Shown here piece by piece: positions 1 to 64,000 of a stretch of DNA of 64,000 nt. The notes under the pieces were generated by a model. The model was not told where the DNA came from, searched no databases, and saw nothing but the letters and a program-made list of their open reading frames with translations. Origin of the DNA: Candidatus Heimdallarchaeota archaeon (GTDB lineage Archaea; Asgardarchaeota; Heimdallarchaeia; Heimdallarchaeales; Heimdallarchaeaceae); NCBI GenBank assembly GCA_030668875.1, contig DAOVER010000006.1, positions 37,286 through 101,285 of the forward strand, read 5' to 3'. Numbering within the stretch: position 1 is the stretch's first letter; each line of letters begins with the position of its first letter. The position numbers and the translations under genes are program-made.

Positions 1-2
1 AT

Positions 3-713
3 ATTAAGGTTAACTGGGACTGGAAAGGTCAGTATTTCCGTGTTAAAGTACTCTGTTCTTTAGCTGGTGTTGCTACACAAATTTTAGTGAATGATATTGA
101 TACGTGTTCCAATATTTTAATGGATGTAGGAGATGGGGTCATTAGAGATCTTATCTCGCTTCCTAAAACTCATTATGAGAACATTGATACTGTACTAATA
201 TCTCATGGTCATTTCGATCATGTCGGAAGCATCTTTTCCCTTTTGGCTTTCTTTAGAATGCTTAATCGAAAGAAAAAACTGTGTATAATAGCTCCACCTA
301 AAGTCACAGAACTTCAAGGTTTGGTTAGAACTTTTCATGAAAGTTATGAAGATAGCACACCTTTCGAGTATGAGATCATTGAGATTGACTCAGAACTAAG
401 TATTCTAGATATTATTATCAAACCTTTTCCAGTTCAACATCGAGGTTCTCTTATTGGTGGTGATGAACTCCCTGAAATTCCTGCTATAGGTTTCAGTATC
501 AGTAAGAAAGAGGAAACTATTGTTTATACAGGCGATACTGGTTATTTTGAATTACTCAAATCTCACATCACAGGCGCAGATTTAGCTATTATAGAAGGTA
601 CACATAAGGGGGAGCCATCCAACTATCATCTCTCAGTTTCCCAAGCAAAGGAACTAGGAAAATTAGCTAAAAATCATCTCATTGTACATAAGATCCCAGA
701 AACGCATGGTTAG
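3..713 (+). CDS. Metallo-beta-lactamase fold hydrolase (5' partial, open to the window edge)
   Basis: HGHFDHVGS metal-binding motif, later YTGDTG; frame stays open upstream of the listed GTG at 87 (…IKVNWDWKGQYFRVKVLCSLAGVATQILVNDIDTC…). Confidence 0.8.
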   Translation: MKVNWDWKGQYFRVKVLCSLAGVATQILVNDIDTCSNILMDVGDGVIRDLISLPKTHYENIDTVLISHGHFDHVGSIFSLLAFFRMLNRKKKLCIIAPPKVTELQGLVRTFHESYEDSTPFEYEIIEIDSELSILDIIIKPFPVQHRGSLIGGDELPEIPAIGFSISKKEETIVYTGDTGYFELLKSHITGADLAIIEGTHKGEPSNYHLSVSQAKELGKLAKNHLIVHKIPETHG

Positions 714-723
714 AGAGGTAGTT

Positions 724-1821
724 TCAAGGTATTCCTAAGAGATGTTCTTGAATATAATACCAAGGAATATTTTCAATTTCTGCTTGTTTTAAGTTATCTT
801 TTAATCTTTGAGTTAAAGGATAAAACATGTATGCTATCTTTTCAAGCAGGAAGAAACCTGAATCTACCAAAGATTCTGAAATTGGTGAAGATTTCGGAAC
901 TACAGAAATAACTGTTGGTATGTTCTGTTCTTTGAGATACTCAATTGATTGGAGTACAAGTTGTCTCATCAACTGTTTCTGCTGTTTTCTACTTTCAACT
1001 GTAGCAAAAATATCTGAGATAATTCCTACAAATGGGTTGATTTTAGCAAAAGATGGCTGAAATATACTAACACGACATCCAGCAATTATTTTATCATTTA
1101 ACATAACCATTAGAGCTATTGGAAAGTTTTCATTTATAGAACAATTCTTTATCCATTCCCATTTTTCATGGGTTAAAGAAGCATATCCAAAATTGTCATC
1201 GAAACAGTTTTTCAGACTTCTTAAGAAAGAATCAATATCGGATTCATTAGCTAATTTTATTGGTAAATTTGACTTCTTATGAAAAATAGTTCGTGTTTTG
1301 GAGAGGGGCAATGAAAGAACAAGCAGCTTGTAGGGTAATTTGAAACCAGACCATGTTGCGGCATAATCTGTCATTCTAACCGCGACTGATGCTTGTTCTA
1401 CTTCTTGAAAGCCTAGTTTTGAATATATGTCTCTAGCATGATATTTAGGATCTGCAGATAGAAAAAGACCATCCAAGTCATTCTCTTTGGCATAATCTAT
1501 AGATCGGTTAATCATTATTTTTGCAATCCCTTTTCCCCTGTGATTAGGGTGTGTAGCTACATAATCAATAGCCAATAAATCCAATTCTTCCTTTTGAAAT
1601 CTTAACTTCCTTCTTGTTAATGTTGTATTAGCTATTATATCATTGTCTTTTTTAATAATGATGGAGCCCTCAAAATCAACTCCCGGTCTCTGAAAAATCG
1701 ATTGTTCAAAAAATGCATTATCATATTTTGTTTTAAAACATATGTTGATAAGAGAGGATATTTCTGGTAAATCCTTCAGATTGTAACTACAAATCTTCAT
1801 TATTCTAACAAGAATCTTCAC
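724..1821 (-). CDS. GNAT-family N-acetyltransferase, probably two GNAT modules
   Basis: DYVATHPNHRGKGIAKIMINRSIDYAKENDLDGLFLSADPKYHARDIYSKLGF is a typical GNAT core; a second GNAT-like half follows. Confidence 0.75.
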   Translation of the reverse strand: MKILVRIMKICSYNLKDLPEISSLINICFKTKYDNAFFEQSIFQRPGVDFEGSIIIKKDNDIIANTTLTRRKLRFQKEELDLLAIDYVATHPNHRGKGIAKIMINRSIDYAKENDLDGLFLSADPKYHARDIYSKLGFQEVEQASVAVRMTDYAATWSGFKLPYKLLVLSLPLSKTRTIFHKKSNLPIKLANESDIDSFLRSLKNCFDDNFGYASLTHEKWEWIKNCSINENFPIALMVMLNDKIIAGCRVSIFQPSFAKINPFVGIISDIFATVESRKQQKQLMRQLVLQSIEYLKEQNIPTVISVVPKSSPISESLVDSGFFLLEKIAYMFYPLTQRLKDNLKQAEIENIPWYYIQEHLLGIP

Positions 1822-1926
1822 TTTAATAAAATCTCGTTAAGAAGCTTATCAATTTGATACAAAACAATATTTAAAAAAATAAGGCACATGTTTTTATACC
1901 ATTAAAAATCACTGTAGGCTGATAAT

Positions 1927-2625
1927 ATGTCTGATAAAAAGAAATCTCCGAAGAAGTCTGGTGTGGAGTCAGATAAAGGGGTGGTTCTCTTTAAAGACAA
2001 TATTAAGAAACATGCAAAAGAGGAAAAAGACACCACCGAAACTGAAGATCAAAGCACTGAATCAAAACAAGCTAGCGAGTATATGATAAAACTAGTTTTA
2101 ATTGGCGATTCTGCTGTAGGAAAAACTTCAATTCGAAATAATTATTTGGGTCTAGGGTTTGAAAAAGAACACATGACAACACTAGGGGCGGATTTTGCCG
2201 CAACCACAAAAACTGTAGATGATTACCAGATCAAATATCAGATTTGGGATCTAGCTGGGCAACCTATGTTTAAAAATGTTCGTCCACGATTTTTTAAGGG
2301 GTGTTTTGGTGCTTTAGCTGTATTTGACATTACAAGAAAAGAAACCTTTCATAACCTTACAAATTGGATTCAAGAACTGTATCAATTTAGTGGAAGAGGC
2401 GTAGTTCCTGTTATTATTCTTTCAAACAAGATGGATCTTGGGGATCATGCTGTCTCAGTGGAAGAGGCTCAGGAGTTCATTGAAGAGCTCAACAAGAACA
2501 CAACAGAACATAAAGTCGAAAACTTCTTTCTTGAAACATCTGCAAAAACTGGTCAAAACATTGATGAAGCATTTCGAATTCTTGGTGAATATATCGTTGA
2601 ACGATATTCTTCAGATAACGATTAA
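1927..2625 (+). CDS. Rab/Ras-like small GTPase
   Basis: G1 GDSAVGKTS, G3 WDLAGQP, G4 NKMD, G5 ETSAKTG; N-terminal charged extension; no C-terminal prenylation Cys. Confidence 0.9.
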   Translation: MSDKKKSPKKSGVESDKGVVLFKDNIKKHAKEEKDTTETEDQSTESKQASEYMIKLVLIGDSAVGKTSIRNNYLGLGFEKEHMTTLGADFAATTKTVDDYQIKYQIWDLAGQPMFKNVRPRFFKGCFGALAVFDITRKETFHNLTNWIQELYQFSGRGVVPVIILSNKMDLGDHAVSVEEAQEFIEELNKNTTEHKVENFFLETSAKTGQNIDEAFRILGEYIVERYSSDND

Positions 2626-2640
2626 AAATAAGTAATTTCC

Positions 2641-2841
2641 TTAGATTATTTTCATAGTATATGCAACAATCAAAACTATTTCACATGCAACAAGTATTAA
2701 TCCTGCAATTAGATGCCCTTCAAATAAACTCACGATTGCACTAGCCCCATTAAGCAGTATTCCAAAAATAATAAATAAATCATCAACTGAGGAAATTATT
2801 TCTTTCCACTTCTTTTTTATATTACCATTTGTGGTATTCAA
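2641..2841 (-). CDS. Small membrane protein, uncharacterised
   Basis: 66-aa ORF with two hydrophobic segments. Confidence 0.4.
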   Translation of the reverse strand: MNTTNGNIKKKWKEIISSVDDLFIIFGILLNGASAIVSLFEGHLIAGLILVACEIVLIVAYTMKII

Positions 2842-3149
2842 AAGATTTACTTCCGCTTATCGCCTACTTATCGTTATAGTATCCTTCGGCTTTATATCTA
2901 TTTTCATAACCATTATTCAGTTTTAAAGAACTTCGATGGAATTATAACAGTAAAAACATATGACTGAATCGCCAAATTTATTCTTTTTTTACTGATTACA
3001 AAAAGCATAAGTACATACTTGAAAATACGCAAATATTGTGATTACAAACAATGCCATTTAACTAGCAAAGTAATCTTTTTAAACAAGGATTGTTCCCGAG
3101 ACACTGAAGAAGCACTATAGAGCTCTCTCTAGCGTTAAAACAAAAATGA

Positions 3150-3623
3150 GTGAATAATATGCCAACAGCTTATGATGTACCAGCTGATATGTTAATTTCA
3201 AGAATTGTAGAAGAGTTAAAGAAAGAAACAGAAATAAAACCACCAGAATGGGCTAAATTTGCAAAAACTGGAGTTCATAAAGAAAGCGCTCCCTCTCAAC
3301 ATGATTGGTGGTATATTAGAGCTGCTTCTATCTTGAGAAAAATATATTTCAATGGTCCAATTGGTGTTTCTAAACTTCGAATTGCCTATGGTGGACGCAA
3401 TAGAAGAGGTGTCAAACCTGAACACTTTGCTAGAGGAAGTGGTGCAGTTATTCGCAAGGTGTTACAACAACTTGAAAAATCAGGCTATATTCAAAAGCAA
3501 AGCGGTCTTGGAAGTAAAAGTAGGGTCACAATAGGTCGCGTTATTACTTCTAAAGGTCATTCTTTCGTTGATAAGCTTTCTTCAGAGATCAAAAGACAGA
3601 TTCCTGAATTAGAGAGATATTAA
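3150..3623 (+). CDS. rps19e: 30S ribosomal protein S19e
   Basis: TAYDVPADMLI…PPEWAKFAKTGVHKESAPSQHDWWYIRAASILRKIY…GRNRRGVKPEHFARGSGAVIRKVLQQLE. Confidence 0.97.
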   Translation: MNNMPTAYDVPADMLISRIVEELKKETEIKPPEWAKFAKTGVHKESAPSQHDWWYIRAASILRKIYFNGPIGVSKLRIAYGGRNRRGVKPEHFARGSGAVIRKVLQQLEKSGYIQKQSGLGSKSRVTIGRVITSKGHSFVDKLSSEIKRQIPELERY

Positions 3624-3688
3624 ATTACAATTAATAATACAATAAAAAACAAAACATTAGTAGCTGACCAATAGGAGATGTTAAGCAG

Positions 3689-4027
3689 ATGTATAATGAT
3701 GAAGAATTGGAAGCTATAAGACAAAGAAAACTTGCTCAAATGCAAGAACAACAAATAGCGTCACAAGCTCAAGAAGAGCAACAAGCAACTCTTGAAGCTC
3801 AGAAGCAATCAATACTACGTCAAATTCTTACTGAAAAAGCTAGACAAAGGCTTGCTAATGTTAAACTTGTCCGTCCTCAAGTTGCTGAAGCTGTAGAATT
3901 AAGATTAATTCAAATTGCACAGCAAGGAGGAGTAAAAGAAAAAATCAATGATGAACAACTAAAAGAGACCCTTCGTAAAATCCAAGGACAAAAACGAGAG
4001 ACAAAAGTAGATATAAGGCGATTATAA
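3689..4027 (+). CDS. PDCD5-family DNA-binding protein
   Basis: EELEAIRQRKLAQMQEQ…ILTEKARQRLANVKLVRPQVAEAVELRLIQIAQQG; downstream of S19e as in other archaea. Confidence 0.93.
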   Translation: MYNDEELEAIRQRKLAQMQEQQIASQAQEEQQATLEAQKQSILRQILTEKARQRLANVKLVRPQVAEAVELRLIQIAQQGGVKEKINDEQLKETLRKIQGQKRETKVDIRRL

Positions 4028-4182
4028 TGGCAAGATATAGAAATTTATCACGAAAATTGAGATATGCGAAGGAAATGAAAACCAACAACCCCGTACCCAG
4101 CTGGTGTGTTATTAGAACAAATCGTCGCTTTCGTAATCATCCTAAACGTAGAAAATGGCGTTCAACTAGAATAAAAAGATAA
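4027..4182 (+). CDS. rpl39e: 50S ribosomal protein L39e (51 aa, below the ORF-track size cutoff)
   Basis: Own translation: MARYRNLSRKLRYAKEMKTNNPVPSWCVIRTNRRFRNHPKRRKWRSTRIKR*; overlaps the PDCD5 stop (TAATG). Confidence 0.95.
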   Translation: MARYRNLSRKLRYAKEMKTNNPVPSWCVIRTNRRFRNHPKRRKWRSTRIKR

Positions 4183-4195
4183 GGAGTTATAGAAT

Positions 4196-4636
4196 ATGTC
4201 TCAAGAAGCTATCGAAAGTATTTTTACCATTCCATTTTACCCAAAATTAAATAAAACAGCACCCTATAAGAGGACACCAAAAGCCGTTAGAATGTTAAAG
4301 GCTTTTATCATTAAACACACTAAAGCTGATTTTGTTGTGATTACTAATGAATTAAATGAATTTCTTTGGGAAAGAGGTATTAGAAAACCTCCAAGAAAGG
4401 TCAAAGTTCGTGCTATTGTTGAAACTATCGAAGAAGAAAAAATAGCAACCATTGAACTAATTCATGAAAAAGTTGACATTTCTGCTCGTCCTGATCTAGA
4501 AGGCATTTCATTACCAGGAGAACTTGAAGAAGAAGATGAAGAAGATGAAGAAGAAGATGATTCCTCTATTTCTGAAGAGCTTTTGGAAGAGGCCGTAACA
4601 GAAGAGCAAGAAGAAGAAAAGGAGAAAGAAAAATAG
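4196..4636 (+). CDS. rpl31e: 50S ribosomal protein L31e with acidic C-terminal tail
   Basis: L31e core (KRTPKAVRMLKAFIIKHTKAD…RGIRKPPRKVKVRA) plus an Asp/Glu-rich extension. Confidence 0.93.
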   Translation: MSQEAIESIFTIPFYPKLNKTAPYKRTPKAVRMLKAFIIKHTKADFVVITNELNEFLWERGIRKPPRKVKVRAIVETIEEEKIATIELIHEKVDISARPDLEGISLPGELEEEDEEDEEEDDSSISEELLEEAVTEEQEEEKEKEK

Positions 4637-4655
4637 AACTCCTTCCTCTATTTTT

Positions 4656-5345
4656 TTGAGGGTGAAAAATTTGGATATAGCAAAAACAACCATTCTAGGG
4701 AATTCCAGTTTAGGTATTTTTGCCTTATCCACAGAGAAATTTTCCATTGTCCCACAAGGAACAAAGGAAAATAGAATTGAACTAATTAAGAATACATTAG
4801 GAACAAAAATAGTTCAAACAACCATAGCGAGTTCTGTTCTAGTAGGCACTTTAGCTGTAGGCAATTCAAGATCATTACTGATTCCTCAAAATGTTACCCA
4901 GAAAGAAAAGCAACAAATCGTTGAGGTACTAGATGGTGAAATTGACATTATTGAGGTAGAAAGCAAATATACTGCGTTGGGAAATCTTATTGTTATGAAT
5001 GATAAGGGGGCAATAATCAGTGAGATGTTTGAAAAAAACATACGAAATCAGATACAAGATAGCCTTGGTATAGAAACTATCGTTGGCTCTATGCTTGGAT
5101 CACCTCTCGTTGGAAGTATTGCTATGAGTACAAATAGAGGAGCTTTGGTGCATCCTCTCCTTTCTGAAGAAGAAATAAGTGAAATATCCTCAATCCTAAA
5201 AGTACGAACAGATGTTTGTACTATTAACAGAGGCATACCTTATCCTAGAGTAGGTATGCTTTCTAATACAAAGGGGGCTGTCATTGGATCCGATAGTACA
5301 GGTCCAGAAAGCATGAGAATCTTTGAAGTTTTACTTGCTCCCTGA
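4656..5345 (+). CDS. eif6: Translation initiation factor aIF6
   Basis: IF6 pseudo-repeats (GNSSLGIFALSTEKFSIVP…VGTLAVGNSRSLLIP…IGSDSTGPESMRI); conserved position after L31e. Confidence 0.95.
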   Translation: MRVKNLDIAKTTILGNSSLGIFALSTEKFSIVPQGTKENRIELIKNTLGTKIVQTTIASSVLVGTLAVGNSRSLLIPQNVTQKEKQQIVEVLDGEIDIIEVESKYTALGNLIVMNDKGAIISEMFEKNIRNQIQDSLGIETIVGSMLGSPLVGSIAMSTNRGALVHPLLSEEEISEISSILKVRTDVCTINRGIPYPRVGMLSNTKGAVIGSDSTGPESMRIFEVLLAP

Positions 5346-5414
5346 CAACTATCAATTCAAAAAGTTGAAAAAGCCTTTTAACAAACACCAAATGTTAATG
5401 CGTGGTGAACATAG

Positions 5415-5684
5415 ATGAGTTCTGTAAAAACATTCCACATTCGTGGAGAATTTAAAAAGAGAAAAGATAAAATTCCTTTCGGTAAATATGTAAGAGCGTT
5501 GAATGTAGAAGATGCCCTAGAAGTGGTTTATTCGATTGTTGGAAGCAAACATAGGGTAAAAAGAAATATGATTTACATTAATGCAAAAGACATTAAGGAA
5601 ATAACAAACCCTGAAAATATCAAAGATATCATCGTAAAAACCTTTGCAACTGAAGACGATTTAGCATTACCAAAAAGAAAGTGA
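5415..5684 (+). CDS. rplX: 50S ribosomal protein L18a/LX (eL20)
   Basis: FHIRGEFKKRKDKIPFGKYVRALNVEDALEVVYSIVGSKHRVKRNMIYI; operon context. Confidence 0.93.
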   Translation: MSSVKTFHIRGEFKKRKDKIPFGKYVRALNVEDALEVVYSIVGSKHRVKRNMIYINAKDIKEITNPENIKDIIVKTFATEDDLALPKRK

Positions 5685-5689
5685 GATAA

Positions 5690-6118
5690 TTGACAGAAAA
5701 ATTACCTTCAGACAAAATTTCTAAGGAAGAAGTCAATAATTTACTCTTAGCTGCCCAACAGCTGGAACAACAAGCAACAAGATACAACCAACAAATTGAG
5801 ATATTGAATAGCTATTATAGTGAGATTCAAACCTCAGAACAAACTTTGGTGGAATTAAAAGGTGCTAAGAATGATCAGCAAATGTTGCTACCAATTGGTG
5901 CGGGTAATTTTATTTATACAACCATTAAGGACGCTGAAAAGGTAATTGTCACTATCGGAGCGGGAATTCACAGTGAAAAATCACTTGATGAAGCTATTGA
6001 TGGAGTTAAGAAAAAGAAATCTGAGGTCGAGAATCAGTTGTCTCAGATTAAAGCTAGTTATAATGAGGTACTTGAACGCCTGAGGGAAATTGACAGAATC
6101 GTAAAATCTGTCATGTAA
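5690..6118 (+). CDS. pfdA: Prefoldin alpha subunit
   Basis: Coiled-coil/beta-hairpin/coiled-coil with MLLPIGAGNFIYTTIKD…VIVTIGAGIHSEKS; operon position before ftsY. Confidence 0.92.
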   Translation: MTEKLPSDKISKEEVNNLLLAAQQLEQQATRYNQQIEILNSYYSEIQTSEQTLVELKGAKNDQQMLLPIGAGNFIYTTIKDAEKVIVTIGAGIHSEKSLDEAIDGVKKKKSEVENQLSQIKASYNEVLERLREIDRIVKSVM

Positions 6119-6127
6119 TTCTAGAGG

Positions 6128-7051
6128 ATGGGGTTTTGTTTGTTTGATCAGCTAAGAAAAAACGTTTCGAAGTTAATTAAAAAAATTACAATTACAGATG
6201 TTTCTCCTAAATCTGTTGCTAAAATCACAAAAGAATTGAAGGATATTCTGATAAAAAATGAAGTTGCAGTAGCAACAGCTGATGCAATATGTGATAATCT
6301 GACCTCAATTCTTCTACAAACGGAACACACACGTTTTTCTAATCCAAAACCTTTAGTTCTGAGTGCTTTAAGAGAAGTTCTGCTCGATATCCTATCACCA
6401 AAAAAGAAAGTTGATTTACTAGGAATGGTAGAAGAGTCGAAGAACAACAAAAACACTTTAACTATCGCCTTTTTCGGTGTAAATGGTGTTGGGAAAACAC
6501 TCTCAATTGCAAAACTCGGGAAGATGTTACAAGAGAAAGGATATTCCTGCGTATTTGCTGCAGGGGATACATTTAGGGCAGGAAGTATCCAACAACTTCA
6601 GCAACATGGCGAGAAGCTAGGCATACGAGTTATTGCTCAAAAATATGGCTCCGATGCAGCAGCAGTTGCCTTTGATGCAGTAAACCACGCAATCGTAAAA
6701 AAGATTGATGTAGTTTTAATTGACACAGCAGGACGAATTGAAACAAGTTCAAACTTAATGGCTGAATTGCAAAAGATTTGTAAAGTTGTAGAACCTGATC
6801 TAAAGATATTTGTTGGAGACGCATTAACTGGAAATGCACTTGTTTCACAAGTTAAGTTGTTCAATGAAAAAATAGGGATTGATGCTTCAATTTTAAATAA
6901 AATAGACGCTGATGTAAAGGGAGGAGCAGCTGTCTCAGTGACACATATAAGCAACAGGCCAATAATTTTCTTAGGTAAGGGGCAAGGATATAAGGATATA
7001 GAGCTTTTTTCTCCTGAATTTATTGTAAATAATATAATCCCTGTAAAATAA
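6128..7051 (+). CDS. ftsY: Signal recognition particle receptor FtsY
   Basis: SRP GTPase motifs GVNGVGKTLSIAKLG, AAGDTFRAGSIQQL, DTAGRIETSSNLM. Confidence 0.96.
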   Translation: MGFCLFDQLRKNVSKLIKKITITDVSPKSVAKITKELKDILIKNEVAVATADAICDNLTSILLQTEHTRFSNPKPLVLSALREVLLDILSPKKKVDLLGMVEESKNNKNTLTIAFFGVNGVGKTLSIAKLGKMLQEKGYSCVFAAGDTFRAGSIQQLQQHGEKLGIRVIAQKYGSDAAAVAFDAVNHAIVKKIDVVLIDTAGRIETSSNLMAELQKICKVVEPDLKIFVGDALTGNALVSQVKLFNEKIGIDASILNKIDADVKGGAAVSVTHISNRPIIFLGKGQGYKDIELFSPEFIVNNIIPVK

Positions 7052-7152
7052 TTTTTAGATTTATTCTTTTCCTACTTCTGCATGTCATTTACATAACATT
7101 GTATTTGAAAGCTTATAAAACAAAATAAAGTAAAAATAAAAAAGAAAAGAAG

Positions 7153-8439
7153 TTATTTCTTTGGTGTTACTTTCTTAACGATGCCGACAGCAACGGTTTG
7201 ACCCATATCTCTGACAGCAAATCTGCCTAATGCTGGAAATTCACTATATTGTTCAATGACCATATCACGGGTTGGAATAAGAACTACTTCAGCAGCATCT
7301 CCATTCTTAAGGAAGTCTGGATTATCTACCTTTCCTTCTTTCGATTGTTTCATGTTTAATTTAGCAAATCTGATGGCTACTTGAGCAGTTCCACAATGAA
7401 CTACTGGAGTGTATCCAACAGCAATTACAGAAGGATGTCTAATAACTTGAACTGTAGCAACTAATTCTTGTGCGATAGTAGGTGGGTTCTTAACATGTCC
7501 TACAACGTCTCCTCTATGTGCATCTTGTTTTGTCAATCCTTTACAGCTAAATCCGATGTTATCACCAGGAATAGCTTCTGAAATTTCTTCATGATGCATT
7601 TCAATTGACATAACCGCTGCTTTCTTTCCAGTTGGTTGGAAGATTACTTCTTCTTTTGGTTTAAGTACACCACTTTCAACACGTCCTACAGGAACTGTTC
7701 CAATACCAGTAATGGTATAAACATCTTGGACAGGTAATCTTAGAGGTTTATCAGTGGGTTTATCAGGGACTGTAAATGTGTCAAGTGCTTCCAAGAGAGT
7801 TAGTCCTTTGTACCAGGCCATTTTATCAGATGACTCACCGAGATTATCTCCGAGCATTCCACTAACTGGGACGAAATTGATTTTTGAAATATCAAAACCG
7901 AAAAGTTTTAGGTTTCTACCCATTTCTTCAGAAATTTCGTTATAACGTTCTTCCTTATAATCAGCTAGATCCATTTTGTTAACTGCAACGATAAGTTGGC
8001 TAACACCTAATGTCTTAGCGAGTAAAGCATGTTCTCTTGTTTGTCCAGTAGTACTAATACCGGCTTCAAATTCTCCAGTACCAGCACTTATTACTAAGAT
8101 TGCTGCGTCAGCTTGTGATGTTCCTGTAATCATGTTCTTGACGAAATCTCGGTGTCCTGGAGCATCAATTATAGTATAATAGTATTTCTTGGTTTCGAAT
8201 TTATAAAACGCAAGATCTATTGTAACTCCTCTTTCTCGCTCTTCTTTCAACTTGTCTAATACCCAAGCAAATTTGAAACTACCTCTACCAATTAACTCAG
8301 CTTCTTTCTCAAATTTTTCGATTTCTCGATCGCTTATGGTTCCACAAACATAGAGTAAGTGGCCAGTCATTGTAGATTTACCATGGTCGACATGACCAAT
8401 AATTACTAGATTCAAATGAGGTTTTCCTTTTGAGCTCAT
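7153..8439 (-). CDS. tuf: Translation elongation factor EF-1alpha
   Basis: [40 protein letters not shown]; full length. Confidence 0.98.
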
Positions 8440-8698
8440 TATATTTACACCTTTTTTCTATTAGCAGTACTAATATTTTGTTTGTGCTTTAATAGATTTC
8501 CCATGCTGGATTTTTAAAAGCGTTTTGGTTTGGTTGTTTTTCATGAATAATAAATTCTTTTGTAAAACACATTTTATGAGGTGAATCTCAAGGGTTTATT
8601 AAGCTTTAACGCAAAGAAATAGACTTAAATTGCCATTACTAATAAAAAGTTGAAATCTGAAAAATAGAAGAGAAGAAAAAGAAATAAATTGTTGCAGA

Positions 8699-10957
8699 TT
8701 AACCAGCTGGATAAAGACCATTAACCTCTGCTGAAAGTTGAGCAATATTTTCTGGATATATTACCTCAAATATTCTAACAAGTGGAAATCTATACGCGTC
8801 AATGGATGAAGAAGCTAAGCCATAACTTCTGAAAACTTCACTGAAATATACGATACCATCAGCACCCTTCAAATCAAATACGGGATTTTCATTAGCTTTA
8901 ACAAGGATTCCAGGTCGGTTACTTGTTGGAGTTCCAGGCATATCAGGACTCCAAGCATAGCCAGTCGCAGCATCATACGCAGCTAATCTGTAGAGAACAG
9001 AATCATAGAAGGAATCTTGATAGATATTGTATCCAAGCTCGTCGTCTTCATCAAAATACCTTTCTTCAGTAATTCCATATCTTGGAACTGTAGATTCTGC
9101 AATTCTTATACACCAAATAGCTTTTCCTAGATCAGAACCAACCGCTGAAAGTCCTGCTTGAGTATTAACAAGTACGTATTTTACATTATACTTATACATT
9201 AACTTCACTGATTCAGTGAAGTTCCACATCAACATGGTTCCCACCATTCCAATTTGCGTTTTATTGGTAGTTGCATTATCCACAAGCGACGTTGCTTCAC
9301 CATAATTCGTAATCCAGTATCCGTAATCCCACCAACTCAATACAACAGATGGGCTATTTGTTACAACTCCATCACCTTGTGCATTGTTTTGTAGCCATAT
9401 TAGGGCGTCTTGCCAATCAGTTGAAGGAACACCTGGTTTCTCGAAATAAACAGGGGCCATTTCTGATCTTGCATAGTGTTTTGACATATTAATACTGTGA
9501 ATTGAGAAGGAAAATAATAGACCGAAAATCACAACATAGGCTATTATAGCCTCATCTCGACCAATTGTTTTCGTTAACCTTATTTTTCTTTTTGTAAGAG
9601 CAATTTTACCATGGGCACTTAAAGAGTAAGTATATAGTAGACGGTCAATTGCCATTGCACTCAACAGAGATGCTGAGGGTGCTAGTAACAGGACAAGTCT
9701 GATCATTGATCCTGAGAAGTAAATTGTTGTTACCCCATAAACAAGAATGAAAATATTAACATCTGTTGGTTTCTTTAAACAATAATATAGTCCAAGGGGT
9801 ATCAAGAATGTCATAATATGGATGTTGCTAAACAGTTCAGCCCAAGTCATTGGTTGATGTTCACTCACTGAAGCGATAATTGGGATAGTATCTCTTCCTC
9901 CTGGGAAGATAACGGCCCAAAATTTATCAGCTATGTTAGAGAAGATACCTAAGGATAGAAAAACTGTCACCAATATGATAAGAAGGACTAGTGCTGTAAC
10001 AGCTCCAACAATGAGCATTTGTCTAAAGGTCTTCTCGTTTAAATTGTGTGATAGATTTTGAATCATCCCAACAATAACTAAGAACCCTATCATCAAAACA
10101 GGTATCATGACTTCTATATTGAAAAATTCATTTCTTAGAACCCTTGGCACCAAGAAGCCAATGCTCAGAGCAGTAACAATTGTTATACTATATGCTTTGA
10201 TTAACTTCCAAGTTAATTTTCTGGACAATACCAAAAACAAAGCAGCAAGTGGCAATAAATCCAACACATATCTATATGCTCCCCAACTACCAATAAGAAT
10301 CCCTAAACTGATACCAGCAAGGAAAGGGGCTACTGTCCCACCGCGTTTGAATGCTCTTATAAAGAAATACATCGTTAGAACAGTGAAAAGAATACCTATT
10401 GATTCATTATCATAGAAACCGGCCGTGCTTCTTGAAACAAAGGCTGGTGCAATTGACATGAAAAATGCAGCAAAGAGACCAGCTCTAGAGCTAATAGCTT
10501 CTTTCCCTAAGTAGTATGTAGCAATTAATGTAAGTAAGCCATAAATAACTGGACTAAAATACGCAGCTTGAGTAATAGTTATGTTTATTGAAAATATGCT
10601 TACTAAACCATAAATAATAACTGCACTTAGGGGGACTCCCCAGTATAATTCAAATCCAGTTTGGAAACCATAGGGGTACCATGAATCTGCTTTGAACCAA
10701 TGAATAAATTCTATAAATCCTGCTGTGTTGATATATTCTGCGCTCACTAGCTGAACATGTGGGTCGAATGCTTTTATCAAAGGGTCAAATCCTTGAAATA
10801 ATCCAAATAGTCTAATAATTACACCTACAAATAAAATTAGAATCATACTTATCTTATTTAAAATTGATTCTCTTTTTATTTCGTAATCTTCAAAGTGGTC
10901 TACGATTTTTTTCCAAAAACGACTCATCAGTCCGGATAGTCCAGTATCACTTGACAT
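8699..10957 (-). CDS. aglB: AglB/STT3-type oligosaccharyltransferase
   Basis: Polytopic membrane protein with SWWDYGYWI (WWDYG) catalytic motif and STT3-like N-terminal loop. Confidence 0.93.
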   Translation of the reverse strand: MSSDTGLSGLMSRFWKKIVDHFEDYEIKRESILNKISMILILFVGVIIRLFGLFQGFDPLIKAFDPHVQLVSAEYINTAGFIEFIHWFKADSWYPYGFQTGFELYWGVPLSAVIIYGLVSIFSINITITQAAYFSPVIYGLLTLIATYYLGKEAISSRAGLFAAFFMSIAPAFVSRSTAGFYDNESIGILFTVLTMYFFIRAFKRGGTVAPFLAGISLGILIGSWGAYRYVLDLLPLAALFLVLSRKLTWKLIKAYSITIVTALSIGFLVPRVLRNEFFNIEVMIPVLMIGFLVIVGMIQNLSHNLNEKTFRQMLIVGAVTALVLLIILVTVFLSLGIFSNIADKFWAVIFPGGRDTIPIIASVSEHQPMTWAELFSNIHIMTFLIPLGLYYCLKKPTDVNIFILVYGVTTIYFSGSMIRLVLLLAPSASLLSAMAIDRLLYTYSLSAHGKIALTKRKIRLTKTIGRDEAIIAYVVIFGLLFSFSIHSINMSKHYARSEMAPVYFEKPGVPSTDWQDALIWLQNNAQGDGVVTNSPSVVLSWWDYGYWITNYGEATSLVDNATTNKTQIGMVGTMLMWNFTESVKLMYKYNVKYVLVNTQAGLSAVGSDLGKAIWCIRIAESTVPRYGITEERYFDEDDELGYNIYQDSFYDSVLYRLAAYDAATGYAWSPDMPGTPTSNRPGILVKANENPVFDLKGADGIVYFSEVFRSYGLASSSIDAYRFPLVRIFEVIYPENIAQLSAEVNGLYPAG

Positions 10958-11109
10958 TATAATTCACCTTTAGCTGTTGATCAAACAAGCTAAGCTTTTA
11001 TTTGATGTTGAATTAAGAAAAGCGTTTAAAAACATTACTTATGATAAGATTTTGTCTTGCTGTCATATTAGTATTTTCTGAGTTTATATAGGGAAAGCTA
11101 GAGAAAAGT

Positions 11110-11337
11110 ATGATGACCAAAGTCTTGCGGATAGAAATAATGGAAGTAAGAAGAAATAAAGAGTTAAGCAAGCTTTTTCATCAGACTAAGAACCTCTATA
11201 ATCGAGCGAACTTTTTGACAAAAGATCAGTTAAAGAAAAGCAACAAATTGCCGTTCTACTATGACCTAGACAAACTCTTGAAGTATTTGTTATATGTAAA
11301 TAAGATAAATCAAATCATGACTAGACATTCAGATTGA
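11110..11337 (+). pseudogene. Truncated TnpB-like N-terminal fragment (IS200/IS605 family remnant)
   Basis: NKELSKLFHQTKNLYNRANFLTKDQLKKSNKLPFYYDLDKLLKYL resembles TnpB N-termini; stops after 75 aa; no RuvC or zinc-finger domains follow. Confidence 0.5.
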
Positions 11338-11447
11338 GAGTTAAAAACTCGTTTCTAGATTAAAACTTCCTCTAGATTCACTCTTTTTTAGAAATATTAT
11401 AGTAAAGTTAATTAACTTATTCTAGTCTCTAATTGACTCAGATAAAG

Positions 11448-11861
11448 ATGAGACTTGAAAGAAAAATTGCTTATGCTCTTGCTAAGGAATTGAAGGACAT
11501 AACACAAGAAGCAAAACTTGAAGCTCTAGCTGTTTTAACTGCCACAGGTGATAGGATAGCATTCTATGCAGGTGATAAACGGGCAAACTCAACAGAATTA
11601 TCAGCAATTGGAGCCGCTTTAGTTGCTGCTGCAAGATTAGCCCTCGAGAGACTTACCTTTGCGCCCATAAACGACGTCATGGTGCGAGGTAAGAATGGTT
11701 TTCTAATTCTTAAATCAATAGGTGATTTTCACTTAGTTGGTGGAACAAGCGATATTGAAGAGTTCAAAAATGCCATAGCTATTTTATCAAACCATGCTCC
11801 TCAGATTGCAGATATCTTGTCTTATGTGCAAATTGACGATGATGAAATTCCAACTGACTAA
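11448..11861 (+). CDS. Roadblock/LC7-domain protein
   Basis: EALAVLTATGDRIAFYAGDKRANSTELSAIGAALVAAARLALERLTF…GKNGFLILKSIGDFHLVGGT. Confidence 0.8.
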   Translation: MRLERKIAYALAKELKDITQEAKLEALAVLTATGDRIAFYAGDKRANSTELSAIGAALVAAARLALERLTFAPINDVMVRGKNGFLILKSIGDFHLVGGTSDIEEFKNAIAILSNHAPQIADILSYVQIDDDEIPTD

Positions 11862-11882
11862 AGAATAAAGAGTGATAGTAAA

Positions 11883-13505
11883 TTAATTAAATTTCTGAAA
11901 ATCGATATTTGTTCGCTGTAAATTTTGAAGATTTACAACGTATGTTGATCCCGTAGTAGGGTTAATATTCATACTTTTTTGATAAGATGTTTGGTATTGA
12001 AATGTTCCAGAATTTATGATTGTAACACCCTTGTAAGTTTCATCCCCTGTAATGTGTGTATGACCAGCATGTAGAATATCAGGAATTTTTGTTATAACTA
12101 ATTTATCTTCGTAGTCAGGTACGATTGATGTTCTTCTACCATAAATGGGCACTAAATGACGATTTTTCAACATCTCCACCATAGCTGGAATAGAAGTTTC
12201 GTGAGGGATGGCTGGGATAGCAGAATTAATATCCACTATTGAGTTTCCATGTGTCATAAGAACTTCCACATTGTGAGCTTTAACATAAGCCGGACTACCG
12301 AGCATGTATACATTGTCTAACTTATACAGTTCAGGTGCAAATTCTTTCGAAATAGGTGTCTGTGGTTCAGCTGCTCTTGCTGCATCATGATTTCCTGGAA
12401 TAATGAGAATTTCCACGTCATCTCTGATTCGTTCAAAATATTCAGTAGCAAGTAAATATTGAAATTGTATGTTATCTACATCTAAATCATTTTCTTGATC
12501 AGGATATATTCCAACACCTTCAACAACATCTCCTGCCACAAAAAGATATTTTACCTTCTTACCAACTTCATTGTATTTATTTGATTCTAAATCACCGTTT
12601 AGAAACTTTATCGCCCTAAGAAAGAGTTCTCCTGCGAAGTTCTTTGATCCAACATGTATATCAGAAATGAATAGAGCAAGAGCATCTTCATATGAATGAT
12701 TAGGTTTGTGATTGAATGGAACATCTGGCCAATAGATATCTTTGATGAACAGTATACGACCATTCCAATCTCCTGTAAAGCATAAAATAGAGTCATCTAA
12801 AATAAACTCTGCTTTGTACAATAAATCAGGATTAGATTGAAATATCATCCCTTTTATTCTTCCATTTTTATCCTCGAGTTCTAAACTAAAACTGCCGGTT
12901 TTATTCTTTCGCTTACTATAAACAAGACCAATCAACGATATCTTATTATTCTTCTTGTCTTCTTGAAGATCTTCAATAGTAACTAGATTTCTAATATCTT
13001 TTCGACGTCTGAAGAAATGACTAATAGAATCAAAACGATTGCAAAAATACTTTATAAAACCATCAGCAGACGCAGATAGTTGTTTGATTTGTGGAGAAGA
13101 GATAATCTGCAAATCTGTTGTAAATGATTCCCTTCGACTGGAAGAAACCGGTTTTTTAGACTCGATCTTTTGTTTTTCCTCTTTACCCCCATTGGCTTCT
13201 TCACTTTGAATATCAGATACACTGGTTTCCTCCTTAATTTCTGAAGAAGTGTTAGTGTTAGAATCCAGACTATAATTTCCAGTAGAAATATCTCTGATAT
13301 CATTTATTGTAAGGATTGCTGTATCCGGATTTAACTCAAGTATTTTATCAATAATCTCAGCAATATTGGGCACAGAACTTAGTTCAGCAAAGGCTTCGGG
13401 TGTTAGCTGATAACCAGCTACATATAGTTTCCGAAGTTGTTTGGAGGGAATCATTGATAAGCAATTTTTGAGAGATTTTTTGAGATTAAATAAGTTTCGA
13501 ATCAA
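11883..13505 (-). CDS. polB: DNA polymerase II (PolD) small subunit DP1
   Basis: Calcineurin-like exonuclease motifs (ISDIHVGSKNF, GDVVEGVGIYPDQE, IPGNHDAAR, THGNSI, HAGHTH). Confidence 0.95.
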   Translation of the reverse strand: MIRNLFNLKKSLKNCLSMIPSKQLRKLYVAGYQLTPEAFAELSSVPNIAEIIDKILELNPDTAILTINDIRDISTGNYSLDSNTNTSSEIKEETSVSDIQSEEANGGKEEKQKIESKKPVSSSRRESFTTDLQIISSPQIKQLSASADGFIKYFCNRFDSISHFFRRRKDIRNLVTIEDLQEDKKNNKISLIGLVYSKRKNKTGSFSLELEDKNGRIKGMIFQSNPDLLYKAEFILDDSILCFTGDWNGRILFIKDIYWPDVPFNHKPNHSYEDALALFISDIHVGSKNFAGELFLRAIKFLNGDLESNKYNEVGKKVKYLFVAGDVVEGVGIYPDQENDLDVDNIQFQYLLATEYFERIRDDVEILIIPGNHDAARAAEPQTPISKEFAPELYKLDNVYMLGSPAYVKAHNVEVLMTHGNSIVDINSAIPAIPHETSIPAMVEMLKNRHLVPIYGRRTSIVPDYEDKLVITKIPDILHAGHTHITGDETYKGVTIINSGTFQYQTSYQKSMNINPTTGSTYVVNLQNLQRTNIDFQKFN

Positions 13506-13566
13506 ATATTGAACCTTTAATCAAAAAGTTTAAGAAAAAAACTTTGATGATGATGATAGAGTAATT

Positions 13567-13661
13567 GACCCCGTAGCTCAGCTGGATAGAGCACCAGCCT
13601 TCTAATCTTCAGTGGTGAAGTAAGTTGGTGGTCGCGCGTTCGAATCGCGTCGGGGTCGCCA
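13567..13661 (+). tRNA. tRNA-Arg (UCU) with ~18-nt intron in the anticodon loop; CCA encoded
   Basis: GACCCCG/CGGGGTC acceptor, D arm TAGCTCAGCTGGATAGAGC, anticodon loop CTTCTAA interrupted by atcttcagtggtgaagta, T arm GCGCGTTCGAATCGCG. Confidence 0.9.
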
Positions 13662-13753
13662 CCCTCATTTCCTCAGTTCTTAATTCATCTTTACTCAAAA
13701 GGTATATGATAAAAAATCATATATACCACCACTACTAGCAACATTTGATTAGT

Positions 13754-13936
13754 ATGAGTTCTCAGAAGAAGAAAAAAAGAGACACTAGCCCAATGCCTGC
13801 AACTGGTGCTGGATTGATGAGATATTATGATGAGGATTTACCTGGTGTTAAAATTGGTCCATGGTATATTGTTGCTCTTTCTGTAATATTGATTGTGGGA
13901 GTTATTCTAGGTAATATTTTCTACGTTTCTCCTTAA
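13754..13936 (+). CDS. secG: Preprotein translocase Sec61beta subunit
   Basis: Short single-TM protein: PMPATGAGLMRYYDEDLPGVKIGPWYIVALSVILIVGVILG. Confidence 0.92.
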   Translation: MSSQKKKKRDTSPMPATGAGLMRYYDEDLPGVKIGPWYIVALSVILIVGVILGNIFYVSP

Positions 13937-13965
13937 AAAAAGAATTTTCAATAATTGTAAAGAGT

Positions 13966-14259
13966 GTGGGTAATATTCACGAATTTCAAGAACTTATGAA
14001 AGAACTTTATCTAGAGAAAGATTTTAGGAGAGGGAAGGAAAAAACAGCACTTAAGCTTATGGAAGAAGTTGGAGAACTTGCAGAAGCTGTTCTTCTGGAG
14101 GATGAAGAGAAAGTATCAGAAGAAATGGCGGATATTATAGCTTGGGTATTTAGTATTGCAAACCTATACAATATAAACCTCTCAGATGCTTTCAAAGATA
14201 AGTATAATCAAACATGTCCAAAATGTAATGATAATCCATGTATTTGTAATCCTATCTAA
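13966..14259 (+). CDS. MazG-like nucleotide pyrophosphohydrolase with Cys-rich tail
   Basis: LKLMEEVGELAEAVL…EEMADIIAWVFSIANLYNINL MazG helices; C-terminal CPKCNDNPCIC. Confidence 0.82.
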   Translation: MGNIHEFQELMKELYLEKDFRRGKEKTALKLMEEVGELAEAVLLEDEEKVSEEMADIIAWVFSIANLYNINLSDAFKDKYNQTCPKCNDNPCICNPI

Positions 14260-14362
14260 TTTTCTTCAACAATTGCTACTAAACAAATAAGCTGTAATAT
14301 GTGCATGTCATCCTAGCTAGCCCCAAAATTTTTGTTGTTCTTTTAAGATAGAAGCACAGAAA

Positions 14363-14602
14363 ATGTATGAAATGAAGGAAATTGTTTTGTATACTTCTGA
14401 AGAATGTCCATACTGTAGTGTTGCTGAGAAAATTCTCAAAACAGTCTTAGAAGAGTATGGTGGCCTATTTCATTATAGAAGCATAAATATCAATGGGGAG
14501 AGTCAACAGAAAATATCTTCAATACCCACTATTTTTGTAGGAAAAACAAAAATTGAAGGTCTTCCAGAGAAAGAACAGATTCATACAGCTTTATTTTCCT
14601 AA
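14363..14602 (+). CDS. Glutaredoxin/thioredoxin-like protein
   Basis: VLYTSEECPYCSVAEKIL CxxC plus cis-Pro SSIPTIFV. Confidence 0.85.
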   Translation: MYEMKEIVLYTSEECPYCSVAEKILKTVLEEYGGLFHYRSININGESQQKISSIPTIFVGKTKIEGLPEKEQIHTALFS

Positions 14603-14644
14603 TAGGACTAAATCTAGAAAAAGGACCACAAAAACAAGTGTTTT

Positions 14645-14884
14645 TCACTTAGTTTCTTGAAAATATAACTCAAACTCTGCAAGATCCTTTACAAAAGCAC
14701 CAACAAGATCCCCTAGGTCTAGCAATCGTTGAAGAAAATCATCATATGGGAGTGAATCATATGCTTTTAACCATAGTTCATAACCATTTTGTAGTTTGGT
14801 TTTTGCAAGTTTATGGTTGAAACAGAACTTGCCAGAAGATTTGTCTATTTTATCTTGACATATCTTACACTTAATATCATCCAC
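14645..14884 (-). CDS. Small Cys-containing protein, uncharacterised
   Basis: Likely GTG start (VDDIKCKICQDKIDKSSGKFCFNHKLA) just after topA; the longer listed ORF overlaps topA out of frame. Confidence 0.5.
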   Translation of the reverse strand: MDDIKCKICQDKIDKSSGKFCFNHKLAKTKLQNGYELWLKAYDSLPYDDFLQRLLDLGDLVGAFVKDLAEFELYFQETK

Positions 14885-16973
14885 TTTTTTTTCCTCCTTT
14901 AATGTTAGCTTTGGAAGGACAATCCATAGATATGCACATAACGCGCTTAGTTCTCCCTGTTCGCCATTCAACCATAGGTAAACCATCAAATGGGCATTTT
15001 TTATCTGTAGGTTTTATTGTTCCATAACTAGGCAAGGGAAAAGTTACTGTACAATTAATTGTTTTGTCAAAATATGCTGAACAAGCAATAAATCTTTTAC
15101 CAGATTTCTTTGATTTTATAATTCGTAGATCACCAATTTTGCACTCTGAACATTTGCCTATTAGTACGGGCTCTTTCTTTTCTAGATTAAGCAAGTTCTC
15201 ATAAAGAGAAATGCCGATATTTGTCTCATTTTCATGGAAGAGCTTAAGCATATCTCTTAAATCCTTTTTAATAGAAATTAGTATTTCATCAATATTGCTC
15301 TGTTTTTCTTGTACTTCTTCCATTGTAGTTTCTAATTCTCTTGTCATATCCGATTTGATTAACACGGGGTAATGAGAATTTAAAACACCAACCACTGCAG
15401 TACCAAGAGGGGTTGGTTTAATCTCAGAGCCTTTAATATATCCCCGGCTAAACAAGGTTTCAATAATCCCTGCACGTGTAGCCTTGGTTCCAATTTTTTC
15501 TTCTTCCATTTTATTCAGAAGTGTGGATTCATTAAATCGTCTAGGTGGAGAACTAAAATCTTCTTTCGATTCTATAAATGAGAAGTTAACTTGGCTATTC
15601 AATGCAATATCAGGTATTGAACTTTCATTCATATAGAAATAAGGTTTATAGTATTTTATCCATCCCTCTTCTATGATTTGGCTTCCTCGCACTTCAAATT
15701 TATGACTGTTTACTTTGATTTCAATTTTCTTTCTTGATATTGAAGCAGGTTTTCCAAATAAAGCTAGGTATCTTTTGACAATTAAATCATATAGTTTTTT
15801 CTCTTTGGAGTTCAAGGCGATAGGAGGTTTTCCAGTTGGATGGATAGCAGGATGAGCTGCATCTGTCCGTCTTCCTTCCCTTGGTTTGAATTTTTTACGA
15901 TTTAGTATTTCAACTACGAAAGAACCATAAACTGTTTGCTTTCCAATTTTTGTAAGAATGGTCTTATGACCTAGTGTCATTGGAAGTTTTTGACTATCAG
16001 TACGTGGGTAGGAAATTGTTGCTTTTAAATAAAGTGCCTCAGCGATTTTCAAAGTCTTACTTGGAGAATATTTGAAGTGTTTATATGATTCTCTTTGAAG
16101 ATCTCCCAAATTAAAAGGTGGAAACGAATACTGTGGTGTTTGTTCTTCTGAAATATCGGTAACAATGCCAACTAAATTTTGGCAATCTTTTACGATTTCA
16201 TTCGCTTCTTTCTCCTTACTAAGCTTCGTCTTTTCATAGAAAACTATGAATTTCTTTTTACTGATAATAGCTTCGCTTTCAATTGTCCAAAACGGAATAG
16301 GCACAAATATGTTTATTTCATTTTCTAGATTTACAACAGCACCAAGTGTAGGACCCTGTACTCTTCCAATTGATATTGTTTTGAATCTATTTGAAACACG
16401 TTTCAATGCTAGACTTAGTGCTCTAGAATAATTTATTCCATACAACCAATCAACATAATGTCGTAATAGTCCGGAATTCAAGAATCCAATATCAAGTTGT
16501 TTACTTCTTTTAGAATAAGCCTCGTTAATGTCCCTTGTCGTTAACGTAGAAAACTTCATTCTTTCTGCCTTATTCTTCCCTAGTAAATACTTCAAGATTA
16601 AAAAGCCTATAACTTCTCCTTCTCTATCATAGTCAGTCATCACAATTATTTCTGAGGCTTCTTTTGAAAGAGATTTAAACGCATCTACAAAATTCTTTGT
16701 TCTTGATTTTGAATTTGTGATATGACTTGGAACCCAATGATAATCTAATACGGGGTAATTCCAGGATTTGCTTAATGGGGATAATGTGAGTAAATGGCCT
16801 ACTGCTGGGACAATTACTATTTTTTTCCCATCTCTCAAGCTTATGTATACAGGAACACCTTTTATTTTCTTAAGAACTGGTTTTTTGTTCTCATCAAGTG
16901 CTCTTGCTAATCTGCTTGCAGCTTGAGGTTTCTCAGCAACACCCAAGACATACGGTCCTTTGATTGGCACCAA
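14877..16973 (-). CDS. topA: DNA topoisomerase I (type IA)
   Basis: TOPRIM VMTDYDREGEVIGF, active-site region KATISYPRTDSQKLP, C-terminal zinc-finger Cys pairs. Confidence 0.95.
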   Translation of the reverse strand: MVPIKGPYVLGVAEKPQAASRLARALDENKKPVLKKIKGVPVYISLRDGKKIVIVPAVGHLLTLSPLSKSWNYPVLDYHWVPSHITNSKSRTKNFVDAFKSLSKEASEIIVMTDYDREGEVIGFLILKYLLGKNKAERMKFSTLTTRDINEAYSKRSKQLDIGFLNSGLLRHYVDWLYGINYSRALSLALKRVSNRFKTISIGRVQGPTLGAVVNLENEINIFVPIPFWTIESEAIISKKKFIVFYEKTKLSKEKEANEIVKDCQNLVGIVTDISEEQTPQYSFPPFNLGDLQRESYKHFKYSPSKTLKIAEALYLKATISYPRTDSQKLPMTLGHKTILTKIGKQTVYGSFVVEILNRKKFKPREGRRTDAAHPAIHPTGKPPIALNSKEKKLYDLIVKRYLALFGKPASISRKKIEIKVNSHKFEVRGSQIIEEGWIKYYKPYFYMNESSIPDIALNSQVNFSFIESKEDFSSPPRRFNESTLLNKMEEEKIGTKATRAGIIETLFSRGYIKGSEIKPTPLGTAVVGVLNSHYPVLIKSDMTRELETTMEEVQEKQSNIDEILISIKKDLRDMLKLFHENETNIGISLYENLLNLEKKEPVLIGKCSECKIGDLRIIKSKKSGKRFIACSAYFDKTINCTVTFPLPSYGTIKPTDKKCPFDGLPMVEWRTGRTKRVMCISMDCPSKANIKGGKKSG

Positions 16974-17027
16974 ACAATTTTCACCTTGCTATTATGAAAG
17001 TCCTCATTTTAGAGATAATTGAGGCAG

Positions 17028-17113
17028 TGGAGCCAGGACGGGGATTTGAACCCCGGATCCTTGAAGGAACTGATTTTCAAGACCAGCGCCGTTGTCCGCT
17101 TGGCTATCCTGGC
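17028..17113 (-). tRNA. tRNA-Ser (UGA)
   Basis: Reverse strand GCCAGGATAGCCAAGCGG…CTGGTCTTGAAAATCAG…GGGGTTCAAATCCCC…TCCTGGC, long variable arm, CCA encoded. Confidence 0.92.
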
Positions 17114-17201
17114 ACACGTCAAGTAATTTGTTAAGAGCACATTTTAATTAAAAATATATCTAAAGATGTTTTTCTAACTTATTAGGTTAGTAATATCTCC
17201 T

Positions 17202-17483
17202 TTATCCACCGTGAGAGATGGGTATTATTTTTATTTCTATGTTAGACCCAAATTTGTTAAATAATTTTTTTGTCGTTCTCAACTCAATTTTTTCAGAGAT
17301 TAACAGGTATCCTGACCTAATATCGTTATTAAGTATCATAAGTTCGTAAATATTTTTGTTTTTACTCAGAAGTAGAATTACTCCTTCTAGTAAAGTCATT
17401 TCTGCGTTTACTTCTCCTACTAATACATGATCATCTGAAGGAATAGAGGTGTGGAGATGTAATGTAAGAATAAAGTTTACCAT
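17202..17483 (-). CDS. Hypothetical protein
   Basis: 93-aa ORF between tRNA-Ser and the next gene, no confident family. Confidence 0.45.
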   Translation of the reverse strand: MVNFILTLHLHTSIPSDDHVLVGEVNAEMTLLEGVILLLSKNKNIYELMILNNDIRSGYLLISEKIELRTTKKLFNKFGSNIEIKIIPISHGG

Positions 17484-17525
17484 AAGAACACCTTACACAA
17501 ATAAGAAAATAGACTAAGAGGGAAA

Positions 17526-18479
17526 TTACCCCACTTCAATCTCAAACATTGAAAGTAGGTCTTCAATATCTTGGGCTATTTTTTCATCTTCTTCGCTTAG
17601 TTCAGCACCTTCTTCGGGTTTTAAAAACTCAATTGCTCGAACAAAGCCATTCTCACATATCATTCGAGGAACGTGAGAACTTGAAAAGAATATACCTTCA
17701 GGGGGTTCATCAAGCTCTTCGAAAGCACCAGTGTATGTTTCAGTGTATACCTTATTTCCAATAATAACTAAGTCTCTAAAGAAACCCTTAGGAGCTCCTA
17801 AATCTTTCAAAATTTTCAAGGATTTCTCTAGCATAGATTCCTCAACTTTGGTTACAGGTGCAGATGCAGTTGTAGGTACTGAGGCTACAGGTGTAGATGC
17901 TGGAGAAGAACCGACAGGCGATAATTCTTCGGGTTTTACAATCTCAATTGATTCTGCTTCAAGGGCAGATAATATTGAAGGTGTTGGCCTATTACCTGGT
18001 GCGCCCATTTTAGCGATATGGGGAGGCAATTGGTTAGTTGAAACTTGAGTAGGACGGTCTTTTAACTGAGTACCATCTTCTTCAACTTCGACAGCAATTG
18101 GTCTATAAGCATCAGTTGCTTGAGATTCATCAAAGACATTTATTCGTTTTTGTCTTTCAATAATCTCTTCAGCTCTAGATTTAACATTATCAGGAACAAG
18201 ATCTTCTTTATTTATCTTTTTTAACATAGAAACAAATTCTGCTGTTTCATCATCTTGATCACAAGTTTGTGGCACATAAGCGAAACCGTATTCCTTTTTC
18301 CTCAAGTCTGATAAAGCTCTACTTCCAATGAATTTCTTCCTTATTGGACATTCTGAACCTTTCCATAACCACATTCTTTTCTCGGTTTCATCAACAATAA
18401 TCAGTACTTTCTGGTTTCCAAGATCTAATTCTTGACATTCTACTAAGGAACCATTTTCCTGAACTTCTAAGTATCTCAT
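17526..18479 (-). CDS. Hypothetical protein with possible gelsolin-like N-terminal module and low-complexity linker
   Basis: KVLIIVDETEKRMWLWKGSECPIRKKFIGSRALSDLRKKEYGFAYVPQTCDQDDE resembles gelsolin repeats; Pro/Thr/Val linker; second conserved C-terminal block. Confidence 0.55.
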   Translation of the reverse strand: MRYLEVQENGSLVECQELDLGNQKVLIIVDETEKRMWLWKGSECPIRKKFIGSRALSDLRKKEYGFAYVPQTCDQDDETAEFVSMLKKINKEDLVPDNVKSRAEEIIERQKRINVFDESQATDAYRPIAVEVEEDGTQLKDRPTQVSTNQLPPHIAKMGAPGNRPTPSILSALEAESIEIVKPEELSPVGSSPASTPVASVPTTASAPVTKVEESMLEKSLKILKDLGAPKGFFRDLVIIGNKVYTETYTGAFEELDEPPEGIFFSSSHVPRMICENGFVRAIEFLKPEEGAELSEEDEKIAQDIEDLLSMFEIEVG

Positions 18480-18648
18480 GGCGTTTCACACTTTAGATAT
18501 CTTCGAGAATGTATATGTAAATTCATTTAATAAAAGTTATTGATGGTATCAAAGTAAATTCATAATCACAAACATGCCTTCAGAGCCTAAGAATTTCACT
18601 ATTGAAAGTAATGCAAAATTTAAGGAAGGAAAAGTAAAAAAAATTAGA

Positions 18649-19479
18649 TCACGTCATTTTTCCTTTCTCTTCTGTTGTATCCCTATCTACGTTTACATCT
18701 GTTTTATTGGCTTTTTTGCTACTCATTAAGCCCACGAAAACTAGAAGAGGAAGAATAGCTGTTCGGAAAAAGAATAGAAACAAATCAATCAAAGAATCTA
18801 TCCATAAGCTTACTGTATTAAGAATAGGAACCCCTTGCTTCTCAATAATTAGTGCAAAGAATATGGTTCCAAAGAAACCTACTGGTTTTCCTAAAACATC
18901 GTGAGCCCAGTACCATGCGGATCCAAGTCCATCTCCGCCAGCAGCCCCATAGGTCATTTGAAGAGTAACGGTCATTCCAATAACTAATGCAATTCTTAGA
19001 AAATTACCGATGATTAGCGCAATAATTGCAAGAAATGTTGCCTTTACTTTTTTCCCAAAATCTGCAGGGGTAACAACAATTAACCCCATGAGAAGGGCTC
19101 CAGCCTGCATGCCTGTACATGCTCGTACAACCGCAAATCTTCTTTCTGCAGTTTCGGACTTTATTAAAGGAGTAAGGTTATCATGAGTTTCTAATCCTGT
19201 GAGGATTCTTATGAAAATTGCAATAAATGAATTAGATGAATCAGCTTCATCATAATATCCAATGAAGTTAATATCATATTGATATAAATCTAAGATTTGA
19301 AAAACGGTGTCACCAGTAAGTTTTTCAAGGAAGAAATAATCTGGTACGAAATACAAGAGTATCGTCAGAATCACAACAACAATGAATGAAATTATACTAT
19401 AAATCCACTTATTCTTTCCAGTAGGGTTGAGTAAAGCCCTCAACTGAGGAGAAGATTGTTTTTCTGTCTCTTTCACCAT
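18649..19479 (-). CDS. Archaeosortase/exosortase-family transpeptidase
   Basis: Multi-TM protein with Cys (VRACTGMQAGALL), Arg (GNFLRIALVI) and His (WYWAHDVLGKPVGF) signature residues. Confidence 0.87.
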   Translation of the reverse strand: MVKETEKQSSPQLRALLNPTGKNKWIYSIISFIVVVILTILLYFVPDYFFLEKLTGDTVFQILDLYQYDINFIGYYDEADSSNSFIAIFIRILTGLETHDNLTPLIKSETAERRFAVVRACTGMQAGALLMGLIVVTPADFGKKVKATFLAIIALIIGNFLRIALVIGMTVTLQMTYGAAGGDGLGSAWYWAHDVLGKPVGFFGTIFFALIIEKQGVPILNTVSLWIDSLIDLFLFFFRTAILPLLVFVGLMSSKKANKTDVNVDRDTTEEKGKMT

Positions 19480-19573
19480 AACGAGTCAACTCCCAATAAC
19501 TATAGATAATTAAAAATGATTCGTTAGATATAAAATAGCTCTAAAAAGCATACAATTTATCAAGACCAAATAC

Positions 19574-22500
19574 TCATTTATCAGAACTGTACTTCATAAA
19601 AAACTCTGATAATTGAACCGATTCTTTTACTTTTTTAGATTTTTCTTTTTTTGAAGATGTTAAAGCATCCTCACCAAATAATGATTCCAAATTGTGTTTC
19701 ATAATGGCTAATCGATTCTTCAAATAGTCAGAAAGATCATATTCCTCTACCAAAGAACTAGCCATGTCAAAGTATTTTGATACAGATGCTTGATATACGG
19801 TTAAATTCAATTTAGCCATACCACAATTTGGACAAGTCCCTGATAGAGGTATTCTCCGATATATTCTATTACAATTGGTGCATCTGATTTTCTGAGAACC
19901 AAATCGTCGGAGATTACCTATCATATCAGGTATAAAGTGATTTACAATTACTCTTGTTGCAACATCCTTTATGTCTACAGCTTTAATCAAACTAGCAACA
20001 TGAAGCTGAGCATAAACCTTATCGCTCATTGTTTTAAGGTTTTTATAGGCAGTCGATTCTGGTCCTTCAAAGATGTGAGATGTTTCGTGAGAATAGAGAA
20101 AGCCTTCGTAAGCACTCTCATCACTTAATCGATTACTAATCATATCTATAAGGGGAAGAACTATTTTAGGAGATATTCTATCTAATGTTGCTTCATAAAA
20201 TGTAAGGGGATATCTCACACAAGTATCAACATTGTGTGATTCATCGTCTACTTCATGGGGGTTAAGATTAGAAACAAGAATCAGGGGAGCATCCATTTTA
20301 CCACCACGAATTTCAGGGAGATAGGAACGAGAAAAATTAAGAAAAGCGTCAAGAGCAAGAATGCAAGAATCTTCATCTCCGTCGCATTGTTTAGTAACCA
20401 AACAATTCAGCATTACGATATTGTGATATGTTTCTGTCTCCTTATTGCTTGATTCGACTTCTAAACAATATGAGTTTTCATTTGAGTTACCTTTAGTTAT
20501 TTTTTTAATCGTATCAGCTGCAATCGTGTTGCTTATTTCATCAAAAGTTTTAAATTTGGGATAACCTCGGTTCATAAGTAAAGCTACATTTTGTCTCTTT
20601 TTTTCGTGATGTAAAATTATATTGTTGAACAAAATTTCATTTTCCTTACCTGGAATATTCACATGATATAACGGATTATCCCTTTTAGGTTCTGTTCCAA
20701 GTTGTTCATATCTCTTTAAGATTACATCCCCGTATCTTCCTCCCTTTATCTTTGAAATTCTAGCAAAAATGCTTAGAGACATCAATAACAAACTATAATC
20801 CTGTGCAAGTTTGTAATTTCCCGTGTAGATTGTTGTTCTGAAAGAACGAGTTATTATTGAACCATCACCATCAATAACAGCTGAAAGGAAAGAAAATCTA
20901 TATTCCTTTGGTAGGGAAAAAATGAAACTAGGTATTCTTTTGTTAAGAGCTTTCTTTCTCATTCCAAACGCATAAGCAAACAAATATGCATGTATTCTTC
21001 CTGTGTGAACTAATTGGTTGTTATCCTTTTTATGATAGGGTGTGGTTCCTAAAACCGTTTTTATTAAATGTCTAACGTGTTTTCTTAGAACTGGATTCGG
21101 AACGCTGAAATTAGTTTGATAACAAGTTCTTTGGTCTCTTATATATCCCTCCGCTATCAGATACCCCAACAATCTCATTAAATCAGTAGTGAAAGGGAGG
21201 TAGGGGGATATTGTGTGATCATCTCTTGCCATACCTAATCTAGCTTCATGGGGGACATCATCCCACCGAAATACGTTCAATTTCTGTAAAACTGTAAGAT
21301 GACTCAAAGGTATTGATTTGAACCAGTCAGAAGTCAAGGGTCTTTTCATTGGCTCTTCTGGTAAAATGGTCACAAAGTACTCTCTTACCTGTTTTGGAAA
21401 ATTAATGTGTGTTATATTAGGGTCAATCATGTTATTGTTTTGGATAAATTCCAGAAGTTTAGTTTTCATCCATTTAGCTGCTTCGCGTAAGCGCACTTGA
21501 TGTTTGAATTCGACGAATTTAGGTTTATCAGGTAAGGTGGATAATTCTTTTAGAATATTAACATTCGCTGGAGGTTGAATGACCGGTATTGGGGATTTTT
21601 TGACAATAGGAATATGATCCCCTACTTCAAGATGTGCTGCTTTAGTTGTTGTAGTTATTCTACTCGATGGGTTCCAAACAAGAGCATTATGATTAGGAGT
21701 CATTTTAAGCGTTCTGCCAGTTTCAGTTTTGATTTCTATCCATTGTCCAGTAGTCCCTTTAATCCAATGCTTTATTTGTTGAAAAATAGCTTGGTTAGTT
21801 GTTTCATCTATGCTTACAGCTTCCCAGTGTGGATTAAGGTTTTCAACAGCAAGGGTTCCATAATCATCAACAATTTCTTGTTGAGCCCCTAGAGCAACAA
21901 GTTCATCAACAATTTCTCCAATATTCTTGCGAATTAATTGGTGTGTATTGTTATCCCAGATTAGGATTTCTTCATCTTTCGATAAACAATTCCTTCGCTT
22001 AGCTGCGTGCCAATAAGGATGAGCGAAGTTGACTTTAGCTTTAGTAAAACCAATTATTCTCCCCACAATTCCTGCTGAAGTGTGTGGAGCTAAGCCCATC
22101 ACAAGTTTACCTATTAGATCTGAAGGTCTTTCCACATTATAATAATGTGGTAATCCATACACTTTTTCCAGTAATTCATCTATAAAATTTGCAACTCTAG
22201 CTAAATGTTTTCCCCCATCAATGTTCAAAACTATATCCTGAATTTTAAGTTCAACAATTTGTTCTGTACTAACTAGAGGTTTTCCATGGGCATCAACTGT
22301 ATATCCTTGTTCATGTAATTGTTGAATTGTGGCTCCAATTTCTGAAGGTTTGAAATGTGTGAGTACTGCGTCAGTTGAATCAAATCGAATGGTTCCATCC
22401 CTATAAACAAAAAGCTCATGTTTAGCCCTTAAAATCCCTTTATCAATTAATTCAGGAGCTCGAAGTTTATTCATTAACTTTTTTATGGTTTTAACCTTTT

Positions 22501-24736
22501 TAGGGATAGGAGCACCTATTCTCTTCTTTGCTTCCATTATTTGAGTTTCTAAAGGATAGTTCACTAATTGGTATTGGAGTGTCATCCTACCACACTTTGA
22601 GCAACGATCATCAGTTGTTTCTATGTTACAGGAAGGGCAAACTGCAGAGACAACAGTAGGAACATTGCACGATGAGCACAAAACATTGTGGGTAAGAGTG
22701 CCACAGGAAGGGCATGATCTACGTGACAATTCAATATTGATATTCTTATGAGTAGCGGCAACAAATAAGTCTCTTAGCCTCCCTCCTGCATTTCCAATTG
22801 GGAACAACATCTGAACAGGAGGTTTCATTCGTCTGTCTTTTGCTTTTTCTGGTCTTCCCATTCTAGCACCAGTGTAAACTGGACATTTATCTCTGATTTT
22901 CACGTTCTCTAAAGAATTGATTAAATCGATCACCCTTCCATTCTTCTTGGAAATTGGTAGTAGTTTTCCTTCTTTATAACCAATCGTATTTAACAAAGGC
23001 AAAGAGTGCAAATCCAAAATAATCTTATCTTCTACTAGTTTGTGAGGAACACAAATTGATTCTAATATTTCTTTAACTTCAAGTTTATTATCAATTTCAA
23101 GAATATTATTATCAAAACTACTGTTTGACTTTATGTGGTCTCTTAGAGACTTAAACTCTTCTACAGAAATATTAGACCAGTGATAGGTAAACTCTGGATG
23201 GAGAGGAATGTTTAGTTTATCAGATAGTTCAAGTGCTTCTTGTGGCGAAGGAATTAAACTGAAAGGATGTTGAACAAAACCATCAATTTTCTCCAAAAGT
23301 TTGTTATCGGTTTTTACACCTGTGGTTTCCTTGAAATCTACAAAGGCTTCCTCAAGTTCTTGAATCCACCATTCTTCACAGTAACCTGAAGGGATTAAAT
23401 CAAAGTTACTCTGATTAAACTCACCAACCCCGTACAACATATCCCCGAGAAATAAGATTTCAAGTAAATTTTCTCTAATAGCTATTGCTTGATCATAGCT
23501 TTCTATTTTTAATACATCGCCATTCTTTAATTTTACAATAGGTGGATGGATTGAATCAACAGGCATAACTATCGCTCCCTTTCCAGGCCTTTCTGTACGC
23601 ACATGGGTACCACAAGCTAGAAAATCATCCACTAAACCCATAAGAGCAGGATGTATACCCATACCAGCCAAACCTGTTGTTCTAGACCTACCATATCTAA
23701 GTCTGAAACCTCCTTCCACTGAGGGATGTGAAAAAACAGGTCTTCCTCCAATTACATCCCTTATGTATCCCATATCAGAGACGATTTCTTCTTCAGTATC
23801 AACTTCTATATCCTCTTCTTCATCATCATATTTGATGTCTGATTCTTCATCTGAAATAGAACCACTTTTCTCATGAATCTCAATTAACTTTGTAAGCCAA
23901 TCCCAACCATCAAGTTTGTTGTCTTTAGTTTTCTTGATAAGTTTCTTTGATCTGCCAACAAGACCATCATTAAAGACTAAACAAGCCCCACCACGTAAAC
24001 GGTTTGTCTCGATTCTTCTTAAATCACGATTTCCTGTAACCTCAACTTTGTCTGTTGGCTCTCCGCTAATCTCAATTGGCAGATTCTGGGCAGCAAATCT
24101 TTGTTCGTCTTTTGTTGTCGGAAGTTGTAGATGACTAACTCTATTATATAACTCTAATTCTTCTATATATCTCTCAACCTCTCTTTGATCTGGTTGATAT
24201 TTACCTATTTTCAATCTTTTTCTAATAAAATCTCCTAAGAGTACACTCATACCAGCTGCAGTACCACCAGCTGAACGTATTGGACCTGAATAATAAACTG
24301 CAAGATAATCAGTCCCATCATCATTCTGTTTAATCTTTACCTTGGCGATACCCTCAATAGGAGCAGCAGTAATGCTCTCGGTGATAACAGCGAGAGATGT
24401 ACGTAAAGCTTGATCTGCTAATATTTCCTTAGAACCCTTAATTAACTTCTGATCACAAATTTCACCAGCAATTCTGAATGCAACTTGTTCTCTAGATAGA
24501 TCCTGTTTTTCTAGATCCCTGATTCTTATTCCTACTCCTTCTGGACCAATCAAACCTTCAACTCTATCAGCTATATCTTTAGCTATGGGTATTTCGACAT
24601 TAAGAGATGGATCTAATCCTTGCTCTCGAGCTTTTTCAGCAATATTATAGATGATATGTAGTTGATCATTTAGACGGTTGAAATAATCTTGCATATTGAT
24701 AGATAAATTCTGATTCTGAGTGATTTGATTCACCAA
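19574..24736 (-). CDS. polC: DNA polymerase II (PolD) large subunit DP2, interrupted by an intein
   Basis: DP2 N-terminal region, zinc-binding repeats ([16 protein letters not shown]…), [11 protein letters not shown]|intein|[35 protein letters not shown]. Confidence 0.97.
   Translation of the reverse strand: [1720 protein letters not shown]
20387..21988 (-). mobile_element. PolD-DP2 intein (534 aa) with LAGLIDADG-type homing endonuclease
   Basis: Starts Cys1 ([14 protein letters not shown]), ends …[10 protein letters not shown]; two dodecapeptides ([27 protein letters not shown]); flanking exteins rejoin as KRRN-CDGDED. Confidence 0.93.
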
Positions 24737-24796
24737 TCCGTTTTGGGCAATGTATGTGTAAATTTTTTAACTTTATAAGTCTGTCATATACCAGTT

Positions 24797-25444
24797 TTGA
24801 GATATAAATATTTTTTAATTAGGAAACTTTGTTTAACTGTGATTAGGGTTACAATTGCGACTAAGAATTTTAGGTTTTTGTATATAGTTGAGAATATTCT
24901 ATCTAAAATAAATGAAATTAAAACTAATCACATTTTACCTGAGGAATTTATGGATGATAACTCTGACGTTATAATTACGACCGAAATAGAGAAAAATAGT
25001 ATTAGAAGCAAAAAAATATTCATACCAAAAGCTTTCAATCATTACAATCTCTTTTCCAACATTTTTCTTATTGCAAATAATAGAAAGAAATTTGGAGAGG
25101 TGGTTGTTGGTATAGATCCTGGAAAAACCATAGGTTTTGCCGTAATAGGAGAAGGAAAAAATATCTTAGGGGTAGGGGAGTTTTTTACTGCGGTTGATGC
25201 GGTAAAGGAAGTAATTACGATTTTCTTCAACATTGAAACAGATACCTTCAAAGTAAACATTGGTAGGGGGGGAGGGAAAACTAAAGAGGAGATTATCAAG
25301 AGATTGATAAGTATATTCCACGAAAAAGTTCCTGTCAATGTAATAAATGAAGATTTCACGTCTCAAAATAAGAATCGTTTAGCAGAGGTTAGATATAGTA
25401 AAAATATCAGTGCGGCACTAAATATCGCAAGTCGAGATATTTAA
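24797..25444 (+). CDS. RNase H-fold/RuvC-like nuclease-related protein
   Basis: VVVGIDPGKTIGFAVIGEG followed by FKVNIGRGGGKTKEEI and IVNEDFTSQNK-like region. Confidence 0.6.
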   Translation: MRYKYFLIRKLCLTVIRVTIATKNFRFLYIVENILSKINEIKTNHILPEEFMDDNSDVIITTEIEKNSIRSKKIFIPKAFNHYNLFSNIFLIANNRKKFGEVVVGIDPGKTIGFAVIGEGKNILGVGEFFTAVDAVKEVITIFFNIETDTFKVNIGRGGGKTKEEIIKRLISIFHEKVPVNVINEDFTSQNKNRLAEVRYSKNISAALNIASRDI

Positions 25445-25646
25445 AAATGCATATGAAAACATTTCTAAATACCAACAAATAATTAGGTTTAAAACAAAGA
25501 TTGAACGAATTTGTGTTTAGTTAGAAACACTAACATTCGTTAAAATTACAAAATCTGGAATATCTAAAAGTATTTAATAGTTGCATGATAAAGCTTATTG
25601 TTTCAAATTAATTATTTGTGATAATGTTATAAGGATAGAGATATCG

Positions 25647-26528
25647 ATGGAAGGCGTTGTAGAACAAGATAAGACCATTGATGAGATGATTGACGAAATA
25701 CAAGAGCAATTCAATATTGTTGGTAGAACATTTGAACTTAAGAAATGTTTAGCAGCAAAGCTCGCAAATAGGCATATATTGTTAGAGGGAGATGTTGGAG
25801 TGGGTAAAACCACATTAGCCCATGCACTAGCATCTTACTTCTCCCAAGATCTTGAAAGAGTAGATGGCGATGAAAGATATAGTTCTTCTAAGCTAGTTGG
25901 GCATTTTGACCCTCCAATGGTAATTGAAAAGGGATATGACTGGGATTCATTTGTCACAGGCCCATTAACCAAAGCCATGCAACAAGGAGCTATCTTATTT
26001 TTGAATGAATTGAATAGAATGCCAGAAGGCACACAAAACGTGCTTTTAGCTGCCATGGATGAAGGAATAATAATGATTCCAAAACTAGGCGAGGTTAAAG
26101 CAGTTGATGGTTTCTTTATTATTAGTGCAATGAACCCAGCAGAACTTGTAGCAACAACTCCTTTGAGTGAGGCTTTAAGAGACAGGTTCGTTTGGATAAG
26201 GTTGCAATATCAACCTGAAGAGGAAGAGCAAAATATTGTTCGTGTTCGAACTGGTATTAAGGATGAAAAAATCATTCTTATGGCCGTAAAAATCGTTCGA
26301 GCAACAAGGGATTGGCCAGATTTACGGAGAGGATCTTCAATCAGAGGAGCAATAGATTTAGCAGCAATAATTCGATTTCTAGAAGTAAATGATATTGAAT
26401 CATGGATTGATAGTTCAATAATGGCTTTAGCAACTAAAATCGAACTTGAAGATGGTGTTGAAAGTTTAGTGGAAGATGTAATTAAAGACATAGTCACTAC
26501 TACTTTGCAAGATATGGATTTTTTCTAG
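25647..26528 (+). CDS. MoxR-family AAA+ ATPase
   Basis: Walker A EGDVGVGKTTLAHA, Walker B GAILFLNELNR, sensor 1 ISAMNPAEL; adjacent VWA gene. Confidence 0.92.
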   Translation: MEGVVEQDKTIDEMIDEIQEQFNIVGRTFELKKCLAAKLANRHILLEGDVGVGKTTLAHALASYFSQDLERVDGDERYSSSKLVGHFDPPMVIEKGYDWDSFVTGPLTKAMQQGAILFLNELNRMPEGTQNVLLAAMDEGIIMIPKLGEVKAVDGFFIISAMNPAELVATTPLSEALRDRFVWIRLQYQPEEEEQNIVRVRTGIKDEKIILMAVKIVRATRDWPDLRRGSSIRGAIDLAAIIRFLEVNDIESWIDSSIMALATKIELEDGVESLVEDVIKDIVTTTLQDMDFF

Positions 26529-26587
26529 AAGAGGAGGGGGATCCATTCCGAGAGGACTTCCAAAAACCATATGTCTTTAGAGGAAAA

Positions 26588-27607
26588 ATGGATAAAGGTA
26601 GGCTTTTAGAAGCCGAAATTGTGTCTGGAAAAAGAAACCCTTCAGTTTATTCAAGTTTGTCTGAAGGTATGAGTTATTATGAAATTAAAAAGCAAACTGA
26701 ATTAGCTGTTGATGTTGATAATATGCCAGCTATTCAAGGACTAGCTATTTCAAATAAATTCGCTGTCGCGGAAGCGTTAAACTCTAAAAAGGGCTATACT
26801 CTTATTTCAAGAAGAGCATCTAAAGGTGATAGTAGTGCCCCTGAATTATTTTTTATGTTAAGGTCAGCTTTAGACGATAGAATGAGACCAGTTTTTCGTC
26901 GATTAGCAAGAAAAGTTATTCTAACAACCGCTTTTGGTGTTACAAGTCAAGGGATTAGAGGAGAAGTTTTTGAACAAACTGAATATGAACCAGGTTTAGA
27001 TGAATTTGATATTGATGAAACGTTAGAAAGATTTCTTGAAAACAGAAGTAGAATCTTGAACACTGAAGACATAGTTAGTCTTGAGAGAAAAGAAAAACAA
27101 AAGACTGCAGTGTTAATGTTTGATACTTCTGGTTCATTGTATGGTGAACGATTCACAACAGCAGCTTTGACAGTTGCCGTGATGGCATATAATTTAGCAC
27201 GAGATAATTTCAGTGTTGTAGTATTCAATACAAAAGCCTATACTATCAAACGTATAAAAGAAAGAGTGAAGACAGACGAGCTTGTTAATCGAATCCTTGA
27301 GAGTGATAGCGCCGGATATACTAATATATCTGAAGGGTTAAAATATGGCGGTATAGAACTCGAAAAAATCAAAAAAAGAAACAAGTTTGGTGTTCTTGTT
27401 ACCGATGGAGCTTTCAATAGAGGAGGCGATCCACGTCCTTACCTGAAATATTTTCCTAAACTTCATGTTTTAGCACTGCCAAGTAAGCAAGATTGGGGAA
27501 GAAGAGTGTGTAAAGATCTTGCTAGACTTGGCAGAGGGAAGTTCTCAGAGGTTAACAGTTACAAACAGATTCCTCGTATTCTCATGCGACTTCTTAGAGA
27601 GGCTTAG
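26588..27607 (+). CDS. VWA-domain protein (MoxR partner)
   Basis: MIDAS-like AVLMFDTSGSLYGERFT and VLVTDGAFNRGGD; directly after MoxR ATPase. Confidence 0.85.
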   Translation: MDKGRLLEAEIVSGKRNPSVYSSLSEGMSYYEIKKQTELAVDVDNMPAIQGLAISNKFAVAEALNSKKGYTLISRRASKGDSSAPELFFMLRSALDDRMRPVFRRLARKVILTTAFGVTSQGIRGEVFEQTEYEPGLDEFDIDETLERFLENRSRILNTEDIVSLERKEKQKTAVLMFDTSGSLYGERFTTAALTVAVMAYNLARDNFSVVVFNTKAYTIKRIKERVKTDELVNRILESDSAGYTNISEGLKYGGIELEKIKKRNKFGVLVTDGAFNRGGDPRPYLKYFPKLHVLALPSKQDWGRRVCKDLARLGRGKFSEVNSYKQIPRILMRLLREA

Positions 27608-27609
27608 GG

Positions 27610-29619
27610 GTGAAAAAAATTACACCCAAAAGAAAGAAGAAAAAGAAAAATATTCCTATTTTAGGACCAAATACTCTTTTCTTCTGTGATAATTGTGTTT
27701 TACCAATCATCAAAGCTAAAAATTGTCCTATTTGTGAAGGGCAAACTAAACTATTTCCTCTTACTCCCCCTTATGATGCTCGTCCTGCAATGAAGGTAGA
27801 TATTGTCCAGATTAGTAAACTTATCTCCGATAATTTTGGTGACGACGTCGAGATAATAACAGAGGAAGACATTGTTATTTTGAACCACATTGGTTCAGAA
27901 GATTTCATGGATGAGATATTCCTTCAGAATCACAGTATCGGTGTTCGTCGATTTGATATTATCGCAAATAAATGGATTATCAAGCTTAGCAAAAAGGGAT
28001 TATCACTTTTAAGCGGTAAATTTTCAAAGAGATGGGTCAAGGTTGGTGATGGAGCTGTTGATAAAATCAAAAGTGGAGCTAGTGTTCTTATCCCTGGCGT
28101 TCTAGATGCTGACCCAGAGATTAAAATTGGTGACTATATTGTTGTGATTAGCAATAATGACGAGATCATAGCAGGCGGAATCGCTCGTATAGATGAATCT
28201 GATAGACGAAGTATGGAAAGAGGCATTTACGCTAAAAACTATAAGCCCGTTACTGAACAATTCTTTGTTAAGAAATCCAAACTTTCTTGGGAAGAGATTA
28301 TCCAATGGAATCAATCCGAATTACAGAAAATAGAAAAAGAATCTATCGATTTCATCATCAAAATCTGCAACGATTTGCAGCTTCCTGTCGCTGTTTCCTA
28401 CAGTGGTGGTAAAGATAGTTTAGTTACTCTTAAACTTGTTATGGATGCTCTTCCTAACGAAGACATCAAGGTTCTTTTTGCCAATACTGGTATTGAATTT
28501 CCTGAGACTATTGATTACGTTAAAGAGAGCAGCAAACTTCTAAATTTCGAAGATAAATTAGTTATTGAAAGTGTCTCTTCTGATCTTTTCTGGGAGGCTT
28601 TTTCTCGATTTGGTCCTCCAGGCAGAGATTTTCGTTATTGCTGTAAATTTGCCAAACTCGCCCCCATTCAGAAACTCATCGAACAGAATTTCCCTGGGGG
28701 TAAATGTGTCAGTTTTATTGGTCAACGCAGATATGAATCTTTCAAACGTTCCGTTACAAATATTTGGACCAACCAATATATCTCTAATCAAATCAATGTC
28801 TCCCCCATTCAAAATTGGACAGCTTTCATGATTTGGCTTTACATTCATTGGAAAAAACTACCTTATAATCCTCTTTATGATAGTGGCTACGAGCGTATTG
28901 GTTGTTGGGCTTGCCCCTCTTCCAATTTAGCACAAATGCAAATTCTTGAAGAACACCATCCCAGTTTACACAGTCAATTATTTGAAGCTGTTAAGACTTG
29001 GAGAGAAGATCGAAACCTTCCTGAAGAATATTGGTCCTACGGTTTATGGAGGTTTAAGAGTTTGCCTAAGAAGATCAGGGATATTCTCCCCCCAAATTTA
29101 GAGGAAGGAAAACATTCTGATAAAGAAATGACTTTAACTTCTTTACAACTAGAGGAGAGTGACTGTTTAACACAGCCTATAACTGTTATAGGAGCTTTCT
29201 CCAAAAACGTTCAACTAGAGAAAGTAAATGAAGCACTACCAATGGTAGGAGAAGTGAAAACGAATCAACAAATGAACTATACAAGAGTTACAGGGAAGGA
29301 CTACTCCACAATACTATATGGAGATGGTACTTTCAAGATAAGCTTCAAAGAAAAAGAAATGAGAACAGGTAAAGAAGTAGTAGAAGTTGTAAATGCATTT
29401 GTATACACAATACTAAGAAGCATTGATTGCATTGGTTGTGGATTGTGTGTAGGAAAATGTGAAGAGAAGGCAATAAAAATAGAAGGAGGGAAATTAGAAG
29501 TAAATAAGCAACTCTGTAACCAATGCAAACAGTGTTTTGATGTATGTCCTATAGTCACAGTGGTAAACAAGGAAATTAAAAAAGATATTAGACAAGCTAT
29601 ATGGCTAAAAAGGCAATAA
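27610..29619 (+). CDS. PAPS-reductase-family protein with zinc ribbon, PUA-like and ferredoxin domains
   Basis: VAVSYSGGKDSLVTLKL PP-loop; N-terminal CDNC..CPIC; C-terminal CIGCGLCVGKC…CNQCKQCFDVCP 2x[4Fe-4S]-type motif. Confidence 0.85.
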   Translation: MKKITPKRKKKKKNIPILGPNTLFFCDNCVLPIIKAKNCPICEGQTKLFPLTPPYDARPAMKVDIVQISKLISDNFGDDVEIITEEDIVILNHIGSEDFMDEIFLQNHSIGVRRFDIIANKWIIKLSKKGLSLLSGKFSKRWVKVGDGAVDKIKSGASVLIPGVLDADPEIKIGDYIVVISNNDEIIAGGIARIDESDRRSMERGIYAKNYKPVTEQFFVKKSKLSWEEIIQWNQSELQKIEKESIDFIIKICNDLQLPVAVSYSGGKDSLVTLKLVMDALPNEDIKVLFANTGIEFPETIDYVKESSKLLNFEDKLVIESVSSDLFWEAFSRFGPPGRDFRYCCKFAKLAPIQKLIEQNFPGGKCVSFIGQRRYESFKRSVTNIWTNQYISNQINVSPIQNWTAFMIWLYIHWKKLPYNPLYDSGYERIGCWACPSSNLAQMQILEEHHPSLHSQLFEAVKTWREDRNLPEEYWSYGLWRFKSLPKKIRDILPPNLEEGKHSDKEMTLTSLQLEESDCLTQPITVIGAFSKNVQLEKVNEALPMVGEVKTNQQMNYTRVTGKDYSTILYGDGTFKISFKEKEMRTGKEVVEVVNAFVYTILRSIDCIGCGLCVGKCEEKAIKIEGGKLEVNKQLCNQCKQCFDVCPIVTVVNKEIKKDIRQAIWLKRQ

Positions 29620-29689
29620 AAACACTAAAAAAACAGTAGCGAATATCATAACATTTTTTTATAAAGACTTTGAGTTTGTTTTGATTATT

Positions 29690-30109
29690 ATGCCAGCAAA
29701 CCCAAATCGTGAGTTTCTATTAGAATTAAGTGGGCTTCTTAATAAAAGAGTTAAAATTTTGATGAATAATGAAAGAATCTACATCGGTGTTCTTCGAGGA
29801 ATACAAGATGATAGTCTAAATGTGGTTTTAGCTGATGCTGACAGTAGTGGAGAGTATTACTATAGAGTTTTCATTACAGGTAGCAACATTGTTGAAATTA
29901 CTTTAGCTGAAGAGCCTTTTGATTTATCAGGACTAGCGGGTGAACTATCACAAATGTTCCAGCCTCAAAATGTAAAAGTTATTGAAGAAGCAGCAATTAT
30001 TCAGGTGTTTGATAGGTTTACTGTCAGTGAAGAAGGTGTCAAAGGTACAGGACCTATCTCTGAAAGAATCCAAAAGATATTTGATAAATACAAAGCACAG
30101 ACTGAGTAA
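29690..30109 (+). CDS. Sm-like (Lsm) protein with C-terminal extension
   Basis: LLNKRVKILMNNERIYIGVLRGIQDDSLNVVLADAD…YRVFITGSNIVEI Sm1/Sm2-like. Confidence 0.8.
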   Translation: MPANPNREFLLELSGLLNKRVKILMNNERIYIGVLRGIQDDSLNVVLADADSSGEYYYRVFITGSNIVEITLAEEPFDLSGLAGELSQMFQPQNVKVIEEAAIIQVFDRFTVSEEGVKGTGPISERIQKIFDKYKAQTE

Positions 30110-30159
30110 TACTCAATCCATAATATCTTTTTTTTATTCTTTTATTTGATTCTAGGTGT

Positions 30160-31800
30160 ATGAATATGGATGAAATTATAGCCACAGATTTGCATGGAAG
30201 GTTAGCTAAAATTAATTTTGATAGAGAAGACGTTATAACACCAAATCTTTTACCAGTTTTAGATCCGAAAAATAATATTATATCAGCAGAAGAAATGTCT
30301 AAGAAATTTGGTTTTAATTTCATTATCACTAGCGCTTATCTTTTCTTCAAACGATTTGGTTTTCCTGATGATTCAATGAAAATCCATGAAATCACAGATT
30401 TTAGTGGTAATATTATGATGGATAGTGGTGCTTATCAGATATTGGCTTATGGAGATGTAGACATAGATCCCATGCTTTCATTAGAGATTCAAAGCAAATT
30501 AGAACCAGATGTAGGTGTAGTACTAGATGTTCCTACTCCTCCAACCGATAGCTTTCAACAAGCTAGCCAAAAAGTAGATGAAACCATAAAAAACATTGAT
30601 ATTTCTCTTGATCATGTGAGAAATCATCCAGAAACCAAATGGACGCTCCCTATACAAGGTGGAAAAAACATTCAATTAATTGATAGATATATTGATGAAG
30701 TATCAGACAAAGGGTATCTAGATTTCTTCAAATTCTATGCTCTTGGAAGTGTAGTACCTATCATGTCACAATATGATTATGTTTCCCTCTTTTCAATGAT
30801 ACAAACAGCAAGAAGAAAACTACCATACAACATACCATTTCATCTTTTTGGTGCAGGTCACCCCATGATATTTCCATTTGTAGTAGCTTTAGGATGTGAT
30901 ACATTTGATAGTGCAGCCTATATTCTCTACGCTAAAGAAAACCGGTATATGACATCTACGGGTACATATCATCTTTCAAATCTTAGTGAACTGCCATGTA
31001 ATTGTGAAGTTTGTTCCAAATGGACTTCCAAAGAATTACAAGAATCGAAGAAAGAAGAAAGAATTCGTAATTTATCTTTGCATAATCTCGCCACATCATC
31101 GTCTGAAATTAAGCAAATACGTACTTCTTTAAGAGAAGGAAGACTCTGGGAACTAATTGAACTAAAAGCGAAGTCACATCCTTCATTATTCAAAGCTTTC
31201 AATTATGTTCTAAAAAACACTGAAAAATACTATTGGGAATTGTTAACACCAATCACCAAACAAATTGGATTAAAGATATTTGACGAATTCTCATATTATC
31301 GCCCAGAATTTACTAGATCAAGAAGAAGGATTATTGAAAATTTTAGCCCACAAAGAAATCAAATGTTGTTATTCTTAACCTCTGGTAGAAAGAATCCAAT
31401 TGAATTACTATATGCAAATGAAAACATAAGGAAGGTTATTCAGCAAGAATCAGAGAAAATTGATATTGGAATATTTTTACCTTTCATTGGGGTTCTTCCA
31501 GCAGAGTTAATTGAAACATTCCCATTTAGTCAATATGTCTTTTCTAATGTTATTTCTAAGGATTTAATGGAATTAGTAAATATTGATGTTGAAAAATTCA
31601 TTAAAGAAATGAAATATGAAAAAATAATACTTTGTCATGTTGATTCTGGGAGGGAATTTATGAAACACATGAAAACAACTGAAGAGTTGATTCATAGAAC
31701 TGTAAAGGAAGTGCAATTAACTAGTCTTAAAGATCTTTATAAGAAAAATAAATTAATACCAAAAGCTAGCGCAGATTCAAAGGTAAACGAGTTTTTATAG
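30160..31800 (+). CDS. tgtA: Archaeosine tRNA-guanine transglycosylase
   Basis: MMDSGAYQILAYGDVDIDPMLSLEIQSKLEPDVGVVLDVPTPP; zinc motif CNCEVC. Confidence 0.9.
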   Translation: MNMDEIIATDLHGRLAKINFDREDVITPNLLPVLDPKNNIISAEEMSKKFGFNFIITSAYLFFKRFGFPDDSMKIHEITDFSGNIMMDSGAYQILAYGDVDIDPMLSLEIQSKLEPDVGVVLDVPTPPTDSFQQASQKVDETIKNIDISLDHVRNHPETKWTLPIQGGKNIQLIDRYIDEVSDKGYLDFFKFYALGSVVPIMSQYDYVSLFSMIQTARRKLPYNIPFHLFGAGHPMIFPFVVALGCDTFDSAAYILYAKENRYMTSTGTYHLSNLSELPCNCEVCSKWTSKELQESKKEERIRNLSLHNLATSSSEIKQIRTSLREGRLWELIELKAKSHPSLFKAFNYVLKNTEKYYWELLTPITKQIGLKIFDEFSYYRPEFTRSRRRIIENFSPQRNQMLLFLTSGRKNPIELLYANENIRKVIQQESEKIDIGIFLPFIGVLPAELIETFPFSQYVFSNVISKDLMELVNIDVEKFIKEMKYEKIILCHVDSGREFMKHMKTTEELIHRTVKEVQLTSLKDLYKKNKLIPKASADSKVNEFL

Positions 31801-31826
31801 TATTGTGAGTATAAATAATTAGTATC

Positions 31827-32756
31827 ATGCCGAATATTTCTGTAAGTGACAAATTGGTTCCTGGTAAAACAATTGAATATATTGAGGGAGAGATTTTATC
31901 TATTAAATTGAGCCAATGGGGAGTTATTGGTCAGCTAAGAACAGATTTTGGGATATACGATTACAAATTAAAAGAACCTGAAATGGCAAAGAGAATTCTT
32001 ATTGGTATGAAATTAGAAATAAGTAATGGGTTTTGTGTCAAAAGTAAAAACAACAAAATTATTGTTACCGATGGAAAATTTGGTAAAACTAGTGTAGGAA
32101 TAAGAATTGAAGACTATTATCATACTGAGAAAAATGTAGATAGACTACTTACAGGTAAAGTAAACAAATGTAATCAGTTAGGAGGAAATTTAGAAATAGA
32201 ATTAGAGCTTAGTTGTCCTACTCAGGCAGTTAGAAAGTTTTCAATACTTCTGCAAAATGAAGAAAATGACACTATTTTCACACAAAGATTAGAAGACTCA
32301 ACTAATAAAATAATAAGAGTAGAAATGGAGAAGAGTCATAGTAACGCTGTTTGTTCTATAGAGATATTATCAAAAGATCACTTCTGGTATAAGTTTGAAG
32401 AATTAAAGGATGGAAAATTAGAGAATATTACTTATTTCTCTCAATTAATAATGAAACAGAGGGAAGTAATTGAAGAGTATATTAGGACATTTACCGAACT
32501 TCTTTTCAACTTAGGCAAAGATTTGTCAAAAACTACTTTAATATCACTTAGCAACTTGTTAAATTCAAAAATTTACGCTGCTGAAGTTAAATTTCCTTAT
32601 ACTTTATTGATATCAGAGATTGATATTGTAAATTATCTAAACTCTATGCTAGAATTCAGTAGAAGTTTTATCTATGGGTCTGATGCTGTAAAACAACCTG
32701 ATGACTTGTTGATTCTTATAAATAATTTTTTTCCACAATATGGAGTAAAACGATAA
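31827..32756 (+). CDS. Hypothetical protein
   Basis: 309-aa ORF, co-oriented after tgtA, no recognised motif. Confidence 0.55.
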   Translation: MPNISVSDKLVPGKTIEYIEGEILSIKLSQWGVIGQLRTDFGIYDYKLKEPEMAKRILIGMKLEISNGFCVKSKNNKIIVTDGKFGKTSVGIRIEDYYHTEKNVDRLLTGKVNKCNQLGGNLEIELELSCPTQAVRKFSILLQNEENDTIFTQRLEDSTNKIIRVEMEKSHSNAVCSIEILSKDHFWYKFEELKDGKLENITYFSQLIMKQREVIEEYIRTFTELLFNLGKDLSKTTLISLSNLLNSKIYAAEVKFPYTLLISEIDIVNYLNSMLEFSRSFIYGSDAVKQPDDLLILINNFFPQYGVKR

Positions 32757-32824
32757 ACAATCAAAGAATAATTTTAAGAGGAATGAAAGAATTTCATTCT
32801 ATTTCTGTAATGAATTTGGAAAAA

Positions 32825-33166
32825 TTATTTTCGTTCAATAGCGATTTCGATGTGTACATCCTCAGGAACATGAATCCTCATAAGAAGTCTCATACTCTTT
32901 TCTTCTGCGTCCATATCGATAATTCTCTTATGTAATTTCATTTCTAAATGATCATAAGTTGCAGTTCCATTGCCACAAGGAGATTTTCTAACTGGAAGAA
33001 CAATGCGTTTTGATGGAATTGGTATGGGTCCTCTAATACGTACTCCTGTTCTTTCAGCAATTTTTTGAATTTGATTACAGATTTTTTGCAAAGACTGGGG
33101 ATCATTTCCTATCAATTTTATTCTTGCACGTTGAGCCATTGCTACACCTTTTTGTAAAAGCAACAA
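32825..33166 (-). CDS. rps10: 30S ribosomal protein S10
   Basis: ARIKLIGNDPQSLQKICNQIQKIAERTGVRIRGPIPIPSKRIVLPVRKSPCGNGTATYDHLEMKLHKRIIDM. Confidence 0.97.
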   Translation of the reverse strand: MLLLQKGVAMAQRARIKLIGNDPQSLQKICNQIQKIAERTGVRIRGPIPIPSKRIVLPVRKSPCGNGTATYDHLEMKLHKRIIDMDAEEKSMRLLMRIHVPEDVHIEIAIERK

Positions 33167-33240
33167 GTTTGTTTTAAGAAGATTTCGTTTTAAGTTTTGT
33201 AATAATATATAAACAACAAAAAAAATTGTAAAGAGTTATT

Positions 33241-33630
33241 TTATGCAGTTCGATGTTCTAAGTTAGTTTCCAACCGCTTTACTCTTTCCTCAAGTATTTG
33301 TAATCTTTCCATTATACTGACTATTGTTTCTTCAAGTGCTGACACTTCTGTTTGTTTATCCCTTGAAGCAGTAGCTACCACTTCTTTTAGTAGTATGGAA
33401 GCTTGTTCAGTTATATTTTTAGTTATTTGATCGAGCATAAACTCGTTTAAGTATAGATTAACTTCTGAGACTACTGTTTTGATATTGTCAAATATCCCTC
33501 TTTCAGAAACATCCTTTACAAGTGTTTCAGCTTCTATTAATCCATCTAATTTAATCTGTATCATCCATTGACCTTTAATGTTCATTAACGCTATGGAATA
33601 TCTAGTTCCTGGAATCTTTGTTTCATACAT
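33241..33630 (-). CDS. Hypothetical protein with C-terminal coiled coil
   Basis: EETIVSIMERLQILEERVKRLETNLEHR. Confidence 0.5.
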   Translation of the reverse strand: MYETKIPGTRYSIALMNIKGQWMIQIKLDGLIEAETLVKDVSERGIFDNIKTVVSEVNLYLNEFMLDQITKNITEQASILLKEVVATASRDKQTEVSALEETIVSIMERLQILEERVKRLETNLEHRTA

Positions 33631-33800
33631 GTCATTACACCATTTTTTGCCACTTAAACTAAATTGTATCCAGCATATTAGTCAAAGTTCTACTGCTTAT
33701 TAATACTATAACTTTTAAATTTAAAACATTAACGGATTTACGTCTTTGGTTAAAATTGTCTCTGAGGGCAAATCTTTAAACCGTTGTATATTATAGCAGT

Positions 33801-35804
33801 ATGCCCATGAGCAAATACGTAGAGACTGTTTCTTCTTCCATGCAGGATAAGGCAAAGATACGTAATGTAAGTATTGTCAGTCATGTTGATCACGGCAAAA
33901 CAACCTTGTCGGATCATCTTTTACAAGCAGGTGGGTTGATTTCACAAACAATGGCGGGGACTGCGAGAGCACTTGATTACCTTGATGAAGAGCAAAAACG
34001 AGGGATAACTATCAAGACGGCTAATATATCTTTAGTATACAAATATAACAATATCTCACATTTAATTAACTTAGTAGATACACCAGGTCATGTTGACTTT
34101 TCAGGAATGGTTTCACAAGCTTTGCGTTTAGTGGATGGTGCAATTATAGTAGTAGATGCCGTTGAGCAAATTATGGCTCAAACTGAATCAGTAATTAGGC
34201 AAGCAATGGGTGAATGTCTACGCCCGATACTATTCATAAATAAGATTGATCGGTTAATAAACGAACTCAAACTACCCAAAAGGGAGATAGAAGCTAGAAT
34301 TAACAACATAATTCAAATGGTTAATGAATTAATAACTCAATACACCCACTCTCAATTTAGAGAGAAGTGGAAGGTAAAATTTGATAATGGAACCGTAATA
34401 ATTGGGTCAGCATTAAATGGTTGGGCAATATCAGCATATTCCAAGAATGCTCCATCGTTTGATGAAATAATTAAACTACACTTGGAAAATAGTTCTAATG
34501 AACTGAAAATAAATTTTCCTATAACGAAATCAATTTTATCCTCCATCATAGATAACGTTCCTAATCCTAAAGAAGCCCAAAAAGACCGCTATAGGCATAT
34601 AACACAGTTCAGTGACCAGAAATCTGAAAAGGCACTAATAGAATGTGATGATAATGGTCCGACAATTTCATGTCTAGGGAAACTATTATACGAAGATAAT
34701 AGAGGTTTAATCTCTGTTGTTAGAATCTTCTCAGGAACAATAAAATCAGGTAGTGTTCTCTTGAATAGAAGGACAGGAGAATCTTCTAGAGTTCAACAAG
34801 TCTGTATCTATAAAGGTCAGTCTCTTGTAAAACTAGATTCGGTTGGAGCAGGTAATATTGCTGTTCTTATTGGGATGAAAAATGTCCAAATAGGAGATAC
34901 TATTATTGATAAGATAGATAAATTCCCAAATATTCTGTTTAATCAGATATCCTACCTTCAAGAATCGGTTATTTCTAGACGAGTGGAACCAGAGAAGGTA
35001 TCTGACATACCTAAATTGCAAAAGTTGCTTGATATATTGTCACTGATTAAACCAAATTTTCGTCATTCAACTGATGAAAATACAGGAGAGATGAAGATAT
35101 TTGGTATTGGAGAACTTCAACTTGAAATTATAATTGGTGAAATCGAAAAAAGTAGTATTAGGGTATATGTTTCAAATCCTGAAGTAACTCTTGTTGAGCA
35201 AATTGAAAAAGCAGTAATATTGACAAAGCAAGATCAACTTGGTCTATTACAAATCACTATTGAATGCAAACCAACAACTGACAGTGAAAAAGAATGCATA
35301 TATTCAGATTATAGGGATAATTGTCTAGTAGTTGAGGATAAAATTTGTGGGGAGGAATTATATGATTTACTAAAACCAGGTTTTCGGAACGCGATTCTTA
35401 AAGGACCTTTAAGAGGTTATTTGGTTAGAAAACTAACTTTGATTGTCAAGGAAATCAAAGAACTCAAACCAAATTCTATCAGATATGAAATAATGATACC
35501 CTTAGTAAGAAATGCTATTCATGAAGCTATTATTGAAGGTAATGTAGGTATTTACGAACCAATTTATTCCTTTTCAATCAATACACCTCTTCAGTATATG
35601 GGTTCTATCTTAGCTGTAGTTCAAAGATTTAACTGTGATATTTCTGATACAGAGCATTACGTTTCACGAACAATAATTAGTGGAGAAATAAGTGTAGAAT
35701 CATCACTTCAAATAGCAACTGAATTAAGAGGAGCTTCTGAAGGTTACGCTTTTTGGCAATTTGAATTTCAAGGATATAAGAAGAAAAAATCAAATAATAA
35801 GTAA
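33801..35804 (+). CDS. EF-2 paralog, divergent domain IV
   Basis: HVDHGKTTLSDHLL, LVDTPGHVDFSGMV, INKIDRL; C-terminal EF-G/EF-2-like fold but no HRGGGQ diphthamide loop. Confidence 0.88.
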   Translation: MPMSKYVETVSSSMQDKAKIRNVSIVSHVDHGKTTLSDHLLQAGGLISQTMAGTARALDYLDEEQKRGITIKTANISLVYKYNNISHLINLVDTPGHVDFSGMVSQALRLVDGAIIVVDAVEQIMAQTESVIRQAMGECLRPILFINKIDRLINELKLPKREIEARINNIIQMVNELITQYTHSQFREKWKVKFDNGTVIIGSALNGWAISAYSKNAPSFDEIIKLHLENSSNELKINFPITKSILSSIIDNVPNPKEAQKDRYRHITQFSDQKSEKALIECDDNGPTISCLGKLLYEDNRGLISVVRIFSGTIKSGSVLLNRRTGESSRVQQVCIYKGQSLVKLDSVGAGNIAVLIGMKNVQIGDTIIDKIDKFPNILFNQISYLQESVISRRVEPEKVSDIPKLQKLLDILSLIKPNFRHSTDENTGEMKIFGIGELQLEIIIGEIEKSSIRVYVSNPEVTLVEQIEKAVILTKQDQLGLLQITIECKPTTDSEKECIYSDYRDNCLVVEDKICGEELYDLLKPGFRNAILKGPLRGYLVRKLTLIVKEIKELKPNSIRYEIMIPLVRNAIHEAIIEGNVGIYEPIYSFSINTPLQYMGSILAVVQRFNCDISDTEHYVSRTIISGEISVESSLQIATELRGASEGYAFWQFEFQGYKKKKSNNK

Positions 35805-36047
35805 TTTTATATTTCTTACTTAAATTTAGTTAGAAAGCTCAACATTTAGAAATATTGAAATAAGCGCAAAATATAAATTACCAATATAATACGTTGAAAA
35901 TACGTAAAAAATCAATTGAAAAGTGTTTTTTTGGGATAGATTAATCACAAGATAATATGGGTGGCTCAGAACTCAAGATCCTCAACATCAAATTCAGTAA
36001 AGGGCTAGACTCGTCATTGCCAAATAAAAATAATATATCTTGCTTTT

Positions 36048-37361
36048 TTATTTTCCCATTTCAGCAATAATTCTTTCAGAAATACTTGAGCATTGTTCAA
36101 TTATTCTTTCTTTGTTCAATGTTTTATGCTTTCTATTCTCATAAACCATCTTACCATTGACGATAAGATCTGTAACATCTGAACTAGATGAGGAATATAT
36201 TATATTGGATAAGACATTATTTTGAGGCCAAGAGTGACTCCTTTCAAGAGAGAGAATGGTGAGATCGGCTACTGATTTATCAGAAATACCATTTGAGTTG
36301 ACACCTAGAGCCTTCATGCCGTTAACTGTACCTAATTGAAGTGCTTGTGAATTTTCTAGTACTTTAGGATCATTAAATTTGTATTTTTGAAGCATTGCCG
36401 CAGTAGATATTTCTTCAAGCATTCCAAGATCATTATTAGAGGCATTGCCATCTGTACCTACAGCTACATTAATCCCTAAATCAAGATAGGTGTGAATTGG
36501 TGCAATCCCACTAGTCATCTTAAGATTAGATTGTGGGTTATGTAAAACAGTAAAATCTGTTTCTTTCATAATCTTCCAATCTTTGTTTGAAGTATCTACA
36601 CAATGAGCAGCCAAGATTTTACTTTCTGTTAAACCAAGTTTATGTACATATTCAATGGGTGACATACCAAAGTTGTCTAGAGCCTCTTCTACTTCTCTTT
36701 TTGTTTCATTAAGATGAATATGGATAGGTAGAGAATTCTTGAGAGCTAAATCCTTTACTCTGTGTATATATTCCTCTGGAACCGTATATGGCGCATGTGG
36801 CCCTATACCAAAATTAACTAGTTTATTTTTATTCGAAAATTTATTGTTGAGTAGATTAGAAACATGTTTCCAAGTATTTTCAATACTGCCTGATTCCGGT
36901 GTATTATCAAAAACTGAGGGGCAAATTAATGCCCTTATTTTGGCTTCTTTCGTTGCTTTTTCGATAGATTCTGCGTAAAAGTACTGATCTATGAAACCTG
37001 AAGCTCCCGATTCAATCAATTCAAGACAACCCAAGAGAGTACCATAGTATGCATCCTCGGGAGTCATTTGATGTTCAAAAGGCCAAATATAATCATTTAA
37101 CCAAGTCAGTAATTTTTCATTATCGCAAATTCCCCTTAACAGTGTTTCAGGAATGTGAGTATGTGAATTTACTAAGGAAGGAATTACAATGTGATTTTTG
37201 CGTTCTAGTTTATCATGACCAGACACTAACTTCTTCACATCCTCTGCTTTTCCAACTGCAACTATCTCATTATTTTCAATAAGAATGCCACCGTGTTTTA
37301 TTACTTTATTACAGGTGGAACCCGATACAATAAACTTAGAATCAATAAATAGCTCACTCAT
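36048..37361 (-). CDS. Amidohydrolase (MTA/SAH deaminase-like)
   Basis: PSLVNSHTHIPETLLRG, GIGPHAPYTV, IHLNETKREVE, AAHCVDT, VAVGTDGNASNNDLGM. Confidence 0.9.
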   Translation of the reverse strand: MSELFIDSKFIVSGSTCNKVIKHGGILIENNEIVAVGKAEDVKKLVSGHDKLERKNHIVIPSLVNSHTHIPETLLRGICDNEKLLTWLNDYIWPFEHQMTPEDAYYGTLLGCLELIESGASGFIDQYFYAESIEKATKEAKIRALICPSVFDNTPESGSIENTWKHVSNLLNNKFSNKNKLVNFGIGPHAPYTVPEEYIHRVKDLALKNSLPIHIHLNETKREVEEALDNFGMSPIEYVHKLGLTESKILAAHCVDTSNKDWKIMKETDFTVLHNPQSNLKMTSGIAPIHTYLDLGINVAVGTDGNASNNDLGMLEEISTAAMLQKYKFNDPKVLENSQALQLGTVNGMKALGVNSNGISDKSVADLTILSLERSHSWPQNNVLSNIIYSSSSSDVTDLIVNGKMVYENRKHKTLNKERIIEQCSSISERIIAEMGK

Positions 37362-37431
37362 TAGAACTCAGTTTGATTCTAAAAACTAAAAAGAAAAGTC
37401 TTTCCCTTCCCTGGAATAATAAATAGATAGT

Positions 37432-38655
37432 TTATAATTCGTCTACCTCAAAGATTTTTGACAATCTAAAGTCACTATCTAGTACATCCCTTACCTGCTT
37501 GGATGAAACAGTTAGATGTATTCTTTTAGAGCGACCATAACGTCCTTTACTAATAACTTGAGCTGTAACAATCCCTAGCATATCTAATTCATTAATTAAA
37601 TCTCCAACTCTTCTTGCTGTTAATTGATCTAATCTGACTAGCTTACAGATTTTATTATAAATCTCATAAACATCTCCTGTGGTAATCTCATCATTTTTTC
37701 CTTCACCAAGATAGATTGCCTGTAAAACTGCTTTTGTTTGAATTGGTAAAGATGTTAAAACCTCAATAACTGTGTTTCTTTCTATCACTTGCTGAGCTTT
37801 GCGTACATAGATTTCAGTAATCTTTTCTTCACCATTACGCTCAACAAGTTCTGCTGCTACACGTAATAAGTCAAGAGATCTTCGTGCATCTCCGTGCTGC
37901 TGGGCGCCTATGGCTGAACATAGATTAATTACGCCAAAGTCAAGAACATCTTTGTGAAATGCGACTTTGGCTCTTTGTGTAAGAATATCTCGTAACTGTT
38001 CTGCGGTATAGGGGGAAAAAACAATTTCTTCTTCGCTCAAACTACTTCTGATTCTTGGATCTAATGTTTCCTTGAAGTTTACATCATTGGTGATGCCTAT
38101 AATACTAATTTTTGAAAAATCTAAATCACTATTCATACGTGTTAAAATGTACAATGATTCAGTACTCTTTTTATAGAGCATATCAACTTCATCAAGAACA
38201 GTAACATGTAGTGTACTAAGTTCGTCTAAAGCAGCCTTAAATTTCTGATAGATAACATCAAAGTGCAGACCTGTAAAAGGAACATCTATTCCAACATCTT
38301 CACATAACTGGGTCAAGACACGATATTTTGTGTCTACATGTTGGCAATTCATATAGCTGTACTTAAAAGATAAATTCCTTGAATCTGCTGTTGTTTTTAA
38401 TTTTGATAAGACTTGTTTAGTTACGGCGGTCTTCCCTGTTCCTGTTGTACCATAAATAAATATGTTAGAAGGTGTTCCACCTCTTAGAGAGGGGGCAAGA
38501 ATCTTTGCTAACTCTTCAAACTTTTCATCTCTATGAGGAAGAATATCAGGAACATAATGAGGACTCAGAACCTCTCTATTGGCAAATACATTTGCATCAG
38601 CATCCAGATATCTATCAAAAATATCATCTATACTATTTGATGGTTTTTCATCCAA
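37432..38655 (-). CDS. cdc6: Orc1/Cdc6 replication initiator
   Basis: IFIYGTTGTGKTAVTKQVL, VLDEVDML, GITNDVNFKETLDPRIRSSL, C-terminal winged helix. Confidence 0.95.
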   Translation of the reverse strand: MDEKPSNSIDDIFDRYLDADANVFANREVLSPHYVPDILPHRDEKFEELAKILAPSLRGGTPSNIFIYGTTGTGKTAVTKQVLSKLKTTADSRNLSFKYSYMNCQHVDTKYRVLTQLCEDVGIDVPFTGLHFDVIYQKFKAALDELSTLHVTVLDEVDMLYKKSTESLYILTRMNSDLDFSKISIIGITNDVNFKETLDPRIRSSLSEEEIVFSPYTAEQLRDILTQRAKVAFHKDVLDFGVINLCSAIGAQQHGDARRSLDLLRVAAELVERNGEEKITEIYVRKAQQVIERNTVIEVLTSLPIQTKAVLQAIYLGEGKNDEITTGDVYEIYNKICKLVRLDQLTARRVGDLINELDMLGIVTAQVISKGRYGRSKRIHLTVSSKQVRDVLDSDFRLSKIFEVDEL

Positions 38656-38778
38656 TATTTTTCATCTCTCAGCTCGTTGCTACTATGATTTTCAGAGGGT
38701 TGTTTAACTTTGTCGATAAATGACGTCTATAATGAACGTAAGTACACTGAATTAAAGTATGAGAAATCTAGTGTAAAG

Positions 38779-39093
38779 TCATGTTAGTTTAAACAAAACC
38801 TTAGGTCTACCCCTTGTAGATCTGGGTACAGATTCTTTCTTGACGACACCTTTGTTTATGAGTTTAGCCAGGTTATCATATAGAGTAGATCTAGGTATGT
38901 GTGTCATGGAGACAATTTGTCCTCTGGTAAGAGGGCCATTATCTGCAATAAGACCAATAAGAAGATTTTCTAATTCGATTTCATAATCAGTCTCATCAGA
39001 GTAAACATATACTCTTCTACTACTTACCACAACACCCTGAATCTGTGATTTCTTACTAATTTTCTTTGTTAATAGGTTCTTACTATGGGCCAT
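38779..39093 (-). CDS. Winged-helix transcriptional regulator (TrmB/MarR-like)
   Basis: LLIGLIADNGPLTRGQIVSMTHIPRSTLYDNLAKLINKGVVKKESVPRSTRGRPKVLFKL. Confidence 0.75.
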   Translation of the reverse strand: MAHSKNLLTKKISKKSQIQGVVVSSRRVYVYSDETDYEIELENLLIGLIADNGPLTRGQIVSMTHIPRSTLYDNLAKLINKGVVKKESVPRSTRGRPKVLFKLT

Positions 39094-39224
39094 GTTATCA
39101 CTCTTTGATTTTTTTCTACAATGTTAGAGGATTAATGTCGAATAAATAATTCAATATAATCTGCAGAATATCGGAGTAATATCTAAGACTTTTTGTGAGT
39201 AGGATTATATATATCTGACTGAAG

Positions 39225-39572
39225 ATGGCAGTTAATAAAATAAGTAATCTTAGAATTGATATATTAAATGCTATTAATGAAATTGATAATCGTCTAGAGA
39301 TACTAGGAAGAAATGATACAATATTCGGTTTTGTTAGCTCAAAATACATCAAATGCGGAAAAGAAAATTGTAAGTGTGAACGAGGAGGGCAATATCTGCA
39401 TGGACCTTACTATTATCTGCGAATGGAACCTGAATACAAGTATAGTAAATATTTAGGTAAGAAAATACCATCAGCAATAGCAGAAGGTATTGATGTGGGA
39501 AAAAGAATCAAAAACTTAATTGTAAAAAAGAAGAAGCTATCAAAAGCTCTTGAAAACCTTGAAAAACTTTGA
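39225..39572 (+). CDS. Small protein with CGKENCKC motif (DUF6788-like)
   Basis: GFVSSKYIKCGKENCKCERGGQYLHGPYYYLRMEPEYKYSKYLGKKIP. Confidence 0.55.
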   Translation: MAVNKISNLRIDILNAINEIDNRLEILGRNDTIFGFVSSKYIKCGKENCKCERGGQYLHGPYYYLRMEPEYKYSKYLGKKIPSAIAEGIDVGKRIKNLIVKKKKLSKALENLEKL

Positions 39573-40047
39573 TTTTTTTAATTTTAGTTTTTTTCAGCAC
39601 CGATAAATTGTGTAAAATGTAATACGTAATAAATACATCATACACAATGGACACACTACTTCACTTAACATATAAATTCATTTAGAGAGCGTCTAATTTG
39701 TATATTTGCATGGCACAATTCATTTGTGAATGGATGTGGGGATTCCGTTCACCCGTTTTTGAAAAGCTTGTGAACAGAAGATATCATCCGGCAAAAAAAG
39801 TGATATGTTAATCCATATGTTCAGCACAAAAAAAATTATTGTGAACAAAGGATCACTACCCCTTCATTTCCACTGGAAACTCGGTATGTGAACAAAGAAT
39901 CTTACTGTTCACAATGTGTGAAGCGCCCTAAACGGTAAATCGTTAGACAATCAGCCTCATATATTACATTTCCATTGGAGACATTCACAAACGAGGAAAA
40001 AAAATCGGAAAGAAGAAATCAATTTTGAAGAAGAAAAGGAGGTTTGG

Positions 40048-40116
40048 TTAGTTTGGAAACCAACCAGGTGGGAGAATATCTCCATCTCCTTCGTCAGGAT
40101 CGTATAGTTTTAACAT
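40048..40116 (-). CDS. Micropeptide P1 (22 aa), orphan: MLKLYDPDEGDGDILPPGWFPN
   Basis: Same motif as five other ORFs in the window; conserved leader with TGAC (GTCA on coding strand) 72 nt upstream. Confidence 0.75.
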   Translation of the reverse strand: MLKLYDPDEGDGDILPPGWFPN

Positions 40117-40216
40117 TTTACGTCATCTCGGAAAGGTTACCATATTAATAGAAGAAAGCTATAAAATATCAAAAGGAAAAAAGATGACAAAAAAAGAGGT
40201 GGCTATTTATCCTGGT

Positions 40217-41800
40217 TTATAGTGTTAGTGAGCGAATATCTTTTTGTTGCATGTCTAAATAGTCTAACAATTTATTCTCCAATCTGCTGAAACCATAATT
40301 CCTGCATTTTTTGATGGCCATGTATTGGAGAGCAGGTCCTAGAGGATCACCATTCTTGAAAGCACCAACCTGGATAAAAGCTTCCATGAAAACACGCAAT
40401 TCGAGAACTTCTATTTTATGGGTTTGATTTTCATATTTCCTTAACAATGGAGAGATTTCTGCAAAACGATTGATTTTGTAATATTCCTGTGCTGCAAGTA
40501 AATCTGCGAAAGCTTTCTCAACATAAGTCATTCTTTCCTCTACAGGTCTTCTTTTGAGTGTGTTTATTCTCTGAAGAACTTGTTCATCATCACTTCCCTG
40601 CCATATTAGGAAGTCTAGAATGTGTTCTACTCTTTTAGTGCTAGGATTATTTAACTTCTTTATATCTTGTAATTTTGATTTAGTCAAATTGGTATTAAGC
40701 AAAAACTCACTTAACATAATGGTATTACTATGATAAGTACCTACATTACTAATAATAGTCTGAATTAGGTCTTGAAATTTTTCTATATTGAAGTCATATA
40801 ATCTTGATTGAATGTAAAATTTAGTTAGAGTGAAATCATGGACTATCTGATTTTTATTGAAAGAGTCAAGATTCTTTACAGCTATTTCCTCTTCTAACAA
40901 CTCCTCGACCTTCTTCATTTGTTCCAGAGCCAATTCTAATCTTCCTTGTAAAGCATAGGTTGTAGTAATATGAGAAAGAGACATTAAATAGTATCCTGAA
41001 TAGATACTATCCTTATATATAGTTTTCAAAATTCTTTCTGCTTCTAACAAGTGTTTCTCAGTTTCACCAAGATTAAAAGATAACTTATGACTTACGCCAA
41101 TAAAATAATGCACAACAGATTGTATCTCTTCGGGCATGTTAAGAAGAAGGTTGTAATTACTTAGAATGTCTTTAACAAGAGCTAATGATTTCTCTTTGTT
41201 TTGTGTTTGTTGATATATGACTATTAAAATGCACAAAGTTTTTGCAAAACTTTGGAAATAACCATTTAAATAAAAGAAGTTTCCACACTCTTCTAATATA
41301 ACTGAACTTTTGAAATCTCTTGTTTCCAGCCATTGTTCAACAGCGCAAGTGTATTTTATAAAGTGAAAGATAAATCTATCAGGTTAATCTACTTCTTCTA
41401 GTAATTCTAAAGCTTTGACAATTTCATATTTTCCCCTTTCTTTTTTTCCTTTTAGTTTAGCTATATACCAAGCAAAAGAATGAGAAAAAGCTAAACCTTC
41501 CTTATAATTAATTTTATTTGCCAAAGTTTGCATTTCATGAAGTAGTTGGATTGATTTTTCCAATTTATCAGCTTGTTGAACAAATTGTAAAATTAAAAGT
41601 CCATCCAAAATTACGCGAGATTTAAAATCTTCAATCTTAGTTGCTATAAGGATACAATCCTCAATCAATTTTATAACAATTTTATCTGATCTCTTGTTAG
41701 ATGCTAGAATCTTCAAGTGAGATATTAATGCTTCTAATTCTGCACTTGATTTTAAATGATTGATATGTTCCTGTAATTCACATATTTCCATATAACTCAT
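40217..41800 (-). pseudogene. TPR-A: TPR-like helical repeat protein (527 codons) interrupted by one in-frame TAA at 41384-41386
   Basis: Both ORF fragments (40217-41236, 41384-41800) and the segment between are in one frame: …LEEVD*PDRFIFHFIKYTCAVEQWLETRDFKSSVILEECGNFFYLNGYFQSFAKTLCILIVIYQQTQ…, colinear with TPR-B/C/D. Confidence 0.85.
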
Positions 41801-41921
41801 CTTTACTAATTTGTGGAAAGAACATTTCTACACATATATCTCCACTTTCGTATATAAACTAGGTAGATTCACTTTGATAGATATTGTGAAAAAAAATAAA
41901 GAAGGGAATAGATTTCTTGGA

Positions 41922-41990
41922 TTAAGGAAGCCACATAGGGGGTAATATATCTCCGTCTCCTTCGTCAGGATCATATGTTTGTTTTATCAT
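41922..41990 (-). CDS. Micropeptide P2 (22 aa): MIKQTYDPDEGDGDILPPMWLP
   Basis: 121 nt upstream of TPR-A, same strand; GAGTGAT upstream of ATG; conserved leader. Confidence 0.85.
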   Translation of the reverse strand: MIKQTYDPDEGDGDILPPMWLP

Positions 41991-42151
41991 TGTGTATCAC
42001 TCATTTAGTTATACTTAGAAATAGGAAGAAGATACTAAAACAATAAGGAAATTAAATGACACAAAAACAGTAGAATCATTTACTACTATTTAGTTCATTT
42101 CAAAATGGAGAGAAATTGTTTGTTTCAAGCGCCGAAACGATTGAATATACA

Positions 42152-42187
42152 ATCTTACCACATAAATATTTTTCTCTGTGGTAAGAT
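42152..42187. repeat. Inverted repeat IR1: ATCTTACCACA…TGTGGTAAGAT
   Basis: 11-bp perfect arms, 14-nt spacer. Confidence 0.85.
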
Positions 42188-42232
42188 ATTTCTTCTATAT
42201 CATTTTTCCACCTGATCCTTAATATCCTTTCA

Positions 42233-42274
42233 ATTATCTTACCACATTCTTTATTATTTGTGTGGTAAGATAAT
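42233..42274. repeat. Inverted repeat IR2: ATTATCTTACCACA…TGTGGTAAGATAAT
   Basis: 14-bp perfect arms, 14-nt spacer; same sequence family as IR1. Confidence 0.88.
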
Positions 42275-42300
42275 AATAAAAAAAAGTTTTTCGCTTGAAA

Positions 42301-42756
42301 TTATCTTAGCAGATCAGGGTGGATTTCCAATATCTTTAATTCACCATAGATTTCAAGAAGTTTGGTGGTTACGGAATACAATCGTTGAGAGACGTTACCT
42401 TTTCTATGTAACATGTTCTCGTCTGCTAATCTTGCAAGATAAGTACTGACTGTACTCATCTTTATTCCTTCTTTAAACACTATCTCATACAACTCACAGA
42501 CTTCATTAGAGGTAAACCAATCACTCTCAGGATAATGGTTCCTAATGATACTAGCAACTCTTTCAATAATTGAAGCTCCAAGGAGTTCGGTAATAGAGTT
42601 CATCTTAATTGGTTCGCGTTCTCCTTCAGTAGCAACGGCTTCTTTTCCAGTAACTAAAGCAAGTGTTGTCTTTAAACTCTCGGTGTCTCCTGAAGGTATC
42701 CTTATGATCGTCCCATCAGGCAGTTTAATTGTAATTTCTTTAGGCATTAGACTCAC
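42301..42756 (-). CDS. Winged-helix DNA-binding protein
   Basis: WFTSNEVCELYEIVFKEGIKMSTVSTYLARLADENMLHRKGNVSQRLYSVT is wHTH-like. Confidence 0.65.
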   Translation of the reverse strand: MSLMPKEITIKLPDGTIIRIPSGDTESLKTTLALVTGKEAVATEGEREPIKMNSITELLGASIIERVASIIRNHYPESDWFTSNEVCELYEIVFKEGIKMSTVSTYLARLADENMLHRKGNVSQRLYSVTTKLLEIYGELKILEIHPDLLR

Positions 42757-43132
42757 TTTGTTACTTGTTATGTTTACACAGTAATTTGTATTTAAAGGTA
42801 GATATCACGTTTGTCTAGGTATAGGCCAATAAAAACATACGTATTAACAAAAAATTGTTCCGACTAAAATTTAGACAGACCCCACCAGTTCCATTGGAGA
42901 GTATTATCTATATAAATAACTGTTTTCTGTATTAAATATAGAAAGACTTATATAATCATCATTTTTCTTTTATTAGGAGGCTATGTACAATTAAAATATA
43001 TTATACTTTTTTCCATAATATGTACAATAAATATCACTTCCACAAGAAACAATGGGGAGTCTGTATACTTGTCAGTTTTTATTTAACTATACAAATGTTT
43101 AAAATCTTTTAATGACCGGAAATCTCGATACT

Positions 43133-43411
43133 ATGGTTACTAGAGTACGTTTTTGTGCTAAGTGTGGACGTCCTGTCCAGGGTAAGGTTAATTATTGCGA
43201 AGACTGCACAGCTGATATTACAGCGGGTACCCAAGATAGATGCTCGATCTGTGGTAAAAGTAAACTTATGTCCCCATTGACATACAATGCTAGAATCAAG
43301 AAAGTCTATTGTAAAGAATGTCTTAATGTCTTTATTGCAGGTCTTAGAGCTAAGGAGATACCTCAAAGAGAAATTAATAAAATGTTAACCAAGGATTTTG
43401 TACCACTTTAA
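43133..43411 (+). CDS. Double zinc-ribbon protein
   Basis: FCAKCGRPVQGKVNYCEDC and CSICGKSKL…VYCKEC. Confidence 0.65.
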   Translation: MVTRVRFCAKCGRPVQGKVNYCEDCTADITAGTQDRCSICGKSKLMSPLTYNARIKKVYCKECLNVFIAGLRAKEIPQREINKMLTKDFVPL

Positions 43412-43664
43412 TGGTCATTAAAACCTCAGAATCTATCACTATTTAATTTCCTTTTCTATTCTTCTTTTCCCTTTACAATAAGAAACCAATAGATTAGATC
43501 AAATCACTTCAGTTGCTCTATGAAAAAAGATGATTAGATAAGAACGGTAAACCAAAAGAAGAAGAAATCAGGAAACTTGGAATTAATTAATTTAAAAGAA
43601 TATATAAATTAAAATAAACGTGAACACAATTAATTCTTCAGAACAGTAAATAGGAGTAAATAGG

Positions 43665-45382
43665 TTATGTCAGTCTCACATATCCTTCTCTTAATGAATA
43701 AATCTCTCCATTACTTCGAAGTTGTTCTATAACTTTTTCAACAAAGTATTCTTCGATATTATTCTCTTTGGCAATCTCTTTGATTTTCCTTAAAGGCACT
43801 ATGTCGACACATCCTTTTCGAGATTCCTCTTTTATGATTAAATAGATTAACTCAAATTTTGCCTTCCAATTCTCCCCCCCTAATCCTAACAGCTGTGATT
43901 CTATTGTTTTTTTATATCCTATTTTCTTTAACGCATCAATTACAAACCATCTTACCTTCTCATCCTCATCTTTCAGACCTTAAATAAGAATTTTCATTAC
44001 CAGTTTACTTCCTTTGTTCCCTAATATTCTGGCAGCTTTTACTTGTAACCAGCTACTCTCATCTTTCAATATTTCAATTAGTTGTTCATCTGTTTTTCCA
44101 TCCCCTTTGTCCCCAAGCACAATTGCTACTCCTTTCCTTACAATCTTATTTTCTTCTTTTAGTGCATCAATGAGAATGAGTATTACTTGTTTGTCTTTTA
44201 TTAATTCTAATACCTCTACTGCTGCTCTCCTTACTTCCATATTGTCATCTTTTAGAGCTTTAATGAACAGACTAACACCTCTAACTCCGATGAATTTGGC
44301 TATTCTATATGGCGTGTCTCTTGCTCCTCTATTTGCAATCTCGTTTTTATCTTTTAACACTTCAAAAAGCAGATCACAAACTCGTTCATTTCCTTCTCTC
44401 CAACCTATATCACTTAAGGAATACTTAGCTGCATTTCTCACATTCTCAAATGAATCTTTAAGAGCTTCAATCAATGGTTCTGCTCCTAATAAGTCTCCTA
44501 TCTCCCCTAACGCTTTTGCAGCAACATGCCTTATGCTTTCATCGTCATCTTCTAGTACTTTTAAAAGTGGTTCAATAACATTTGTACCGCCAATTTTTCC
44601 TAATGCAATTACAATCTCCTTTTTTACCCGCAGGTACTGCTCATCTTTTAGTACTTCAATGAGTGGTTTTACAGCCTTTTCATGTCTTATATGTCCTAAT
44701 GCTAACACTGCATAACTTCTTATCCTTACATCTTCATCTTTCAGTGCTTCTATTAGTTGAGGGATTGCTCTTTCTCCTAAATCCAAATCTTTTATATAAG
44801 AAATTTCCATATTCTGATAATAATAATTTGCTTGCTTTCCAATCAATTCTAATGTTTTTGCTGCTTTAACCCTTACTTCCTGTGTTACGTCTTTGAGTGA
44901 TTTTCTGATATATGGTAACGCTTGTAAATCGCTAATATTCCCTAGCGCTTCTATTGCAATTAGTCTAATAACCTTATCTTGCGCTTCTAATGCATCAAAT
45001 AATGCATTCATCACACGTTGATCGTTGAATTTTTTTAATACTGTAGAAGCATTTTCCCTTACCATCTCATCTTCGTCTCCTAACATATTAAATAAGGGTT
45101 CTATAATTTGAGAACCACCAATATTACCCAATGATTCTACTACAGCTCTTCTTACATCCGAATCTTTATTTTTTAGCATTTCGATGAGCACAGAAAGCGA
45201 TTTTTTTTCAAGCCTTCTCCTTCACCCTCCCAGTATTTATCTTGAAATTCCTCTTCCAGTTTGATGAATTCAGGATCTTTAGATTCTTGTGACAATTTGG
45301 ATAGATTGAACTTTTGTTCCTTCTCTTTTCTAACTTCACTCTTCTTTTGAGTATCAGGTTCAAGCTGATCTTTCCAATCCAT
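43665..45382 (-). pseudogene. HEAT-repeat (PBS-lyase-like) protein, apparently broken by a frameshift at the T8 run 45201-45208 and an in-frame TAA at 43980-43982
   Basis: ORF 43980-45191 is HEAT repeats; 45173-45382 gives a plausible N-terminus in another frame; reading past the TAA gives GLKDEDEKVRWFVIDALKKIG…KIKEIAKENNIEEYFVEKVIEQLRSNGEIYSLREGYVRLT*. Confidence 0.75.
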
Positions 45383-45441
45383 TACCTAGGAAAGAACAAT
45401 TGAATATAAAAATACAATCTTATGAATACATTATTTTCACT

Positions 45442-45510
45442 TAAAGACCTAGTGGACTATGTTACCATTTTTTACAAACCTTTTCTACTTACATAAATTG
45501 GCTTTAGATC
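45442..45510 (-). pseudogene. Remnant of the 3' end of the FtsX-like permease gene
   Basis: aagacctagtggactatgttaccaYtttttnyaaMccttttctacttRcataRattg is shared with 47674-47740 (the permease stop region). Confidence 0.75.
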
Positions 45511-45671
45511 TTTATTTTACGTTTTTTATTACATGAATCATACTTGTTTTTCTTATTCTGAGTTGTTTGTGTAAGAATTCCCTTCAAATACAGTTTTTCT
45601 GTCAACTTCTTTCCTTGTGTCTTTTAGTAGTTTGTTAATACTCTAAGTATGAATTTAACAAGTGATGAATC

Positions 45672-45740
45672 ATGATAAAACAAAAATATGATTCTGAACC
45701 AGGTGATGATGATATAGGACCTCCTTTATGGTGGCCATAA
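45672..45740 (+). CDS. Micropeptide P3 (22 aa): MIKQKYDSEPGDDDIGPPLWWP
   Basis: Same motif; AAGTGATGAATC-ATG; GTCA box 71 nt upstream; convergent with TPR-B. Confidence 0.8.
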   Translation: MIKQKYDSEPGDDDIGPPLWWP

Positions 45741-45776
45741 TTAAATATCATAATTTCTTCTTTTTGTAAGTACTTA

Positions 45777-47366
45777 TTACTTAGATTGAAGCACATCCGT
45801 TCGTTGCACATCTAAATAGTCTAACAATTTATTTTCTAATCTGCTGAAACCATAATTCCTGCATTTTTTGATGGCCATGTATTGGAGAGCAGGTCCTAGA
45901 GGATCACCATTCTTGAAAGCACCAACCTGGATAAAAGCTTCCATGAAAACACGCAATTCGAGAACTTCTATCCGATGAAGTTGATTCTGATATTTTATTA
46001 AGATAGGATAAATCTCTAAATATCTTTTTTCAATAAATAGCTCATTTACAAGGCATAAATCAGAAAAAGCCTTTTCAACAAATGTAAAATCTTTAAGTTT
46101 AGGTTTTTTACTGAGTGCATCTTTGAATAATTCTATCCTTTTTTCTTTATTTGTTTGAGTTTTTGTTAGGACATATTCTATGATGTGTTGAATTCGATAT
46201 ATACTTGAATTGTTTGATTCTTTTAACTTTACAAGCTGTTTATAGTTTAACTCTGCATTCAATATAAATTCGCTTAAAAGGATAGAATCACTGTAATTAT
46301 TTTCAATTCCTTCATATATCAGTTTTATAAGAAGTTGAACTTTTTTTGAACTAAAACCATATAGTCGTGAATAAACATAGAATTTGACTAAATTTAGCGT
46401 ATGAGGAACTTGTTTTCTGCTATAAGGATCCAAATTTTTTCTTATAAAATCATCCTCAATTAATTCTTCAATCTTCTTAATATGTTCAATAGACTGCTCC
46501 AGTTTACCCTGTAATGCTTGAACAATAGTTAAATGAGATAACAGTCTAACATAGTAATAGGAATAATAACCACTCAGTTGTAGTTTTGAATTCATTAACA
46601 GATAGGATTCATTAAACAGATATTCTGATTGTCTCAAATTATGAATCAATAGTTGACCAACCCCAGCAAGATAATAAGCTATAGCTTGAACATCTTCTGG
46701 TAACTGTGTAAAGAGATATTTGTTGCTGAAGATCTGTTGAGAGATCTTTATTGCTTTTTTCTTATTTTGTGTTTGTTGATAGATTATAATTAAAATGCCT
46801 AAAGATTGTATCAAACTTCTATAATATCCTTCTTTAAAGAAATAATTTGAGCACTCTTCTAAAATTGAACCACTTTTGATATTATGATCTTCTAACCAAT
46901 ATTCAATTGCTAATGAGTAGTTACAGATATAATGGGCATATTTTTCGGGATTAGGGTTCTTCTTAATATGATTTATTGATTCCTCAAGCGCTTTCCTGCT
47001 TTTTTCTTTGTTACCTTGTATTTTTTCAATGTACCATTCAATATTATAAGAAAGAGCTAACCCCTCAGAATACTCAATCTCAATAGATAATTCTTTCATT
47101 TCTTGAACTATTTTAAATATTTCAGGAATTTTATCGAATAAGTGTTCAATCTGAGATATTTTGATTTCATAAGTTTTTACTAAAGATTTTTTATCATTAA
47201 GTAATCTGCATTTTTCTATTATTTTTTCTAGTAACCTAATATTATTCATGTCATATTTACTATTGGAGATTATAACCCTTAATTTATCAAGAAAGCTCTC
47301 CATATCTTTTCTTGATATAATTTTATCTAATTTTGTAATCAGGTTTTCCATGGAATTAATCACCAA
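45777..47366 (-). CDS. TPR-B: TPR-like helical repeat protein (529 aa, intact)
   Basis: Paralog of TPR-A/C/D; conserved C-terminal block IEVLELRVFMEAFIQVGAFKNGDPLGPALQYMAIKKCRNYGFSRLENKLLDYL. Confidence 0.85.
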   Translation of the reverse strand: MVINSMENLITKLDKIISRKDMESFLDKLRVIISNSKYDMNNIRLLEKIIEKCRLLNDKKSLVKTYEIKISQIEHLFDKIPEIFKIVQEMKELSIEIEYSEGLALSYNIEWYIEKIQGNKEKSRKALEESINHIKKNPNPEKYAHYICNYSLAIEYWLEDHNIKSGSILEECSNYFFKEGYYRSLIQSLGILIIIYQQTQNKKKAIKISQQIFSNKYLFTQLPEDVQAIAYYLAGVGQLLIHNLRQSEYLFNESYLLMNSKLQLSGYYSYYYVRLLSHLTIVQALQGKLEQSIEHIKKIEELIEDDFIRKNLDPYSRKQVPHTLNLVKFYVYSRLYGFSSKKVQLLIKLIYEGIENNYSDSILLSEFILNAELNYKQLVKLKESNNSSIYRIQHIIEYVLTKTQTNKEKRIELFKDALSKKPKLKDFTFVEKAFSDLCLVNELFIEKRYLEIYPILIKYQNQLHRIEVLELRVFMEAFIQVGAFKNGDPLGPALQYMAIKKCRNYGFSRLENKLLDYLDVQRTDVLQSK

Positions 47367-47484
47367 AGGTTAAAGAAACTTATATTTTAAACACTATAAA
47401 CAATTCTAAAAAAATTGCATTTAAATTGCATGTTTTACTCTAATTATATAATATTTTTAAAATAAAATAAAGAAAGAAACCCTT

Positions 47485-47550
47485 AAGGTCTCCATAAGGG
47501 TGGTCCTATGTCATCATCACCTGGTTCAGGATCATATATTTGTTTCATAT
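47485..47550 (-). CDS. Micropeptide P4 (21 aa): MKQIYDPEPGDDDIGPPLWRP
   Basis: 118 nt upstream of TPR-B, same strand; AAGTGATGCAAT-ATG; conserved leader. Confidence 0.85.
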
Positions 47551-47685
47551 TGCATCACTTAAGTTGTTTACATTATTGTATAAGGAGAATATTTAAACCT
47601 CAAAAGAAAGAAATGACACTAAAAAAATAACGAGTTTAGATTGTTGAAATTTCAATAAAATTATTTTCCTTTAAGACCTAGTGGA

Positions 47686-49497
47686 CTATGTTACCACTTT
47701 TTCTAACCCTTTTCTACTTGCATAGATTGAGGTTGTTGTTGCTATTAGTATGAATCCTACTATTACTGATATAATTATTACTGGAAAGTTCGATAATACT
47801 GCATAAGGTACAAGAAAATATCTACCTATTATTGCTCCGAAATAGCTTCCTAAAGCTATACCTGGGATGATTTGCAGAAGTATTGCCGTCACTACTGATC
47901 CGTATATGCTTTTCTTTTTTATTCCTAGCCTATACAGTAGTTCGAAATCCTTTCTATACGTTAGGAAATACAGGAACGAATATACTATTATTTGGAATGC
48001 AAATATCGCGAACATTATTCCTCCTAACACCTTAAACATAGTTGTAAAACTGTTATAATTCGCTAGATTTTGCTCGATCATTTTTTCCATGCTTATTATT
48101 TGATATTCATATCTTTCAAGAATCTCGCTTATTTTATCGTAAACTGTAGTACTTATATTTTCTAACATTAGTAAATTAGAACCATTAGCCACACCCTCTG
48201 CTATTAGTTTATTCAGTGGGCAATAAACACTGTATCCTGCTGCGAAACTATCTATCACTACACCACTAATTTGGTAATCATTTGAATCATCGTACAGTTT
48301 TAATTTTTGTAGAGTGCTATTATCAAAAAACTTAGCTTCTAAAGTATCACCTATTAAAACTTCATTTTTTGAAGGATTTGGGTTGTCCCCTGCTATATAT
48401 TCATTTTCGTTGAAATTAATATTTTCATATCCTATTATGGTAGCGTATACTTTACGATCTTGACCTATTGGTATGTACACATTATTCACTATTTCAAGCG
48501 CTGACATCTCTTTTATTTGCAGTTTTGAAATGAAATACTTCTGATACGTTACGTTTATCCCTCCTAATTCAGTTAATAGTTGAGTTGATATTGAAGTATT
48601 ATAGAAATGTTCTAGGTCATTATCTAATCCTGTGTACGAGCTATTACTATATTCCTGTACTGGTAAGCTCTGATTAAAGAAATCAATTGCATCTGGCTCT
48701 CCTATAACGTACGAGTAATCTTGAAATCTACTATTCAAATTTACATAATGTGTTTCAGCAACTGTTAGTGGTCCCAAAACGAATGAAATTGAGGAGAAAA
48801 TAAGAAAGAAGCTAAATAGAAAGCTAGACAGTACTTTTCCTGATCTTAGGAAATTCTTTACACCTAGCTTTACGGATGAAGTAAACTTGTTTATTAATGC
48901 ATCAAATTCAAAGATGCTTTTGTAGTTACTTAAACTGCTGGAAGATACTTCAAAGTCTTTTTCACTGATGAATTTTAATATTGTATAATGGGCTTTAATA
49001 TAAGAAGAAACCAATATTACCAGATTCCCTCCTAGTATTGGGAGAAACCCTACATAGCTAAAGATGCTCCCAAACCCAAAAGAAACACTTGTTATAACTA
49101 AAACAATTAATCCTAGAACCATTCCTAGAATCAACATTATAGTTGCTGTCAAAATTTGATTGAAGATAAAATAGCTGTATATCCACCTACTTTTTCCTCC
49201 TACATTTTTCATAACAGCGATGTCATCTTTTTGACTTTGAAATTTAAGCTCTATTGATCTGATAGTGACAATTACTCCAATTATTATACAAACCACAATG
49301 AAAATTACTGTAATCAACGTGTAGGAACTGAAGAAAACATAATCCAGTGACATTTGGAGATTAGCTCTCATTAGTGAGAATAAACCTATACTGATTGTAA
49401 TAGCTGAGTAGGTTATTATTTGGCTAATAAAGGTAAATAGTGAGCCTAGGAACGATCTTTTAAAATCAATCCATGCAAATTTCAGTTGTCCTATCAT
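47686..49497 (-). CDS. FtsX/MacB-like ABC transporter permease
   Basis: About 8 hydrophobic segments in two FtsX-like blocks with a large extracytoplasmic region; adjacent ATPase. Confidence 0.85.
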   Translation of the reverse strand: MIGQLKFAWIDFKRSFLGSLFTFISQIITYSAITISIGLFSLMRANLQMSLDYVFFSSYTLITVIFIVVCIIIGVIVTIRSIELKFQSQKDDIAVMKNVGGKSRWIYSYFIFNQILTATIMLILGMVLGLIVLVITSVSFGFGSIFSYVGFLPILGGNLVILVSSYIKAHYTILKFISEKDFEVSSSSLSNYKSIFEFDALINKFTSSVKLGVKNFLRSGKVLSSFLFSFFLIFSSISFVLGPLTVAETHYVNLNSRFQDYSYVIGEPDAIDFFNQSLPVQEYSNSSYTGLDNDLEHFYNTSISTQLLTELGGINVTYQKYFISKLQIKEMSALEIVNNVYIPIGQDRKVYATIIGYENINFNENEYIAGDNPNPSKNEVLIGDTLEAKFFDNSTLQKLKLYDDSNDYQISGVVIDSFAAGYSVYCPLNKLIAEGVANGSNLLMLENISTTVYDKISEILERYEYQIISMEKMIEQNLANYNSFTTMFKVLGGIMFAIFAFQIIVYSFLYFLTYRKDFELLYRLGIKKKSIYGSVVTAILLQIIPGIALGSYFGAIIGRYFLVPYAVLSNFPVIIISVIVGFILIATTTSIYASRKGLEKVVT

Positions 49498-49516
49498 ATC
49501 TATCCCACTAACGTTA

Positions 49517-50380
49517 CTAGTTTTCCTGTTCTTCTTCTATGAAGTCTAGCTCTTCTTCTGTCATGTTCATTAATTCTTCCTCTGTATAATCATCAATAGG
49601 TTCAGTTTCTTCGTTTTGCATCTCCATAGAACTGATAGATCTATACTTAGTATCTTGTTTCTTTTTTCTTTCAGGATGTTCTTCTTCAAGTGTTACAGAT
49701 TGTGCTCCTACACGATATATTGTCGATGCTATTTCCTTCATTTTGGGGTCATGTGATGATACAATAATAGTTATGTCTGTTGTTGTAAATATTTCTTTAA
49801 TTAATTCGCACATCATATCAGCTGATTCACGATCTAAATTACCTGTGGGTTCGTCTAATATTAGGATGTAAGGGTCATTAGACAATGCTCTTGCTATTGC
49901 CACACGTTTCTTTTCTCCCCCACTTAACTGTGCTGGAAAACTATCTTTCCTTTTATCTATCTTCAATCTCTCTAATAATTCGTCTATCTTTTTTTCTCTT
50001 TCTTCCTCCTCTCCATCAAAACCACATAATTCCTGGAAGAGGATTATATTTTCTTTTACAGTAAGTGTAGAGACCAAATTATTTTCTTGAAAAACAATTC
50101 CAAGATAATTTGAGCGAAAATCAGCTTTTTCTCTATCTTCTATTAGATCTATGTACAATCCAGCTACTTCTATTTCCCCCTCATTTGGGTGCAAAAGCCC
50201 AGTTAATATGTTTAATAGAGTTGTTTTTCCACTTCCACTTGGACCATACAATAATACCAATTCATTTCTTTCTACCTCTAAATTTACTTCTTTAAGTATA
50301 ACTAATTCCTCCCAGAATAATTGAAATTTCTTTGATATATTGGCAAAACGCACGATTTGTTCCATCTTAATCCCACACAC
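49517..50380 (-). CDS. ABC transporter ATPase (LolD/MacB type) with acidic C-terminal extension
   Basis: LLYGPSGSGKTTLLNIL, LSGGEKKRVAIARALSNDPYILILDEPTGNLD. Confidence 0.93.
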   Translation of the reverse strand: MCGIKMEQIVRFANISKKFQLFWEELVILKEVNLEVERNELVLLYGPSGSGKTTLLNILTGLLHPNEGEIEVAGLYIDLIEDREKADFRSNYLGIVFQENNLVSTLTVKENIILFQELCGFDGEEEEREKKIDELLERLKIDKRKDSFPAQLSGGEKKRVAIARALSNDPYILILDEPTGNLDRESADMMCELIKEIFTTTDITIIVSSHDPKMKEIASTIYRVGAQSVTLEEEHPERKKKQDTKYRSISSMEMQNEETEPIDDYTEEELMNMTEEELDFIEEEQEN

Positions 50381-50449
50381 AATTAAGTGGTAATAAGTAT
50401 TTATCTGTTTTATTATTTCTCTGTTCTGGGTAATAGAGTATAATAGTAA

Positions 50450-50506
50450 AAATATAGGTAGCGAAGTTTCGAAATGAGATTATCATTCAAGGGTTCTATA
50501 CCGACG
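50450..50506 (+). repeat. Direct repeat copy 1 (flank of the TPR-C cassette)
   Basis: aaatataggtagcgaagtttcgaaatgagattatcattcaagggttctatacc. Confidence 0.75.
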
Positions 50507-50563
50507 AAGAAATTAAGAGACATCTAAAAGACTTACATGAACATGATTACCCTCTTTAGAGCT

Positions 50564-52156
50564 CTATACTGTTCTTCTTATATCCTTATGCTGCAATTGT
50601 AAGTACTTTAGTAATGTATTTTCTAATCTAGAGAATCCGTAGAGTCTGCATTTTTTAATTGCCATGTATTGTAAAGCTGGCCCAAGAGGATCTCCGCTAT
50701 TATAAGCTCCTACTTGAATGAAAGCCTCCATAAAGATGCGGATCTCTAGAACCTCAATTCGTTTGAGTCTACTCTCATATTGCTTGAGGAGAGGAGCGAT
50801 TTCTGCGTAACGCTTAAGAGAAAACAGTTGCTGTGCTATAAGGAGATCTGTATAGGCCTGTTCTATGAATGTAGTCTTATCTGTCTTTACTCGTTTTTCT
50901 AAGATAGAAATAAAGTTCAGATTTTTCTGTTCCTGACTAATTTCCGTTTCTAATTTTTGCTTTTCAAGCATGAATTCGATTAGATGTTTTACTCGATTAA
51001 TGCTGAAATTATCGATTGCTAATAATGATTGAAGTTTAGCAGAATCAAGATTGGAATTAAGGATGAACTCACTAAAGATCATAAAATCGCTATAATGAAC
51101 CTTACAATCTTCATTTATTTCTTCTATTAATTCTTGGTGTTCTTGAGAATTGTAACTGCTTAAACGTGATAAATTATAGAATTTTATTAAACTGTGAGTA
51201 TGAGTAATTTGCTTCTTGGTGTTTTCATCCAAATTTTTCTTGATAAATTCTGTTTGGAGAAGAGTTTCTGCTTCTTTAACCATATTTGAAGCTTGCTCAT
51301 TTTTCCCTTGTAAACCTCTAACGGTAGCAATATAAGAAAGTAAAACAAGATAATATGCAAAATAGATGCTGTTTTTGTATACTGGTTTGAGAATACTGTA
51401 AGCTTCATTAAAATATGATTCAGCTATTGCTAGATTAGCATCTAACATATACCCCAAACCTGTGAAATAGTAAATGATTCCTTTAAAATCGCTAGATAGT
51501 TTTTCGAAAAGAGTTCTGTTAGCAAGGATTCTATTACTTATGTTTAAGGCTTTCTTGCTCTCATGAGTACGACTGTAAATAATGCTCAAGAGACCAAAAG
51601 TTTGAGCCAAACTTCGGTAAAACCCTTCTTGAATGAAATGTTCAACACAGTCCTCTAAAAGCACCGCACTTTCCGCACTATGATTTTGCAACCAGATTTC
51701 TATCGCATATGAATATTTACACGTGAATATTGTATATGTATCTGACACATTTCTTTCGTTAATAAATTCAAGAGCAAGTTGTATTTCTCTACTACTACTT
51801 TTTGTGTTTCCTTGAAGTCTCTCAAGATGCCATTTAATCTGATGTACAAGTGCTAGTCCTTCGGAAAATTCTATTTTTTGGGATAATTCATACATTTTCG
51901 TTAATATTCTCTTAATTTTCACAATATTACTGGCGTGGTTATATAACTGTCTTATTTGTAAATCGTATAAACGAATAAGTGTTTTTGTGTCTTTTATTTT
52001 ACTGCTTTGTTCTATTGCATTTTCAATGTACTGACAGATTAATGGTTCGCTTTTATTAGAAGCAATGACTCTTAGCTTTTTTACTAGATCAAATAACTTC
52101 TCTCCACTAGTGATATTATTAACTTTACGAAAATTATTACCTTTCTCCAATTTCAT
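50564..52156 (-). CDS. TPR-C: TPR-like helical repeat protein (530 aa, intact)
   Basis: Colinear with TPR-B; C-terminal IEVLEIRIFMEAFIQVGAYNSGDPLGPALQYMAIKKCRLYGFSRLENTLLKYL. Confidence 0.85.
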   Translation of the reverse strand: MKLEKGNNFRKVNNITSGEKLFDLVKKLRVIASNKSEPLICQYIENAIEQSSKIKDTKTLIRLYDLQIRQLYNHASNIVKIKRILTKMYELSQKIEFSEGLALVHQIKWHLERLQGNTKSSSREIQLALEFINERNVSDTYTIFTCKYSYAIEIWLQNHSAESAVLLEDCVEHFIQEGFYRSLAQTFGLLSIIYSRTHESKKALNISNRILANRTLFEKLSSDFKGIIYYFTGLGYMLDANLAIAESYFNEAYSILKPVYKNSIYFAYYLVLLSYIATVRGLQGKNEQASNMVKEAETLLQTEFIKKNLDENTKKQITHTHSLIKFYNLSRLSSYNSQEHQELIEEINEDCKVHYSDFMIFSEFILNSNLDSAKLQSLLAIDNFSINRVKHLIEFMLEKQKLETEISQEQKNLNFISILEKRVKTDKTTFIEQAYTDLLIAQQLFSLKRYAEIAPLLKQYESRLKRIEVLEIRIFMEAFIQVGAYNSGDPLGPALQYMAIKKCRLYGFSRLENTLLKYLQLQHKDIRRTV

Positions 52157-52218
52157 TCACATAATGATTATACGTAAAATGGTATATAAAGGGAGATATA
52201 ATTCTCCCCAGATAGAAA

Positions 52219-52287
52219 TCAGTGTGGGGACCAAAGTGGGGGAAGTATACTTTCGTCTCCGTCTTCCGGATCATATTTTTGTTTCAT
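52219..52287 (-). CDS. Micropeptide P5 (22 aa): MKQKYDPEDGDESILPPLWSPH
   Basis: 62 nt upstream of TPR-C, same strand; GAGTGATGAACA-ATG; conserved leader. Confidence 0.85.
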   Translation of the reverse strand: MKQKYDPEDGDESILPPLWSPH

Positions 52288-52433
52288 TGTTCATCACTCT
52301 TTTGTGTTATACTTAGAAGAAGAAAAAACTACTAAAAGACAACAAGAAAGAAACTGACAAAGAGACTGTTTTACTATTAAAAATATCAATAATACAGGTA
52401 TTTTCTAAAAAGGATTAAGAATGCCATAAGATA

Positions 52434-52489
52434 AAATATGGGTAGCGAAGTTTCGAGATGAGATTATCATTCAAGGGTCTACACCAATA
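52434..52489 (+). repeat. Direct repeat copy 2 (flank of the TPR-C cassette)
   Basis: aaatatgggtagcgaagtttcgagatgagattatcattcaagggtctacacc matches 50450-50506. Confidence 0.75.
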
Positions 52490-52519
52490 AGTCCAATCCC
52501 ACACGAGAAAACTTCGCTA
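52443..52519. repeat. Inverted repeat TAGCGAAGTTT … AAACTTCGCTA
   Basis: 11-bp perfect arms at 52443-52453 and 52509-52519. Confidence 0.7.
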
Positions 52520-52581
52520 GATAGACATGATTGTTGTACATTATATCCTTTTTTGTTAGCGTTACTGATGATCGTTTTCTA

Positions 52582-53394
52582 TCATACAGTGCGAAAATCG
52601 ATGTTTATGTGTATAATGTTAACAGTTAGCGAGAAAACTGGAGGCGCCAATGTATAAGCAATATTTTGTGAAAAGCCTGTTGTTAGAGCTTTTACAGATA
52701 GCTCATTATTTTGCTCACCGAGATTTATACTTTCTATTACTTGACTTAATTTCACAATCTGTATTTTATCTTGTGTATTTACTATTGGAAAATACTCTCC
52801 TTGTCCATCCAAAGTTTTTGAAGTGTTTAAGTGAACTATCATGAAATTAACTTCTACATCTGAATCACTTGTTTGTTCAATACTTACAAAAACACTGTAG
52901 TATAATTGAATAGTTTTGTATCCATCAAATGTTTGGTGGACTATATTCATCATTTGTGCTGTTCTGTTAAGCGAATATACAAGCAATAATGGACTTCCAA
53001 AGTCATATATTGCCCCTCCTAACCCCTCAAAATTCCCTTCTATTTTATACTCAACCTCTCCTGTAAAATAGGATTTATTCAGTAAATTAACTCCTCCTGA
53101 ATTTATCATTAAGGATATTTCTCTATTTTGTTTCAAATCTAGTATCCCACTATCAAGATTATATCTTAGTACGCTTGACGAGTTATCTGGTGTGTTGATG
53201 AGTGTTTTAATTTCTGAATCGAAAGACAAGAATGTGTTTGTAGCAGCTGTTAGATCACTCTGTGTCTGAAACCTTTCTAATGATGGTATTATTTGCGAAA
53301 AAGCTAAACCTAAAGCAGAAACCATTACTGTGAAGATAACTAAAGTTGATATAATACTTGAAACTCCTCGACGAGATTTGAGTATTTTCATCAT
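52582..53394 (-). CDS. Pilin/archaellin-like secreted or surface protein
   Basis: MMKILKSRRGVSSIISTLVIFTVMVSALGLAFSQIIPSLERFQ: basic N-terminus then hydrophobic helix, type IV pilin-like. Confidence 0.65.
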   Translation of the reverse strand: MMKILKSRRGVSSIISTLVIFTVMVSALGLAFSQIIPSLERFQTQSDLTAATNTFLSFDSEIKTLINTPDNSSSVLRYNLDSGILDLKQNREISLMINSGGVNLLNKSYFTGEVEYKIEGNFEGLGGAIYDFGSPLLLVYSLNRTAQMMNIVHQTFDGYKTIQLYYSVFVSIEQTSDSDVEVNFMIVHLNTSKTLDGQGEYFPIVNTQDKIQIVKLSQVIESINLGEQNNELSVKALTTGFSQNIAYTLAPPVFSLTVNIIHINIDFRTV

Positions 53395-53461
53395 GTATAT
53401 TATGTTAAACAATTTGTCTTATTTAACTTTGCGGAACTTCTTACGCAAACGTCATCTAGTA

Positions 53462-53992
53462 TTACTCACTCTCTTTTATTGTAAGCTTAATATCTTTTCC
53501 ATCTATTCTTATCAGCGAGTTATCTTCTAGGATAGGAAGAATACGATTTTTTAATGTTACTTCAGGAATTGTTGTTTTACTGTGTAATTCTTTCAATGTG
53601 CAAGTGTGATTTGGTGACGATGATAAAGTTACAAGAACATCAATATTCTCTTTTTGACTGGGTATCCAATTTGATATCACTTTAGTTGTAAAAATGTAGC
53701 CCTCTTGTTGCAGTGTCAAATTTTCTACTTGTTCTTTTAATTCTTCAGTCATACTCTCTAAAGGTGAAAGCTTATCAACTGTTTTCTGAAGACTATCTCG
53801 TTCATATGTTGTTTCATCTAATTGTGAAGTAAGGTTCTTAATTTCATCTCTTATTGAACTGATGTTCTCTCCAGATTCTTTTAATTTTTTTAGCTCTTCC
53901 TTTAGTTCATCGATCTGATCAGTCAACCTTCTTGATTCTGAATCAATTATTTGATCAATACGCTTTAGTAAATCTCTTACTTCTTCAATCAT
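53462..53992 (-). CDS. Coiled-coil protein with C-terminal winged-helix-like domain
   Basis: Long heptad region followed by HTCTLKELHSKTTIPEVTLKNRILPILEDNSLIRIDGKDIKLT. Confidence 0.6.
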   Translation of the reverse strand: MIEEVRDLLKRIDQIIDSESRRLTDQIDELKEELKKLKESGENISSIRDEIKNLTSQLDETTYERDSLQKTVDKLSPLESMTEELKEQVENLTLQQEGYIFTTKVISNWIPSQKENIDVLVTLSSSPNHTCTLKELHSKTTIPEVTLKNRILPILEDNSLIRIDGKDIKLTIKESE

Positions 53993-54797
53993 GTTTCTAC
54001 AAGGGTTTTGTTGTCAATATAAACATTTTCAACAGAATACCACTGTAGTCAACTAGTATACTAACTGTATTATTTATGTAATATTTTAAACCGGCATTTT
54101 CCTCAAAAGTTTTCTTTAAGACTGTTTAATTGGTTTTCAGGTTTATGTACCTTTTGTTCATAATGTTTCCTTTGTACAAAACTTCTTACTTCTTCATTCT
54201 ACTTTTATAATTATTCATTAACCTGTGATCAATTTTTTAAAATGTGCATTTTATTGGATTCTATATTCCTAATTTTTTATATTTAGGGTTTGAACTTTAT
54301 TCTCTCATTTGTAAACCAACTGTCGGTAATCTTCATGAAGTAAGTTCAATAATATTCACTTGAATTTATTCTATATTCTTGAAACTCTTGTATTCGCCTA
54401 TCTTGATACTTCTGTTAACTATTAACTACATTTTCCTTCTCAAATAAATATGAGCTTTGTTTTGCTTTTTGTTTGTTTAAAGAGTATTCGATATATTGTT
54501 TCAGTACGCTTGATACAACTATTCTAAATTACCTTTATTCAACCATCTAGTTCAAAATTATTATGAATTGTTTATTGAGTAAACATTTACTTGAAAGTCT
54601 ATTTCTTTGTACAACTCCCGACATAAATAGTACGGGAGAAAAAATACCGAGATTATGAACTTTGATTGACAAAACTTGTGTTTTTCATGGTTCTAAGTTC
54701 TTATTCTCGACAAAAATATATTTTCAGCTAAAATTACAGGTTTTAAGGGCGTTTTCTGCAATCTAGAAATAAGTTTAGAGTATTAATTTGACTAGTT

Positions 54798-55028
54798 TTA
54801 TTTCTTCTTTTTATTATACCTAACAATCTTGAAAATAGAGTAACCAACACCAATTGCTAGAACACTAAGAGCTAAAGAAGATGTAACAACATGATTTGCT
54901 AGAAATCCTTTTGCCATTATCCATATTAAGAAAAAGATTGTTGGTATTCCTATAATGCAATTTACAAGAGCAAATTTATTCACTTTCTTGCTCTGCTTGT
55001 CTTTATCTACTTGGTATCCTAATGTCAA
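54798..55028 (-). CDS. Small membrane protein, uncharacterised
   Basis: 76 aa, two predicted TM segments. Confidence 0.5.
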   Translation of the reverse strand: MTLGYQVDKDKQSKKVNKFALVNCIIGIPTIFFLIWIMAKGFLANHVVTSSLALSVLAIGVGYSIFKIVRYNKKKK

Positions 55029-55127
55029 CTTGATCTAATATTGAGTATGCTTTAGTATATATATGCACCACAAACAATAATAAAAAATAGGGGGAGGAAA
55101 ATATATCCCCTGATTTACTTATTAGTA

Positions 55128-57017
55128 TTAAAAAAGAAAGGGTGATAAGATGTCAGAACCAAATTTTTCTTTAGCAACTAGAAGTCGTTTCTTTTGTTCC
55201 TCTAGCTCAACAAAGAACTTTCCAGGAACATCTTTCTCTGCTCGAAAGATTGTTTCTATTCTTTCAATCTTCTCAAGGAACTTCTGAATTCTTATTGAAA
55301 ATTCTGCTTCATATCTTTCCTTACCATAGTCTACGTCAAATGCTTCCTTGAAGAGTTTAGTTAAGTCTTCATACTTTGGAATGTGACCAATTGGAGTTTC
55401 AATGGCTTCATACTCTCCGTGAACTCTACCTTCAGCCCAAAGTAGCCAAATCTTCTTATCCAAGATCTCATCGAAATAACGACCGCTTTCGTCTTTAAGG
55501 AAATAATTGGTTGAGAATATTCGAGGACGTTTTGCATCATCGATTCTTCTACCGAAATCTAAGTGAGCCTGTAGGTATTTACCCAAGGGTACAACGATGA
55601 AATCAAGGTTTGCCATTGGTTGATGTTTTCTAACACCAGCTTTGCCTAGTGTTGCTGCGGTAGTTTCAGATTCAATAGATGCTCCAATATATACTCCATG
55701 TTCCCATGAGAATGATTCATAAACAGGAACAGATGTATTAGAATCTCTACCTCCATAGATGATTCCTGAAACTTTGACACCATCAGGATCATGAATAGCT
55801 TCGTCAGCATTCTCAAGCCCTTCGATTCTAATGGTATATCTAGCATTTGGATGAGAGAATTTGTATTCATTACCATCATCGTCGAAATGTTTTCCTGCTT
55901 CCCAATCTCCAAGTTTGGAGGAAGTCCAATTGATTCCTTTGTCTGGAACAGTAACTTGTTTGCCCATTCCTAACCAATAAGGAGTACCTTCATTGATTAA
56001 CACATTGGAGAATATTGCTTCTCTAGGTGTGCATAGGTTTTTGTAAATTTCTGGGTCATCACCTGGATTAACATCCTTAATAATCCCAAAAATACCTTGT
56101 TCGATATTGACAGCTTTAACTTCTCCTTCTTCATTTAACCTAAGATATGCTATATCGTCCCCTACAATTGTAAAACCAGGGATCATAGCTGTACTAGTCT
56201 TACCACAAGCACTTGGAAAAGCTCCAAGGAAGTAAGTTTTTCTACTTTTGTCCAGAGGCCAAACGGCGTTAATGAACATGTGTTCAGTTAGCCAATCTTC
56301 ACTTATTGCTTTGTTAATTGCTAACCTTAAGGCAAGTTTCTTTAACCCTAAACTGTTTCCAGCATATTGGTTGTTAACTGTAAGAACACGATTTTCAACT
56401 AGATCGATGTATATTCTTCTTTTATCAACATTTTTTGTAACGTTTTTATCTGTAAGTTCCCCTGCTGAGTGTATCAGATAGAAAAAATCATCACCTTTTC
56501 TACGCTTAAATTCTTCATACCCCATTCTATATAGGATGTCCTCAGAATGAGCAACATATGCAGAATCTGTAAGTTGAAGTGCAAGAAGTGAGAACTTAGA
56601 TTTGGTTGGACCTAAACTGAAAAATCTTATGAGAACAGTTTTTCCTTCCATCGTTCCATCCATAATCTCCAGAACTTCCTTTAATCCTTCATCACGATCA
56701 ATAGTGTTTATGTGTTGACCATAATTCTCTTTTTCGTCTGCTGGAACAAGTAAACGAGTGTTCTTTTTATCCCTAGCTTGGTCATAAAAACCGTCATAAT
56801 GAACAGTATGTCCTTCTATTCCTACTTTCATTTCTTCTCCATTATCAATGGCAAGTTGACGAACATAGGCAATATCTTCTGGTGAATCATCAATTACTCT
56901 TGCATTAGCAGGTTTGCAAAGTGTAAGAAATTTTTCAATTACCTTTTCAGCTTTAGGATTTTCGAGAGCACGAAGTTTCTCTAAATCCTCTTTGTTTATC
57001 CATTTTTCGAGAGCCAT
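55128..57017 (-). CDS. pckG: Phosphoenolpyruvate carboxykinase (GTP)
   Basis: FPSACGKTSTAMIPG P-loop, YFLGAFPSACGK, YGGRDSNTSVPVYESFSWEHGVYIGAS. Confidence 0.96.
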   Translation of the reverse strand: MALEKWINKEDLEKLRALENPKAEKVIEKFLTLCKPANARVIDDSPEDIAYVRQLAIDNGEEMKVGIEGHTVHYDGFYDQARDKKNTRLLVPADEKENYGQHINTIDRDEGLKEVLEIMDGTMEGKTVLIRFFSLGPTKSKFSLLALQLTDSAYVAHSEDILYRMGYEEFKRRKGDDFFYLIHSAGELTDKNVTKNVDKRRIYIDLVENRVLTVNNQYAGNSLGLKKLALRLAINKAISEDWLTEHMFINAVWPLDKSRKTYFLGAFPSACGKTSTAMIPGFTIVGDDIAYLRLNEEGEVKAVNIEQGIFGIIKDVNPGDDPEIYKNLCTPREAIFSNVLINEGTPYWLGMGKQVTVPDKGINWTSSKLGDWEAGKHFDDDGNEYKFSHPNARYTIRIEGLENADEAIHDPDGVKVSGIIYGGRDSNTSVPVYESFSWEHGVYIGASIESETTAATLGKAGVRKHQPMANLDFIVVPLGKYLQAHLDFGRRIDDAKRPRIFSTNYFLKDESGRYFDEILDKKIWLLWAEGRVHGEYEAIETPIGHIPKYEDLTKLFKEAFDVDYGKERYEAEFSIRIQKFLEKIERIETIFRAEKDVPGKFFVELEEQKKRLLVAKEKFGSDILSPFLF

Positions 57018-57234
57018 AACAAGCGTTCTCCTAGTCTAATGTAAATTCTAATGTACTCTCAAAGAAAATTGAATTATAAATGAACTTTTGCATTTTATCA
57101 AATTTTTTTCGTTATTTTTGTATATATCCTTTCTTTTACAATTATTGGAGTGTAAATACAATCTTATTCATATAACGTTCTTATTTGTACATTTTTTTGA
57201 TGTCTAAATAAGATGATACAGTTGATACCTTGAA

Positions 57235-57397
57235 GGATTGTAGCTATGCACCAGTTACGTGGTGATTCTCGAGGCTACATCCAACAAACATCTAAAAGCG
57301 AACCGTAAGCATCTTTATGAAAAGATGTGGGCGGTGTAGGAGGATAAGTGATTTATCCATCTGAGTAAGTATAGGTTGTAAATCAGTCATCTTACTC
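57235..57397. ncRNA. Candidate structured RNA of unknown family
   Basis: Consecutive hairpins: 57235-57244/57274-57282, 57249-57252/57261-57264, 57310-57316/57321-57327, 57342-57347/57353-57358, 57363-57369/57391-57397; relatively GC-rich, intergenic. Confidence 0.45.
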
Positions 57398-57503
57398 TCT
57401 ATATGATGAACTCTATAAAATACACAAAATGATTGATTGAAACGAAGAAATCATGAATATTCCGTTATGGCAATGAAAATATGGGGACAATAAAAATGTT
57501 CCC

Positions 57504-58061
57504 TTATTTTTTGTCAAATAATTCCTTGTACAATTTCATAGAGTGTGTTATACATTTGAAGGCTTCTGCTTTCTTGTTCCACCCTATTACTTCTACTTTT
57601 TTACCATGTTCTAAACCTTTGTAGGTCTTGAAAAACTCTGCAATTTCACTAAGTGTATGAGGATAAACATCATCTAATCCATAAACCCCATGATAGAAAG
57701 GATCGGTTGAAGCAACTGCTAAAATCTTGTCATCGTGTCCTTTCTCATCTCTCATTCTAAGAATACCAATTGGTCGAGCTGCAACGACACATCCTGTAAA
57801 CGTTGGCTCAGAAATGAGAACAAGAATATCAAGGGCATCACCATCTTCAAAATATGTTTGAGGTATTAATCCATAGTCTCCTGGGAAGTGAACTGAGGAG
57901 TGCAAAACACGATCCAGGTAAATTATACCACCTTTCCCTAATTCGTATTTATTCTTACTATTTTTAGGATTTTCAATAATAGCATAAACCTCCTCAGGAG
58001 GATTTGGACCAACTTTGATTGTATGCCACAAAGAGTTTGTATCTACCATATTGCTTCTCAT
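57504..58061 (-). CDS. ppa: Inorganic pyrophosphatase
   Basis: ENPKNSKNKYELGKGGIIYLDRVLHSSVHFPGDYGLIPQTYFEDGDALDILVLISEP. Confidence 0.96.
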   Translation of the reverse strand: MRSNMVDTNSLWHTIKVGPNPPEEVYAIIENPKNSKNKYELGKGGIIYLDRVLHSSVHFPGDYGLIPQTYFEDGDALDILVLISEPTFTGCVVAARPIGILRMRDEKGHDDKILAVASTDPFYHGVYGLDDVYPHTLSEIAEFFKTYKGLEHGKKVEVIGWNKKAEAFKCITHSMKLYKELFDKK

Positions 58062-58229
58062 TAACCTTTACACGCAGTGATAAAAACATTGTCAAAAAGA
58101 GAAAAAGAAAATCTGTCATCTTATTTTATAGTAGTTTTTTTAGGATGAACACATTCAACTAGTGGAAGTAGAGGGTGGCGAAGAGAGGGCATAAGGATTA
58201 TGTGGCATCACTCGAAGGAAACAAAACCT

Positions 58230-59384
58230 CTATTTCCTCTTTTTTCTTACGAAATAAATTAAGGGCATAATTGCTGTAGTTATTATACAAATTGATAATA
58301 AGCTGGCTGTCGAATACTCATCTATTTCAGGTAAGTTTGCAAATTGTGCAAGTGGATAAAGATCTACTTCTCCATATCCCCCCCCTATTTCATAGAAACC
58401 ATCTCCGTCCCAATCGTCCCAGTAGTTTCCTTCAAGAGTTGTAGGATCATACCACAGATTACCTTCTGAACCATTAGTTGGTCCTTCAAAGTAGGCTTGT
58501 TCTGTTCCACCTTCGTTTCCAATAAACACATTATGGTGAATGATATTATTTGATGATTGATATGCTAAAACTACACCAAACTCCTCATTGGCTTCAAACC
58601 AGTTGTACTTAACTTCACAGCCATAAGATAAATCTAATCTTGTTCCATTACCGCCATTAAAACTACATGTGTTGTTATAAATCTCTGAGTATGAAGAATC
58701 ACAGACATATATTCCATCTCCATTGAAACTACATGTATTATTATAAATCTTGTATTTGTCTCCAGCATCAGCCATTAATGCTTTTCTTTGAACTGATTCT
58801 ACTGTATTATTGTATACTTCTGTATACCCTCCACTTGTCCATATACCCATATCAAAACCAGTAACATAATTGTGAGCTATGATTGAAAAATTACCTGTGT
58901 GCGCTATACCTTGTCCATAAGTTCCTCCATAGTCAAGCTTGTTGTAAATTATGGTGGTATTAGGACACCTGTAGCATTTGATACCTGTTTGTCCTAGGTA
59001 TTCAATCACATTGCCTTCTATTCTAGCTCCTGCTGTGGCATTCCAGATATACATTCCGTCAATACTAGAACTAACATAGCAGTTTTTAATAAGAAATGCC
59101 TTTACAGTATTAACAATAAATATCCCGTAGGATTCACTTGTTACAATCTCCAAGTTTTCAATTAAGTAAGGATCTGCTAACGATCCAGAACCATTTATAC
59201 CATAAGTTGCCCAATCACCATCATCATTAATAACGATGTTACTGAAGGGTATTCGTTCCATATTCCATGTAATCGATTCCTTTTCTGTGGAAATATGGCT
59301 AAAACCATTTTCAGTAGAACTGAAAACTAAAATTATAATCGAGAAAAATGCTAGTATAAACAAAATTTGTTTTTTAATTTTCAT
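58230..59384 (-). CDS. Secreted right-handed beta-helix (NosD-like) protein with C-terminal TM and basic tail
   Basis: N-terminal signal peptide; repeated IYNNTCSFNGDGIYVCD; C-terminal ASLLSICIITTAIMPLIYFVRKKRK. Confidence 0.8.
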   Translation of the reverse strand: MKIKKQILFILAFFSIIILVFSSTENGFSHISTEKESITWNMERIPFSNIVINDDGDWATYGINGSGSLADPYLIENLEIVTSESYGIFIVNTVKAFLIKNCYVSSSIDGMYIWNATAGARIEGNVIEYLGQTGIKCYRCPNTTIIYNKLDYGGTYGQGIAHTGNFSIIAHNYVTGFDMGIWTSGGYTEVYNNTVESVQRKALMADAGDKYKIYNNTCSFNGDGIYVCDSSYSEIYNNTCSFNGGNGTRLDLSYGCEVKYNWFEANEEFGVVLAYQSSNNIIHHNVFIGNEGGTEQAYFEGPTNGSEGNLWYDPTTLEGNYWDDWDGDGFYEIGGGYGEVDLYPLAQFANLPEIDEYSTASLLSICIITTAIMPLIYFVRKKRK

Positions 59385-59478
59385 TATATCAACAAGGTTT
59401 ATGCTTTTTTATATGCATAAACAGTTATAAAGATTGTTCAGTTCATGGAACAAATAAAAAAAAGCAAGTTGAAAATAA

Positions 59479-59512
59479 TCTTACCACATAAAATGTATAT
59501 TGCGTGGTAAGA
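59479..59512. repeat. Inverted repeat IR3: TCTTACCAC…GTGGTAAGA
   Basis: 9-bp perfect arms; same family as IR1/IR2. Confidence 0.75.
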
Positions 59513-59629
59513 CAAACAAAAACAAGAAATCGACCTGAGGAATTTTGGAGATAAGAGGCGTATCTACAAAATATATTTTCATGACAAAAATAAAAACCTC
59601 CAAAGAACATAGGAACCCTCCCTTGAGTT

Positions 59630-61218
59630 CTATATTGCTTTTGTTATCTCCTTATGCTGCAATTGTAAGTAATCAAGTAATTTGTTTTCCAATCTAGAGA
59701 ACCCATACAATATACATTTCTTTATAGCAATATATTGCAAAGCTGGACCAAGAGGATCTCCGTTCTTATATGCTCCAACTTGGATAAAAGCTTCCATGAA
59801 GATACGCATCTCTAAAACCTCAATTCACTGTAGCCTGTTTTCATATTGCTTGAGAAGAGGAGAGATTTCAGAAAAGCGTTTAATCTTGTAATATTCTTGT
59901 GCAGCTAATAAATCTGCAAAAGCCTTCTCGACTTTAGTCATCCTCTCCTCTACAGGCCTTCTTTTCAAAGCGCTCACGTATTTTAAGACCTGGTAATCTG
60001 AAGTGTATTCTTCATTTAATTTCAATTTCTCTAGTAGGAAGTCTATGATATGATTAACTCTTGTGATGCTTGGATTGTGAAATTTTTTATTCTTATCAAC
60101 TGTTCTATTTCTAAACTTGCATTTACTAGAAATTCACTTAACATCATTGTATTACTGTAATATCTCTTAAGATTCATCATTATGTTAAGAATCAATGCTT
60201 TTACATCCTTCATTTGAAATCTTTGAAATCTTGATTGAATGTAGAATTTTGTAAGGTTTAGTGTATGGATTATCTGTTTTCTGTTGTACACGTCTATATT
60301 TTGTTTTGCTAAATCTTCTTGTAGTAAGTCCTCAATTTCTAACATCTTGTTGCATGCTAATTCTAGTTTTCCTTGTAGAGCATATATTGCTGAAAGATGA
60401 GATAGTGTTGTTATATAATACCCTGAATAAATGCTTGTTTTATAGATTGGCTTTAATATGTCTTGAGCCTTTGAAAGCTGTTCTTCAGCTTCTTTTAGAT
60501 TGAAATTTAGTTTATGACTAACACCAATGAAATAGTGAATGATAGACTTTATTTCTACCGGCATATCATCAAGTAAATCATGGTTAATGATAATTTTCTT
60601 AGTTTGAGATATTGAATTTTCTTTGTTTTGAGTTTGTTGATAAATTATTATTAAAGCACCTAATGACATAGCTAAACTATGATACAAATTATTTTCATAA
60701 AAATAGTCAACGCAACTTTCCAGAATTTCAATTGCATTTGGATTGCGATTCTCTAACCATTCTTCTAGAGCGTATGAGTAATTAATGAAGTGATAAATGA
60801 ATTCATCAGGTTGCTGTATTTCATTTAATAGCTTTACCGCTTTTTTAATTTCTTCTCTACTTCTCTCTCTATTTCCTTGAAATTTCTCAATGTACCAGGA
60901 AAATGAATAAGAAAATGCTATACCTTCTTCATAATTAATTCTATATGCCAAATGTTGCATTTCTTCAAGTAAACTAATTATTCTGTTCAGGTTACTAGCC
61001 TTGTGTTCCAATTGTAGAATTAGTAATCCATACAAAACAACAGTTGATTCATAATCTGAAATTTGATTTGCTTTAGTAATAAATTCCTCAATTCAATTAA
61101 CAACTTCTTTTTTTGAACGCATATTAGAAGCTAATATTTTCATATGCGAAATTAAAACCCTAAAATCTACCTCTGAGTTTATAGAGCTAATTCGTTCTTT
61201 GAGTTCGTTTAGTTTCAT
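59630..61218 (-). pseudogene. TPR-D: decayed TPR-like paralog (two in-frame TGA stops and a frameshift)
   Basis: MKLNELKERISSINSEVDFRVLISHMKILASNMRSKKEVVN*IEEF…; frameshift near the A-run at ~60085-60090; …ENRLQ*IEVLEMRIFMEAFIQVGAYKNGDPLGPALQYIAIKKCILYGFSRLENKLLDYLQLQHKEITKAI*. Confidence 0.85.
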
Positions 61219-61400
61219 ATTTCCCACTTTTACACTTCTACTAAATACACATCCTTCATATAACTACAGAATTCTTCCAAGATTTAGTAAACATAAGTTC
61301 TCAAACTTAAATCCTTCAATTGGTATATATACTCGGGAAATACTAAAACTAGATTTCTCAAAAAAAGTGTGAAATGACTCCATATTTCAAGCTATAGATG

Positions 61401-61463
61401 TCATGCTGGAGGTAAAAAGTCCTCGTCTCCTTCATCAGGATCATATTTTTTGTTGCTCATCAT
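61401..61463 (-). CDS. Micropeptide P6 (20 aa, C-terminally truncated): MMSNKKYDPDEGDEDFLPPA
   Basis: 182 nt upstream of TPR-D, same strand; GAGTGATGTAAGA-ATG; leader nearly identical to P5; TGA where others have TGG (Trp). Confidence 0.75.
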   Translation of the reverse strand: MMSNKKYDPDEGDEDFLPPA

Positions 61464-61606
61464 TCTTACATCACTCTTCTACGTTATATCTAGAAGAGTA
61501 AAAAATACAAAAAGACAACAAGAAAGAAACTGACAATAAAACTGTTTTACTAGTAAGCATATCAACGGAAAAAGCATAAAAGCCTGCAAATCCTAATTCA
61601 ATTGTC

Positions 61607-62725
61607 ATGACTATTCGAGAATTATCAAAACTAGATGCCTATAATCTAGTTATAGGTGCAAAGATTTTAGCCTGTGGTGGAGGGGGAAGCGAAGCTAAGG
61701 CTCTCGAAACTATCAATAAAATATATGACATAGGCATGAATTTTACGATCGCTGACTTAACAGATTTTCAGCCAGATGATAGTCTTTGTATCATCGGAAT
61801 GGTTGGAGGAGGAATTACAGAAGAAGATAAAAAACTAGTTGAAGAAAAAGAAATAGTAGAAAAAAATCCTATGATTAGAGCTGTTAAAGAACTTGAATTG
61901 TTCCTAGGCGAAGAATTCAGCGCTTTTGTAGCCACTGAGCTTGGACCTTACAACAGCATTATTCCTTTGATGGTAGCTGCTCAAATGGGTAAAGTTGCAA
62001 TCAATGGAGATTGTTGTGGAAGGAGTAAGCCAAAAATATCTATCAGCACAACAAGGGTCAAAGATCTTTCAGTTGCACCTTTCTCAATCGTTAGCCAATA
62101 TGGTGATATTCAAATTGTGAAAAATGTAGCAGATGATATTAGAGGTGAACTCATTGCTAGAACCTTTTCACGTTTGTCGGGAGGATCAGTGAGCGTTGCT
62201 CGATGTCATATGAAAATTAAAGAAGCTCAGAAAGCAGTTATTCCTCAAACTCTGTCTTTAGCAATAGAATTAGGTAAACAGGTAAGGACAGCTAACGAAC
62301 AAAAGAAACAACCGATAAAAACAATTCTTGATACACTCCCTGACACTAGAATAGTTTTTACTGGGAAGGTAAGAGATTTTTCAAGAACAGAAGAAGGAGG
62401 TTTTACCTCAGGGGAAATTATTCTTGATTCTTTAAATATAAAAAACCATGAATTAAAGGTTTGGTACCAGAATGAATATCTTCTCTCTTGGCTAAATAAC
62501 GAACCATTCGTTACCTGTCCAGATGGGATTTACATGGTTGATTCTAAAACAATGTACGGTTTAACTCCGTGGGAGAATGATTTCAAAAGAAATAGAGAAG
62601 TTACAGTTTTTACAAGAGACGCTCCAGAGATTTGGAGATCAGAAAAAGGGTTACAGGTATTCGGACCTAGAGCTTTCAAAAAGAATTGGCCAATGTATAA
62701 AAGAGCAAATTCATTTAAACTATAA
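61607..62725 (+). CDS. DUF917-family protein
   Basis: GAKILACGGGGSEAKALETI, ATELGPYNSIIPLMVAAQMGKVAINGDCCGRSKPKISIS. Confidence 0.8.
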   Translation: MTIRELSKLDAYNLVIGAKILACGGGGSEAKALETINKIYDIGMNFTIADLTDFQPDDSLCIIGMVGGGITEEDKKLVEEKEIVEKNPMIRAVKELELFLGEEFSAFVATELGPYNSIIPLMVAAQMGKVAINGDCCGRSKPKISISTTRVKDLSVAPFSIVSQYGDIQIVKNVADDIRGELIARTFSRLSGGSVSVARCHMKIKEAQKAVIPQTLSLAIELGKQVRTANEQKKQPIKTILDTLPDTRIVFTGKVRDFSRTEEGGFTSGEIILDSLNIKNHELKVWYQNEYLLSWLNNEPFVTCPDGIYMVDSKTMYGLTPWENDFKRNREVTVFTRDAPEIWRSEKGLQVFGPRAFKKNWPMYKRANSFKL

Positions 62726-62891
62726 TCTGCTAAAGAATTATCAAAATTTAGAGTTATCAAAATCTTACAATTATGAAGGGATGAGATATCAATTTTATTA
62801 GTTGTGATGTAATCAAGAACTAAATGAAGAAGATTTAGAACCTAAAGAGACAACAAGCATAGCAACACCAATTTGTAGCAATAGTTTAAAA

Positions 62892-63152
62892 GTGTTTAAC
62901 CCATCATTTACTTTGGATTGTATTCTAATGTTAATAAGAGGAAAAAGAGTTTTACTAACATGTTTGGTTGTTCTAGTATTGTTATCAACCTCAAACCAAT
63001 ATGAAGGGAAGAGTCTTCAGCCAAACCCCCTTGATTATGCAGGAAAAGGATCTTTTTCAACCTCAGATTGGACATGGAGTTATACTGAACTTGTTTCTAC
63101 AGAAAGTTACGATGAATCTGGTAATCCATCCATTACCGTTAGCAACAGATGA
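62892..63152 (+). CDS. Short ORF with N-terminal signal-peptide-like segment; possibly truncated secreted protein
   Basis: GKRVLLTCLVVLVLLSTSNQYEGKS then Ser/Thr/Tyr-rich segment ending abruptly. Confidence 0.35.
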   Translation: MFNPSFTLDCILMLIRGKRVLLTCLVVLVLLSTSNQYEGKSLQPNPLDYAGKGSFSTSDWTWSYTELVSTESYDESGNPSITVSNR

Positions 63153-63286
63153 TTAAAATCTTATTCAATCTTGCCAGAAGTCTCTGAGTTGTCCCTCATT
63201 GCATGTTGAGGTGGTGATGGTTAATACCTCTCCAATTTTCTTCCATTTTTCTACGAGTTTATATAGGAAAGTGCGGATAAGGAGGT

Positions 63287-63540
63287 AGTGCTTGGCGAAA
63301 ACTCGCCATATTTATGGTTCGCAAGTGTTTGAACACTTGTCCCTCAGTTAATAAAGTTTGAACCATACAGCACGATGCGCAATGGCAGGAATGTTGGCGT
63401 AGTAAATGCGCACTCCCTTCCTTCCTTCCCCAATCATGATTCTCATGATTCTTCCCCTCAACGCACGTGAGGGGACCCACTTAAACGACGGTTAGACCGC
63501 CTTTGGCAAGTTTAACCAAGTTTCATAACGTGCGTAGGTA
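63287..63540 (+). ncRNA. Candidate structured RNA of unknown family
   Basis: TATA-like GTTTATATAGG at 63258-63267; hairpins 63293-63298/63303-63308, 63314-63320/63360-63366 enclosing 63323-63328/63333-63338, 63432-63439/63443-63450, 63454-63460/63468-63474; locally GC-rich. Confidence 0.4.
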
Positions 63541-64000
63541 GCTAGATAAATAGTGCAACTGATTTGAACCCCAGTTAATATAACATGTGAATGGTATTAT
63601 TATAAATCATACGCAGAGGGCAATGAAGGTAATGTTGTTATTCTGTATAACACTTTAACTTAAGAAGTTTAAAAGACAGAACAGCATAGAATCATGTTTA
63701 TGAATGTTATGCGAAAGTATGGTAAAAGAAGAGATAACATAAGTTCAAGTATAATAAACAAAGTACCCATTAGAGTTCATTAGAACAAATTTTGATGCAA
63801 AATCAACTAATTTTGATGATGGTAAAGCACAAGAAATTTCTGACATACTTAGAGCTTTTACTTCAGTAATATTCTGCAAAAACTATAAATATTATTGATT
63901 TACTGATGAGGATAATATCTACTAAATTGAGGAAAGAAATATGTATGGAAATTCAACGAAACAAACAAGTCAAATACCAACTTTAATGAAAATTTCTGGT

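Follow-up and report, generated by a model that had tools for sequence, protein, structure and literature searches.

The question raised by this Heimdallarchaeota locus is whether a set of very short open reading frames, lying among genes for TPR-like proteins, encodes peptides that those proteins recognize. Heimdallarchaeota are archaeal relatives of the ancestors of eukaryotes. A six-frame check of the window (the whole 64,000-nt stretch of DNA analysed here) recovered the micro-ORFs P1–P6 with the sequences first described for them and, within the window, no further match to the micropeptide motif (Table 1). The preliminary description had presented these as six paralogous peptides paired with four TPR genes, a picture that holds in part. 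P2, P4, P5 and P6 do lie upstream of a TPR gene, but P1 sits behind TPR-A and P3 is convergent to TPR-B; P6, in which a TGA occupies the position of the family's Trp and is followed by CAC (His), lacks the PPxWxP end. The window has just two intact receptors, TPR-B and TPR-C: the reading frame of TPR-A is interrupted by a single TAA, and that of TPR-D has been broken up by frameshifts and stops. The spacings of 121 nt (P2) and 62 nt (P5) are as first given; that of P4 is 116 rather than 118 nt, measured to a TTG start at 47366, and about 183 nt (formerly 182 nt) separate P6 from the first TPR homology downstream, in a gene that is broken.

Table 1. Peptide, promoter and receptor features of the window.
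Feature	Position	Strand	Remarks
P1 micropeptide MLKLYDPDEGDGDILPPGWFPN	40048..40116	−	behind TPR-A, without adjacent receptor of its own
Promoter element of P1	40131..40188	−	model R1, E=4.3e-8
TPR-A, type-1 receptor gene	40217..41800	−	in-frame TAA at 41384-41386; pocket GLVFSFAY
P2 micropeptide	41922..41990	−	proximal partner of TPR-A; residue 20 Leu, matches pocket prediction
Promoter element of P2	42002..42061	−	model R1, E=1e-4
Promoter element of P3	45600..45659	+	model R1, E=1.4e-8
P3 micropeptide	45672..45740	+	convergent at TPR-B 3' end; residue 20 Trp misfits TPR-B pocket
TPR-B, intact type-1 receptor	45777..47366	−	pocket ESELNIEY, Arg class
P4 micropeptide	47483..47548	−	putative cognate of TPR-B; residue 20 Arg
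Promoter element of P4	47559..47618	−	model R1, E=3.1e-11
TPR-C, intact type-1 receptor, 530 aa	50564..52156	−	pocket DRYLQIKH, Ser class
TPR-C codons 65-110	51827..51964	−	specificity pocket 65, 69, 72, 103, 106, 107, 108, 110
P5 micropeptide	52219..52287	−	putative cognate of TPR-C; residue 20 Ser
Promoter element of P5	52301..52359	−	model R1, E=7.1e-13
TPR-D, broken receptor gene	59636..61194	−	frameshifts, several stops; residual pocket GLEFSFSY, His class
P6 truncated micropeptide	61401..61463	−	ends LPPA-TGA
Promoter element of P6	61483..61535	−	model R1, E=3.9e-6

That the micro-ORFs are not chance open reading frames follows from the size of their family, their codon-position bias and their low divergence. 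The survey beyond the window for which the preliminary description had called returned 12 micropeptide genes in the source genome (3.2 Mb) and 156 micropeptides, about 22 residues long, in loci fetched from 20 related Heimdallarchaeota genomes. Differences between the ORFs number 141, 139 and 379 at codon positions 1, 2 and 3, and differences per site amount to 0.19 within the ORF against 0.46 in the upstream and 0.56 in the downstream flank, a pattern that establishes coding selection at the level of sequence. Shine-Dalgarno sequences are found with the ORFs and, together with the third-position substitutions, make them look translated. The genes demonstrably share a 62-nt promoter element, which occurs in the source genome at exactly 12 sites, all of them at peptide genes (model R1). 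Members of the family have an acidic middle and the C-terminal signature PPxWxP, and across 150 peptides the mean charge is −3.7 and the mean GRAVY −1.1 (maximum −0.38). No hydrophobic or Sec export signal is apparent in the charge/GRAVY profile of these 150 peptides, in agreement with what had been claimed for P1–P6.

Pairing with the TPR genes is equally well established. A TPR-family ORF, always of one family, lies within 700 nt of 140 of the 156 micropeptides; 16 copies are convergent to the TPR gene and 16 are solitary. Seen from the receptor side, a peptide gene lies upstream of 67 of the 83 TPR genes that are intact. TPR homologues lacking the ORF had been named beforehand as evidence against pairing, and such genes do exist, but only in a distant type-2 subfamily: nine type-2 genes or fragments, about 20% identical to TPR-C, have no peptide beside them even in a relaxed-motif search; elsewhere in the type-2 subfamily a peptide is present but convergent. 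Full-length type-1 proteins are mostly 524–546 aa long and type-2 proteins 549–574 aa (about 524–570 aa overall), and the last 70 residues are nearly invariant among paralogues. Searches against Pfam, NCBIfam and PADLOC gave generic weak TPR matches or none, and no toxin or defence family; a PDB sequence search gave weak matches to the IFIT1 TPR and nothing else.

The most informative evidence comes from covariation across 64 peptide/TPR pairs, which share ancestry. For every variable position of the peptide there is a separate patch of TPR residues with which it covaries, and the order of these patches along the groove-lining helices, on which the covarying sites are enriched (P=2e-5), is antiparallel to the peptide (Spearman −0.82), which establishes a contact order in sequence terms. 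The signal spans peptide residues 8–20, and weakly 0–4, and is strongest at the C-terminal end. Taken over its whole length, the peptide follows TPR residues 200–420 (r 0.61; 0.65 within genomes, P<2e-4) and does not follow the N-terminal 140 residues, although these are nearest on the DNA. A specificity code is likewise demonstrable: in a nested, genome-held-out test, eight TPR pocket residues gave the correct penultimate peptide residue (20) in 54 of 64 pairs, against 9–10 with shuffled labels, and in 36 of 64 when remote receptors served for comparison (4.1 by chance). Type-1 pairs not used before were called correctly in nine cases of ten, including the broken TPR-A with P2; on type-2 TPRs the code was right in 0/5. 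Fit depends on peptide position, with 57/64 for proximal upstream and 2/27 for distal tandem peptides. We also looked for over-dispersion of residue-20 specificity within genomes, as a sign of insulation between paralogues, and it was absent.

Structure prediction is consistent with this arrangement. AlphaFold2 models the TPR protein as an all-helical superhelix (pTM 0.85), and in a read-through peptide-linker-TPR frame, whose linker is artificial and stays below pLDDT 50, peptide residues 11–20 reach pLDDT 82; a first run with another peptide/TPR pair gave a weaker result. Docking of the peptide in the groove is a prediction of the models. Because of the covariation, the held-out pocket test and these models, we consider it most likely that each micropeptide and its adjacent TPR protein are cognate ligand and receptor, with the peptide in the concave groove. 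The position-specific covariation, pocket and models also uphold the suggestion that the locus contains an undescribed archaeal peptide/TPR cassette.

We propose that each micropeptide would have a short transcript of its own, made from the family-wide promoter element, and that the translated peptide would bind in extended form, probably over nearly its full length, in the superhelix groove of the TPR protein encoded just downstream. The peptide would lie antiparallel, the C-terminal PPxWX resting on TPR repeats 2–3 and the acidic middle on repeats around residues 230–445, and the residue between the Trp and the last Pro would meet the pocket by which peptide and TPR are matched to each other. 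The near-invariant last 70 residues of the receptor probably bind a common partner; in that case the peptide would turn an output common to the paralogues on or off in the manner of Phr acting on Rap, and ligand-controlled regulation of this kind is what we infer for the cassette. Whether the peptide acts between cells rather than inside its producer is nearly an even call, on which we lean slightly toward the producer. We offer only tentatively, as a possibility, the fuller reading of a genetically encoded recognition system that arose in Heimdallarchaeota independently of RRNPP, in which stand-alone, unprocessed 22-residue peptides would serve as inter-cell pheromones or kin/self markers. 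Each would be read by a long TPR receptor through a legible code of residue and pocket, in which the ligand sites diversify while the output module stays constant.

The same binding could serve an inhibitor or toxin-antitoxin function within one cell, with a TPR protein active or harmful by default and held off by its peptide. An upstream peptide gene with its own promoter, peptides that outlast broken receptors (as at TPR-A, and among orphan peptides) and the missing export signal on these acidic, hydrophilic peptides would all suit it; we nevertheless regard it as unlikely, the TPR proteins having no toxin or defence match and the diversified specificity and constant C-terminus lacking an obvious use if nothing crosses between cells. 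Quorum sensing of the classical processed RRNPP type, by export, cutting to a short C-terminal pheromone, re-import and TPR binding, would account for adjacent peptide and TPR genes, tandem and orphan peptides and paralogue expansion as in Rap-Phr (PMC9765709), and for a code strongest at the peptide's C-terminal end. Yet there is no hydrophobic or Sec signal, no processing or import gene recurs near the cassettes, and the covariation at peptide residues 8–15 implies that most of the peptide is bound; we judge this quite improbable.

Other readings fare worse. Cassettes duplicate and pairs share history, and there is some N-terminal background covariation (median Z 3.2), so that the covariation might reflect linkage or shared ancestry with no interaction. 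Position- and distance-specific controls lead us to reject this as the cause, and we leave it very little probability: peptide residues 8/9 and 20, only about 33 nt apart, follow different TPR regions, the pocket works with remote receptors, and distal tandem peptides, which are linked too, misfit. Hardly credible is a RiPP precursor that the TPR protein would recognize or scaffold. A short peptide in which Trp, Asp and Pro are conserved, and which a TPR appears to bind, would suit such a role, but there is no leader/core division, and we reject it on neighbour content: what recurs nearby is one ABC pair and a set of housekeeping genes whose order is conserved, with no tailoring enzyme among them. 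We give next to no credence to a cis-acting leader peptide (uORF) that controls TPR translation or transcription through an inactive product. The upstream position agrees with it, and a PP motif and a Pro by the stop codon could stall ribosomes; a leader, however, should always lie 5' on one transcript, whereas the geometry and the convergent and solitary copies lead us to reject it, as the micropeptide has its own promoter, TATA-like motifs lie between peptide and TPR in 59 of 67 cases (37 in shuffled sequence), and the covariation with the TPR protein is residue-specific.

A ligand-receptor pair of this kind resembles RRNPP systems in its TPR fold, groove covariation, adjacent peptide gene and predicted groove docking, but membership of that family is not supported. 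The peptides have no export signal, the receptors give no match to RRNPP family models and exceed the 250–500 aa criterion of RRNPP_detector (PMC10075063), and the cassette occurs only in one family of Heimdallarchaeota, whereas the RRNPP literature consulted deals with Bacillota and their mobile elements. No HTH was found with Pfam or NCBIfam models; its absence had first been taken as a difference from RRNPP in general, but Rap proteins lack one too (PMC9765709). In the place of an N-terminal HTH, Rap has a three-helix bundle, and the receptors here may have a similar one. Rap-Phr is in fact the closest working parallel, sharing TPR proteins without HTH, adjacent peptide genes, several peptides per receptor, orphans and many paralogues (PMC9765709); here, in contrast, a hydrophilic, acidic peptide lacks an export signal and seems to be bound along most of its length, and the receptor, 524–570 aa long and without detectable homology, is confined to a single family of Heimdallarchaeota. 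ComRS and Rgg-SHP also place a very short, Trp-containing or unprefixed peptide beside a TPR-like receptor, but in those systems the receptor has an HTH (PMC9765709) and SHPs are exported through PptAB (PMC10075063); the Heimdallarchaeota cassette shows neither feature. Foldseek matches include LGN-Inscuteable (PDB 5a7d, 3sf4), a likeness generic to TPR folds; there too a long peptide occupies a TPR groove, but the system is eukaryotic and its ligand belongs to a larger protein instead of being a micropeptide in its own right.

Should the peptide leave the cell, the carboxy-AHL of FilI and the Haloferax signal would be archaeal counterparts, but identified archaeal quorum-sensing signals are small molecules, and filI is the sole archaeal gene tied to quorum sensing by experiment (PMC12240190). 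The archaeal quorum-sensing and RRNPP literature that we searched holds no record of an archaeal peptide-receptor recognition system, and independent peptide/TPR recognition in Heimdallarchaeota, if true, would be the first for Archaea. The cassettes would then offer a naturally occurring collection of orthogonal peptide/TPR pairs. Ligand, receptor, contact order and a simply coded specificity pocket can all be read from sequence alone, which makes the idea unusually testable.

The ABC transporter at 47686-50380 was considered as a dedicated exporter and rejected: its permease is present in 19 of 20 peptide-bearing genomes, which conserved gene order explains equally well, and a 32% homologue also occurs in a peptide-free genus. 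Among IMG/VR viral contigs, no match was present at the search sensitivity used. In one of the peptide/TPR pairs (L176), the proximal peptide overlaps the TPR start.

All six micropeptides of the preliminary description (P1-P6) were found in the window with the sequences claimed for them, and nothing else there matches their motif. The genome holds 12 such ORFs, half of them on the window's contig and half on contig C9, and every one lies close to a TPR paralogue. At E<1e-3, a profile built from these 12 has matches in 20 genomes out of 56: 19 of the 21 searched members of the same genus, plus a single member of a second genus belonging to the same family. Beyond the family, the best match in the 56 genomes reaches only E=0.08. 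Full-length TPR homologues have the same taxonomic limits, except for one genus member that carries the TPR without the peptide, and a phylum-wide TPR profile search (227 genomes) returned only short generic TPR matches elsewhere. Public records of homologues are from Candidatus Heimdallarchaeota, including AB_125.

In the loci fetched from related genomes (0.88 Mb; all sequences are from MAGs), 156 peptide ORFs were found; their consensus is M-(x)-[YF]DP-x-x-GD-x-x-[IL]-[LTG]-PP-x-W-x-P, and the position flanked by Trp and Pro is hypervariable. Close peptide pairs differ by 141, 139 and 379 substitutions at codon positions 1, 2 and 3, and by 0.19 differences per site within the ORF versus 0.46 and 0.56 in its flanks. 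Because of this codon-position pattern and low divergence, the peptides look translated and under purifying selection. Upstream lies a conserved stretch comprising TGTCA and a T-rich run near -72, a TATA-like TTTTAATA/TTTAAGTA near -50 and TAAC near -22, together with a Shine-Dalgarno sequence, GAGTGATG. When the genome was searched with a sequence model of the 62-nt element, exactly the 12 peptide loci were recovered at E<=1e-4, the next match being at 0.02; it is a feature of the peptide genes, which it identifies as one putative regulon.

Most peptide ORFs (140 of 156) have a TPR-family ORF no more than 700 nt away. Of these, 105 precede the TPR gene in its own orientation, 17 follow it in that orientation, 16 converge on its 3' end and two overlap it; the remaining 16 peptides have no TPR close by. 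The TPR proteins form two distant subfamilies, type 1 (~528 aa, the window's kind) and type 2 (~560 aa). In type 2 the peptide is often convergent, and nine genes or gene fragments of this type have none; the neighborhood conserved around some of these is perhaps the ancestral, peptide-free state. Many fetched contigs (L177, L186, L042 and others) start or end in or near the cassettes, whose repeats probably break assemblies, and copy numbers are therefore lower bounds.

Locations of features in the window and in fetched loci (L-numbers)
Feature	Location	Strand	Observation
ABC permease and LolD/MacB-like ATPase	window 47686-50380	-	between TPR-B and TPR-C
Last ~70 residues of type-1 TPRs (also in others)	window 50567-50790	-	near-invariant among genus paralogues; rest diverged
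ORF with type IV pilin-like N-terminus (RRGVSSIISTLVIFTVMVSALGLAFSQ)	window 52582-53412	-	beside TPR-C
Solitary peptides	L134:4887-4949; L182:8612-8972; L181:2470-2699		full promoter element, no TPR nearby; adjoin housekeeping genes; relatives carry whole cassettes there
Distal tandem peptides	L032, L135, L147, L166, L175		PPxWTP or PPxWLP ending in many; few receptors known for these classes
Peptide-less type-2 TPR homologues	L205, L148, L154, L171, L143		conserved neighborhood: between a UDP-glucose dehydrogenase-like gene and a gene for a 715-aa protein

Covariation was assessed in 64 type-1 TPR genes, each paired with its nearest upstream peptide. Across these pairs, which share ancestry, variation in the whole peptide follows that in TPR residues 200-420 (r 0.61; within genomes, r 0.65 with P<2e-4). 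It does not follow the 140 N-terminal residues (r 0.12 within genomes, P=0.3), even though the DNA coding for them is closest to the peptide gene. The opposite pattern is seen for the penultimate residue (alignment position 20), which tracks TPR-C residues 65, 69, 72, 103, 106, 107 and 110 (Z 10-18; permutation 95% point 4.7) but not the TPR middle. Peptide residues 8/9 and 20 are ~33 nt apart within a single very small gene, so linkage should not yield opposite patterns. Between them, residue 18 covaries with TPR residues 181-189, 15 with 268-273, 14 with 152-189 and 268, 13 with 230-275 and 392, and 12 with 236-320, while residues 8/9 covary with 266-443; peptide and TPR positions run in antiparallel order (Spearman -0.82, P=3e-4). 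Covarying TPR positions favor one helix of each pair (45/133 vs 16/132, P=2e-5), a series that we take to line the groove.

Eight pocket positions (65, 69, 72, 103, 106, 107, 108 and 110) sort receptors by peptide residue 20: EKFLSIEG goes with Phe, DRYLQLxH with Ser, GLELSYxY with His, ESELNIEY with Arg, GPYWSYIY with Gln and SxHLSHxY with Trp. With positions picked from training genomes alone, held-out prediction was right for 54 of 64 pairs (chance 9.4; shuffled labels 9-10), and for 36 of 64 versus 4.1 by chance when comparison receptors shared at most 35% identity over the remaining N-terminus. Among type-1 pairs never used before, nine of ten were predicted correctly, the tenth being missed because one training example was mis-paired; they include the broken TPR-A, whose pocket GLVFSFAY predicts the Leu found in P2 (...MWLP). 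The TPR-D pocket predicts His, and in P6 the Trp position is TGA and the next codon His; the two appear to have decayed together. Further variable peptide residues are predictable (residue 15, 53/64 vs a majority class of 28). The residue-20 code holds for type-1 TPRs only, and a receptor is matched only by the upstream peptide proximal to it. Distal tandem peptides match in 2 of 27 cases; they may be orphan ligands, or what is left after a receptor was lost.

For structure prediction we took read-through frames encoded in the DNA, with stops read as Gly, where peptide, intergenic stretch and TPR are by chance in frame. The TPR is predicted as an all-helical superhelix (pTM 0.85). Peptide residues 14-22 scored above 50 and their flanks below in the first run; in the second, run on a different pair whose alignment contained more paired rows, the average was 82 for residues 11-20 and 23-39 for linker blocks. 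Foldseek returned generic TPR proteins (APC5, TSK, MalT domain III, NOT10) and, lower-ranked, Rap-CSF, NprR and LGN complexes.

We propose as most likely that the micropeptide would be a ligand, the adjacent TPR protein its receptor and the C-terminal repeats a common output. The ligand and receptor roles are supported by the sequence comparisons; the output role is suggested because the last 70 residues of type 1 are near-invariant. Such diversified specificity with a putatively constant output is the pattern of pheromone or recognition systems. The best rival, an intracellular inhibitor or toxin-antitoxin role for the pair, would use the same binding, and its probability is therefore not exclusive of the ligand-receptor claim. 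No export signal was found in the peptides, whose sequences are acidic and hydrophilic. It is possible that the ABC pair is an exporter, and conserved gene order explains its distribution equally.

As a ligand and receptor, the heimdallarchaeal pair would work like Rap-Phr. Measured against RRNPP membership criteria (PMC9765709; PMC10075063), it differs: the peptides carry no export signal, the receptors are longer than the criterion, they show no detectable homology to the family, and the phylum is another. Nor was an HTH found in the TPR proteins, and we therefore do not file the pair under RRNPP. With bioRxiv and most subscription papers outside its scope, our literature search turned up no account of an archaeal system of this kind.

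The N-terminal, middle and C-terminal parts of the TPR have near-independent histories (r 0.12-0.17), which may reflect gene conversion or domain shuffling combined with a conserved output face. ABC permease/ATPase pairs lie near TPR or peptide genes at ~10 loci; the permease is present in 19 of 20 peptide-bearing genomes and absent from both peptide-free genus members. At five loci, a homologue of the pilin-like ORF is found close to TPR or peptide genes.
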